Source of the DNA: Chloropicon primus
Lineage: Eukaryota; Chlorophyta; Chloropicophyceae; Chloropicales; Chloropicaceae
Direction: 5' to 3'
NCBI GenBank assembly: GCA_023205875.1
Contig: CP060758.1
Span: 930,001-994,000, forward strand
Length of the DNA: 64,000 bases
A program made the position numbers and the translations under genes. Positions 1 to 64,000 of the stretch are shown here, piece by piece (the first letter of the stretch is position 1; every line of letters begins with the position of its first letter). The notes beneath the pieces are model-generated. The model searched no databases, was not told where the DNA came from, and saw only the letters and a list, made by a program, of their open reading frames with translations.

Positions 1-3000
1 GATTGGCCTGGGGAGCCCAGAGCTGCTGCGACAGACGAAAACATGATAGAGGAGTCCAACCTGATGTTGGACGTGAATCTGCTGAGAATATCGAGTGCAC
101 GTTGCTTTGGAGCAAAGACACTTCTGCACTTCTGGATAGACTGCTTCAGCAGTGTTGCATCTGCTAGCACACCTCCTGCGTGAATCATCACATCAATTTG
201 GTGTTGCATCACTTGAACCACTCCTTCGACATCACTTGTCAAGGAAGCATCACACTTCATTAAGGATTGCACCATCAAGATCTGTGACGATCTGGAGCAG
301 ATCTTCTCAGCGTAAGTTGCACTCGCATGACCTGATCTGCCCAGAGCAACAGTGTGGTGGATGGGCAAGCCCGTGTTCCATGCACAAAGCGCAGAACCCA
401 ATGAGCCTGCACCTCCTGTGATCACAGCTGTCTCCTGCATTCCAAAGGAAACATCTCTTCCTGGGCATACAACAACTTTACCTACATGCTTGGCTTGGGA
501 CATTTGACGCAAGGCAGCATGTACGGAACCAAGACTGTGGATCACCTGAGGCAAAGGTCCAATGCTGCCAGAAGCGAGGAAGCGAGCCGTTTGCAACATC
601 ATCTGCTGCATTCTGTGTGGCGGCAAGAAATCCACAGCAAGCAGCTCGTATGTCACATCCTGACGCTCCATCCTCACAGACTGGCGTGACCAAATGTCAC
701 GCTTTCCAATCTCAACCATCCTACCTCCACTGCCCAAAGTGGACAAGGTTGCTCCTACCATACCTGACGACGTCAAGGAGTTCAAAGCAATATCCACACC
801 ACCAGTGTAGGACACCAACTCTGGATACCGGGTATCTCTCGAGTTCACCACATGCTGAAGCCCCAACGACCTCAGCAAAGAGCGCTTGCGGCTACTTCCA
901 GCCGTGGCCAAGGCGTTGGAACCACTGGCTTGGACAACCTGGAGAGCGGCAAGACCGACTCCTCCTGCTGCGGCGTGAATGAGGACATTGTCATTGCGCT
1001 GCATGCAAGACGCGTGGGAGAAGGCAATCTGCACTGTCACAAACACGGTGGGCACTGTGGCTGCGGCACTGAATCCAACATTACTGGGCAAGGGAACGAA
1101 CAAATCAGAAAGTGCATTCACTTCCGTACCAAGACAACCCTCTGCGAGGCCAAACACTGACTGACCAACACAGAAGCCGTCTGAACCCTTGGTCTCCACA
1201 ACCACACCAGAGCAATCGCCTCCTGGCAAACCTGGGTCCCCGGGATACATGTCCAAAATATTGAGAACATCACGGAAATTCAGTCCAATGGCGTGTACCT
1301 GAAGGATCATATCCATGGTGGTTTTGGAGAGGGGCTCTAAGGCTTGCAGGGCCAAGCTACTGAAAGAACCTCGTGGACTTGGAACAAGCTGCATGTGAGC
1401 TTGCTTCAAGTGAGCTCTGCTGGCGATGAGAGTAGGCACCAAGACCATTCCCCCACGGAGAGCTTCTCCTTGAACATCTGATTCTGCACTTCTCATCAGC
1501 AGAGAGTCGACAATCAACGCGTTCGCATTGGAACCAACGTTGATTGTGTCCTCGATAGATACGTCAACACCACCGCAGGTCAAATTCTGGCATTCCTGTG
1601 CTACAGTGCGCATCAGACCCCACAGGTGTCCCTGAGACGTGTTGACGTCGTTGATGGGGCAATCAAGAGCTCCATAAGCACCGAAGGTTTGAAGGTTCAT
1701 AGGCATATGACCCTTGTTGATCAAATCACGCACAACGCTGAGGGCCAACCCCATCGAGCTGATTTGAGAATCAGGTTCTAAAATAAGCATTGAATCGGTA
1801 GCAGAACCCAAAGGACTCGATGACTGAGCAAGACAAGCATTCCACTGCACAAAGTAGGTCGTGGATCTCTTTTCTTCAATGGATGCCTTGGAGACCGAGG
1901 TCCCTGAAGACATGCTCTTGGTCAACAAGTTGTACACAGTGCTTGAAGACAGGCCGTTTGGATCTTGAAGGCTATGCTGGCTCATGCTCTTCTGAGCCGA
2001 ACTAAACACAGTCTTTGCGACAGCATGCAAAACATTGGATTTGGTTCGCTGGTGCACAACAAAAGCGTCAATTCCAGCAGGAACTTGTGTTTGTTGATCC
2101 TCCCCTGATCCGTTATCGACCAAACTTGTAGCTCCAAGCTGGAGGCAACCATCCAGAGCGCTAGGGTGTGTATACATGCCATTCAAAGCACCACTCTCCT
2201 GGCCACCAATGTGAGCATACGCCTCACCCGACAGGTGTCCGTTGTGTCTTATGGCCTTCAGTACTTGGAACTTGGTCATGTAGTTCAAACCAACTTGATG
2301 CATCGCATCGTAAAGAACGACCGATGGAATGGGTACAGCAGATTTTACCCTCAAGTTTTCTTTGCTAAGAGACAATGAAGTCGATGCAATTTCTTCTGAA
2401 GGCTCGTCCACCGATTTGATCCAGCCCAAAGATGCCCTGAAATGAGCAGTACCAAAGCCCGTGCTGTTCCTCTTGGAAAGCGAGGAGATGTCGAACTTTG
2501 CATCGCCGAGCGTATGCACACTAATCTGAACCACAACATCATCCGCCTTGCCCATGGATTGAGGCAGTACAAGAGGGGCAGGAATGGCAGCCTGTTCCAC
2601 AACAATAGATTCAATCGCACCATCTGTCATGAGATGTCCAAGTGCCGAACCCATCTCCAGGTATCCCGCACCAGGGTACAAGGGTTTGTTTTGAATCTGG
2701 TGATCCCACAAGTAAGAATGCAAGGCCCTTGTCAACGTCGTCTCAAGCTTGACAACTCCATCGACATCCACGCGAGCACACTTCGACAACAAGGGGTGCA
2801 CAGGAGGCAAAACCCAGCACCTCTGTGGTCGCCAGCTCAGTACTGCATTCTCCTTGCTGAACACTGAAAACGGGGTACAACCCAAAATGGCATGACTGTT
2901 CGTTCCTTGGAACGCAAACGAGCTTACACCGCCCACAAGGTCGGCATCTGCGACATTTTGAGAGATACCAAAGGACAACTTTGGCAAGTTGTACTTCGAG

Positions 3001-4125
3001 TTCTCGTTTGATCCAATGATTTGGTGCAAGTGAGGGTTCACGCTACTCAAGTGAATTATGGGCGTGCTCGCTGCGTTCATCAAAGCGTCCATGGTGTGGA
3101 TGAGGCCGGCCGCACCTGCGCCTGGTTCAGTGTGACCAATGCTTGATTTACCTGCAGCCAAGTTCAGAGGGTGGTCTGCTACACGATTTCCCATCAACAC
3201 GGCATTCAAAGCACCGACTTCAATAGGATCGCCAAGTGGCGTTCCAGTACCGTGCATTTGCAGCAGACTTACGTCTGCACCGTCTAAAGACTTGTGTTGC
3301 AATGCTGCTCTTACGACCATTTGCTGTGCAGGACCATTAGGAGCAGTCAACGCACTGGATCTTCCGTCTTGATTTACAGCTGTTCCTAGCACGGCAACGG
3401 GCAGGCTGTCGCTGGAATCTGCTGCTCCACTGCTGTCATCAGCACTTTCCAAGCAAAGGGCACCGCAGAATTCTCCCCTCACATAGCCATCTGCTGAAGC
3501 ATCAAGGGTCTTGCACCTTCCGTCTGCACTGAGCATACCTGCCTTATGGAACATCATTGTTGTATCTGGTGTTGACAAGATGTTTACACCTGCAACAATG
3601 CTTGTCGTCTTCGAGAAGTTTCTCTGTGTGTTTGCAATGTGTGTTGTCACAAGGGACGAGGAACAAGCAGTGTCGATGCTCATGGCTGGTCCTCGGAAGT
3701 CAAACATGAAAGATATCCTTCCTGAAGCAACACTCAAAGCTCCTCCTGTTGCACTGTAAGTAGTCACTCCAGATTGATATTTACTGCACAGTCGGCCGTA
3801 ATCAGTGTTTGAGATTCCAACAAACACGCCGACGGGGCAGGTGTTATCAAGCGCCTTGCAACCAAACTTCAACTCAAGAATTATCTGAATCAATGCTCGT
3901 TGTTGCACGTCCATCAGCATGGACTCCCCTAGGCCAAGGCCTGTGCAGGAAATGTCAAAACCAGCGACGTTTTCCATGAAGGACCCATAAGTTGGAGGTC
4001 TCACATTACTGTATTCTTTCGATACTGAATCCAAATCCCACCGAGTAAACGGAACTCTTGAGATAGTATCAGTCCTAAGCCTTGAGGATGTTGTAATACC
4101 AGAGGGCCCCTTTAGCGCAATAGAG
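1..4125 (-). other. PKS module 8: KS-DH-ER-KR, truncated by window edge
   Basis: Near-identical to module 7. KS 4125-2900 (Cys codon 3663-3665), DH 2870-1920 (catalytic His codon 2700-2702), ER 1390-590 and KR from about 460 to the edge (TGGAGSLG; the active Tyr is among the last residues that the neighbouring copies show just beyond base 1). Its ACP lies outside. Because the repeat is still running at the edge, further copies downstream are likely. Confidence 0.9.
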
Positions 4126-7100
4126 GTACATAACGTGTTCTGGACATCACCGAAAGTTTGTGAATCACAGCCCAAAGTCGTATCTGTGACTGTCACCTTC
4201 ACTCCTGACAAGGATCGCATACTGTCACATATGAACGTTTGCATTGAATCCAGCGTAGGATAGTCAAATACCACCGTCCCTGGAAGTTCAATCGCAAAAA
4301 CGCGTTCCAAATCTGTCCGCAACTCTGTGGCACCCAATGAATCCAAGCCAGCAGCCATGAGGGGCTCGTCCGGCTGGACATCATGACCAATAACGCCGCA
4401 GACGACTGACTTAAGATGACTTCGAATCTGGTCTTCATCCATGACAGGTGCTGCTCCTTGTCCAGTCACAAAACTGATATCTGGCACCTGTTGAGCAGCA
4501 CTAACAGCAAATTCAACTGAAGCATGCTCACTCAAGTAATGCGTCTTCTTTGGGATATGGCTCATGAACACAGGCCAATTAAATGGATTGACGACATCTA
4601 TCGGCGTGGGCGTCATGCTTTGCATGCTCTGCATGACACAAGCCAATGCAGACATACCCTCCTCGGCTGTCAAGGAGGACATTCCCGTCCTTTGCAAACG
4701 CAGAGCTGTCTGCTCGTTCTGCGAAGCCATTCCGCCTCCAGACCAGGCACCCCAGCAAATACTAGAAGCAGTAGATCCCATGCTCATTTGACGCACGGCG
4801 AAAACATCTAGGTACGCGTTGGCTGCACCATAGTTGGATTGGCCTGGGGAGCCCAGAGCTGCTGCGACAGACGAAAACATGATAGAGGAGTCCAACCTGA
4901 TGTTGGACGTGAATCTGCTGAGAATATCGAGTGCACGTTGCTTTGGAGCAAAGACACTTCTGCACTTCTGGATAGACTGCTTCAGCAGTGTTGCATCTGC
5001 TAGCACACCTCCTGCGTGAATCATCACATCAATTTGGTGTTGCATCACTTGAACCACTCCTTCGACATCACTTGTCAAGGAAGCATCACACTTCATTAAG
5101 GATTGCACCATCAAGATCTGTGACGATCTGGAGCAGATCTTCTCAGCGTAAGTTGCACTCGCATGACCTGATCTGCCCAGAGCAACAGTGTGGTGGATGG
5201 GCAAGCCCGTGTTCCATGCACAAAGCGCAGAACCCAATGAGCCTGCACCTCCTGTGATCACAGCTGTCTCCTGCATTCCAAAGGAAACATCTCTTCCTGG
5301 GCATACAACAACTTTACCTACATGCTTGGCTTGGGACATTTGACGCAAGGCAGCATGTACGGAACCAAGACTGTGGATCACCTGAGGCAAAGGTCCAATG
5401 CTGCCAGAAGCGAGGAAGCGAGCCGTTTGCAACATCATCTGCTGCATTCTGTGTGGCGGCAAGAAATCCACAGCAAGCAGCTCGTATGTCACATCCTGAC
5501 GCTCCATCCTCACAGACTGGCGTGACCAAATGTCACGCTTTCCAATCTCAACCATCCTACCTCCACTGCCCAAAGTGGACAAGGTTGCTCCTACCATACC
5601 TGACGACGTCAAGGAGTTCAAAGCAATATCCACACCACCAGTGTAGGACACCAACTCTGGATACCGGGTATCTCTCGAGTTCACCACATGCTGAAGCCCC
5701 AACGACCTCAGCAAAGAGCGCTTGCGGCTACTTCCAGCCGTGGCCAAGGCGTTGGAACCACTGGCTTGGACAACCTGGAGAGCGGCAAGACCGACTCCTC
5801 CTGCTGCGGCGTGAATGAGGACATTGTCATTGCGCTGCATGCAAGACGCGTGGGAGAAGGCAATCTGCACTGTCACAAACACGGTGGGCACTGTGGCTGC
5901 GGCACTGAATCCAACATTACTGGGCAAGGAAACGAACAAATCAGAAAGTGCATTCACTTCCGTACCAAGACAACCCTCTGCGAGGCCAAACACTGACTGA
6001 CCAACACAGAAGCCGTCTGAACCCTTGGTCTCCACAACCACACCAGAGCAATCGCCTCCTGGCAAACCTGGGTCCCCGGGATACATGTCCAAAATATTGA
6101 GAACATCACGGAAATTCAGTCCAATGGCGTGTACCTGAAGGATCATATCCATGGTGGTTTTGGAGAGGGGCTCTAAGGCTTGCAGGGCCAAGCTACTGAA
6201 AGAACCTCGTGGACTTGGAACAAGCTGCATGTGAGCTTGCTTCAAGTGAGCTCTGCTGGCGATGAGAGTAGGCACCAAGACCATTCCCCCACGGAGAGCT
6301 TCTCCTTGAACATCTGATTCTGCACTTCTCATCAGCAGAGAGTCGACAATCAACGCGTTCGCATTGGAACCAACGTTGATTGTGTCCTCGATAGATACGT
6401 CAACACCACCGCAGGTCAAATTCTGGCATTCCTGTGCTACAGTGCGCATCAGACCCCACAGGTGTCCCTGAGACGTGTTGACGTCGTTGGTGGGGCAATC
6501 AAGAGCTCCATAAGCACCGAAGGTTTGAAGGTTCATAGGCATATGACCCTTGTTGATCAAATCACGCACAACGCTGAGGGCCAACCCCATCGAGCTGATT
6601 TGAGAATCAGGTTCTAAAATAAGCATTGAATCGGTAGCAGAACCCAAAGGACTCGATGACTGAGCAAGACAAGCATTCCACTGCACAAAGTAGGTCGTGG
6701 ATCTCTTTTCTTCAATGGATGCCTTGGAGACCGAGGTCCCTGAAGACATGCTCTTGGTCAACAAGTTGTACACAGTGCTTGAAGACAGGCCGTTTGGATC
6801 TTGAAGGCTATGCTGGCTCATGCTCTTCTGAGCCGAACTAAACACAGTCTTTGCGACAGCATGCAAAACATTGGATTTGGTTCGCTGGTGCACAACAAAA
6901 GCGTCAATTCCAGCAGGAACTTGTGTTTGTTGATCCTCCCCTGATCCGTTATCGACCAAACTTGTAGCTCCAAGCTGGAGGCAACCATCCAGAGCGCTAG
7001 GGTGTGTATACATGCCATTCAAAGCACCACTCTCCTGGCCACCAATGTGAGCATACGCCTCACCCGACAGGTGTCCGTTGTGTCTTATGGCCTTCAGTAC

Positions 7101-10100
7101 TTGGAACTTGGTCATGTAGTTCAAACCAACTTGATGCATCGCATCGTAAAGAACGACCGATGGAATGGGTACAGCAGATTTTACCCTCAAGTTTTCTTTG
7201 CTAAGAGACAATGAAGTCGATGCAATTTCTTCTGAAGGCTCGTCCACCGATTTGATCCAGCCCAAAGATGCCCTGAAATGAGCAGTACCAAAGCCCGTGC
7301 TGTTCCTCTTGGAAAGCGAGGAGATGTCGAACTTTGCATCGCCGAGCGTATGCACACTAATCTGAACCACAACATCATCCGCCTTGCCCATGGATTGAGG
7401 CAGTACAAGAGGGGCAGGAATGGCAGCCTGTTCCACAACAATAGATTCAATCGCACCATCTGTCATGAGATGTCCAAGTGCCGAACCCATCTCCAGGTAT
7501 CCCGCACCAGGGTACAAGGGTTTGTTTTGAATCTGGTGATCCCACAAGTAAGAATGCAAGGCCCTTGTCAACGTCGTCTCAAGCTTGACAACTCCATCGA
7601 CATCCACGCGAGCACACTTCGACAACAAGGGGTGCACAGGAGGCAAAACCCAGCACCTCTGTGGTCGCCAGCTCAGTACTGCATTCTCCTTGCTGAACAC
7701 TGAAAACGGGGTACAACCCAAAATGGCATGACTGTTCGTTCCTTGGAACGCAAACGAGCTTACACCGCCCACAAGGTCGGCATCTGCGACATTTTGAGAG
7801 ATACCAAAGGACAACTTTGGCAAGTTGTACTTCGAGTTCTCGTTTGATCCAATGATTTGGTGCAAGTGAGGGTTCACGCTACTCAAGTGAATTATGGGCG
7901 TGCTCGCTGCGTTCATCAAAGCGTCCATGGTGTGGATGAGGCCGGCCGCACCTGCGCCTGGTTCAGTGTGACCAATGCTTGATTTACCTGCAGCCAAGTT
8001 CAGAGGGTGGTCTGCTACACGATTTCCCATCAACACGGCATTCAAAGCACCGACTTCAATAGGATCGCCAAGTGGCGTTCCAGTACCGTGCATTTGCAGC
8101 AGACTTACGTCTGCACCGTCTAAAGACTTGTGTTGCAATGCTGCTCTTACGACCATTTGCTGTGCAGGACCATTAGGAGCAGTCAACGCACTGGATCTTC
8201 CGTCTTGATTTACAGCTGTTCCTAGCACGGCAACGGGCAGGCTGTCGCTGGAATCTGCTGCTCCACTGCTGTCATCAGCACTTTCCAAGCAAAGGGCACC
8301 GCAGAATTCTCCCCTCACATAGCCATCTGCTGAAGCATCAAGGGTCTTGCACCTTCCGTCTGCACTGAGCATACCTGCCTTATGGAACATCATTGTTGTA
8401 TCTGGTGTTGACAAGATGTTTACACCTGCAACAATGCTTGTCGTCTTCGAGAAGTTTCTCTGTGTGTTTGCAATGTGTGTTGTCACAAGGGACGAGGAAC
8501 AAGCAGTGTCGATGCTCATGGCTGGTCCTCGGAAGTCAAACATGAAAGATATCCTTCCTGAAGCAACACTCAAAGCTCCTCCTGTTGCACTGTAAGTAGT
8601 CACTCCAGATTGATATTTACTGCACAGTCGGCCGTAATCAGTGTTTGAGATTCCAACAAACACGCCGACGGGGCAGGTGTTATCAAGCGCCTTGCAACCA
8701 AACTTCAACTCAAGAATTATCTGAATCAATGCTCGTTGTTGCACGTCCATCAGCATGGACTCCCCTAGGCCAAGGCCTGTGCAGGAAATGTCAAAACCAG
8801 CGACGTTTTCCATGAAGGACCCATAAGTTGGAGGTCTCACATTACTGTATTCTTTCGATACTGAATCCAAATCCCACCGAGTAAACGGAACTCTTGAGAT
8901 AGTATCAGTCCTAAGCCTTGAGGATGTTGTAATACCAGAGGGCCCCTTTAGCGCAATAGAGGTACATAACGTGTTCTGGACATCACCGAAAGTTTGTGAA
9001 TCACAGCCCAAAGTCGTATCTGTGACTGTCACCTTCACTCCTGACAAGGATCGCATACTGTCACATATGAACGTTTGCATTGAATCCAGCGTAGGATAGT
9101 CAAATACCACCGTCCCTGGAAGTTCAATCGCAAAAACGCGTTCCAAATCTGTCCGCAACTCTGTGGCACCCAATGAATCCAAGCCAGCAGCCATGAGGGG
9201 CTCGTCCGGCTGGACATCATGACCAATAACGCCGCAGACGACTGACTTAAGATGACTTCGAATCTGGTCTTCATCCATGACAGGTGCTGCTCCTTGTCCA
9301 GTCACAAAACTGATATCTGGCACCTGTTGAGCAGCACTAACAGCAAATTCAACTGAAGCATGCTCACTCAAGTAATGCGTCTTCTTTGGGATATGGCTCA
9401 TGAACACAGGCCAATTAAATGGATTGACGACATCTATCGGCGTGGGCGTCATGCTTTGCATGCTCTGCATGACACAAGCCAATGCAGACATACCCTCCTC
9501 GGCTGTCAAGGAGGACATTCCCGTCCTTTGCAAACGCAGAGCTGTCTGCTCGTTCTGCGAAGCCATTCCGCCTCCAGACCAGGCACCCCAGCAAATACTA
9601 GAAGCAGTAGATCCCATGCTCATTTGACGCACGGCGAAAACATCTAGGTACGCGTTGGCTGCACCATAGTTGGATTGGCCTGGGGAGCCCAGAGCTGCTG
9701 CGACAGACGAAAACATGATAGAGGAGTCCAACCTGATGTTGGACGTGAATCTGCTGAGAATATCGAGTGCACGTTGCTTTGGAGCAAAGACACTTCTGCA
9801 CTTCTGGATAGACTGCTTCAGCAGTGTTGCATCTGCTAGCACACCTCCTGCGTGAATCATCACATCAATTTGGTGTTGCATCACTTGAACCACTCCTTCG
9901 ACATCACTTGTCAAGGAAGCATCACACTTCATTAAGGATTGCACCATCAAGATCTGTGACGATCTGGAGCAGATCTTCTCAGCGTAAGTTGCACTCGCAT
10001 GACCTGATCTGCCCAGAGCAACAGTGTGGTGGATGGGCAAGCCCGTGTTCCATGCACAAAGCGCAGAACCCAATGAGCCTGCACCTCCTGTGATCACAGC

Positions 10101-13100
10101 TGTCTCCTGCATTCCAAAGGAAACATCTCTTCCTGGGCATACAACAACTTTACCTACATGCTTGGCTTGGGACATTTGACGCAAGGCAGCATGTACGGAA
10201 CCAAGACTGTGGATCACCTGAGGCAAAGGTCCAATGCTGCCAGAAGCGAGGAAGCGAGCCGTTTGCAACATCATCTGCTGCATTCTGTGTGGCGGCAAGA
10301 AATCCACAGCAAGCAGCTCGTATGTCACATCCTGACGCTCCATCCTCACAGACTGGCGTGACCAAATGTCACGCTTTCCAATCTCAACCATCCTACCTCC
10401 ACTGCCCAAAGTGGACAAGGTTGCTCCTACCATACCTGACGACGTCAAGGAGTTCAAAGCAATATCCACACCACCAGTGTAGGACACCAACTCTGGATAC
10501 CGGGTATCTCTCGAGTTCACCACATGCTGAAGCCCCAACGACCTCAGCAAAGAGCGCTTGCGGCTACTTCCAGCCGTGGCCAAGGCGTTGGAACCACTGG
10601 CTTGGACAACCTGAAGAGCGGCAAGACCGACTCCTCCTGCTGCGGCGTGAATGAGGACATTGTCATTGCGCTGCATGCAAGACGCGTGGGAGAAGGCAAT
10701 CTGCACTGTCACAAACACGGTGGGCACTGTGGCTGCGGCACTGAATCCAACATTACTGGGCAAGGAAACGAACAAATCAGAAAGTGCATTCACTTCCGTA
10801 CCAAGACAACCCTCTGCGAGGCCAAACACTGACTGACCAACACAGAAGCCGTCTGAACCCTTGGTCTCCACAACCACACCAGAGCAATCGCCTCCTGGCA
10901 AACCTGGGTCCCCGGGATACATGTCCAAAATATTGAGAACATCACGGAAATTCAGTCCAATGGCGTGTACCTGAAGGATCATATCCATGGTGGTTTTGGA
11001 GAGGGGCTCTAAGGCTTGCAGGGCCAAGCTACTGAAAGAACCTCGTGGACTTGGAACAAGCTGCATGTGAGCTTGCTTCAAGTGAGCTCTGCTGGCGATG
11101 AGAGTAGGCACCAAGACCATTCCCCCACGGAGAGCTTCTCCTTGAACATCTGATTCTGCACTTCTCATCAGCAGAGAGTCGACAATCAACGCGTTCGCAT
11201 TGGAACCAACGTTGATTGTGTCCTCGATAGATACGTCAACACCACCGCAGGTCAAATTCTGGCATTCCTGTGCTACAGTGCGCATCAGACCCCACAGGTG
11301 TCCCTGAGACGTGTTGACGTCGTTGGTGGGGCAATCAAGAGCTCCATAAGCACCGAAGGTTTGAAGGTTCATAGGCATATGACCCTTGTTGATCAAATCA
11401 CGCACAACGCTGAGGGCCAACCCCATCGAGCTGATTTGAGAATCAGGTTCTAAAATAAGCATTGAATCGGTAGCAGAACCCAAAGGACTCGATGACTGAG
11501 CAAGACAAGCATTCCACTGCACAAAGTAGGTCGTGGATCTCTTTTCTTCAATGGATGCCTTGGAGACCGAGGTCCCTGAAGACATGCTCTTGGTCAACAA
11601 GTTGTACACAGTGCTTGAAGACAGGCCGTTTGGATCTTGAAGGCTATGCTGGCTCATGCTCTTCTGAGCCGAACTAAACACAGTCTTTGCGACAGCATGC
11701 AAAACATTGGATTTGGTTCGCTGGTGCACAACAAAAGCGTCAATTCCAGCAGGAACTTGTGTTTGTTGATCCTCCCCTGATCCGTTATCGACCAAACTTG
11801 TAGCTCCAAGCTGGAGGCAACCATCCAGAGCGCTAGGGTGTGTATACATGCCATTCAAAGCACCACTCTCCTGGCCACCAATGTGAGCATACGCCTCACC
11901 CGACAGGTGTCCGTTGTGTCTTATGGCCTTCAGTACTTGGAACTTGGTCATGTAGTTCAAACCAACTTGATGCATCGCATCGTAAAGAACGACCGATGGA
12001 ATGGGTACAGCAGATTTTACCCTCAAGTTTTCTTTGCTAAGAGACAATGAAGTCGATGCAATTTCTTCTGAAGGCTCGTCCACCGATTTGATCCAGCCCA
12101 AAGATGCCCTGAAATGAGCAGTACCAAAGCCCGTGCTGTTCCTCTTGGAAAGCGAGGAGATGTCGAACTTTGCATCGCCGAGCGTATGCACACTAATCTG
12201 AACCACAACATCATCCGCCTTGCCCATGGATTGAGGCAGTACAAGAGGGGCAGGAATGGCAGCCTGTTCCACAACAATAGATTCAATCGCACCATCTGTC
12301 ATGAGATGTCCAAGTGCCGAACCCATCTCCAGGTATCCCGCACCAGGGTACAAGGGTTTGTTTTGAATCTGGTGATCCCACAAGTAAGAATGCAAGGCCC
12401 TTGTCAACGTCGTCTCAAGCTTGACAACTCCATCGACATCCACGCGAGCACACTTCGACAACAAGGGGTGCACAGGAGGCAAAACCCAGCACCTCTGTGG
12501 TCGCCAGCTCAGTACTGCATTCTCCTTGCTGAACACTGAAAACGGGGTACAACCCAAAATGGCATGACTGTTCGTTCCTTGGAACGCAAACGAGCTTACA
12601 CCGCCCACAAGGTCGGCATCTGCGACATTTTGAGAGATACCAAAGGACAACTTTGGCAAGTTGTACTTCGAGTTCTCGTTTGATCCAATGATTTGGTGCA
12701 AGTGAGGGTTCACGCTACTCAAGTGAATTATGGGCGTGCTCGCTGCGTTCATCAAAGCGTCCATGGTGTGGATGAGGCCGGCCGCACCTGCGCCTGGTTC
12801 AGTGTGACCAATGCTTGATTTACCTGCAGCCAAGTTCAGAGGGTGGTCTGCTACACGATTTCCCATCAACACGGCATTCAAAGCACCGACTTCAATAGGA
12901 TCGCCAAGTGGCGTTCCAGTACCGTGCATTTGCAGCAGACTTACGTCTGCACCGTCTAAAGACTTGTGTTGCAATGCTGCTCTTACGACCATTTGCTGTG
13001 CAGGACCATTAGGAGCAGTCAACGCACTGGATCTTCCGTCTTGATTTACAGCTGTTCCTAGCACGGCAACGGGCAGGCTGTCTCTGGAATCTGCTGCTCC

Positions 13101-16100
13101 ACTGCTGTCATCAGCACTTTCCAAGCAAAGGGCACCGCAGAATTCTCCCCTCACATAGCCATCTGCTGAAGCATCAAGGGTCTTGCACCTTCCGTCTGCA
13201 CTGAGCATACCTGCCTTATGGAACATTTGGGACAGATTTGGAAGCAGTATGGTCTTCACACCAGCTGATATCGATGTCGTTGATGATCGCTCTGTTTCCC
13301 TCAATGCCAAATGTATGGATACCAAAGAAGATGAGCAAGCGGTATCAATAGCTACCGATGGTCCCTTAAGATTGAAGAGGTAAGATACACGTCCACAAGC
13401 AACGCTTGTGGCACTCCCTGATGCTGTGTAAGCGGAAATTGCGCTATATTGTTGCACCATATCGGAATAGTCAACTGTTGAAATACCCAAGAAAAAGGCA
13501 ACGTAATTGGATTCGGACTTCCATGCTTTCTGCCAGGACAAAGCACTAATATCCTGCAGCATATGACGTTGCTCTGGGGACATGGTGACTGCTTCATTGT
13601 TTGATATTTGGAAAACACTGATGTCGAAAGAGTCCAAAATCTCAATGAAAGAACCAAAAGGACAAAGTGAACTTGATCCACTCAATAAAGTAGCATCCCA
13701 TCGACTGTAAGGAACCCTTGATAACGCATCCCCACAACATTGCAAATCTCCTTTTGTCGCAACGTAATCAGATATAGACACAAGAGCAGCACTTGCGTCA
13801 GTAGCCTTCACATCCATGTCTACATCGACGGCTGAAGCGCAACAATCATCCCCCATAGAAACACTCAAATATTCTGACAAAGAATGTACCGTTGGATAAT
13901 CAAATATCAATGTGCCTGGTAGTTGCAGACCCAGCACACCCTCAAGGGTGTTCCTGAATTCGACCGCACCAAGAGAATCCAAACCTGCATCCATCAATGG
14001 CTCGTGCAGACCAACATTCTTTCCAAGGACACTCTGTGTCACATCGAAAACGCTTTTCTCGACATCTTCTGGTCTCAAAGTTTTCATGTTGTTCCTAGAC
14101 AAGTCACTTGTGTTGTGAACGCTTGAAGATGTCTGCACTTGGACTGACACCTCAGATTCGAATTCCGCAAAGAATGGTGAACGCACAGAAGGATTGGCAA
14201 GGAACTTGGACCAATCAAATGGGTTCACACACTGGATAGGAGAAAGCGATTCCATGCTCTGAGTGCATGTCGCAAACGTACTTGCAAGTGTCGACAAGGC
14301 TTGCAAGCCTATCGCAGGACTCACGGCATTCATTCCAGTACGCTCAAGCTTCTGAAGCACCTTTGCTGATGCCATTCCACCACCAGACCACGCACCCCAT
14401 TGAATGCTCGATGCTCCAACACCGGTATGTTGAAGACTCACAGATAAGCTGTCAAGGTATGCATTTGCTGCACTGTATCCGCCTTGGCCAGGTGAGCCCA
14501 AGAGAGATGCAACAGAAGAAAAGTAAAATATCTGCTGTAAAGGATATTCACCCATGCCTTCATGAAGACGATGAGCTGCATCTACCTTTGATCCGTACAC
14601 CAACCTCTGAGAACGGACGGTTTGGTTGGACAAAGAGGCATCAGACAAAACACCACCAGAGTGAATCAAGCCTGTGAAGTCTTCTCCGACCCTCTTGAGA
14701 CCTGAAAGATCTTCCAAGCTCGATGCATCACACTTCAGCATGGTGACAAGACCTCTGATTCCAAGACCAAACGCAGACCTGTCGTGTAGTTGTGCGTTTC
14801 TACCTGAACGGCCCAACAGTGTGGCACTTGCACATCCAGATTTGCACAACCAACTTCCAACAAGTCTCCCTAAGGAGCCCATACCTCCTGTAATCATCAC
14901 CTTCGCATCACTAACGCTGTTCTCAAAAGTCAAGCTGTTGGTAAGCACAACTTTACCTACATGCTTGGCTTGGGACATTTGACGCAAGGCAGCATGTACG
15001 GAACCAAGACTGTGGATCACCTGAGGCAAAGGTCCAATGCTGCCAGAAGCGAGGAAGCGAGCCGTTTGCAACATCATCTGCTGCATTCTGTGTGGCGGCA
15101 AGAAATCCACAGCAAGCAGCTCGTATGTCACATCCTGACGCTCCATCCTCACAGACTGGCGTGACCAAATGTCACGCTTTCCAATCTCAACCATCCTACC
15201 TCCACTGCCCAAAGTGGACAAGGTTGCTCCTACCATACCTGACGACGTCAAGGAGTTCAAAGCAATATCCACACCACCAGTGTAGGACACCAACTCTGGA
15301 TACCGGGTATCTCTCGAGTTCACCACATGCTGAAGCCCCAACGACCTCAGCAAAGAGCGCTTGCGGCTACTTCCAGCCGTGGCCAAGGCGTTGGAACCAC
15401 TGGCTTGGACAACCTGAAGAGCGGCAAGACCGACTCCTCCTGCTGCGGCGTGAATGAGGACATTGTCATTGCGCTGCATGCAAGACGCGTGGGAGAAGGC
15501 AATCTGCACTGTCACAAACACGGTGGGCACTGTGGCTGCGGCACTGAATCCAACATTACTGGGCAAGGGAACGAACAAATCAGAAAGTGCATTCACTTCC
15601 GTACCAAGACAACCCTCTGCGAGGCCAAACACTGACTGACCAACACAGAAGCCGTCTGAACCCTTGGTCTCCACAACCACACCAGAGCAATCGCCTCCTG
15701 GCAAACCTGGGTCCCCGGGATACATGTCCAAAATATTGAGAACATCACGGAAATTCAGTCCAATGGCGTGTACCTGAAGGATCATATCCATGGTGGTTTT
15801 GGAGAGGGGCTCTAAGGCTTGCAGGGCCAAGCTACTGAAAGAACCTCGTGGACTTGGAACAAGCTGCATGTGAGCTTGCTTCAAGTGAGCTCTGCTAGCG
15901 ATGAGAGTAGGCACCAAGACCATTCCCCCACGGAGAGCTTCTCCTTGAACATCTGATTCTGCACTTCTCATCAGCAGAGAGTCGACAATCAACGCGTTCG
16001 CATTGGAACCAACGTTGATTGTGTCCTCGATAGATACGTCAACACCACCGCAGGTCAAATTCTGGCATTCCTGTGCTACAGTGCGCATCAGACCCCACAG

Positions 16101-19100
16101 GTGTCCCTGAGACGTGTTGACGTCGTTGATGGGGCAATCAAGAGCTCCATAAGCACCGAAGGTCTTCAGATGCACGCATTGGATTTCCTGTGCTTCTTGC
16201 TTCTGACATTCCTGGAAGTATTGGAGCTCATGAAAGATGTTGTCCTGACATGTAACTTCCATTCTGGGTTCCAAAGCGAGCATCTCAACTTGAGGCAATG
16301 ACGCGGTCCACGACATAGAGTATATTGTCTTTGTGACCGCAAGGCTTGTGCGGTCAACCTTCTTCTGGTCAATGGAGCGTGCCGACAATCCAGCAAGAGA
16401 CATCAGAGGGCCTGATCCAGACGTTTTAAAAGTGTAGTCCAGAGTGAAGGTATGGTTCACGGCACCGATGGAGGGCCTTTGAGTTGCTTCTACGGCGGTA
16501 TCTGCAGTGAAGGCATCACCATTCAAGAACAGCGCTTCAAACCCTGTTGGCACGCGTGATGACATTGAAACCTCCTCCAAGGATTGCACACATTGGCCCA
16601 GTTGTAGACCGCAGTCAAACATATGCGGATCAACTACGAACTTAGTTCGGTCGCTGAACGAAGATCGCACAAGGTTTGCCTGTAAAGACTCCGTTCTTTT
16701 TGACGACCCAATCTCGGATTGCATGGTAGTTGATTCCTTGATATTGATCTGTTGGACAGAAAAATGCACGACCTTGGAGTGTTTGGTCGAACTAGAAAGT
16801 GTGAGATCACCTTGATGAGAAACTTTTGTTTCTACATGTTGTCGGCTTCCTTGTACGATTTGGAGGGCTGCAGGGATAGTTCCAGCATTGTAACCAAAGG
16901 TCTCATTATTGGGATTTGCACTCTTTGCACTGGCTGCAACCACCTCAAGAAGACCAGTGAATGGCATGATGCATTTACCGTGCACAATGTGATCCAACAA
17001 TGTTTGCATACAAGGATGGGCAAGATCAGCAACAAAGGTGACATGATCAGGCGCTACAACAACCTTCCCCAGACTCAAAGATGTGAACGGTTTGAACTTG
17101 ATCAATGCTTGTTGTTGAATTTTGCGACCAATGACTCTCATCTCTGTATTCTGAGTTCCCTTGTGTATCGCAACATGTGAGTTTGTACCTTGGAACGCAA
17201 AAGAGCTTACACCAACAGAAATGCCATGGGTATGCTGGACATTTGAATACTCTCTTGGCATGTGCAACGCAAAAGACGCTGCATGTTGTCTGTCCCCAGA
17301 AGAAACCAGATTCGCAATATAGGGGTTAATCGATGTCAGGTGCAGAACAGGCCTAGAAGTATGCTTTGCTGCAACAGTAATTGCATTCAACAAACCGTTC
17401 ATGCCAGCAGCTGGTTCTGCATGTCCAACCCAAGACTTTGATGAGGATAAAGCAAGAGGAACAAAACTCGCCCTACTTTCAAAAACCTTCTTCAAAGCTC
17501 CCAATTCGATAGGATCGCCTAAGCTCGTACCAGTTCCATGCATTTCTATGCCACAGATATCCTCGGCAGATAGAGGACCATCTGCAAGACTACGACGGAC
17601 AACCTCTTGCTGTGAAGGACCATTGGGCGCAGTCAGCGTACTTGACCTGCCATCCTGATTAACAGAGGAACCAGCAATGACAATATGCCCCTCTTCGGAA
17701 CTGTTGCTTCCATCTACGAGAGGTTCTAACAGGAGCGTACCACATGATTCACCGCGCACGTAACCATCTGCTCTCGCATCAAGAGTCTTGCATCGTCCAT
17801 CTCGAGAGAGCATTTTCGCCATCGCCACATATAGTGTTGATGAACAATCAGACACGATATGAACACCTCCTGCAATGCTCTGGCAACTATACTCTTGAAC
17901 ATATTTCGAGGCCAAGGATGTAGCAACCAAACTTGAAGAACAAGCTGTATCCACAGCGAGAGAAGGTCCGCAAATACCCAGTGTGAACGAAATTCGACCA
18001 CAAGTCACACTCACACCCATACCAGTTGCATGGAATGGCGTTCCTTCGGAATGCTTCATCAACCCAATATTATGTCCTGTAGGAGCAACACCAACATACA
18101 CACCTGTATTCTTGCCCTGCATGTCACCAAAAGCAAAAGAATCATAACACATCTCAAGAAGCAAGTACTGCTGTGGATCCATGTAGGTTGCCTCGGCACT
18201 ACCAATCTGGAATGCTTCTCTGTCGAAATATTCGATATCTTCCATGAAAGAACCAAAGCGCGTTGTCAGCAAGCTACTATCAACAGTGTAAAGATCCTCA
18301 GCATCCCAACGGTTGTAAGGCACAACACGAATGCCATCTTTCCCTATCGAAGAAGTCTGCAATGCATGCTTTGGCTCAGAAAAATTGTAGTTGGAAATGA
18401 CACACGCAATATCAGATTGCGATCTAGGCACTAGTTCTTGATCTATCTTTGCCTCTTCTCTCATGCCTCCCAGCATTGTGATAACAAACTCAGATAGAGA
18501 ATGTACCGTTGGATAATCAAATATCAATGTGCCTGGTAGTTGCAGACCCAGCACACCCTCAAGGGTGTTCCTGAATTCGACCGCACCAAGAGAATCCAAA
18601 CCTGCATCCATCAATGGCTCGTGCAGACCAACATTCTTTCCAAGGACACTCTGTGTCACATCGAAAACGCTTTTCTCGACATCGTCTGGTCTCAAAGTTT
18701 TCATGTTGTTCCTAGACAAGTCACTTGTGTTGTGAACGCTTGAAGATGTCTGCACTTGGACTGACACCTCAGATTCGAATTCCGCAAAGAATGGTGAACG
18801 CACAGAAGGATTGGCAAGGAACTTGGACCAATCAAATGGGTTCACACACTGGATAGGAGAAAGCGATTCCATGCTCTGAGTGCATGTCGCAAACGTACTT
18901 GCAAGTGTCGACAAGGCTTGCAAGCCTATCGCAGGACTCACGGCATTCATTCCAGTACGCTCAAGCTTCTGAAGCACCTTTGCTGATGCCATTCCACCAC
19001 CAGACCACGCACCCCATTGAATGCTCGATGCTCCAACACCGGTATGTTGAAGACTCACAGATAAGCTGTCAAGGTATGCATTTGCTGCACTGTATCCGCC

Positions 19101-22100
19101 TTGGCCAGGTGAGCCCAAGAGAGATGCAACAGAAGAAAAGTAAAATATCTGCTGTAAAGGATATTCACCCATGCCTTCATGAAGACGATGAGCTGCATCT
19201 ACCTTTGATCCGTACACCAACCTCTGAGAACGGACGGTTTGGTTGGACAAAGAGGCATCAGACAAAACACCACCAGAGTGAATCAAGCCTGTGAAGTCTT
19301 CTCCGACCCTCTTGAGACCTGAAAGATCTTCCAAGCTCGATGCATCACACTTCAGCATGGTGACAAGACCTCTGATTCCAAGACCAAACGCAGACCTGTC
19401 GTGTAGTTGTGCGTTTCTACCTGAACGGCCCAACAGTGTGGCACTTGCACATCCAGATTTGCACAACCAACTTCCAACAAGTCTGCCTAGGGTTCCGAGA
19501 CCGCCTACGATGACGAATTTTTCAGAATTGAAGGTACTGTTGAAGTGCTGGAAATGCACTTTCGTTGGCTTTAGATGGGGATGGAAGGAAATTCCGTGAG
19601 AATTGCCACATTCCTGATGAATGATATCGGAGTGATGTGATTCTACGGTCAGTAAAACGGCATTGTGTTTTCCTCCAACTTCTTGCTTTGAAAAACTCGT
19701 TGACTTGAAATCAGTGTGCCTGATTTCCTGTGCTACAGTGCGCATCAGACCCCACAGGTGTCCCTGAGACGTGTTGACGTCGTTGATGGGGCAATCAAGA
19801 GCTCCATAAGCACCGAAGGTCTTCAGATGCACGCATTGGATTTCCTGTGCTTCTTGCTTCTGACATTCCTGGAAGTATTGGAGCTCATGAAAGATGTTGT
19901 CCTGACATGTAACTTCCATTCTGGGTTCCAAAGCGAGCATCTCAACTTGAGGCAATGACGCGGTCCACGACATAGAGTATATTGTCTTTGTGACCGCAAG
20001 GCTTGTGCGGTCAACCTTCTTCTGGTCAATGGAGCGTGCCGACAATCCAGCAAGAGACATCAGAGGGCCTGATCCAGACGTCTTAAAAGTGTAGTCCAGA
20101 GTGAAGGTATGGTTCACGGCACCGACGGAGGGCCTTTGAGTTGCTTCTACGGCGGTATCTGCAGTGAAGGCATCACCATTCAAGAACAGCGCTTCAAACC
20201 CTGTTGGCACGCGTGATGACATTGAAACCTCCTCCAAGGATTGCACACATTGGCCCAATTGTAGACCGCAGTCAAGCATCTCAACTGAAATGTTTGAATC
20301 AGTAGCGTAAAGCCCAGTTGTAATTGTCCCAACACTGTTAGGACCGATAGACTGCGGCTGCAAAGATTTATGCTTTTGATTTTCTTTGCTACTCTCGACT
20401 TCATGTACACGAGCGTGAGTAGCTTGCAAAACAACAATTTCATTGCTCAAGGAAGCTCTCTTCATCACTACCGAATCTTCTTCTAATGCAATTGTGATTG
20501 CCGTAGAATCACGCGGGTTGCGTTGATCGTGGGGGCATACCACAGAAGCATTACTAATTCCAACAGCTTCAGAGAATACCAACTTGGTTGCGTAGTACAT
20601 GGGAACAGCGTACACTCCCAAACTTGCGGTACTATGTGCAAAGCAACAACGAACCTCAAATTGTATCGGATGAGAGCTAGCCAACTTGAAGTCATTGAAT
20701 GGGTAAATGCTTTTGATGTGCCCGATGTTCGATATCCATTTGAAAGACAAATGGCGAATACTTGCGGTCAGGGTCACACAATGCCCACTAACACGTTCAG
20801 ACAAAACTGAATGGCCATTAGTTCCCTGAAACGCAAAAGAGCTTACACCAACAGAAATGCCATGGGTATGCTGGACATTTGAATACTCTCTTGGCATGTG
20901 CAACGCAAAAGACGCTGCATGTTGTCTGTCCCCAGAAGAAACCAGATTCGCAATATAGGGGTTAATCGATGTCAGGTGCAGAACAGGCCTAGAAGTATGC
21001 TTTGCTGCAACAGTAATTGCATTCAACAAACCGTTCATGCCAGCAGCTGGTTCTGCATGTCCAACCCAAGACTTTGATGAGGATAAAGCAAGAGGAACAA
21101 AACTCGCCCTACTTTCAAAAACCTTCTTCAAAGCTCCCAATTCGATAGGATCGCCTAAGCCCGTACCAGTTCCATGCATTTCTATGCCACAGATATCCTC
21201 GGCAGATAGAGGACCATCTGCAAGACTACGACGGACAACCTCTTGCTGTGAAGGACCATTGGGCGCAGTCAGCGTACTTGACCTGCCATCCTGATTAACA
21301 GAGGAACCAGCAATGACAATATGCCCCTCTTCGGAACTGTTGCTTCCATCTACGAGAGGTTCTAACAGGAGCGTACCACATGATTCACCGCGCACGTAAC
21401 CATCTGCTCTCGCATCAAGAGTCTTGCATCGTCCATCCCGAGCAAGCATACCAGATGATTCAAACATTAATGAAGTAGACTTCAAAATTGTAGTGTTCAC
21501 TCCTGAAACTGCTGACGATGATCCGACAGGTACCCTTATAACATTCTGCTTTGCAATACTAAGAGCAACCAAACTTGAAGAACAAGCTGTATCGATGGAA
21601 ACCGCAGGACCCTTCAAACCGAAAAAGTAAGAAACTCTTCCAGCTGCACAGCTCATCGCAATTCCAGTCGCAAGGAAAGGTGGAATCTTCGTGACCGATT
21701 TCAGCAACAGTGAATTGTAGTCCGAGCTCGAAATACCAACGAACACTCCAACATCACAGGATGCAAAGCCATTCCGATTTAAAACTATGGCATTCGAACC
21801 CAGCAGCAAGCAATGCTGTGGATCCATGTAGGTTGCCTCGGCACTACCAATCTGGAATGCTTCTCTGTCGAAATATTCGATATCTTCCATGAAAGAACCA
21901 AAGCGCGTTGTCAGCAAGCTACTATCAACAGTGTAAAGATCCTCAGCATCCCAACGGTTGTAAGGCACAACACGAATGCCATCTTTCCCTATCGAAGAAG
22001 TCTGCAATGCATGCTTTGGCTCAGAAAAATTGTAGTTGGAAATGACACACGCAATATCAGATTGCGATCTAGGCACTAGTTCTTGATCTATCTTTGCCTC

Positions 22101-25100
22101 TTCTCTCATGCCTCCCAGCATTGTGATAACAAACTCAGATAGAGAATGTACCGTTGGATAATCAAATATCAATGTGCCTGGTAGTTGCAGACCCAGCACA
22201 CCCTCAAGGGTGTTCCTGAATTCGACCGCACCAAGAGAATCCAAACCTGCATCCATCAATGGCTCGTGCAGACCAACATTCTTTCCAAGGACACTCTGTG
22301 TCACATCGAAAACGCTTTTCTCGACATCGTCTGGTCTCAAAGTTTTCATGTTGTTCCTAGACAAGTCACTTGTGTTGTGAACGCTTGAAGATGTCTGCAC
22401 TTGGACTGACACCTCAGATTCGAATTCCGCAAAGAATGGTGAACGCACAGAAGGATTGGCAAGGAACTTGGACCAATCAAATGGGTTCACACACTGGATA
22501 GGAGAAAGCGATTCCATGCTCTGAGTGCATGTCGCAAACGTACTTGCAAGTGTCGACAAGGCTTGCAAGCCTATCGCAGGACTCACGGCATTCATTCCAG
22601 TACGCTCAAGCTTCTGAAGCACCTTTGCTGATGCCATTCCACCACCAGACCACGCACCCCATTGAATGCTCGATGCTCCAACACCGGTATGTTGAAGACT
22701 CACAGATAAGCTGTCAAGGTATGCATTTGCTGCACTGTATCCGCCTTGGCCAGGTGAGCCCAAGAGAGATGCAACAGAAGAAAAGTAAAATATCTGCTGT
22801 AAAGGATATTCACCCATGCCTTCATGAAGACGATGAGCTGCATCTACCTTTGATCCGTACACCAACCTCTGAGAACGGACGGTTTGGTTGGATAAAGAGG
22901 CATCAGACAAAACACCACCAGAGTGAATCAAGCCTGTGAAGTCTTCTCCGACCCTCTTGAGACCTGAAAGATCTTCCAAGCTCGATGCATCACACTTCAG
23001 CATGGTGACAAGACCTCTGATTCCAAGACCAAACGCAGACCTGTCGTGTAGTTGTGCGTTTCTACCTGAACGGCCCAACAGTGTGGCACTTGCACATCCA
23101 GATTTGCACAACCAACTTCCAACAAGTCTCCCTAAGGAGCCCATACCTCCTGTAATCATCACCTTCGCATCACTAACGCTGTTCTCAAAAGTCAAGCTGT
23201 TGGTAAGCACAACTTTACCTACATGCTTGGCTTGGGACATTTGACGCAAGGCAGCATGTACGGAACCAAGACTGTGGATCACCTGAGGCAAAGGTCCAAT
23301 GCTGCCAGAAGCGAGGAAGCGAGCCGTTTGCAACATCATCTGCTGCATTCTGTGTGGCGGCAAGAAATCCACAGCAAGCAGCTCGTATGTCACATCCTGA
23401 CGCTCCATCCTCACAGACTGGCGTGACCAAATGTCACGCTTTCCAATCTCAACCATCCTACCTCCACTGCCCAAAGTGGACAAGGTTGCTCCTACCATAC
23501 CTGACGACGTCAAGGAGTTCAAAGCAATATCCACACCACCAGTGTAGGACACCAACTCTGGATACCGGGTATCTCTCGAGTTCACCACATGCTGAAGCCC
23601 CAACGACCTCAGCAAAGAGCGCTTGCGGCTACTTCCAGCCGTGGCCAAGGCGTTGGAACCACTGGCTTGGACAACCTGAAGAGCGGCAAGACCGACTCCT
23701 CCTGCTGCGGCGTGAATGAGGACATTGTCATTGCGCTGCATGCAAGACGCGTGGGAGAAGGCAATCTGCACTGTCACAAACACGGTGGGCACTGTGGCTG
23801 CGGCACTGAATCCAACATTACTGGGCAAGGGAACGAACAAATCAGAAAGTGCATTCACTTCCGTACCAAGACAACCCTCTGCGAGGCCAAACACTGACTG
23901 ACCAACACAGAAGCCGTCTGAACCCTTGGTCTCCACAACCACACCAGAGCAATCGCCTCCTGGCAAACCTGGGTCCCCGGGATACATGTCCAAAATATTG
24001 AGAACATCACGGAAATTCAGTCCAATGGCGTGTACCTGAAGGATCATATCCATGGTGGTTTTGGAGAGGGGCTCTAAGGCTTGCAGGGCCAAGCTACTGA
24101 AAGAACCTCGTGGACTTGGAACAAGCTGCATGTGAGCTTGCTTCAAGTGAGCTCTGCTGGCGATGAGAGTAGGCACCAAGACCATTCCCCCACGGAGAGC
24201 TTCTCCTTGAACATCTGATTCTGCACTTCTCATCAGCAGAGAGTCGACAATCAACGCATTCGCATTGGAACCAACGTTGATTGTGTCCTCGATAGATACG
24301 TCAACACCACCGCAGGTCAAATTCTGGCATTCCTGTGCTACAGTGCGCATCAGACCCCACAGGTGTCCCTGAGACGTGTTGACGTCGTTGGTGGGGCAAT
24401 CAAGAGCTCCATAAGCACCGAAGGTTTGAAGGTTCATAGGCATATGACCCTTGTTGATCAAATCACGCACAACGCTGAGGGCCAACCCCATCGAGCTGAT
24501 TTGAGAATCAGGTTCTAAAATAAGCATTGAATCGGTAGCAGAACCCAAAGGACTCGATGACTGAGCAAGACAAGCATTCCACTGCACAAAGTAGGTCGTG
24601 GATCTCTTTTCTTCAATGGATGCCTTGGAGACCGAGGTCCCTGAAGACATGCTCTTGGTCAACAAGTTGTACACAGTGCTTGAAGACAGGCCGTTTGGAT
24701 CTTGAAGGCTATGCTGGCTCATGCTCTTCTGAGCCGAACTAAACACAGTCTTTGCGACAGCATGCAAAACATTGGATTTGGTTCGCTGGTGCACAACAAA
24801 AGCGTCAATTCCAGCAGGAACTTGTGTTTGTTGATCCTCCCCTGATCCGTTATCGACCAAACTTGTAGCTCCAAGCTGGAGGCAACCATCCAGAGCGCTA
24901 GGGTGTGTATACATGCCATTCAAAGCACCACTCTCCTGGCCACCAATGTGAGCATACGCCTCACCCGACAGGTGTCCGTTGTGTCTTATGGCCTTCAGTA
25001 CTTGGAACTTGGTCATGTAGTTCAAACCAACTTGATGCATCGCATCGTAAAGAACGACCGATGGAATGGGTACAGCAGATTTTGCCCTCAAGTTTTCTTT

Positions 25101-28100
25101 GCTAAGAGACAATGAAGTCGATGCAATTTCTTCTGAAGGCTCGTCCACCGATTTGATCCAGCCCAAAGATGCCCTGAAATGAGCAGTACCAAAGCCCGTG
25201 CTGTTCCTCTTGGAAAGCGAGGAGATGTCGAACTTTGCATCGCCGAGCGTATGCACACTAATCTGAACCACAACATCATCCGCCTTGCCCATGGATTGAG
25301 GCAGTACAAGAGGGGCAGGAATGGCAGCCTGTTCCACAACAATAGATGCAATCGCACCATCTGTCATGAGATGTCCAAGTGCCGAACCCATCTCCAGGTA
25401 TCCCGCACCAGGGTACAAGGGTTTGTTTTGAATCTGGTGATCCCACAAGTAAGAATGCAAGGCCCTTGTCAACGTCGTCTCAAGCTTGACAACTCCATCG
25501 ACATCCACGCGAGCACACTTCGACAACAAGGGGTGCACAGGAGGCAAAACCCAGCACCTCTGTGGTCGCCAGCTCAGTACTGCATTCTCCTTGTTGAACA
25601 CTGAAAACGGGGTACAACCCAAAATGGCATGACTGTTCGTTCCTTGGAACGCAAACGAGCTTACACCGCCCACAAGGTCGGCATCTGCGACATTTTGAGA
25701 GATACCAAAGGACAACTTTGGCAAGTTGTACTTCGAGTTCTCGTTTGATCCAATGATTTGGTGCAAGTGAGGGTTCACGCTACTCAAGTGAATTATGGGC
25801 GTGCTCGCTGCGTTCATCAAAGCGTCCATGGTGTGGATGAGGCCGGCCGCACCTGCGCCTGGTTCAGTGTGACCAATGCTTGATTTACCTGCAGCCAAGT
25901 TCAGAGGGTGGTCTGCTACACGATTTCCCATCAACACGGCATTCAAAGCACCGACTTCAATAGGATCGCCAAGTGGCGTTCCAGTACCGTGCATTTGCAG
26001 CAGACTTACGTCTGCACCGTCTAAAGACTTGTGTTGCAATGCTGCTCTTACGACCATTTGCTGTGCAGGACCATTAGGAGCAGTCAACGCACTGGATCTT
26101 CCGTCTTGATTTACAGCTGTTCCTAGCACGGCAACGGGCAGGCTGTCGCTGGAATCTGCTGCTCCACTGCTGTCATCAGCACTTTCCAGGCAAAGGGCAC
26201 CGCAGAATTCTCCCCTCACATAGCCATCTGCTGAAGCATCAAGGGTCTTGCACCTTCCGTCTGCACTGAGCATACCTGCCTTATGGAACATCATTGTTGT
26301 ATCTGGTGTTTGAGTGAGATTGATCCCAAAGATACTTGCTCTTTTCATGCTGATGTTGGTGCTGAATGTAGAGGTTGCAATAGACAATGCTACAAGGGAC
26401 GAGGAACAAGCAGTGTCGATTGACATGGAAGGACCTGTCAATGCAAACATGAAAGATATCCTTCCTGAAGCAACACTAAGTGCGGATCCTGACGCGGAAA
26501 ATGGAGTGATTCGATTGCTGTATTTGTCCACCAATCGAGAATGATCAATACTGGATATTCCCACAAAGATACCTGTGTCCATATTGGTTCTTTCGTGCAG
26601 TAGTGAATTTGCACACTGAAGAAGTAACCTTTGCTGGGAGTCTATGAAAATAGACTCATTCTTCGATAGAGCAAACGCAGAATGATCGAACTCCTGAGAT
26701 CCACTGAGGAAACTACCAAAAGCTGGTAAGCCTTCAAATGTCGAAGATTCACACCATCTGTAGTACGGAACTCGAGAAAGGGCATCCTTTATGCAACCTG
26801 GACCTGAAGCAGGTACGTGATCCATTTTGTGATGAGCACAAATAGCAAGATTCAGATCTCGTGCCAAAGGTACTGACGTTTTGAGAGTTTCATCAACAGC
26901 CACAACTTCCTCAGTATTTACGAGAGATTGTATGTGTTCAACCAGAGAGGAAGGAGTAGGATAATCAAACGCAACAGTACCAGGGAGCTCTATCCCCAAG
27001 GTCTGCTCGAGTTGATTCCTCAGCTCGACTGACGAGAGCGAATCAAGTCCATTTTCCATAAATAGACCATCCTTCTCAATACTTCGACCCAAAATATTTT
27101 GAAGCGTCACACCTACAACCCTTTTAAGTTGTTCAATGTCAAAGTGACAGAGTGTGGTCGAGGGAACAGTGTCTCCCTTGATTGCATCTTCCAAAGTCTC
27201 TTTTCTGAAGTCATAGACACCTTCAAAGAAACACTCATTGTCATCATTCATATACGAGCCAAGGAATTTGTGCCAGTCAACATCTAGTGCAGCTATCGAA
27301 GAAGGTCTATGCTCAACACTTCTATTTGAATTCATGATGTACGTATTGAGAAGAACTCCTTTCATTGGATCTAGTCCAGAAAGGCCTATTTTCTCAAGCC
27401 TCCTCAAATTATCCTGATTTCTTGCTGCCATTCCCACCTCTGCCCAAGCACCCCATTGGATTGACGATGACTTGAGTCCACGTGAAGACAAATCTGATAA
27501 ATATGCATCCATGTACGCATTAGAAGCAGTATAAGAGCACTGGCCAGGAGATCCAAGCACCACAGAAAATGAAGAGAAAGCCACCTCAACGTCGACCGGA
27601 AGTCTTTCACAAGCATCATGGACATTTTGTATTCCAGAGGCCTTCGGGGCAAACACGCTCCGTGCCCTGTTCAAATCTGTTTTCAGAATTGAGCTGTCAA
27701 CCAAGATTCCACTTGCATGGATAACTGTCAATGGTGAAGAAGCAAGATGAATCTCCTCGAACGATGACACCTCGTCTTTGCTCGTAACATCAACTTTGGA
27801 AAGCATCAATGTGTTTCTGCCATAGCACAGATTCGTCAATTTCGAATCTTTACTTGCGCTTGAAGCTTTTCCTGAGCGCCCCGTAAGAATCAATTCGTTA
27901 AAGCACTCACTTTGCATGCACGATGAAACAAAGAGTCCCAAAGAGCCAAGTCCTCCAAACATCGCCAGGGACTTGCAAGAATCCAATACAGAGTGCGTCA
28001 CGGAATCCACTACAACTTTGCCGATTTGCTTTGATGAAGCTAATCCTTTCAGGGCTCTGACAACAGAATCCATACTGAAAGACGTAAAGGGAAGTGGCAC

Positions 28101-31100
28101 ACATTCACCCAAACCCAAAAACGCAGCAGCTCGTTCCAGATATCTCGAATTGATATGCTGCGGCAAGAAATCCACAGCAAGCAGCTCGTATGTCACATCC
28201 TGACGCTCCATCCTCACAGACTGGCGTGACCAAATGTCACGCTTTCCAATCTCAACCATCCTACCTCCACTGCCCAAAGTGGACAAGGTTGCTCCTACCA
28301 TACCTGACGACGTCAAGGAGTTCAAAGCAATATCCACACCACCAGTGTAGGACACCAACTCTGGATACCGGGTATCTCTCGAGTTCACCACATGCTGAAG
28401 CCCCAACGACCTCAGCAAAGAGCGCTTGCGGCTACTTCCAGCCGTGGCCAAGGCGTTGGAACCACTGGCTTGGACAACCTGAAGAGCGGCAAGACCGACT
28501 CCTCCTGCTGCGGCGTGAATGAGGACATTGTCATTGCGCTGCATGCAAGACGCGTGGGAGAAGGCAATCTGCACTGTCACAAACACGGTGGGCACTGTGG
28601 CTGCGGCACTGAATCCAACATTACTGGGCAAAACGGACAGTAAATTCTTTGAGGTCACTGCATGAGAAGCTAACGAACCAATTGCAAAGCCGAATACAGA
28701 TGTTCCTGGTGCAAAAGCACTGCAATCACCTGAATTGAACACTGTCCCTGAACAATCTGCGCCAGGCATTCCAGGCTCTCCGGGATACATGTCCAAAATG
28801 TTGAGAACATCACGGAAATTTAATCCCACGGACGCAATTCTTATCTCAACTTCCCCGCAACTTAAGGGTGTGGTTGATGGCGAATACTGCTTCAAAGCTA
28901 AGCTCGAGAAGGATCCTCTTGGCTGGGGAACAATCTGGAAGGCAGAGACCTTCATAGGATTGACTCTGTGAGAGTCTCTTAACCTGGTCATCTGTGAATG
29001 GTATTCTGTCGTTCCGTCCGTAGTCAGTATGCCTTGGCCCCAGTTGGAATAACCTCCAGGGGAGACAAACGTATCAGATTCTGGAATTGTTTGTGACACG
29101 TGGTAAATCTTGGAGCTGTAATTGCATTCCTGTGTGAATGACTTGACTGCACCCCATATAGCATGCTGTAAGCATCTTGAATCAAGACTCCCATTTTCTG
29201 CCACAATTTTGTTTGCATCAAAGACGGACTTCAATTTCAGATGATATCGATCAATCTTCAAAGTACTTTCCAGATCTTGCATCAAGCTGAATGACGTCCA
29301 CAGTCCTGGAACTCTGCTGTTTCTTTGAGGATTATCCAGATCGTGAACAACAGTAAAGTTATTCCTGTCACCGGTCTCAAAGGCGATAGAAGTCATTTCT
29401 TGCTTGCTCTCTACCAGTGTGTTCTGCACACATAACCACGAGACATGGTACATCGAATCAGTCTTCTCCACCTTCATTGTTGCCATTTGAGTTTTGGCTT
29501 TGACGGCATATCCAAGGATGGACTCGATACTCGCAACATTATCACCCGAGGCTGTAGTCAGATTCAAATCGTTTGAAGACCCTGCAACAATTTCGGGTGC
29601 CAATGATGCAGTAGCGTAAGTGCTACAGACATCACTGCATCTTGAACAAACGTAGACTTCTATGGACACTGGGATTTCCGAAGATGGCTCTTCACCCTTG
29701 TCGACCTTGGAGATGACATCTCTTCCTGCTATAACGTGCAATGCAGCGTCTAAGACAGCAGGATCGACCAAAAAGTCATTGCTATTGACGTTTGAGCCAA
29801 TCTTGCCCACTGCTGTTGAGTGGTCTCCAACCCAAAGAGTTTCCAAGAGTTTGAACGCATCTTTGTACTGCAAACCAAGGTTCGACAGCTTGTTGTACAG
29901 ATCAACAACATTGCAAGGCCTGTACACGGCTTGCCGCATGAGTTTCTCGCTTGCCAAGTCATTCTCCAAGGGCTCGATGACACTGTATGAGCCTGCAAAA
30001 TGTTCTTCCCTGTCCGATCTCGAACAAAACTCTCCAGATACGTTGTTTAGACAAAAAGTCAAAGGAGCAGATTCCATGTTCAACACCAGCGCAGACATGA
30101 AAGCAATCTTCGTTGCTACAACGTTTTGTGAAGTTCTTCTATCGGTGAGCGCAAAACATTCAGAAGCGCATTCCAGAAAGGCGGCTCCGGGCAAAATATG
30201 CATCCCTTGGACAATATGATCATGCAGAAAGCCCAACGACGGTGCTCCCAAGTTGATTTCAATCATGAGAGTAGCATCACCACCATGCTTCAATGATGTT
30301 GTGAAGGGTCCAACTGATTCTCCTATGCAATAGAAAGCCATTGTAAAGAGAGAGCTGGGATTGGTTCCTGTGCTGATGTTGTTTGGACCTTCTGCCATGC
30401 TCACAACCACATTTGCATTTGTTCCCTGAAATGCAAAGGAGCTCACAGACCCATGGGAGACGTGTGCAGCCAGTGACCTGTTCAGGACACGCTCTTCCCT
30501 TGGCACAGAGCTTTGCTTGAGTGCAGGCACGACGTACGGATTGACGGATTTGAGATGACCAAACGAAGCTGACCTGTGCATGGCTGCCTCACAAATGAGC
30601 TGAAACAAACCTGAAACACCTGCTGCAGCTTCAGTGTGGCCAATCTTTGACTTCACGGAACTCAGGTTCAAAGGATCATCAGTTTTCGTCTGGCGGTATA
30701 CTGTTGTGAGTGCATTTACTTCAATAGGATCTCCTAGCGGAGTTCCAGTTCCGTGCATCTCAGTAAAGAGTATCTCGCTTGGTAATATTCTCCCTTTTGA
30801 CACAGCCTCAGAGAGAACTTGCTGTTGAGCGACTCCACTAGGAGCAGTGAGAGAGCTTGACCGCCCATCTTGATTCACAACCGCAGATACTATATGGACT
30901 CCAGAAAATACGGATTCTTCGCCCTCGTCCAAATTGCGTCTAGACAGCAGCACGAGACCACAGGCATCACCCCTGACATAACCGTCTGCTGATTCATCGA
31001 GAGTTTTACACCTTCCATCTCGGGCAAGCATACCAGACTGGTGGAACATCAGCGTGACCTCAGGGGCCAGAATTATATTCACACCCCCTGAGATGGCAAA

Positions 31101-34100
31101 TCCATAACTCGAGAGAGCCATACACGATTCTGCGGCATGCATTGTCACAAGAGATGAAGAGCAAGCTGTATCGATTGACACTGAAGGCCCCGAGCACCCA
31201 AACAGATATGATAACCTTCCAGCAGCTGCGCTGTGTGCATTACCTGTGCCCATGTAGGCATCCACTCTTTGCAGCAACACCTTTGTCATTGCAAAATGAT
31301 CCATTTGCGATATTCCTACATAGCAACTACACTGTGACAGCATGTCGTCGCTCAAACCATTGAGTACATTCGTGGCGTGCTGAACAAGAATTCTGTGCTG
31401 GGGGTCCATCATACTCGCTTCTGTGGCGGACATGTTGTAGAGAAGCCTGTCGAAGTTGTACACATCTTTCATGAAGTTTCCAAACCTTGGGATGCTTCCG
31501 TATCTTTCCATCAATACCTCAGAATCCCATACGGCATATGGCACAGCAAAGATGGCATCGGAGGGTTCTACGAGAGCATCTATGTTGTCCACCATATTCT
31601 TATTTGCAGTTGCATATGAGTATGCAAGAGGAAGAGTAACGAAGTTGCCCCCATCTACAACTTGAAGATGCGCTAAACTGGTCACTTCAGCATCAACTGG
31701 CGCTGTCTCCGGAGAAGTTGCTAGAAGATGGTCTGAAAGTGATGAAATCGTGGGATGATCAAATGCAATGGTGGCAGATACATCAATGTCAAGAGAGTCC
31801 TGTAAACTTGTGGCAAGCGCAACAGCAGTTGAAGAGGTCAAGCCGAAATCCCACAGAGAGTCATCACTTGAAATGTTTGAAATGCCTAGACAATCCTCTA
31901 CAGTCTTGGATAGCACCTCCATCAAGCCCTTTCTCGCCGTTGAAGCAGCTAGTTGAGAGGTATGACCAGTCGTCTCCACAGGAGTCATTGCATTGCCAGA
32001 CGCTTCCTCTTTCTCAGTAGACTTTTCGCTAACAAAATTATAGATTTCGTCAACGGAGCTGTAGTCAAAAAGAAGAGTGGCAGGAACCTCAAACGACAAA
32101 GCACTCTCAAGATCAGTACTAACTTTCACTGCAAGCATGGAGGTCATACCAGCATCCCATACAGATTGCGAGGTGTCTTCAATGTTGACCGACTGAGAAA
32201 TGCAGTCAAGAAGAATGGTCTTCAAGATATCAGGACTTGCATGAGACTGCGAAACTGCAGGCATCTCAAGCTTCACGCTCAAGTCAGGCATTGACGCGAT
32301 CGACTCTAAAACAAACAAGCTCGACATGCCGAAATCATTCTCTGCTGAGTTGCCCACGACACAGCACACAAAAATGCCGTCGACATCATACTCTGCAAGA
32401 AGGTTGAGCGCCACGGCGAGATCCCCCTCGCTCTCGCATTCCACGAGAATGACGGCCTCCCCCTCCTCTGCTTCGACGCCACCATGCGAGACAACTTCCC
32501 ACAGGTCCTTGCAGTCCTTCAAGGAGAAAGTTGTGGCACTGCCTTCGCCCTTGGACGCAAGGTAATTCTTGCGCAACTCCGTCTTCAGGATCTTTCCTGA
32601 CCCCGTGGTGGGCATCTCGGACACGATCAAGATGCGGGAGGGAACCTTGTACGAGGACAAAGCTTTCTGGCAGTGCCTCACCAAGTCTCTCTCGCTTGCG
32701 GAGCTACCTGGCTGAATTCTCACCGCCGCGGTCACCATTTCGCCCATAACGCTGTTTGGCACGCCAAAGACTGCTGCTTGCATGACAGAGGGGTGCTCCA
32801 TCAAAGCAGCCTCGACTTCGACACAGTACACGTTCTCTCCCCCGCACAGAATCATGTCCTTGCACCTGTCGATCACAGTGATGTATCCAGAGCCATTCAC
32901 CGTGGCCAGGTCTCCCGTGCGGAACCATCCGTCACGGAAAGCCTCCTTGTTGGCCTCTGGGTTGTTGGCGTACCCATCAAACACGGTGGGTCCCCTGCAC
33001 AGCACCTCTCCAACTTCGCCACTGTCCGGCTTGGCCTCGGTGCCAGCGTCCGTGACCACCTTCACATCCATAAGAGAAAACGGCCTTCCCGAGGTGCAGA
33101 TGAGGTCCAACAGGCTCTGCACGTCGAGGCTGCGCAGCTCCTCCTCGGACAGGATCGACATGGAGATCTTCCCGCAGCATTCGGTCATTCCGTAGGACAG
33201 GAAGAACTCGCACCCAAACGTCCCAATCGCCTTCTTCACGGTCGCCGGAACGAGCGGGGACCCTCCGCAGGAGAGAATTCTCAGCGTGGTGAAGTCCAGC
33301 GCCTGGCACCAAGGGCTGCTCACCATCAGGGTGACCATGGTGGAAGCAACGTTGCTTATGGTCACGCCCTCCCTCTCCATCGTCTGCATCGTCCTCACCG
33401 AGTCAAAGCTTTCCAGCATCACGTGGGTGCCCTGCACGTGCGTCACCGAGTATATTGCGAAGGCGTCCACCAGGTGGAACATGGGCGCGAAGTGCCCCCA
33501 CACGTCACTCTTGTTGATCCTCATGGCATCGATCGCCCCGCCAGAGTGCTTGCAGACTATGCCCATGCTCAGAATGACGCGCTTCGGCTTCCCCGTCGTT
33601 CCGCTCGTGTAGTACACCTGGTACGGACTGGCCAGACCAAGATCAACCTTGTTTCCGAAGAAGATTCCCCTGAGATCTCCACCGCCAAAGGCGTCCTCGT
33701 ACTTTCTGCACGACACCTCGTCGTCGAGCAAGGCGCGAGGAACGCCCCCGGGGCCCGACCTCACGACAAGAAGCAGCTTCACACTGGACTCCTGGCCGGC
33801 CTCCCTCATGGCGTCCACCGCACGGTCAAGAAGATCTTGATGCACAATCACCGTCGACGGCAAGGAGTCTCCAAGGATGTACGCCAGCTCGTGAGCGACG
33901 AGGCGGGTGTTCAGATTCACGACGCTCGCCCCCAACCACGCCGCCGCAAAGTGAACCTCAATGGTTTCGTGGATGTTGGGGAGCAGCACGCCAACGCTCG
34001 ACCCTTGACCCACTCCGTGGCCCTGGAGGAAGGAACCTAGCTCGCTGCACCTGCCGTGGAGCTCCTGGTAGGTGAACTTGGAGCTGCCGTCGACCACCGC

Positions 34101-37100
34101 CACCTTGTCCGGCACCTCCAGCGCCGCCGAGACCAAGGAATTCCATGGATGGTCCACTTGTGTGGCTTGGGGCATGATGTGTATTTTGCTTGGCCTGTGA
34201 CTTTCTTTCCGGGACGCAAGTTTCAAGTCCAAGACAGTGTCCTCCCAGGGCATGTAAGCCAAGGTCTCCAGCACTCGCACCAGCATAACTTTTGTTTTCT
34301 GTGCCGTCTTTCTCGTGAAAGCGTGCGCGTCATATGTCAGCATTCCAACGAGGGACCCGTTAGACGCTTTTCCAAGTGCAAGCCAATAATCAAATGCAGA
34401 CTCGGGCATCGGAAGGGAAAAGTTGTCGTAGTTCTGAGACAAGAAACTGAAGCAGGTCGTAAACAAGGGATTGCTTCCCGCAATCGTTCGTTTGGGCTGC
34501 AACCTCTTCAGCAAGCTCAGCCACGGAACATCGGGATGGTCAAAGGAGTCCAACGTCCTCGTCATCAGAAGTCTCAAGAATTCCACAATGGATTGACTGT
34601 TCGTAATTTGGGCTCTGACAGGGAGGATGCTGGAAAAGCACCCGATGGACGAGCCTATTTGTGACAACTGGGTGCTCTTGGATCTCAAGTCGAAGGGTGT
34701 ACCAAGCGTGATGTCATCAACATCGTTCGCCATCATATGCAACGTGAGAAACCACGCTCCGAAGACTGCATTGAACAATGTCAGATTCTGACGGGAAGCC
34801 TGTTTGAGAAGCCTCTGCGTGAGGTCTACAGAAACACCAATTTGAATGCTTCCAGCCGCCGTGTGCAGGGAGAGCTGCCTCTTGAAATCACACTCCAGGT
34901 TCAAGATCTCGAATTTTCCTCTTCGATCTTCTGTGAGGTAATTGTACCAGTGATCAAGGTTCTGTTTGGCATCATCCGGATCCACCTCGTTCCTACGTAA
35001 TGTTGACTCTATGAACAAGAGATCGCTTTCGCCTCCACCTCCTGACGTTGGAGGATCAGGCCGCTTCTGCAATCTCTCCAGGTACTCGGTTTTGACATCT
35101 TCCGCAATGATCCCCATGGATCTCCAATCTGCAACAATGTGGTGCGTTATGAACAGAACATTGTTTCCGTGAACGTGAATCCTCGTGATCGGACCTCGCA
35201 CGAGGTCGAAGGGGTGACTCATGGCCTCACTGAATCCCTTCTCCTCCTCGTACACGACGAGGTCAACCAATTCGCTGCTCGGCTTCACTCGGAAGTGCGA
35301 ACCGTCTGAAGAAAACACCACTCTGAGGATAGGGTGCTTTCTAAGGACGGACATGTATGCAGAGCGCAGAATGTCCACGTCGATGGAAGTATCCAGGCTG
35401 ATTACGCAATTCATGTTGTAGCAACTTGAGTGCGGTTTGAGCGTGAAGTGTGTCCAAAACACGAGCTGCTCCTCCGTAAGAGGCCATTCAGTGTGCACGA
35501 GAATACTTTGCAGCACCTTCTGTGCCTGCGCGTCCTCTTCCTTTGGCTTCCTTGGGGCAGCTGTCTCAGCCGTCAGAGCAATTCCTGGCTGGACATCGTG
35601 TGATTGGACACTCTTGACTCCTCCACCAATGAACTTGCTTATGTCGTCAATGGAGGGGTAATCAAAGATCAGGGTATTCGGAATCTGCAAACCAAAGTCA
35701 GAAGTCAGCCTGTTCTGCAATTCCATACCGCCCAAGGAATCTATGCCCATTTCGATCAAGGACTTGTCCTCTTCAACGTCGTCGTCCAGAATCTGAGCGA
35801 CAATTTTCGATACTCGCTTCTTAATGCTTTCGAGCAGAGTCGCGGACTCCGCGATGGCGTGGGCAGGTGTTGATGCCGCTGCATTGTCATCGTTGACCCG
35901 GAGGACTTCCCTCTGAAACATAGCACCGACTTTGCTGACCTCCAATGGCGACGCAAGGATCTGGCTCTTCCCCGACAGCCACAACTTCTGCCTCACGAAG
36001 ACCTCGTTCAGAACTCGGAGTCCCTCTTGAGTTGGAAGAGTCCCCAAACCCTGGCGGTGCAACCGCTGCAAGACTTGCTTGTCCCTTGCCGCCATCCCCA
36101 AGTCTCTCCAGCCTCCCCACTGGATGCTCGTGGAAGGGACTCCGGACATCCTCAAGCTGTCGCACAGGAGATCCATGAAAGAATTCGCTGCAGAGTAATT
36201 GGCTTGGCCAGCTGTTGGAACCACTGACGCAATCGATGAGAAGCACACCAGCGACGTAATGGGCTGCAATGGAAGTGATACCAACCTCTGCAACCCTTCC
36301 ACCTTTGGTTGGAAGCAGCTTCGACTGCTTGACACAGTCTGCGACCTGAGCAGACCGTCAAAGAGACCCCCGGCAGCATGGACCACGCTCCTGATATCCG
36401 AGAAGGCGAACGGATGTGCAACATCTTCGGAGAAGGACACGTCGCAGAGCGAAGCCGTGTACGAGCACAAATCAGGCAACCTCCGAGAAGGCAACGTTCT
36501 GCCGACAAGGACCACGGACTTCCCTTGCCTGGATTGGTACCACCTGGCAGAGCAAAGACCAATATCCCCCATCCCGCCCGTAAACAGGCAGCTACCTCTG
36601 ACTTCGTGATCTGCACCAAGGGTGTTGGTTGCTAGGCGGTCGGACAGGATAGAAGAGTAGAGCACGTTCGATCTGCACGAGGATCCCAGCACACTGGTTC
36701 CCCCGAATTTTGCGGTGGAGGTTGAGTACACGTCCTGGTCCAAGGCCTCCAAAGTCGTTTGGGGATACTCCTTGAACATTGTTCGGAGCATGGACCAGTG
36801 GAAGACGCCATCACCTCCCCATCCCTTCTTCGCGTTTGTGACGCCACCCTTCGAAGATGGCAGCACGCTGAAGGTCTCAAGGCGCAGGCTCGTGCTCAGA
36901 TTCGTGCTCGCGATTCGAGTCGCGATGCTCAGAACGGCGAGATAAGTCCACAAAGGGGCGGCGCCCGCCTTGCTGTGGAACGTGTGCGCACTCCCAACGG
37001 TGAGATTGGCACTTCTGGAATCAAATGGAACAGAAGGCTCACTCGCACTAGGACCGAAGGCAAGATGACGGATTGTGTACATCATCTTGCTTTTCCTGGA

Positions 37101-40100
37101 CTTGCTCCTCAGTGCATCTCTGGAGCCAATTTCTTTCAGCAGCAGTCCAGTAGCCAGCAAGACCTGTGCGCCACCTCTTCTGATGTTGTGATCATGGCAC
37201 TCGTTGTCGCCAGTCGAATAAACCCTGTTGTGGCCCGAATAATAAACCCCAGCTTTCTTGCTCCCGAAACTCAAATAATCTGTGGCCACAGGGACCTTCA
37301 CACCCCACTTGCCTTTGCTGGTCATCTTGCAGGCCGCGTTGAAATGGATCGCGGCATCAGATATCGCGGGATGCATGTTGAAATAGTCCTCCGGCTCGCC
37401 CTCGTAGCTGATGGAACACAGTGGACTGCAGCTTGGGTCGGGAGATATCCTGGCCGAGCATGTTTGAGCATTCTCTGGTCGGTCGGTGACCTGCAACTCT
37501 TTCCTCGCGTACGCAGTACAGTGGACGTTGTTGTGGCTCGAGATGGTGACGTAGCCATTTCCGTCCACGCGAGTGGAGAGCAGTGTCTCAAATTCAAAAC
37601 CGGTGTGCTGAGGAAGGAGGCAGGGCAGCATAATTGACAAATCTTGCACTCCCATAGGACTCTTCGTGCCTTGCCTCGTGTTCTGAGACGTGAGCAGAGA
37701 CGAGAACGCCATCTCAAAGAACCCAGAGCCTGGAAACAGGCACCTGTTGAAAACCTTGTGGTCCCACAGAAAGGGCTGCCTCTCCACGGAGAAGCACACT
37801 TCGATCTGGTGTCCAGGCTCACCAGAGCTGGCCCCAAAGGACAGGAAAGGATGAGCGATCGGCAGGCTCCACAAATACGTGCTTTCCAGCAAGTGGAATC
37901 TCGCCTTGCTGCTTTTCCACACCACGCCATCGCTGACGGCGTCAGAAGTGAACGAAGCGTGGGCATTCGTTCCCTGGAAAGCGAACGAACTGACGTGGTG
38001 AGTCTTCCCGTGCCCCTGATAGACGTTGCACGCCTCCCTCGAGGACAGAACCGAATTCTTGTGCTGCTTCAATGTAGCGACCACATGAGCATTCATCTCC
38101 CTCAGGTGACACATTCCTCTAAAGTTGTTCAAGTCTTGACAGAGGGCCAGGACGCCCACGGCCCCGGCCGCGGGCTCGGCGTGCCCAACATTCGATTTCA
38201 CAGAGGACAAGGAGATGCAGGCATCTCCTGCACTCGAGCTGAACGCCGAAAGAGCTGCTCCAACCTCTATTGGATCGCCGAGAGCGGTTCCCGTTCCGTG
38301 CATTTGAAGGACAGCGGCGTCCTCGGGCAAGCTGCCTCCCCTGGCCATCACCTGCCTGATAATGTCCTGCTGAGAGGGGCCGTTCGGGGCCGTGAGGGAG
38401 CTCGATCTCCCGTCCTGATTCACCGACGAAGCCTTCGCAACTATGGTGTGCCCCCCGGACTCGTCGCTGTGCAGGGCAAAGGCGAGAGCGGCTTCGGCTC
38501 TGACGTAGCCATCCGCGGAAGCATCCAGAGTTTTGCACCGCCCTTCCGAGGACAGCATTCCAGCAAGTGAGCATGACTCCGTCCACTCCCTGGCGAGCGT
38601 GAGGTTCGCACCGCAGAAGAGGGAGCTCTCAGAACTCCCTGGTGACATCGCGATGTGCTCCCTGGCCACGTGCATACCCACGAGAGATGAGGAGCACGCC
38701 GTGTCTATTGTGAGCGAGGGCCCCGTCATGCCAAATGTGTAAGAGAGTCGCCCGGAAGTCACACTGAGGTGCCCACTCGTCGCGGAGAACGTGCCCAAAC
38801 CGTTGTGGGCCACGTTCATGCGAGAGTATTCCAGCATTGATATTCCCACGAACACTCCCGAATTCGTCGACAACGGTGCTGGAGACTCGGTCATGACCAC
38901 GGCCGTGGTCTCCAGCAGCATCCTCTGCTGGGGATCCATGAACCTGGCCTCGTTCGATGCAATTCTGAAAGCTTGGCAATCGAAATCTTCGATGGAGCTC
39001 AGGAAGGACCCGAAGTTTGCGCCGACCTTCTTGCTGAGCTGGTCCCTCCAATCCCACCTCGACAGAGGCACGGTGCTGATCGAGTCGAAGTTGCCTTCCG
39101 TGTTGCTGCAGGGCATCTTGCTGTCACAGCACGTGACGAAAACCGTTGTGGTCGCATCACCTTGGATTCCAGAGGCTGGAAGGGCGTCCAACTCGCCCCC
39201 CGCGAGAGGACCCACCTGATCCGCTGCGTCGCATTCGGAGATGTAGCCCAGCAACAGGTTCAACGTGGGGTAATCAAACGTCGCTGTCGCGGACAGCTCG
39301 ACGTCCACCTCCTCCTTGATCTCTTCCATCAGTTGGACGGCAGTAGAAGAATTCAACCCTGCATCCGTGAAGGGCTGATCCGGCTCCAAGGCAAAATCGA
39401 AAAAGGACTGAATAATGTGCTTCACGGAATCCAACTTTGCGTCCGTGCCCTCCGAGTGGTGTCCTGGCGCTTGCTGTGTGCCGCACAGCGCGACCAAGTT
39501 CTCAGAGATGCTGGAAATGTTGCCGTAGTCAAACACCAGGGTGGAAGGCAAGGACACGCTCAGCTTCTCGCCGAGCCTGTTCGACAGCTCAATCGCGGTG
39601 GCCGAGGTCATCCCGTTCTCCATCAGAGGATCCCCCTCCCCCACGGAGGCTCCTGTCAACTCTGCGACAATATCTGAGACCAGCGTCTTCCAGGACTCTG
39701 GCTCTGACTTCGGCTCGACCTCTCCCGCAGGTGCACAGCCCGCAATCACGAGCGACAGCAAGAACCAGTCGCTGAATTCCACGCTGGACACATGGACAAT
39801 CACAACCTGGCCCAACAAGGCGTCCAGCAGTCTCATCGTCTCCGCCTGGACTGCGTCCCCCTTGTACACAATGACTGTGCTTCGGTCTTCCTCGTGCTCT
39901 GCAAGGAGGTTGAGCGCCACGGCGAGATCCCCCTCGCTCTCGCATTCCACGAGAATGACGGCCTCCCCCTCCTCTGCTTCGACGCCACCATGCGAGACAA
40001 CTTCCCACAGGTCCTTGCAGTCCTTCAAGGAGAAAGTTGTGGCACTGCCTTCGCCCTTGGACGCAAGGTAATTCTTGCGCAACTCCGTCTTCAGGATCTT

Positions 40101-41663: not shown

Positions 41664-43087
41664 GGTGCGCTCGCGCACTCCCTGTACTCCCCTTCGAACG
41701 AAGCGGGCGTCAGAATCGCAATCGCAGCGTTCTCAGCGGAGTGAGGTTCTCGCTTACCTCGCGCCTATCCTGCGTTCGTCCTCGACACCCTCCCGAGAGC
41801 AAAAAAAAAACGTGAGTCCGATGAATGTAACCACTTACCACTCCCCAAACGTGTCGAGGAGGTTTAACTGAGCAACTGCGGATTGCCTCTGTATCCCGCC
41901 GACCCTTTTCGACGCGACTCGCTCGATCCCCAGCACTAGGAGGTCTGACCCGTCTGTTCCCCTGACTCCGACTGTATCAATGCACCCCGCAGCGCAGGCA
42001 TTCCTTGCGGCCAAACCCGGCAACCTCGCAACGCTCCCCTTCGCCCCGAGCTCCCCCAGCGACACGAAACTCAACTAAACCAGCGATGCGATGCGGTTGC
42101 GTCAGTACCTCTGCACCCGTCGAGCAGGCGCGCCAAAATCCGTCCCCCCAGCACGGCGGGCGACGAAACTCGCCGACTCGCGCGTCCCGTCCCGCCGAGC
42201 ACAATCTCCAGGCACTCACCGTTCTCTCGTCTCCCTTGACGCGCAGCGCGTGTCGTGTCGCGTCGTCGTGTCGTGTCGCCCTCGATCGATCGCTCCTCCT
42301 TCTCTCTCTCTCTCCTGCCTCGTCGCCGCCCGCTCTCTTCTGCTCTCCCCCCCTCGATCGATCGATCGATCAACCGTTTCTTTGGCGGAAAAGGGGATTT
42401 CCACTCGGTTGGCCTCTTTCGTGGATTTGAAAATCGATCGAGCCGCGGACCAGCCCTCGACGCGATGTGGGATATCTACACGAGGCGAAAGGCGTTACAT
42501 TTTTTCGGCATTTCGCGCCCAAATTCTGAAATCGAGCAGAGAGACAGAGAGACAGAGAGAGAGCCAAGAGGGTGAGACTGAGGCCATGGAGGGAGGACGG
42601 GAACACCACCCCGAGAAACGAACCCTTGCTTCCTTTTCTTCCTCCACCTCTTCCTCTTCCTCCTCCTCCTCCTCCTCCTCTTCCTCCTCCTCTTCTCTTC
42701 TTCTTCCTCTTCTCTTCTTCAGGGAAGGGAAGTGTCTTCATCCGTTACTCTGCGTCAGAGTGCAATATGATTAATCCTTCTAATCTTCATCGGAATACAC
42801 TCCAAGATTCCATCTTGCTCTTGTTCCTCTTCTTCCTCTTGTCTCAATTCGAATTGAGACGCGGCCCCCTGCCTGGCGGAGTGAAACAACAGCTGGAAGG
42901 ATGGAGGAAGGTCTCCTTGCCTTGTGACGAACGGCGGGACGATGGAGCGATCGAACCAAGGGGAAGAACGAACGCGCGATGGACGGACACGTGTCCCGAG
43001 GCACCTCCCTCGGTGAATCATGTGTGAATCGTCGGTGAATTATCGGAGAAGAGACGGAGCACAAACCGAAGACGAAAAGCCAGGAAG
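41664..43087. promoter_or_regulatory. Divergent spacer between the PKS and the glycoprotein gene
   Basis: 1.42 kb with no convincing gene; open frames here are low-complexity and overlap on both strands. It must hold both promoters. Visible content: an A-run near 41801, several CGATCG cores (42283-42292, 42354-42371 as a GATC repeat, 42431-42440), a CT-rich tract near 42300-42325 and a TCC/TTC-rich tract at 42640-42720. No TATA box can be called with confidence. Confidence 0.5.
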
Positions 43088-43222
43088 ATGTGGACAAGGA
43101 AGCGAGTCCTCCTCGTCTTGGCCGCACTCTGCCTGGCGGGGAGGCTCGCGGGGGCGCAGGACGGTACGTGCCAGGACGAACCTTCGCTCTTCTTTCCGAT
43201 CTGCGTGATATCACTCTGACAC

Positions 43223-43299
<77 letters not shown>

Positions 43300-46200
43300 G
43301 ATGATGTCTACAAGCACTCCCAGTACGAGTACTACGGTCTGACGTACGACGGCATGGAGGACGGCGACGACGACTCGTTCGCGACGGCACCACCTCCAGT
43401 GGAATTCAACCCACCGCCACCGCCATTGGCTCCGGCACCACCGCCTCCCCCACCCCCACCATCGTCAGCAGAACCAAACCCAAACCCACCTCCACCACCT
43501 TCACCACCGCCTCCACCACCGTCACCACCGCCTCCATCACCCCCACCATCGTCAGCAGAACCAAACCCAAACCCACCTCCACCACCTTCACCACCGCCTC
43601 CACCACCGCCTTCGCCGCCTCCACCACCACCACCACCAGCGGCCGTCAAAGTCAGTGCGACTGTTTCCGTCAGCAAGGTCAAGCACAACGAAGTTCCTGT
43701 CCTCGTGCAAGTCGACTTCTCTCACGAGGTGTCCAACCTCGACCTTTCGAAGGTGATCGCGCAGGGAGCTGAGGTGTACATGGACCCGTCAAAGTGCTCG
43801 GAATTCTACCAGTCAGGGAGTGGATCCGGGCCCTACACGTTTGGCCTGGTCCCCCTGCTGCCTCACGCGGGCGCAAGGGCCATCAACGTGAGCCTGGCAG
43901 AGGGCGCGGGCTACAGCACGGCCGAGAACATGGTCTCGGAGGCGTCAAACACGATCACCTTGGACCACGACAGCACAGGCCCAGTCCCAATCTTGAAGGT
44001 CGCGGCTTCCTCCATCCCACACAACTTGACCTTGGCCATAAACTTCACCGAGCCGGTGGAAAACTTCACGAAGGAGGACTTCAGCACCAGGGGGTGTCGG
44101 GTGGACGAGCTGGATCCACCACAAGCGAATCCTGCGGCTGGGGAAGAGTGGCTGTACACGGCCCGAGTGACGTTGCTGAATGTCCGGGAGGACATCAGCA
44201 TCAAAATCCTGGAGAACGAGCTGGCGGATCAGTTTGGCAACGGCAACAAGGCCTCGAACGAAATCTATTACCCCAATGCGGGCTACCACTCCCCGGGCTT
44301 GACTTTCAGGGACTCCAAGGACGTCGATGTTTTCGTTCCCTCGGGAGGGACGTTTTGCATCACCCCCGACGCCGAGAGCCTCAGCGAGACGGGGGAAAGG
44401 TATCTCAAGGTAGGTTTTTTCTTCTTCGTGGTCGTCTAAATCTAAATCTGACCATCCTCTAAACTCCAGGTTTCCCTGCACGAAACAAATTACGGCAACG
44501 CGGACCTGGCGGCCGGACGGAAGAACTACCTCTTGTACGACGACGCCTTCTTGGCGGAGACCCTCAACTACCCTGTGGATCCCCTGGGCGTGAACGCCAC
44601 GGCCGCGAAGGACCTGACGGTAACCCTGAGCAGCATCGGGGGGCCCGCCGATGACGAGCTCGAGCACAAGCTCACCGTCATGCTGGATGCCAACGGCGCG
44701 GGCGTCCAGTCCGCCAGCGTGAAGCTCAAGCACTGCAACTATCCGGGCTACGAGGTTCAGTGCAGCTGCCTCCCAGACCTGGATTTGGGCCCGGACATTG
44801 TGATCGACGGCGAGAGGGTCCCATGGCAGGCAGAGCAAGCAGTTTGCATCCACCCGGAGAACGTGACCTACGAGTTGAACGCTCCGGTTCTGAGGGTGGG
44901 GTACACGGAAACGGAGATCAACCACATTTACGGACCTCCTGGCTTTTCCGCGGCCGCCAGCCCAGAATTCACGACCATGGCCATGGTGGACGGTGCTGCC
45001 GTTCACATCTCTGGCTCCAAGACCTTGAACGCGGGGGAATCCGCTGCGGTGAACTTTGGGTACGCCCTCGACCTTTCGAAGCTGGACAAGAACGCCCATA
45101 CCCTGGGAATCGAGGTTGACAACGGCAACGTAGTGCAAGAGTCGGACGAATCCAATGCCAAGGCAGTCTCCTTCAAGTACTGCTGGCCACCGGATCTCTC
45201 CTTCGATTCCTCCTGCGTCGTCATCGGGAACAGCGACAGCGAGACGATGGTTGGGCGCTGCATCTCTCTCGCCGATCCCGAGCACGTCCAGTGCGTCTAT
45301 CCGACAGACCTGGAGTCTGGTGGGGGGAAGGCATACCTCGATGTGAGGTACGGCGTGGTGAACGGCGGGACGCTCGACGCGGACCCGGGGTCGTGCGGGA
45401 AGCTGGACTCCGTGCTCACCGTGGATGGGCAGGTCCACGACGTCAAGAGCCACGGCAAGTTGCCAGGGAAGAGCACGTTCTGGGTCGGGCCCGTCAACAC
45501 GACTCTGGGGGAGCCCGACAGAAGCGTCCACGAGCTCGCCCTGAGCGTGACCGCCGAGGACCTCGTCGTCGGCGCAGCCTCGGGGAGCGCTCACGCTTCC
45601 ACCAAGTTTCGTTTTTGCGGCTTCTTCAACGAGCTCGATGGGGGGGCTGGCGTGAAAATCGGGAAAGCGTCGAGGTTCGTGAGCTGGGGGGAATCCGTTT
45701 GCATTCGGGACGAGGACGTCCACGTTTCGGAGACCCCCCAGGGCTCGAGGGAGCTGGTCTTCACGATGGAGTACACGGAGATCAACGTCGGCTCGATCGT
45801 GGCTGAGAACTTCTCGAACTCCATCTTCCTCAACAACACTCTGATCTTCACGGACAGGGACAGGCCGCCCGTGGACGTGGGAGTCGAGAGGAGGCAAGTG
45901 ATCGGAAACGTCGCGGTGAACGAAGCAGCCGTGAACGAGTACGAGCAAATCTTGAGGCTTCACTTCGATGCCATCCAGAACGACGTCGCCTCGAAGAACT
46001 CCATTGCCCTCAAGTTCTGCGTCGAGGCTCTCGGGCCCGAGAAGTGCGCGTGCAGGGCGGACTTGGCCGCGGGGGAAAAGATCCACATCGGCACGAAGAC
46101 GGCGCGCTGGGGCCAGAGCGAGACGGTCTGCCTGGAGCCGAAAGACATGAACGGGGACGGGACGTTCTCCGTGGCGCACTGGGAGAGTAACACGGGGGAG

Positions 46201-47730
46201 AGGGCCTTGAGCGCAGCCTCTGGGGGTTACGAGAACCGGATATACGTCGACGGCGAGTTGTGGAGCACGAGCACGGCGAGGCCCGAGCTCGAGGTGAACG
46301 AGACCCGCGGCCCGGTCTTCTGGGAGGAATCCTTGAACCTGATCCCGGGGCCGGGGACCCACACGATGACCCTCGAGTTGGATTACGCGGACATGGTGAA
46401 TGAATTCGGTTACGCGCAGGGCGCTGCGAACAACTTCACGTTCAACTTCAAGTTCTGTGGCTTCGAACCGGATTTGACGGCGGGTCAAGGGATTCAGCTC
46501 GGCAAGAAGTTCGTGCGCTGGAACGAGGTCGTGTGCTTGTCGGAGGACGACATCAAGATTTCTCCACTGGGTCAGTTGGGAGCCGTGGAGACCGGGATCG
46601 ACGTCGTTTACTACGAGCAGAATCTAGCACCGTACGAGAGTGGCAAAGACTGGTTGGTCACCGTTTGCTGGAACGATTACTTGAAGTTCATCAAGGCCGG
46701 CCGGCCGGCCCTGGCTGGGCGGTCTCAGCGGGATGTCAGCGTCCCTTACATCTTTGGGGCATCCATGGCCCTGAGAGTCGCGCCAAACGATCAGAAGAAC
46801 GTGCTCACACTGGTGATGGACGGAACGGAGTGCTCCGCGAACGCGACGGGCACCATCAAGGAGACCGACGAAGGGAACAACGTCAATAGCGTGTTCGTGT
46901 ACTTTGAGGAAGAGCTCGGTGGGTGCCCGTTGGTCCCCCCTCCCCCCCCACCTGAACCTTCACCCCCACCCCCACCGCCGTGGTTTCCGCCGGACTATCC
47001 TCCGAGCCCACCGCCCCCACCCCCACCTCCACCACCGAGCCCGCCGCCGCCACCTCCATCCCCACCTCCACCACCGAGCCCACCGCCACCACCATCCCCG
47101 CCGCCCCCGCCGAGCCCACCGCCGGCTCCGCTCCAACCGCCGCCCCCGCCACCGATCATCGAATCTTGCCCCGCCTGTCCCAGCGGCCAGGAGAGGAGGG
47201 GGACAGAAGCTGACCCTTGCATCTGCGTGGACGCTCTGAGGGTTGGGCTGAATTTTCCAGATGCAGACATCTCCACCTACGATGACACCACCTTTGCGGA
47301 GAGTCTGAGCGCTGCGCTGGGCGTGCCGCTGGAAAGCATCGTGATTGTCAGCGTGAGAGCGGGGAGCATCATGGTGGACTTTGTGATCCTGCCTCCAGCA
47401 GGGTCGATCAAGTTCAAGAGCGACGCGGTCTCGAGCCTGGAGAGGGTGCTCAGCCTCGGAACCTTGGACGTCCAGGGCTACGGGGCGGCGGTGGTGACGT
47501 CCTTCGAGTTGCCCCCGGGCGCGTCCTCGGACGTCCTCATCCTCGGGCTCTCCCTCATCGAGGTCTGCATCTGCTCGATCCTCTTCGTCTTTGTGGCCAT
47601 CTTCCTGGTGTTTTACTGGAGGAGGTCAAAGTCCAAGGTCGACTTCCTGAGGACCAAGCTCATAGAGACGGACCATCTCAGCTTTGACCCGGAGAGCGGG
47701 TACCCAAAGGGCGACGGCGTGTGGAAGTAA
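43088..47730 (+). CDS. Large Pro-rich, Ig-like surface glycoprotein with C-terminal membrane anchor (3 exons)
   Basis: Exons 43088-43163, 43301-44409 and 44470-47730 give 1481 residues. The ATG at 43088 opens a clear signal peptide (MWTRKRVLLVLAALCLAG). Introns are 137 bp (GT at 43164, AG at 43299-43300) and 60 bp (44410-44469); both joins keep frame. Order: acidic Tyr-rich start, Ser/Pro-rich tract (residues ~56-139), a bacterial-Ig-like (Big_12-type) domain (~236-346, with FTEPVENFTKEDF), then several ~190-residue Cys-bounded beta repeats, some with CARDB-like ends (VVQESDESN, IKETDEGNN), a second Ser/Pro-rich tract (~1218-1291), a SEA-like segment, one transmembrane helix (~1415-1448) and a short basic tail. 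Inferred type I cell-surface or wall protein with O-glycosylated hydroxyproline tracts. The function beyond structure or adhesion is unknown. Confidence 0.88.
43229..43298. repeat. (CT)35 microsatellite in intron 1
   Basis: About 35 CT units run directly into the intron's AG acceptor, so the microsatellite itself serves as the polypyrimidine tract. Length changes here would alter the intron, not the protein. Confidence 0.95.
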
Positions 47731-47808
47731 CCGCTGGCTCGCAGTGTACGATAGGCGAAATTACGTATAGTTAAATGTTTTTTTGTACCACCACACTAGG
47801 GAAGTGAA

Positions 47809-47813
47809 TGTAA
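47809..47813 (+). promoter_or_regulatory. Possible TGTAA polyadenylation signal
   Basis: TGTAA lies 79 bp after the glycoprotein stop codon. TGTAA is the usual poly(A) signal in chlorophyte algae; its use here is inferred from position only. Confidence 0.4.
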
Positions 47814-47883
47814 TTGTATTCATCAGCGACTACGACGAGTGTCCTCCGTCCGCGGACGGGCCTCCTCACACTCGCAGCCAAGT

Positions 47884-49350
47884 TCAGTCCTCCATGAAGA
47901 ACCTCTTCGACACGATGTTCTCCACGAAGGAAGAGATGGTCTGAACGGACGTCGTGTTGTTCCTGTGATAGTACGACATGATGTCCTCGAGCTTGGGCAG
48001 GGGGCACGTGAGCAAGTCATCGTAGGTCGAGCTCGCCTGCAGCACCCTCTCCACGGAAGCGAAGAACCTCTCGTGCATCCCCTCGAGAATGTTGGTGCAT
48101 ATCTGCAGGGAAATAGCGTCGCTTTTCCCGGCCTCGTCGGAATAGGCGTGGAAAGGCACGGGCTTGAGAACGGACTTGAGATCGCTGCTTTGCCAGATGG
48201 ACACCCCATCCAGATTCGAGGCGGACACGTCGCTGCCGTCGCAGAGGTCGTCGAGCCCCAACCAGCACCTCTCGGCCCTCGCCCCGGTGAGGTGAAACGC
48301 CTTGGTCACGACCCTTTTGTCCTTCCTGCAGACCGTCAGGACCTTCACCCCGTCCATGGCGCCTTCCTCCTGCTCGGGCGGCACCTGGACCTTGAGGACT
48401 CTGAGGGACAGCTCCGCGTGCATCCTGCTCGATTGGGTGATGAAGCACGTGAAGTACCTGTCTTGGATTCTCTCCACGAAATGGTCCCACCCGGGGCGGA
48501 TCCAAAAGAGCACAGCGCACCCGCTCGAGTACTTGGTGAAGACGAGGCGGCTGCCCCTCTCCCTGTCGATGCAGATCGCGTTCTCCTCCAGCCTCACGTT
48601 CTCCTTGCCGTACATCTCGAGCATGAACCAGGGGATCTCTCCGGCCAGCCTGTAGTTCTCCAGGGCAAAGTAGTGGGAGAGGGCGTAAGCCTTCACCCTC
48701 TCGCCCAGGCCCTTGTCCCTCACCAGCCTCAGCAGAGACTCCTGGGTGTACGAGTCGATGAGGGTCCGATCCAAGTCGACCGCCAGGTAGAGCTTCTTCG
48801 CGGAGAGCGCGTTGATCCAGGCGGCCCAAGTGGCGGATGGGCACAGGACGATCTCCATAGGCGCCCCGCCACACTGCCCGCCGCCGCAGGGGGAGGCCAC
48901 GATGATTGCCACAGTGCCCTTGTCCTTGATCCTCCCCCCGCAAGGTGATCCTCCCCCTCCCTCGGCGCGCCGATCGAGGGAAGAGAGGTTGGCGCGAAAG
49001 GGGTGGGCGAGAACCACCTTCATTTGGTCTCGAAGGTCCCTCCAAAAGGCCTCCAGCCTCTCGCCGGACGCCCGGGTGTTGAGGGTCGAGCCCCCACCCA
49101 CCTTGGCGCGATCGGAGAACGACGTCTCGCTGCACGCGTACCTGGCCGCGAGCACGGCCGATGGCCCCTGGGGCCCTGCGGCGATCTCCAGGTGGTTGTC
49201 GGTCCCGACCTTGGGCCTCCTGGGCCTCCCCTCCCGGGACTCGAGAACGAATTGGGGGCTCTCGGTCTTCCTGTCGTACACGTGAAAGCGGCAGGAGGCC
49301 CCCTGGTTCGGGTCGACGTTCTCCTTCTGCTCCGGCGGCTCCAGCATCAT
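47884..49350 (-). CDS. FCP1-like HAD phosphatase
   Basis: 488 residues from the first ATG at 49350. The C-terminal half (from residue ~185) is an FCP1/SCP-type HAD phosphatase: the catalytic motif DLDRTLIDS fits DxDxT, followed by the family block FWIRPGWDHFVERI and a late acidic motif LGLDDLCDGSD. This family dephosphorylates the RNA polymerase II C-terminal domain or related phosphoproteins in the nucleus. The N-terminal ~180 residues are low-complexity and Gly-rich with no domain I recognise. No BRCT domain is seen, so classic FCP1 is less likely than an FCP1-like member. The gene lies 46 bp downstream of a small same-strand gene and converges with the glycoprotein gene (153-bp gap). Confidence 0.8.
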   Translation of the reverse strand: MMLEPPEQKENVDPNQGASCRFHVYDRKTESPQFVLESREGRPRRPKVGTDNHLEIAAGPQGPSAVLAARYACSETSFSDRAKVGGGSTLNTRASGERLEAFWRDLRDQMKVVLAHPFRANLSSLDRRAEGGGGSPCGGRIKDKGTVAIIVASPCGGGQCGGAPMEIVLCPSATWAAWINALSAKKLYLAVDLDRTLIDSYTQESLLRLVRDKGLGERVKAYALSHYFALENYRLAGEIPWFMLEMYGKENVRLEENAICIDRERGSRLVFTKYSSGCAVLFWIRPGWDHFVERIQDRYFTCFITQSSRMHAELSLRVLKVQVPPEQEEGAMDGVKVLTVCRKDKRVVTKAFHLTGARAERCWLGLDDLCDGSDVSASNLDGVSIWQSSDLKSVLKPVPFHAYSDEAGKSDAISLQICTNILEGMHERFFASVERVLQASSTYDDLLTCPLPKLEDIMSYYHRNNTTSVQTISSFVENIVSKRFFMED

Positions 49351-49396
49351 CGTGGGGTCCCAGCGGCGTCGGCGCTGGCGCTGGCGCTTTGCGCGC

Positions 49397-49642
49397 TCAA
49401 TCCTGCAGGAACTTCACCGTCACGTGGAGGACGTCCACTCCCTTGATCTCGGTCAGGGTCCTGCCCCTAGGCGCGTTCACCCTCGCCGTGTATCTCACCT
49501 CCGTGTCGTGGTTCGGCGTCTGCTGGGCCGTCAGCAGGGTGTACTCCTCCTGGTGAATCTGCAACTGGTGCGCGAGCCTTCGCAGCTTCCGGAAGAACTG
49601 GCAGTGCTGATCGAACCTCCTCTTCCTCGACGCCCTCTCCAT
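49397..49642 (-). CDS. Small basic protein, 81 residues, unrecognised
   Basis: Starts at the ATG at 49642 (MERASRKRRFDQHCQFFRK) and stops 46 bp before the FCP1-like start codon. An in-frame GTG lies further upstream, but ATG is preferred in a nuclear gene. The N-terminal half is rich in Arg/Lys/His and looks helical; the second half (EVRYTARVNAP, GVDVLHVTVKF) looks like beta strands. Codon use fits the GC-rich neighbours. Function unknown. It may be co-transcribed with the phosphatase gene, or could be part of the same gene through splicing not evident here. Confidence 0.6.
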   Translation of the reverse strand: MERASRKRRFDQHCQFFRKLRRLAHQLQIHQEEYTLLTAQQTPNHDTEVRYTARVNAPRGRTLTEIKGVDVLHVTVKFLQD

Positions 49643-50044
49643 CGCAGTCCCCGTCACAGCAGAGGGTCCCGAGAGGCTCGCCGCCACGCCACGGTGGTCT
49701 CACGGTGAGACTCTCAACCCCCTCCCTCTCGCCCCGATATCGCTCTTCGCTTCCTCACTCGAAGGCAAGACCGCTCGATCACGACAAGAGCGCGTGCGCG
49801 ATCGCTCGATCGCTCGATCCGATCGTATCGTATCGTATCGTTCCTCGACGACGCTCACTTCCTCGCCCCCCCGCCCGATCGCGATCGATCGATCAAACAC
49901 GACCCCGGTAACGCTCAGCCGCGGCCCTCGTGATCGGCGATCGCGATGATTTGAGTTTTTGAGTTTTTTTTGTCTGCAAAGGGACGTAGGTGGTGGTCGT
50001 GGTTGGTTGGGTGCGCGCGCGCCCGGCGAGGACGAGGACGCACG
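49643..50044. promoter_or_regulatory. Divergent promoter spacer
   Basis: 402 bp between the small minus-strand gene and the PI4K gene. It contains clusters of GATCG/TCGAT repeats (49796-49846 and 49875-49893), like those in the PKS/glycoprotein spacer, and a T-rich stretch near 49955-49975. No gene seen. Confidence 0.45.
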
Positions 50045-51988
50045 ATGGAGGAGCTGGTGGAGGATTTGGTGGAGGATTTGGTGGAGTTTTCGGGGGGGTC
50101 GACCGTGGCGCTGAGGACGGGGGGACCGACGGGGCCGAACTCGGGCAAGACGGATGACGAGATACAGGTCTGGATATCGTACGAGAGCCAGGACCGGAAC
50201 AGCTTGCAGACGGGGACGACGACGACCGTGTTTCGCATGCTTCCGACGGAGACGATCGCGGACGTGAAGCTGCGGGTGCAGGCGAAGAAAGGGTGGTTCG
50301 CGTCGCAGCAGAGGCTGAGCTTCGGTGACATGGAGCTGGAGGACGCCAAGACGATTGAGCTCGTGGCTCGGGCAGCGGGCGTGGCTGAGGAGGCGGGGGA
50401 GGGGGAGGAGAGCAACCACGTGCACCTCACCGTCCGCCTGGCAGACATTATGAACGTGAAGATAAAGACGCTGCAGGGGGAGACGACGCTGTCCGCCCAG
50501 CCGGAGACGACGACGGTGAGGGAAATCAAGGAGGCGGTGAGTCTCATGAATGGGTACTTACCCGACCACCAGCACGTCTTCCTGGAGGGCAAAATGCTCG
50601 AGGACAACAAGGCCCTCGCGGAGGTTTCCCCCCTCTCGCGGTCCCCGATCGTCCACGTCCTCGTCAAGAGGACGACCAAGGTGAAGATCCTGCCCAACAG
50701 CGGGAACGAGTTCGAGCTCTCGATATCCGCGGCGGAGACGGTGGAGTCCCTGAAGAGGAGGATCGAGGTGGCGGAGGGCATCCCGGCCCTGACGCACCGG
50801 GTGGTTCACAACGGCCAGTACCTGCCCGAGACGGCCTCTTTGGCCGATTACGGCGTCGATAAGGACTCCGTCCTGGTCCTGGAGCCCATCGGGAAGCACG
50901 GGAGGCTGGTGCCGGAGGGGAGCGAGGAGCTCGAGAACGTCGACAGGAGCCTCCAGAACTGCGTGAAAATGCTTCAGCAGGCCCAGGCGGGGTTTGACGT
51001 CCACATGGCGCCCTGCCTGGCGTCGGCGGGAACGGGCGGCGCGTACTTCCTCCTTGGCCCCAGGGGAAACAAGGTGGCGGTCTTCAAGCCGGAGGACGAG
51101 GAGCCGAACGCCGAGAACAACCCGAGGGGAAGGAGCCAGCCCGTGGGGATCCCTGGCAGCGCTGGGAGGGAGGGCCTGAGAAAGGGAACCCTCCCGGGAG
51201 AGGGGGCGAGCAGGGAGTTTGCGGCGTACATCCTCGACCACGACAACTTCGCGAGAGTTCCTCCGACCGCCATGGTGTGCCTGAAGCAGACCTCCAACAA
51301 GAAGTACGCGAGCGTCACGGACTGGAACGGCTCTCAGGGGAAAAGGGGGAGCATCCAGACGTTCGTTCCGTACGAGTCGGACTGCGAGGAGATGGGGATC
51401 TCGCAGTTCTCGAGGCAGGGGGTGCACAGGATTGCCGTCTTGGACATCAGGCTTGCGAACACCGACAGAAACGGGTCGAACGTGCTGGTGAGGAGGGAAG
51501 CGGAGGGGGAGTGGTCCCTCACGCCGATCGACCACGGGTACTGCCTGCCTGGCTCCTTGAGCGACATCTGCTTCGACTGGATTTACTGGCCACAGGCGAG
51601 CCAGCCCTTCGACCAGGAGGTGCGCGACTACATCGCCAACCTGGACGAGGAAAAGGACCTGGAGAAGCTCAAGATGCATGGAATCAATCTGAGACCGGAG
51701 TGCCAGCTCGTCTTCAGGGTTTGTAACATATTACTGAGACTAGGTTTGCAGAAGGGGCTCTCTGCGTACGACATCGGGAATATTATGTGCAGGCAGACCT
51801 TGCAGCAGTCGATTTTGGAGAAAATGTCCCACCACGCCCTGAAGAAGCTCACCAAAGGAAGGATCCAGGGCACGGGGAAACTGCAGCTTCACGAGCTCGA
51901 CCACCGCTCGAGCGAACTCTACCTGGAGGAGATTACCCAGCAAATGAAGACTTACATGAAGGAGGTCTTCGATGAGGATGAGGTCTGA
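50045..51988 (+). CDS. Ubiquitin-like domain / phosphatidylinositol 4-kinase gamma
   Basis: 647 residues from the ATG at 50045. Three ubiquitin-like domains in a row (about residues 41-113, 125-207 and 211-283) precede a PI3/4-kinase-type domain (about 323-610). Kinase motifs: loop VHRIAVLDIRLANTDRNGSN, then LTPIDHGYCLP, which is diagnostic for the plant PI4K gamma group. Plant members of this group mostly show protein-kinase rather than lipid-kinase activity and bind proteins through the ubiquitin-like part. Plant proteins usually have one or two such domains; three is unusual. Intronless; converges on glycerol kinase with a 48-bp gap. Confidence 0.9.
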   Translation: MEELVEDLVEDLVEFSGGSTVALRTGGPTGPNSGKTDDEIQVWISYESQDRNSLQTGTTTTVFRMLPTETIADVKLRVQAKKGWFASQQRLSFGDMELEDAKTIELVARAAGVAEEAGEGEESNHVHLTVRLADIMNVKIKTLQGETTLSAQPETTTVREIKEAVSLMNGYLPDHQHVFLEGKMLEDNKALAEVSPLSRSPIVHVLVKRTTKVKILPNSGNEFELSISAAETVESLKRRIEVAEGIPALTHRVVHNGQYLPETASLADYGVDKDSVLVLEPIGKHGRLVPEGSEELENVDRSLQNCVKMLQQAQAGFDVHMAPCLASAGTGGAYFLLGPRGNKVAVFKPEDEEPNAENNPRGRSQPVGIPGSAGREGLRKGTLPGEGASREFAAYILDHDNFARVPPTAMVCLKQTSNKKYASVTDWNGSQGKRGSIQTFVPYESDCEEMGISQFSRQGVHRIAVLDIRLANTDRNGSNVLVRREAEGEWSLTPIDHGYCLPGSLSDICFDWIYWPQASQPFDQEVRDYIANLDEEKDLEKLKMHGINLRPECQLVFRVCNILLRLGLQKGLSAYDIGNIMCRQTLQQSILEKMSHHALKKLTKGRIQGTGKLQLHELDHRSSELYLEEITQQMKTYMKEVFDEDEV

Positions 51989-52036
51989 ACAACAGCTCTT
52001 TAATATATATATATACACACCCACACCTCTTAATAC

Positions 52037-53557
52037 TTAGTCGGCCCAGGCAAACGACCTCGTTACGGCATCAAGATACTTGTCGTACTTGGCCCTCCTC
52101 TCGTCCTCCCCCATCGCCGGACTAAAGTCCTTCTGCCCTTGCATGAAATCGGGGTGGAAGATTTTCTCCTCGGTGAACATGCCCAGGAAGATTCCCGCGG
52201 CAAAGGCCGCTCCTATCGCGGTGCTCTCCACGTTGTCTGGCCTCGTGATCGGGATGCCGAGGATGTCAGACTGAAACTGGAGCAGGAAATCGTTGGAACT
52301 GGCTCCTCCGTCGACCCTAAGGGCCGTGAGTTTCTCCCCGTAGTCCTCCGCCATGGCATCGAGAACTCCCCTCGACTGGAAGGCCAAAGCCTCCAGGGTC
52401 GCCCTGGCGATGTGGGCCCTGGTCGTGTACTGGGTCAGTCCAATGAGCAGCCCGCGGGCATCCTCCCTCCAGTAGGGGGCCAGGAGTCCACTGAAGGCCG
52501 GGACGAAGACGACGCCACCAGTATCCTCGACGCTCTCTGCCAGCGCTTTCGTTTCCTTCGGATCATCTATGATGTTTATGCCGTCCCTGAGCCAGCTCAC
52601 GGACACTCCACCCGTAGCCACGGCGCCCTCCAGGGCGTATTGGGGCTCCTTGCCCTTCCCGAGCTGGAAGCACGCCGTGGTGAGCAGACCGTGCTTGGAC
52701 GGCACCAAGTTCTTCCCCGTGTTCATGAGCAAGAAGAGTCCGGTTCCGTAGGTGTTCTTCGCCTCCCCGGGCCTGCACCTCTGTCCAAGGGTGGCGGCCT
52801 GCTGGTCGCCGATGCACCCGCAGATGGGAGTGCCCTCCAGGCTGCCGCTGGCCACCTTGCCGTACAGCTCAGAGTTACTCACGATGGCGGGAAGGGTGCC
52901 GACGTCGATGTCGAACTTGGCCGCGACCTCCTCATCCCACTGCAGGGTCTCGAGATTCATCAGGAGGTACCTCGAGGCGTTCGTGATGTCAGAGACGTGC
53001 ACCCCGCCCTTCGCGCCCCCGGTCAAGTTGTAGAGCAGCCAGGAGTCCACCGTGCCGAACTTGCAAGTCTTCGCTTCCACTGCCTTGGCGACCGCAGGCA
53101 CGTTGTCTATGAGCCACCTTATCTTCACGGCGCTGAAGTAGGTGCTCAGAGGCAGGCCAGTGGACTTGCGGAACGCGTCCCTGTTCCCGCCGTTCTCCTC
53201 GAGAATTCTCTTGACAACACCCGTCGTCCTCAGGTCGTGCCAGACGAGGGCGTTGTGCAGGGCCTCCCCGGTCACGCTGTCCCAGGCTATCGTGGTCTCC
53301 CTCTGGTTCGTGATCCCTATCCCCTTGACAACGACGTTGGAGACGCCGTGCTTCTTCTTCGCCTCCTCGACGCAGATCGCCATGCACGACTCGACGCTCT
53401 GGAACAACTCCCAAGGGTCCTGCTCGGCCCAACCAGGGTGGGGGACGATGGACTTCACCTCGATCTGATGCGACGCGATGACCCGTGCGTGCTCATCATA
53501 CAACACGAAGCGGGTGGACTGCGTCCCCTGATCGATAGCGCCAACCAGCTCAAGCAT
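52037..53557 (-). CDS. glpK: Glycerol kinase
   Basis: 506 residues from the ATG at 53557, the usual family length. ATP:glycerol 3-phosphotransferase of the FGGY family, making glycerol-3-phosphate for lipid synthesis or glycolysis. Seen: the N-terminal phosphate loop GAIDQGTQSTRF, NQRETT, VWHDLRT, the second ATPase motif GGVSVSWLRDG, and the FGGY C-terminal signature LRVDGGASSNDFLLQFQSD. The frame stays open upstream to 53983, but that part overlaps COG6 on the other strand and has no family similarity, so the ATG beside the conserved start is chosen. No transit peptide is obvious. Shares a 168-bp divergent spacer with COG6. The eukaryotic symbol would be GK or GLI1. Confidence 0.95.
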   Translation of the reverse strand: MLELVGAIDQGTQSTRFVLYDEHARVIASHQIEVKSIVPHPGWAEQDPWELFQSVESCMAICVEEAKKKHGVSNVVVKGIGITNQRETTIAWDSVTGEALHNALVWHDLRTTGVVKRILEENGGNRDAFRKSTGLPLSTYFSAVKIRWLIDNVPAVAKAVEAKTCKFGTVDSWLLYNLTGGAKGGVHVSDITNASRYLLMNLETLQWDEEVAAKFDIDVGTLPAIVSNSELYGKVASGSLEGTPICGCIGDQQAATLGQRCRPGEAKNTYGTGLFLLMNTGKNLVPSKHGLLTTACFQLGKGKEPQYALEGAVATGGVSVSWLRDGINIIDDPKETKALAESVEDTGGVVFVPAFSGLLAPYWREDARGLLIGLTQYTTRAHIARATLEALAFQSRGVLDAMAEDYGEKLTALRVDGGASSNDFLLQFQSDILGIPITRPDNVESTAIGAAFAAGIFLGMFTEEKIFHPDFMQGQKDFSPAMGEDERRAKYDKYLDAVTRSFAWAD

Positions 53558-53725
53558 TCTCCTCTCCCCTCCTCGTCTCGGACTGCGAAAACCGTGGCGG
53601 TCTTCTTCCTCTCGTGCGCGACCCGAACGCGAAACCAGCTTCCCTCTGAAACCCAAAAACCTTTGGCTCTCTGCCTGCCAAGGGGACGAGGACGAGGACG
53701 CGGAGGAAACCAGGTCCTTGGAAGT

Positions 53726-55813
53726 ATGAGCGGCAGCGCGACGGTCCAAGGGACGGGGACGACGGGTCCGCCGTCGAAAGCTCAAACTGCTTCTACTTCT
53801 TCTTCTTCCCCTTCCCCAAGCAGACCGAAGCAATTTGGTGGGCTCGGAGGAGAGAACGCGGTGATCAAGAAGAGGGTGAAGAACTTGCTTTCGAAGACTT
53901 CCCCGTCTTCCAGGACGGAGGTCCTCGAGTCCCTCAAGGGTCTCGCCGCGACTTCCTCGACCGTGATCCACCCGAGTCGCCAAGTCGGCAAATCATTCCT
54001 CAAGCAGCAGCTGGCGAGGACCCCTGAGGTCTCCATCCTGGACTCCGTCCTGGCCAACTCGGCTGACCTTCTCTCGGACCTCGAGACGCTGGAGAGGGAC
54101 ATCTCCGCGATATACAGCCTGGCCGACGAGCTGGACGCCGCCCTCTTGTCCGCCCGCCTGTCCTCGAAGGCGATGCTGGCGGACCGCAGCAGGCTCCTGG
54201 AGAACCAGAGGAAGGCCAAGGACCAGGCTGAGGTGCTGGAGAGCTTCAACGTGCTCTTCAACGTGAGCGAGGAGCACCTCGCGGCGTTGGACAGGGCGTC
54301 CTCGAGCCCGCTGCAGGACGTCAAGTCGCCCCTCATCACGGTGTCCTTCTTCGAGGCCCTCGAGAGGGTCCAGGCGGTCCACGCGAACTGCAGGCTCTTG
54401 CTCCGGGGGAACCACAGGAGGGCGGGCCTGGCCCTCATGGACCGCATGTCGGGGCTGCAGGAGAAGGCCTACGAGTCCCTGTGCCGGTGGGTCCAGACGG
54501 GGATGAGCCTGAACGACGGAGGGGAGGGGGAGGGCGAGGGCGATGACAGCCTGCTGCACCGGGCGATCGCGGCCTTGCGGACGAGGCCCGTCCTCCTCAA
54601 GTACTGCGCGGAGGAGGTGGCCTCCGCGAGGCACAACAGCTTCTTCAGGAAGTTCTTGGACGCCCTGACGGCGCCCGCCATGGAGAGGGAGCGGATCTCG
54701 AGGCCCTCGTCGTACGTCTCCAAGGTGTTCGACTGGATCTCGGGCAACATGGACAAGGAGAGGAGGCTCTTCCACAGGCTCTTCTCCGAGAGCGGCTCCT
54801 CGGGGAACATCGCGTCCCTCCTGGACAGGGTCTTCGAGGGCGTCTGCAGGCCGCTGTCGACTAGAATCGAGCAGGTGCTTCAGGTGAACAACGCGACTAG
54901 GCAGCTCGACTTGTTTCAGATCTGCCTTACCCTCTCCACCTACTCTGGGCAGCTGCGGGAGGCCCTTGGGGAGGAGAGCGCTCTGGCAAAGACCACGAGG
55001 GAGTACTACGGGAAGGCCGTGGAGGCCTTCGAGGTGGAGATGACACAGAGGCAAAGCAAGAAGCTGTTGGCGTCCTCAGAGGCGTCCTTCGAGCAGGAGC
55101 TGAAGGTGCTGGCGGACCTTGGGTCGTTGTCCTCCAAGTCCCTGGATTCGGGGAAGGAAGGCGGAGACATCGGTGTCCTGGAGGCCGCTTTGAGCCGATG
55201 CGTGGGCCGACTGTGCGACTTTTGTGAGTCCATGGCGGACCACCAAGCGAGGAACCAGTCCAAGGGGGAGAAGGGCTTCTCCCTTGGGAAGATATCAAGC
55301 TCCGGCGGTGGCGCAGGTTCGGACTCCACCATTCTCCTCATCAACGCGTTGTTCCGGGTCTTGGGCACGCTGGAAAAGGAGGAGGGCGGCTTGCTGGGGG
55401 GAACGGGGGTCCGGGAAAGAGTCTCAGGCCTTCTTGAGGGACTGGTCTCGAGCTTCCAGCCCACTGGGCTGCGGGAGAGGTTGGAGAGGATCGGGATGTA
55501 TCAAGGAGAGAACGGCCAGTTTTCGGCGGAAATCTCTAGAGACCCCGACCTGTCCCTGGACATTCTGAGGACCCAGCTCGATGACATCCACAACTACCTG
55601 CTGGAGCTGCTCAGGGGGGAGAAGGACGACAAGCTGAAGCAGCTCGACCTGCTCGCCGCGCCAGAGGCGAGGTCCATGGCACAGAACAAGGTTCTCGTGT
55701 CCTTCTCGGATGCTTACGCGTGCATCTATTCTTCCATCGCCGCTCAGGGCAAAGCGGGTCACATCCAGCACTCCCCTGACTACATCAAGGACTTGGTCAA
55801 GACTCTCTGCTGA
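53726..55813 (+). CDS. COG6: Conserved oligomeric Golgi complex subunit 6
   Basis: 695 residues from the ATG at 53726; the frame is open further upstream only as antisense of glycerol kinase. COG6 belongs to lobe B of the COG tether for retrograde vesicles at the Golgi. Seen: the N-terminal segment KKRVKNLLSK, helical coiled region (residues ~90-190), then the family block with FFEALERVQAVH, LLRGNHRRAGLALMD and KAYESLCRWVQ. Helical to the end, with a C-terminal block DAYACIYSSI as in other COG6 proteins. Length fits the family (600-700). Intronless. Confidence 0.93.
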   Translation: MSGSATVQGTGTTGPPSKAQTASTSSSSPSPSRPKQFGGLGGENAVIKKRVKNLLSKTSPSSRTEVLESLKGLAATSSTVIHPSRQVGKSFLKQQLARTPEVSILDSVLANSADLLSDLETLERDISAIYSLADELDAALLSARLSSKAMLADRSRLLENQRKAKDQAEVLESFNVLFNVSEEHLAALDRASSSPLQDVKSPLITVSFFEALERVQAVHANCRLLLRGNHRRAGLALMDRMSGLQEKAYESLCRWVQTGMSLNDGGEGEGEGDDSLLHRAIAALRTRPVLLKYCAEEVASARHNSFFRKFLDALTAPAMERERISRPSSYVSKVFDWISGNMDKERRLFHRLFSESGSSGNIASLLDRVFEGVCRPLSTRIEQVLQVNNATRQLDLFQICLTLSTYSGQLREALGEESALAKTTREYYGKAVEAFEVEMTQRQSKKLLASSEASFEQELKVLADLGSLSSKSLDSGKEGGDIGVLEAALSRCVGRLCDFCESMADHQARNQSKGEKGFSLGKISSSGGGAGSDSTILLINALFRVLGTLEKEEGGLLGGTGVRERVSGLLEGLVSSFQPTGLRERLERIGMYQGENGQFSAEISRDPDLSLDILRTQLDDIHNYLLELLRGEKDDKLKQLDLLAAPEARSMAQNKVLVSFSDAYACIYSSIAAQGKAGHIQHSPDYIKDLVKTLC

Positions 55814-55840
55814 AGGGGACTAAGGTTTTAGGGGGAAAAT

Positions 55841-55846
55841 ACATAC

Positions 55847-55882
<36 letters not shown>
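55841..55882. repeat. ACAT/AT microsatellite
   Basis: ACAT tetranucleotide units followed by an AT run, in the 130-bp space between the convergent COG6 and MDR genes. AT-rich in a GC-rich setting, so it probably lies in the 3' ends of both transcripts. A smaller AT run sits at 52003-52014 between PI4K and glycerol kinase. Confidence 0.95.
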
Positions 55883-55883
<1 letters not shown>

Positions 55884-55943
55884 TATTGAAACGTGGCGTG
55901 TGCGTGGAGAAATTTTTTTTGCCCATTCTCGTCGTCGTCGTCC

Positions 55944-57168
55944 TCAATTCTCCTTGACCTGGATGACCACCTTTCCCGAGGTTTGGCCAGATTGGAAGAG
56001 GCTTTGCGTGGAGAAAACAAGTCAGGCCGCTTGCACAAAATGTCCCGTTCAAGCGATTCACTTTCACTCACCGTAACGCTCCTGGCAGCTCCTCAAAGTC
56101 AAACGTGTTTCCGACGAGAGGTGGCTTCAGGTTCATCTCATAGAGCTGGTCCAGCAAAGCTGCGAGCTGACCGACCTTGGAGAACATCCAGATCAAGTTG
56201 AACCCCATCACGCTCTTGTTCTGGGCGGGGAGCTCGAGGGGATCCACCTTGGGCCTCGTAAGATATTTGTAAGCGAGCTTAAGGCCCACCATGGGATTCA
56301 AGAGCGTCCAAACCTTGTCCCCCTGCGGAGTCATGTCCGCAGCCCCGTACACGACGTGCCTGCCTCCCGGCCCAAGGCAGTCGAAGGTCGGCTGAAAGTA
56401 CTTTCCAGCAACGGCATCCAGGGCAATGTCGAAGCTGGCGGCACCCAAGAACCTCAAGGAAGTTCTCAGCTGATCTTGGTACTCTGCAGGTGAGCTAGAG
56501 CGCACGATGACTTGCTCCTTGCTCATGTAGCCTGGAAACCGGTCCAGGACCACGTCAACTTTTGAGCTCGAGCCCACCGTACCTATGGCTTTGGCTCCCA
56601 AGGCTTTCAATATGGCCAGCGCCAAGAGGCCGCAGCCCCCCGCGCAGGAGTGAACGAGGACGACCTGCCCCGGCTTGACATTTCCCAGCTCCTTCAGTCC
56701 GTAGAAGCTTGTGAGCGCCTGGACGTTGAACGCAGCGCCTTGCTCGAAGGACCAGCTCTTGGGAATGTGCCGGAGTTGGTGTGCAGGCGCCAGGATCGAC
56801 GTGGAGTAGGCCCCGAATCGAACGACCCCGCTGACCCTGTCTCCTGGCTTGAAGGAACTCGCCTCCCTCTCGGCCCTCTCCCTGGCATCAGCGCACGCAA
56901 ACTCCACCGTCGTCTCTACGTCGGGCGAAGGCTTCGTCCCAACCGCCGCAACAACGCCGCTGAACTCGAGTCCAGGTACGAACTCCCCCTTTGGCGTAGC
57001 CGAATACAGCCCGAGGACTGAGAACACGTCGGCGAAGTTCAAACCGATGCACCTCACGTTGATGAGGACCTCGCCGTGCCCCGGCCTCTCCACCTGGCGC
57101 AAGCTCTTGAGCTGGAGGTTCTTCACACTGCCAGCCCTGAGAACCCAAGCCTTCCTCGTTCCATTCAT
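55944..57168 (-). CDS. MDR-family quinone oxidoreductase / VAT-1-like protein (2 exons)
   Basis: 384 residues: exon 1 57168-56072, intron 56071-56002 (70 bp, GTGAGT donor, CAAAG acceptor), exon 2 56001-55944. Splicing replaces an early stop with the expected family ending LFQSGQTSGKVVIQVKEN. Medium-chain dehydrogenase/reductase without zinc ligands: the start GHGEVLINVRCIGLNFADV, GLEFSGVV and nucleotide-binding VLVHSCAGGCGLLALAI. The C-terminal half, with VVYGAADMTPQGD and NPMVGLKLAY, is most like VAT-1 homologues (NADPH-dependent quinone reductase-like, membrane-associated). It is distantly related to the ER domains of the PKS, but that is family kinship only. Confidence 0.88.
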
Positions 57169-57694
57169 CTCGCAGCAGCGAGCTGCGCCTTGCTGCTGCT
57201 GGAGACTCCTGTCTTGGTTTTGATGGGACTCAAACACGAAGAGATGATGATGAAGCAGACTGGTGATGGTGAGAGAGATGAAAGAGATGAGACTTCCAAG
57301 TCCTGCCCAGTCGTCTCGTCCACAACAATGGAAAAGAGTGAATCGGAATCGGAGTCGGAATCCTCTCTTTGGCTGTCTTGGCTCTTCGGCTCGCGCTGTT
57401 GTCTCTGGGGGTCCGCGTCCCAAGGAAAGGATTTCAAGGATTTGAAACTGAACTGGCAGCAAGGCAAAGGTGAAGACGGCAGAAGGGAGAGGACCACCAC
57501 CGACCACCACAACGACGACGAGGAGGGGGGCAGAAGGGGGGAGGAGGACAATGACGGCCTGAGGGACGGTGGGTGCTCGTTGGAGAGTCGAGAGGTAGGG
57601 AGGGGAGGGGAGGTTTGTTGTGTTTGGGCATCGTCATCAACAACAACGTATCATCATCCCAAGGGAAGATTTGTTGTGTTTGTCCACCACGAAG
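57169..57694. promoter_or_regulatory. Divergent promoter spacer
   Basis: 526 bp between the MDR and kinesin-like genes. GAA/GGA-rich in places (57330-57370 and 57500-57550); open frames across it look like chance. No specific site can be named. Confidence 0.4.
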
Positions 57695-60293
57695 ATGTTG
57701 AGGAACAAGCCGGACTGGACGGAGAAGGGGAGCCGGGGGGTGGGGTTTCAGACGGTGGTTCACGTGAAGAGCGCGAGGGACAAGGACACAAAGCAGCTTG
57801 TGCTGTCGAGGAACGCCGTGTCCATTCTCAAGCCAGGGAGGGCGAGGGTGGAGCCTGAAGACGAGTTCGTGGTGGACGCCGTGTTCGGGCAGGAGACGAC
57901 GGCGTCGGACGTGGCGAGGAATGCGATCAAGCCGCTGGTGACGAAGCTGGTGGGCGGGGAGAACGTCTACGTCTTCCTCTTCGGGGCGGCGGAGACCAGC
58001 AAGACGGACCTGCTGGAGGGCGACGGGGAGAAGGGCGGCAGCAACCTGGTGGACCTCGCGGCGTCAGAGCTCTTCCGCGCCCTCAGCGCGAAGAACAAGG
58101 ACGTGATGGATTACCTCGCCACTGTTAGGGACCAGGGCCAGGGTTCGAGGAGTCACCAGTACGACTTCTTCGTGGAGTCCTCCTTCGCGGAGGTCTACAA
58201 CGAGAGGTGCAGGTGCCTCTTCTCGCCGGGGGGGAGGCCGGACGAGCTCTCCGTGGCAGAGGACGAGAACGAGGGGTACAGGCTGCAGGGCCAAGTGATG
58301 AAAACGTGCAGCGACGCGCAGGAGCTGTCGAGGGATTACGCCAAAGGGCTGTCCAACAGAGACAAGAGGATGACTGACATCGGAAACTCGGAAGAGAGGA
58401 CCTCCACGGTCTTCTCCATCTCGGTGGACCAGCTGGTCCCCCCTGCCTACCTTAGCCAAAGGAGGCAGCAGGGCGGCGCCTCCTCGTCCTCCTCGTCCTC
58501 CTCGGAAGCGGCGGCGGGGACCCAGAAGAAGCACCAAGTTCACTTGAAGTCGAAGCTCACTTTTGTCAACTTGCCTGGCACGGAGAGGCTCCTGATGGAC
58601 CCGGACGTCTTGAGGGCGAGGGAGGGGGTGAGCCTGAACAAGTCTCTGCTGACGTTTGCTCAGTGCTTGAGGAGGTTGGGATCGGGGGAGATGGACGCTG
58701 GCACGGACTTCCTTGCGGAGGAATCGACGCTCACCAAGCTCGTTCAAGACGGTTTGGGCGGGAATGCCAACTGCTTGATGATAGCGACGCTGAAGACGGA
58801 CTCTAGAAACGATTGGCAGCAAAACATTGCGACCATGAGGTACGTCAGCTTGGCGAGGAGGGTTCGCAACTTCCCTTGCTGCAACGATGATGCCACGAGG
58901 GCGCTCTTCAAGCGGCTGAGGAGCAGGCTGATCCACTTGAAGGACCAGAGGGAGAGTCTGTCAGACCACCTTAAGGACGTCCCAGCGTTCGGGGACGTCG
59001 AGGCTGGAGCGAATTACGCGGCCAAGTTGCACCAGATGGAGCGCCTCCTCCTTGAGGAAAAGGAGAGGTCTGCAGACGTCCTGGAGGAGTGCCACGCCCT
59101 CCAGTCTCGCCTGAATGACAGCGCCGAGAGGGACAAGGAGGTGTCCCTCGAGAAGGTCAATCTCCAGGAGGCCCTGATCAAGAGCGAGGAGGAGAGACTG
59201 GAGATCGCCAAGGCCCTGATTGACTTCCAGGTGGAACACAACCAGGGCATCGCCGAGGCCGAGAGAACCAAGTTTGACCTCGAGAAGCGCGTCCTGGAGC
59301 TGGAGACGCAGGTGGTGGAGCGGGAGGTGAAGGAGGGGGAGCACGAGAGGGCGCAGGGGGAGCTCAAGGACCAGGCCCACAAGCTGGAGGAGGAGAAGCA
59401 GAATTACCAGGCGGAGTCAGAAAAGCTCACGGACGAGCTGGAGCCGCTGAGGGAGAAGGTCAAGGCCCTGGAGGTCGAGAACGAGGACTTCAGGTCGAAA
59501 TCAGAGCTTTACGAGGCGGCCTTGGACGAGAACAGAAACCTTCGATCCGACAACTCCCAGAAGGACACGCAGGTGCAGGAGCTCCAGAGCGAGGCCTCGG
59601 ATCTCCGCAGGGAGTTGGACAGGCTCAGGAACGACCTTTCCCTGCTCAGGCTGGACAGGGACGGGGAGCAGGAGAGCCACGTCAAACAGCTCGAGGGTCT
59701 CTTCCAGGAGGTGAGCGAGCTGAACCGGTTCGTCCGCCTGTCGTACACCGATCCGGAGAGCGAGGTGGTGAAGGCCAGGGGAATCACCTCGCCGACCGCC
59801 CTCAGTGAAAAGTCCGAGGAGCTCTTGCAGGCCCTGGAGGACGTCCAGGTGAAGAGGCACAAGACCCTCCGCACGGAACTGGAATCCGTTCAGCAGAGGT
59901 ACGGCGACCTCTCGAGGCGGTTCCGGGCGCTTTACAGGGCGTACAGGGAGCTACGGTACAGGTTCGAGGAGGGGGAGGAGCTTGGCTCCTCCTCCACTGA
60001 CGCCGTTGCCGGTCAGGCGGAGGGCGGGCACGTGGTGATGCACGAGGACGACATCTGCAAGGGGGACGAGCCCCTGCCGCCCGGCGAGGCCCACCTCCGG
60101 AAGGAAATCTTGGAGGCCGAGGAGAAGATCATCAAGCTGGAGAGGAAGCTGAAGAGGCAGGAGATCATGCTGGAGAACACGGCGAGGGACCAGGACACGA
60201 GGTACGACGAGGTGGTGGAGGGCGCGAACTACAAGTCAGTCGCTCCCCCTCCCTCCCTGGGCCTGAGCGGCGTGCCCGCGAATCCCGCGGCGG

Positions 60294-60327
<34 letters not shown>

Positions 60328-60820
60328 CGAGGGGGACTCCCAGCTCGCCATGGAGAACCAGAGGCTGAAGAAGGAGATCGAGGCCCTCAAATCCCGGCCG
60401 CCGAACACGCCGGAGGACAGGGTCCGGCGAGAGAACGAGGTCTTGCACGCCCAGCTCCAAGAGTTGGAGGGGGCCGACAGGACGAGGGTCCAGCTGTCTA
60501 TGGACATCGTGAAGCTCAAGGCCGAGATCGACAAGCTGAGGCAGGGCGCCAACTTTGGAGCGAACGACCTGCAGCAGCAGCTCAAGGAGTTCACGATGCA
60601 GACCCAAGTCGAGCTGGAGACGGAGATCGCATCCCTGGAGTCCCGGTGCGCAATGGCGGAAGAGCAGCTCAACTCGACCAACCGGTACTGGGCCCAGGCC
60701 AGCCTGGCGTACCAGAAAGAGATCATGAGGCTCCGCACCGTCGTGGGCAGGTACGACCCGGACTCTCTGAACGGCGACCTCAACAGTGCGATGGGTCTCG
60801 CCGGTCTCCCGTCCCATTAA
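57695..60820 (+). CDS. Kinesin-like protein with degenerate motor head and long coiled coil
   Basis: 1041 residues from the ATG at 57695. Residues ~10-395 follow the kinesin motor layout (VDAVFGQETTASDVARN, EVYNERCRCLF, VSLNKSLLTFAQCLRRLG, MRYVSLARRVRN), but the nucleotide motifs are eroded: the P-loop is GAAETSKT rather than GQTGSGKT, switch I lacks SSRSH (IGNSEERTSTVFSI) and switch II reads FVNLPGTER with Asn for Asp. Residues ~400-830 are a near-continuous coiled coil; a run of ten Gln follows (~868-877), then more coiled coil. A poly-Ser patch interrupts the head near residue 265. Likely a microtubule- or centriole/axoneme-associated structural protein without motility; the subfamily is not assigned. 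Confidence 0.8.
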
Positions 60821-61187
60821 ATGACTTGCATTCGTTGTAGTACAAGTGAGGCGTGACGACGTAACGTCCAGACCTTCCACCATTGCATTCCCCTCGTGGA
60901 CGTCTTGGATCTCATTTTTCAAGGAAGGAACGAGAGGCTGGCGACTGCGGAGACCGGGGGAGAGGGAGATCGGATCGAGTCGAGCGACGGCCGGCCACCG
61001 ACGACACGGCGACAGACGAGCGCGACGACGGGGAGGGTCGGTTTTAGGGAGGGGAGCGAGAGGAGTTGTTCCGTTACTTAACTCGCCCGGCGGCGCGTGT
61101 CCCCGAGGTAACGGCGCGCTCTTGCGGCAAGAACGTATCGATCGACAGCGAGAGGCACAGGGGTAGGCGCGCGAAAGGAAAGATAAG
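60821..61187. promoter_or_regulatory. Intergenic spacer, kinesin-like to SAL1-like
   Basis: 367 bp between two plus-strand genes. It contains GATCG/TCGAG cores (60970-60985 and 61135-61145). No gene or clear poly(A) signal seen. Confidence 0.4.
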
Positions 61188-62381
61188 ATGGTGAACCAGA
61201 CGCAGGTGAGGCTGAGGAAGAAGGGGACGGCGTCGATGGCTGTGGCGTCGAAGAATGCGACGAGAGGCTTCGCGGGGGGGAGGTACGAGGCGGACCTGAG
61301 GGTCGCGTGCGAGGCGGTGCGTCTCGCGAGCAAGCTCTGCCGGGCGAGCCAGCTCCAGCTCAAGGAGAACGAGAACACGAACCAGACCAAGGCCGACAAG
61401 CTGAGCTCGCCCGTGACGGTGGCGGACCTCGGGGCCCAGGCGATCGTGTCGTGGGCCCTGCAGAACCTCGAGGGGGAGGCCAGGACGGCGGCGCGGGGGG
61501 ACTCGTTCTCCCTGGTGGCGGAGGAGGACTCTGACTTCCTGCGCAGCGAGGAGGGGAGCGACCTCAGGAGGAGGGTGGTGGACCTGGTGAACACGACGCT
61601 GGCGAGCACGGACCTGCCGGCTCTGACGGAGCAGGAGGTCCTCAGCGCGATCGACGAGGGGAGGAGCGAGGGGGGGAGCGACAGGAGGCACTGGGTTCTG
61701 GACCCGATCGATGGCACGCGGGGCTTTGTGGGCAACAGGCAGTACGCCATCGCCCTAGCCTTGCTGGACGACGGCGAGCCCGTGCTCGGGGTTCTGGGCT
61801 GCCCAAACCTCTCCCTGGAGACGGAGGACCTCGACGCTAGGAGCGCCAGGGGGTCCTCCCCCTCCTCCTCCAGCTCCGAGGCGGCGGAGGACCAGAGCGG
61901 GTACCTCTTCCTCGCCGAGAAGGAGCGGGGCGCCTTCGCGGTCGGGATCTCCTCCAGCGAGGACGAGAACCCGGCCGTGCAGAGGATCAAAGTCGACGAG
62001 GTTGCGGCGGAGGAAGCCGTTTACATGGAGTCGGTCGAGTCCAAGCACAGCGACCACGCCTTTGCGAGAAGGGTCGCGGAGAACTCTGGAATCACGGCGC
62101 AGTCCCTCAAGCTGGACTCCCAGGTCAAGTACGGGGTGATCGCCAGCGGCAAAGCCTCGGCCTTCATGAGGTTCCCCGACCTGGACTACAAGGAGTGGAT
62201 CTGGGACCACGCCGCGGGCGCCATCATCATGGAGGAGGCCGGGGGCGTGGTTACCGACGCGGCGGGAAAGAAGCTGGACTTCAGCAAGGGCAGGACCCTG
62301 AACAACGGCAACGGTATCGTGGCCGCCCCCCCAAAGCTCCACAAGAAGCTCATAGACTCCATCAGGGCCCTGAAGAACTAG
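61188..62381 (+). CDS. SAL1: 3'(2'),5'-bisphosphate nucleotidase, SAL1/HAL2-like
   Basis: 397 residues from the ATG at 61188. Li-sensitive, Mg-dependent phosphatase family that turns the sulfate-assimilation by-product PAP into AMP. Metal-site motifs present in order: SSPVTVADLGAQ, VAEEDSDF, WVLDPIDGTRGF and, near the C-terminus, WIWDHAAGAIIMEEAGG. Length fits SAL1 (~350 plus ~30). The first ~30 residues are basic and Ser/Ala-rich, compatible with an organelle transit peptide as in plant SAL1. A poly-Ser insert lies near residue 225. Inositol polyphosphate phosphatase activity is a known side reaction of the family. Confidence 0.92.
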   Translation: MVNQTQVRLRKKGTASMAVASKNATRGFAGGRYEADLRVACEAVRLASKLCRASQLQLKENENTNQTKADKLSSPVTVADLGAQAIVSWALQNLEGEARTAARGDSFSLVAEEDSDFLRSEEGSDLRRRVVDLVNTTLASTDLPALTEQEVLSAIDEGRSEGGSDRRHWVLDPIDGTRGFVGNRQYAIALALLDDGEPVLGVLGCPNLSLETEDLDARSARGSSPSSSSSEAAEDQSGYLFLAEKERGAFAVGISSSEDENPAVQRIKVDEVAAEEAVYMESVESKHSDHAFARRVAENSGITAQSLKLDSQVKYGVIASGKASAFMRFPDLDYKEWIWDHAAGAIIMEEAGGVVTDAAGKKLDFSKGRTLNNGNGIVAAPPKLHKKLIDSIRALKN

Positions 62382-62734
62382 AGATACACCTTATGGATCC
62401 ATTATTCTGGATTGATGCCTCACCGTTTGTAAAATTACTGCTTGCAAAATTCCAGTTATTACTTTTGTCTCTCCTGAACACCCCACCCCCCAAAGAGAGT
62501 GAGGGACAAGAGGGGACCGCCAAAAGAGGTCGCGTTGCAGGAAACTTGCGCGGGGCTCCTCCTCCTGCTGTCTTTGCCGCCCTGATCCGGGTTTCGGTCC
62601 GACGAAAAAGACGCCACCTTGGAGGACGAGCTCAACCGCTTGGCACCACCAACGATGCTGGTGGAGGTGTGCAGCAGTGGAGGGGAGGGAGCAGGCAGGT
62701 CGAGAGGATAGAGAATGCGACGACGACCGAGGTG
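62382..62734. promoter_or_regulatory. Intergenic spacer with possible poly(A) signal
   Basis: 353 bp after SAL1. TGTAA at 62428-62432, 47 bp after the stop, is a possible chlorophyte-type poly(A) signal. The frame of the next gene is open back into this spacer, with an in-frame ATG at 62394, but the extra sequence has no recognisable content. Confidence 0.4.
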
Positions 62735-63542
62735 ATGGACTGGAGCAGGCAGAAGAAGAAGACGAAGCCGAGGGTGCCCCAGCCGAGGCCGAGCGCCAAG
62801 GCTGTGGTTCCCAAAGCCCGTCCCTTGGGTCGAAGCAGGAGCAACTCCTTTGTGCTGTCCAGAGTATTCGATGAGACGATAGAGAGCGAGTCCAAGAGGA
62901 AAGACACGCCCACAAACTTCTTGGCCCGGGATGGTGAAGAAATCATTGAGCTCCAAGACGTGGAGTACGACTTTGGGTCCGAATGGTAAGTTCTCAACGA
63001 GCGTTCTGATTTCTCGAGGAATTCAGACTGACAACCAAGTCTCGAATTGTGCACACCGCAGGTTGGTCAAGTCCCCTCCCGAGAAGAAGCCTGTCCCTCG
63101 CATTGAGGAGAGGGAGATCCCCACGCCGGCCCCGGACGAAGTCGCGAGGCATAAGCTGCCTCCCCTTCCCAGGAAGAACCAGGAGCCGCGGGGCGAGGCT
63201 GCGGGGAAGCCGCCGAGATCGAAGGCTGCCGTTGCCAGGCGGGTGTCCTCGCTCCCCAAGCCAATCCAGCAGATTCCAAAGGGCTCCCCCGAGAATCACG
63301 GCAGCAAGCAGAGGAACGCGGAGACGCAGACCGAGCAGAGCGCGGAGGACGCCCCAGGCAAAGTGAAGGCGAACTCCACCAACAAGGAGTTCTTTGGGGA
63401 CTTTGATATTCTCAAGGAGATCAGGCTCTGCGGCGACCTGCTGCAGGAGATGGTGGAGAGCGCCTGTGATCTGAGCGAGTTGTACCAAAAGGAGCGGAGG
63501 AGGACCTCGAGGAAACAAAAGGCTTGTTGTACTATAATGTAG
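62735..63542 (+). CDS. Basic, Pro-rich protein ending in a CaaX prenylation box (2 exons)
   Basis: 243 residues: exon 1 62735-62985, intron 62986-63061 (76 bp, GTAAGT donor, CCGCAG acceptor), exon 2 63062-63542. Splicing joins a Glu codon and a split Trp codon in frame. The N-terminus is strongly basic (MDWSRQKKKTKPRVPQPRP) and includes RSRSNSF, a likely phosphorylation site. The middle is Pro/Lys-rich and disordered; the C-terminal ~50 residues are predicted helical (EFFGDFDILKEIRLCGDLL). The protein ends CCTIM, a CaaX box (CTIM) whose final Met favours farnesylation, with a neighbouring Cys. I infer a small membrane-tethered adaptor. No family recognised. An alternative start at 62394 would add 114 residues. 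Confidence 0.72.
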
Positions 63543-63640
63543 AAAAAAGGTCGCTGCAACATTTTGTGCAGCCCCCGGGAATAATATTCTTACAAGCGGA
63601 GAAGCACTTCCTGCCCCCCCGCCTTTTACTCTTTGCCGGT

Positions 63641-64000
63641 TCAACCTTCAAAGTCGCCCCACTGGTCATCCTCAAACCCCTCGCCACCGGCGTTGCTGGC
63701 TTTGGCCACCTCTGGCGCCGCAGGTGCTGCTTCGAAGCTGTCGAAGTCAGCCACCCAGTCCCCCTGAGCTGCCGCCGCTGGTGCGGGCGGTTTCTTCTGG
63801 GCCGCGGCAACTGGCGGTGGCGGAGCAAGCAATCCTCCGCCTGTGATCACCGGCTTCGCCCTGCCGTCTCCCACACTCAAGCGACTCTTGAGCTTGGAGG
63901 GGGACGCCCCCGGGGACTTCTTTATCTGAATCGTTATTTTCTCTCCCTCCTTCAAGCTGTAGTCCTTCTGGGCCTCAGTTGATTGCGCGAACTTCTCCTT
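63641..64000 (-). CDS. NECAP-like clathrin coat-associated protein, C-terminal 119 residues
   Basis: The frame runs in from the window edge; the stop is at 63641-63643. The first residues visible (KEKFAQS, then YSLKEGEKITIQIKK) match the end of the PHear domain of NECAP proteins. A Pro/Ala-rich linker follows, then the C-terminal tail with two aromatic peptides, WVADF and DDQWGDFEG; the latter is a WxxF-type motif that binds the AP-1/AP-2 ear. Role: clathrin-mediated endocytosis. Converges with the CaaX gene (98-bp gap). Confidence 0.85.
   Translation of the reverse strand, partial: KEKFAQSTEAQKDYSLKEGEKITIQIKKSPGASPSKLKSRLSVGDGRAKPVITGGGLLAPPPPVAAAQKKPPAPAAAAQGDWVADFDSFEAAPAAPEVAKASNAGGEGFEDDQWGDFEG

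What the first reader, a model, noticed from the sequence alone, without database searches (positions are those of the whole stretch)
1..41663. Intronless giant synthase frame of at least 13,887 codons
A single frame stays open over 41.7 kb on the minus strand and has not ended at the window edge. The domains read in order without a break. If no introns intervene further on, this is among the larger single polypeptides predicted, in the class of the algal multimodular type I synthases.
Basis: seen in the sequence. Interest (0 to 1): 0.88.

Follow-up and report, generated by a model that had tools for sequence, protein, structure and literature searches.

The report
Giant unbroken polyketide synthase gene, Chloropicon
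A tiny marine green alga carries a 47,000-base gene, with no visible introns, for one 15,730-residue assembly-line enzyme that should build a long fatty chain; it belongs to a known class of algal giant enzymes, but the public gene model cuts it short, and the same genome may hold one almost three times longer.

Summary
The minus-strand frame from ATG 41663 runs off the window without a stop and ends in the flanking DNA at C5:924471-924473: 15,730 codons (1.69 MDa) with no internal stop. It ends with carrier and thioesterase domains, 87 bases from the stop codon of a convergent frame.

It is a multimodular type I polyketide synthase of the known green-algal trans-AT class: ligase, carriers, nine ketosynthases, one condensation domain, a second ligase, reducing modules, thioesterase; no acyltransferase matched inside. 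Catalytic residues of all KS, KR and DH domains are kept; the second thioesterase-like domain lacks its serine.

The genome is Chloropicon primus, probably strain RCC138 (inferred). The public model found for this gene (P0214) stops at 3,314 residues by splicing out carriers and a ketosynthase active site, so 'intronless' rests on sequence, not RNA.

Notable: both ligase stretches are identical over 1,756 bases; modules 6-8 repeat with 4 mismatches in 8,904 bases. A C8 locus (132 kb, 27 ketosynthases, about 44,070 codons) is broken by seven one-base indels.

New member of a known kind.

The parts
1..41663 (-). Part of the giant PKS reading frame that lies in the window (codons 1 to about 13,888 of 15,730); continues to a stop at C5:924471-924473 outside the window
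40098..41630 (-). Loading acyl-CoA-ligase-type domain 1 (AMP-binding plus C-terminal domain), aa 12-522
   Evidence: PF00501 1.9e-66, PF13193 1.7e-19; best-scoring solved structures are fatty-acyl/feruloyl-CoA synthetases
39219..39680 (-). Two tandem carrier (ACP) domains, aa 662-721 and about 755-815
   Evidence: PF00550; profile of own ACPs; the limits of the second are approximate
35628..39086 (-). Module 1: KS1 (860-1179), DH (1271-), KR (1690-1854), ACP (1950-2012)
34203..35492 (-). NRPS-type condensation (C) domain, aa 2058-2487, motif HHIVAD; the only C-domain match in the genome search
   Evidence: PF00668 7.5e-38
32592..34124 (-). Second acyl-CoA-ligase-type domain, aa 2514-3024, inside a 1,756-base stretch identical to the loading ligase stretch
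31725..32174 (-). Two tandem carriers after ligase 2, aa 3164-3211 and 3254-3313
   Evidence: PF00550
26919..31595 (-). Module 2: KS2-DH-ER-KR-ACP (aa 3357-4915)
22104..26786 (-). Module 3: KS3-DH-ER-KR-ACP (aa 4960-6520)
18459..21992 (-). Module 4: KS4-(DH remnant)-KR-ACP, no DH or ER match in Pfam (aa 6558-7735)
13839..18347 (-). Module 5: KS5-DH (below Pfam cut-off, H and D kept)-ER-KR-ACP (aa 7773-9275)
9039..13730 (-). Module 6: KS6-DH-ER-KR-ACP (aa 9312-10875)
4203..8909 (-). Module 7: KS7-DH-ER-KR-ACP (aa 10919-12487)
1..4073 (-). Module 8: KS8-DH-ER-KR (to aa ~13,888; the end of its KR and its ACP lie outside). Beyond the window: KS9 (14135-14472), ACP (14870-14940), thioesterase with GHSYG (14987-15107), second thioesterase-like domain without its Ser (15382-15479), stop
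1..13226 (-). Tandem repeat of period 4,836 bases over modules 6-8 (aa 9480-12447 against 11092-14059: 8,904 bases, 4 mismatches; the last 0.5 kb lies outside the window)

Best explanation
One nuclear gene of the picoplanktonic green alga Chloropicon primus, read as a single uninterrupted frame, encodes a 15,730-residue, 1.69-MDa non-iterative trans-AT type I polyketide synthase with an embedded condensation/ligase module. Likely working (inferred from domain order): the N-terminal ligase adenylates a carboxylic acid and loads it on the first carriers; KS1-DH-KR adds one malonyl-derived unit and leaves it unsaturated; the C domain joins the chain to a second acid loaded by the internal ligase; modules 2-8 add seven C2 units, six fully reduced and one (module 4) left as a hydroxyl; KS9 adds a last unreduced unit; the thioesterase releases a mostly saturated long-chain product. 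Malonyl units would come from one or both free-standing malonyl transacylases of the genome. SHOWN: frame, domains, active-site residues, no AT match inside, free ATs and phosphopantetheinyl transferases in the genome. INFERRED: single transcript and polypeptide, colinear use of modules, substrates and product.
For: Frame and stop. Domain order. Nine of nine KS have Cys-His-His and eight of eight KR have Lys-Ser-Tyr-Asn in my alignment; seven of seven DH keep His and Asp, and the 12 carriers printed have a Ser at the attachment site. No AT match in the frame; the genome search gave two PF00698 matches, both free-standing with GLSLG, and two PF01648 matches. Downstream, a convergent frame that looks like an aldo/keto reductase (read by eye) stops 87 bases from the giant's stop. 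P0214, from another assembly, starts at the same Met and agrees at 3,178 of the first 3,180 residues. The green-algal proteins named show no PF00698 in their precomputed domains, most bacterial ones do.
Against: No RNA or protein data were available. The public model P0214 has two introns of about 525 and 304 bases and ends at 3,314 aa; its authors had RNAseq (PMC6731263). Third-position GC steps from 0.63-0.78 (codons 1-3000) to 0.40-0.54 (3001-15000), not far from where that model ends, as a fusion of two genes could give. Repeats of 4.8 kb at 99.95% identity mean that the number of modules depends on the assembly. The second thioesterase-like domain has Gly where the nucleophile Ser should be. 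On the 5' side the nearest plus-strand frame with a family match starts at 43090; the 1.4 kb between was not excluded as a place for an upstream exon.
Confidence: 0.82

Rival explanations
1. The frame is transcribed as two or more genes, or is spliced: an N-terminal ligase-PKS-C-ligase protein of about 3,300 aa, as the public model says, followed by a separate module array.
For: Public model P0214, 3,314 aa, three exons, from an annotation that used RNAseq; shift in third-position GC near codon 3000.
Against: The model's first intron (525 bases, GT..AG, in frame, no stop) removes the end of one carrier and the whole next one; the second (about 304 bases) removes the KS2 active-site Cys and leads 16 codons out of frame to a stop. 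The same paper gives a mean intron of 152 bases (PMC6731263). The frame is open throughout and these parts match conserved domains.
Confidence: 0.13
2. The length is partly an assembly product: near-identical modules 6-8 are over- or under-counted, so the true protein has a different number of modules.
For: 8,904 bases of tandem repeat with 4 mismatches; the C8 array of the same assembly holds seven one-base breaks; contig C5 has 1,118,318 bases here, the contig of P0214 1,105,792, a difference of 12.5 kb.
Against: It would change the module count, not the class.
Confidence: 0.25
3. A decayed or unexpressed array kept open by chance or by gene conversion.
For: Second thioesterase-like domain without Ser; module 4 has a truncated DH; no expression data.
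Against: No stop in 15,730 codons against 409-764 in every other frame; catalytic residues kept in nine KS, eight KR and seven DH, including the divergent copies.
Confidence: 0.04

Closest known systems
Multimodular trans-AT type I PKSs of green algae (CrePKS1, CvaPKS1/2, OluPKS3, MicPKS2; Shelest et al. 2015, PMC4661987)
   Same: MDa size, many modules in one protein, no internal AT, N-terminal ligase in some, near-identical duplicated modules, occasional C domain (OluPKS3, MicPKS2)
   Different: Larger than the 1.2 MDa quoted for Chlorella, though with fewer KS (9) than the 14 listed for one O. lucimarinus protein; internal ligase stretch is a base-for-base copy of the loading one; duplicates reach 99.95% DNA identity (the paper quotes 89-98% protein similarity for one case)
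Chlamydomonas PKS1 (Heimerl 2018; seen only as a reference and in one sentence of PMC12633428)
   Same: Giant green-algal type I PKS; implicated in zygote wall formation, a possible kind of use here
   Different: 11 KS by PMC4661987; no functional data for the gene studied here
PKZILLA-1 and -2 of Prymnesium parvum (seen through passages of PMC12194139 and PMC12300183; original not read)
   Same: Giant algal assembly lines; the C8 locus of this genome would match in size (about 44,070 codons)
   Different: PKZILLA-1 is 4.7 MDa with 140 domains; the C5 gene is 1.69 MDa with about 48; different algal phylum
Mycolactone PKS (mlsA/mlsB); search listing and abstracts' first lines only, rest recalled
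   Same: Highly similar modules within one huge PKS
   Different: Bacterial, plasmid-borne, three genes; cis-AT (recalled)

Membership tests
Non-iterative green-algal trans-AT type I PKS | Several KS-containing modules in one polypeptide | tested here: met
   Nine KS in one frame; that the frame is one polypeptide is inferred
Non-iterative green-algal trans-AT type I PKS | No integrated AT domain; free-standing AT in the genome | tested here: met
   No PF00698; two free PF00698 loci in the genome
Non-iterative green-algal trans-AT type I PKS | KS sequences group with algal rather than bacterial PKSs | tested here: inconclusive
   69 KS rows: bacteria form one clade without any C5 KS; KS3/6/7/8 sit with KSs of P0026, another C. 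primus PKS (99/94); KS4/5 pair; KS1, KS2, KS9 are long branches without firm place
Non-iterative green-algal trans-AT type I PKS | Expressed as one chain and used colinearly | not testable with these tools
   No RNA or protein data
NRPS/PKS hybrid | C domain with HHxxxD | tested here: met
   HHIVAD at aa 2174; Pfam and PDB matches
NRPS/PKS hybrid | Amino-acid-type adenylation domain | tested here: not met
   Ligase 2 equals ligase 1. Of the 60 PDB sequences shown of 223, an NRPS protein first appears at row 59; of the 25 NCBIfam families shown of 107 none is an NRPS family. PMFHL at core A4, with Leu where amino-acid A domains have Asp (residue mapping recalled)

The most novel reading that the evidence does not exclude
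Chloropicon primus, with a genome of 17.6 Mb, encodes a set of intronless gigasynthases, of which the C5 gene is one and the C8 locus the largest: one gene of about 44,070 codons (27 KS, 27 KR, 19 DH, 15 ER, 29 carriers counted; a ligase found only at its start and thioesterases only at its end), a protein of PKZILLA-1 size and the largest of the green lineage known to me. As a further, separate guess, the C5 line loads the same acid twice, at its start and inside, and joins it through its C domain.
Probability: 0.4. Interest if true: 0.8.

Novelty: new member of a known kind. Interest (0 to 1): 0.5.

Why it matters
It gives a start-to-release reading of a giant algal assembly line in a compact genome where long-read RNA and peptide tests are practical, and shows that public models cut such genes into pieces. 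The near-perfect identity of ligase and module blocks makes recent, block-wise exchange inside one PKS directly visible. If the C8 locus is one gene, proteins of about 4.7 MDa are not confined to toxin-making haptophytes.

Tried and rejected
Contamination or bacterial origin: rejected; the gene lies inside a 1.1-Mb contig whose two ends carry TTTTAGG-type repeats (L026, L027, printed), near frames with COG6 and ubiquitin/PI-kinase domains, and its first 3,180 residues match a public C. primus protein.

Telomere check: the exact triple CCTAAAAA, named canonical for CCMP1205 in PMC6731263, was found in only two places (C15, C19); C5 carries mostly the 7-base unit. This fits the range given in PMC12301720 and was one reason to think of RCC138.

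Using the protein database to see whether the full 15,730-aa protein is annotated: not informative. None of the proteins listed exceeds 8,000 aa although their length limits allowed 15,750 and 17,500, so the database seems to be capped. One search, with a shorter query, found P0214.

BLASTP of the whole protein against itself gave no off-diagonal matches, probably because contained alignments are dropped; replaced by tiles and shared exact words (direct repeats only).

Tree of KS domains: the bootstrap had not settled and KS1, KS2 and KS9 are long branches, so I draw no origin from it. Of the relatives in hand I put 17 proteins (at most five KS each) into the tree; the rest were left out.

P0026 and P0065 against C8: both start and end inside domains and match several repeats about equally well, so they do not settle the C8 breaks.

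A selection test (dN/dS) was considered and not run. No structure prediction and no fold search was run. Gene families were searched in Pfam and NCBIfam only.

Literature: 'Chloropicon primus' with 'polyketide synthase' is in 3 held papers, 2 listed; 'Chloropicon primus' in 45, 30 listed; the 2025 comparative paper has no 'polyketide' or 'PKS' in its main text.

Full report
WHAT IS THERE. The minus-strand frame is real. From the stop codon before it at window 41733-41735 the frame has no stop down to base 3: 13,910 codons, 13,887 from the first ATG at 41663. The flanking 16 kb show that it goes on for another 1,843 codons to a TAG at C5:924471-924473, so that the full frame is 15,753 codons stop to stop and 15,730 from the ATG, 1.69 MDa. 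In the same 47,193 bases every other frame has 409 to 764 stops and no open run above 479 codons. A public model from another assembly starts at the same Met.

WHERE IT IS FROM. The window is C5:930001-994000 of a 17,584,162-base assembly in 20 contigs. A protein named 'polyketide synthase [Chloropicon primus]' (P0033) lies on a contig of 1,503,776 bases, the length of C3 here. Lemieux et al. 2019 (PMC6731263; passages and part of the methods read) describe strain CCMP1205 with 20 chromosomes and 17.40 Mb, a polyketide synthase family of 12 members, and low-GC PKS regions on chromosomes 3, 5 and 8. Turmel et al. 2025 (PMC12301720; abstract and passages read) add strain RCC138, 20 chromosomes, 17.5 Mb, Nanopore/Canu/Pilon, telomere units from TTTAGG to TTTTTAGG. 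Both ends of C5 carry such repeats. I infer C. primus, most likely RCC138, and take the contigs of P0214, P0026 and P0065 (1,105,792 and 802,619 bases) as CCMP1205.

ANATOMY (residues counted from the ATG). Ligase 1 (12-522), two carriers; module 1 KS-DH-KR-ACP (860-2012); C domain (2058-2487, HHIVAD); ligase 2 (2514-3024), two carriers (3164-3211, 3254-3313); modules 2 and 3 KS-DH-ER-KR-ACP; module 4 KS-KR-ACP with a DH remnant; modules 5 to 8 KS-DH-ER-KR-ACP; KS9, ACP (14870-14940), thioesterase (14987-15107, GHSYG), second thioesterase-like domain (15382-15479) with GFGMG, so without the nucleophile. Own profiles count 9 KS, 8 KR, 6 ER and 13 carriers; the DH profile rings 9 times, whereas I read seven DH domains and take the surplus as remnants or split matches (not examined). 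All nine KS have the Cys and both His (KS9 in a variant form), all eight KR the Lys, Ser, Tyr and Asn, all seven DH the His and Asp.

NO AT INSIDE. No acyltransferase domain matches in the frame. The genome search gave two PF00698 matches, both free-standing with GLSLG, on C9 and C5, and two PF01648 matches. This is the trans-AT layout that Shelest et al. 2015 report for almost all of about 30 non-iterative algal PKSs (PMC4661987; abstract, results parts 1-2 and passages read).

THE PUBLIC MODEL CONTRADICTS THE SINGLE FRAME. P0214, 3,314 aa, contig 1,105,792, named 'polyketide synthase [Chloropicon primus]', matches at 3,178 of the first 3,180 residues, then skips residues 3181-3355 (525 bases, GT..AG), resumes, leaves the frame after about residue 3473 (a gap of about 304 bases) and ends 16 codons into another frame. 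The skipped stretches hold the end of one carrier, the next carrier and the KS2 active-site Cys; they are open in frame and match conserved domains. I therefore read the model as an artefact of gene prediction. Against me: that annotation used RNAseq, and only RNA would decide.

EXCHANGE OF BLOCKS. Codons 1-585 and 2503-3087 are identical over 1,756 bases (1 mismatch in 1,766 by BLASTN). Residue 3042 is Ser here and Gly in P0214, whose first copy has Ser, so the copies differ between assemblies by one residue. Codons 9480-12447 and 11092-14059 share 8,904 bases with 4 mismatches: modules 6-8 are a tandem repeat of period 4,836. Module 3 shares 3,102 bases with modules 7 and 8 with 7 mismatches each. 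KR-ACP blocks of modules 3, 4 and 5 are near-identical to one another but unlike those of 6-8. Edges recur about 30 to 50 residues after the KS cysteine and within about 20 residues of the start of KR, so halves of KS have been exchanged separately. All 19 stretches keep the frame. Module duplication is known in algae (PMC4661987: 89-98% protein similarity for one case); this is closer.

WHAT THE LIGASES DO. Ligase 1 scores best with a fatty-acyl-CoA synthase, a feruloyl-CoA synthetase and FadD13. By recalled residue mapping it has Leu where amino-acid A domains carry Asp. As ligase 2 has the same sequence, the internal module should load the same kind of acid, which must carry a second group (hydroxyl or amine) if the C domain is to join it. 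This is inference.

RELATIVES. Of the first 30 proteins (1960 matches, 120 listed), those with an organism name are green algae, C. primus among them (30-54% over short parts); many rows have no name. For the C domain the only match above 30% identity (93 of 93 listed; 120 of 400 listed) is P0214; the others named are bacterial or fungal. It is the only C-domain match in the genome search. The KS tree does not place KS1, KS2 and KS9.

A LARGER NEIGHBOUR. Of 70 KS matches in the genome, 9 are in this gene, 27 on C8, 13 on C3, 9 on C6, 2 on C2; 2 are single KS frames and 8 short fragments. On C8 eight frames abut on one strand over 132,218 bases. Among the matches found, a ligase lies only at its start and thioesterases only at its end. 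Each of the seven breaks is one base longer or shorter than 2 to 7 near-identical copies. The breaks at 760.7 and 779.8 kb are the same change in two copies, which speaks for a systematic base-calling error or for a real, copied mutation rather than for random errors. The runs at the breaks are short (1-4 bases), so homopolymer error is not the obvious cause. Because of this I have lowered the probability of the bold reading from 0.45 to 0.4 on checking.

VERDICT. Confirmed and complete: a single-frame giant PKS of a known algal class, truncated in the public model. Expression, splicing and product are untested.

Noticed in passing
G000:C8:675026-807243 (L011-L024), minus strand: PKS array of 132,218 bases, about 44,070 codons, 27 KS, ligase found only at the start and thioesterases only at the end, broken by seven one-base indels against near-identical copies; two of the breaks are the same change.
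   Followed up: partly
G000:C3:1342136-1396027 minus and G000:C6:922243-961784 plus: Two more giant PKS loci with 13 and 9 KS; frames up to 10,990 and 11,374 codons; a ligase at the start on C3, a thioesterase at the end on C6.
   Followed up: no
P0214, P0026, P0065 (public C. primus proteins): These three public PKS models begin or end inside domains or splice out catalytic parts, so the published count of 12 PKS genes may count fragments.
   Followed up: partly
window 1-41663: Third-position GC is 0.63-0.78 in codons 1-3000 and 0.67-0.83 after codon 15000, but 0.40-0.54 in between: the module array has a different composition from both ends.
   Followed up: no
window 49970-51985 (+): Frame with ubiquitin-like and PI3/PI4-kinase domains, as in plant type II PI4-kinases (recalled).
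   Followed up: no
window 43090-47727 (+): Two long frames upstream with weak Big_12 and CARDB (Ig-like) matches.
   Followed up: no
G000:C9:170864-171739 and G000:C5:474241-475188, minus: The only two acyltransferase matches of the genome search, both with GLSLGEYTAL; the second match runs over a TAA that is probably its own stop.
   Followed up: partly
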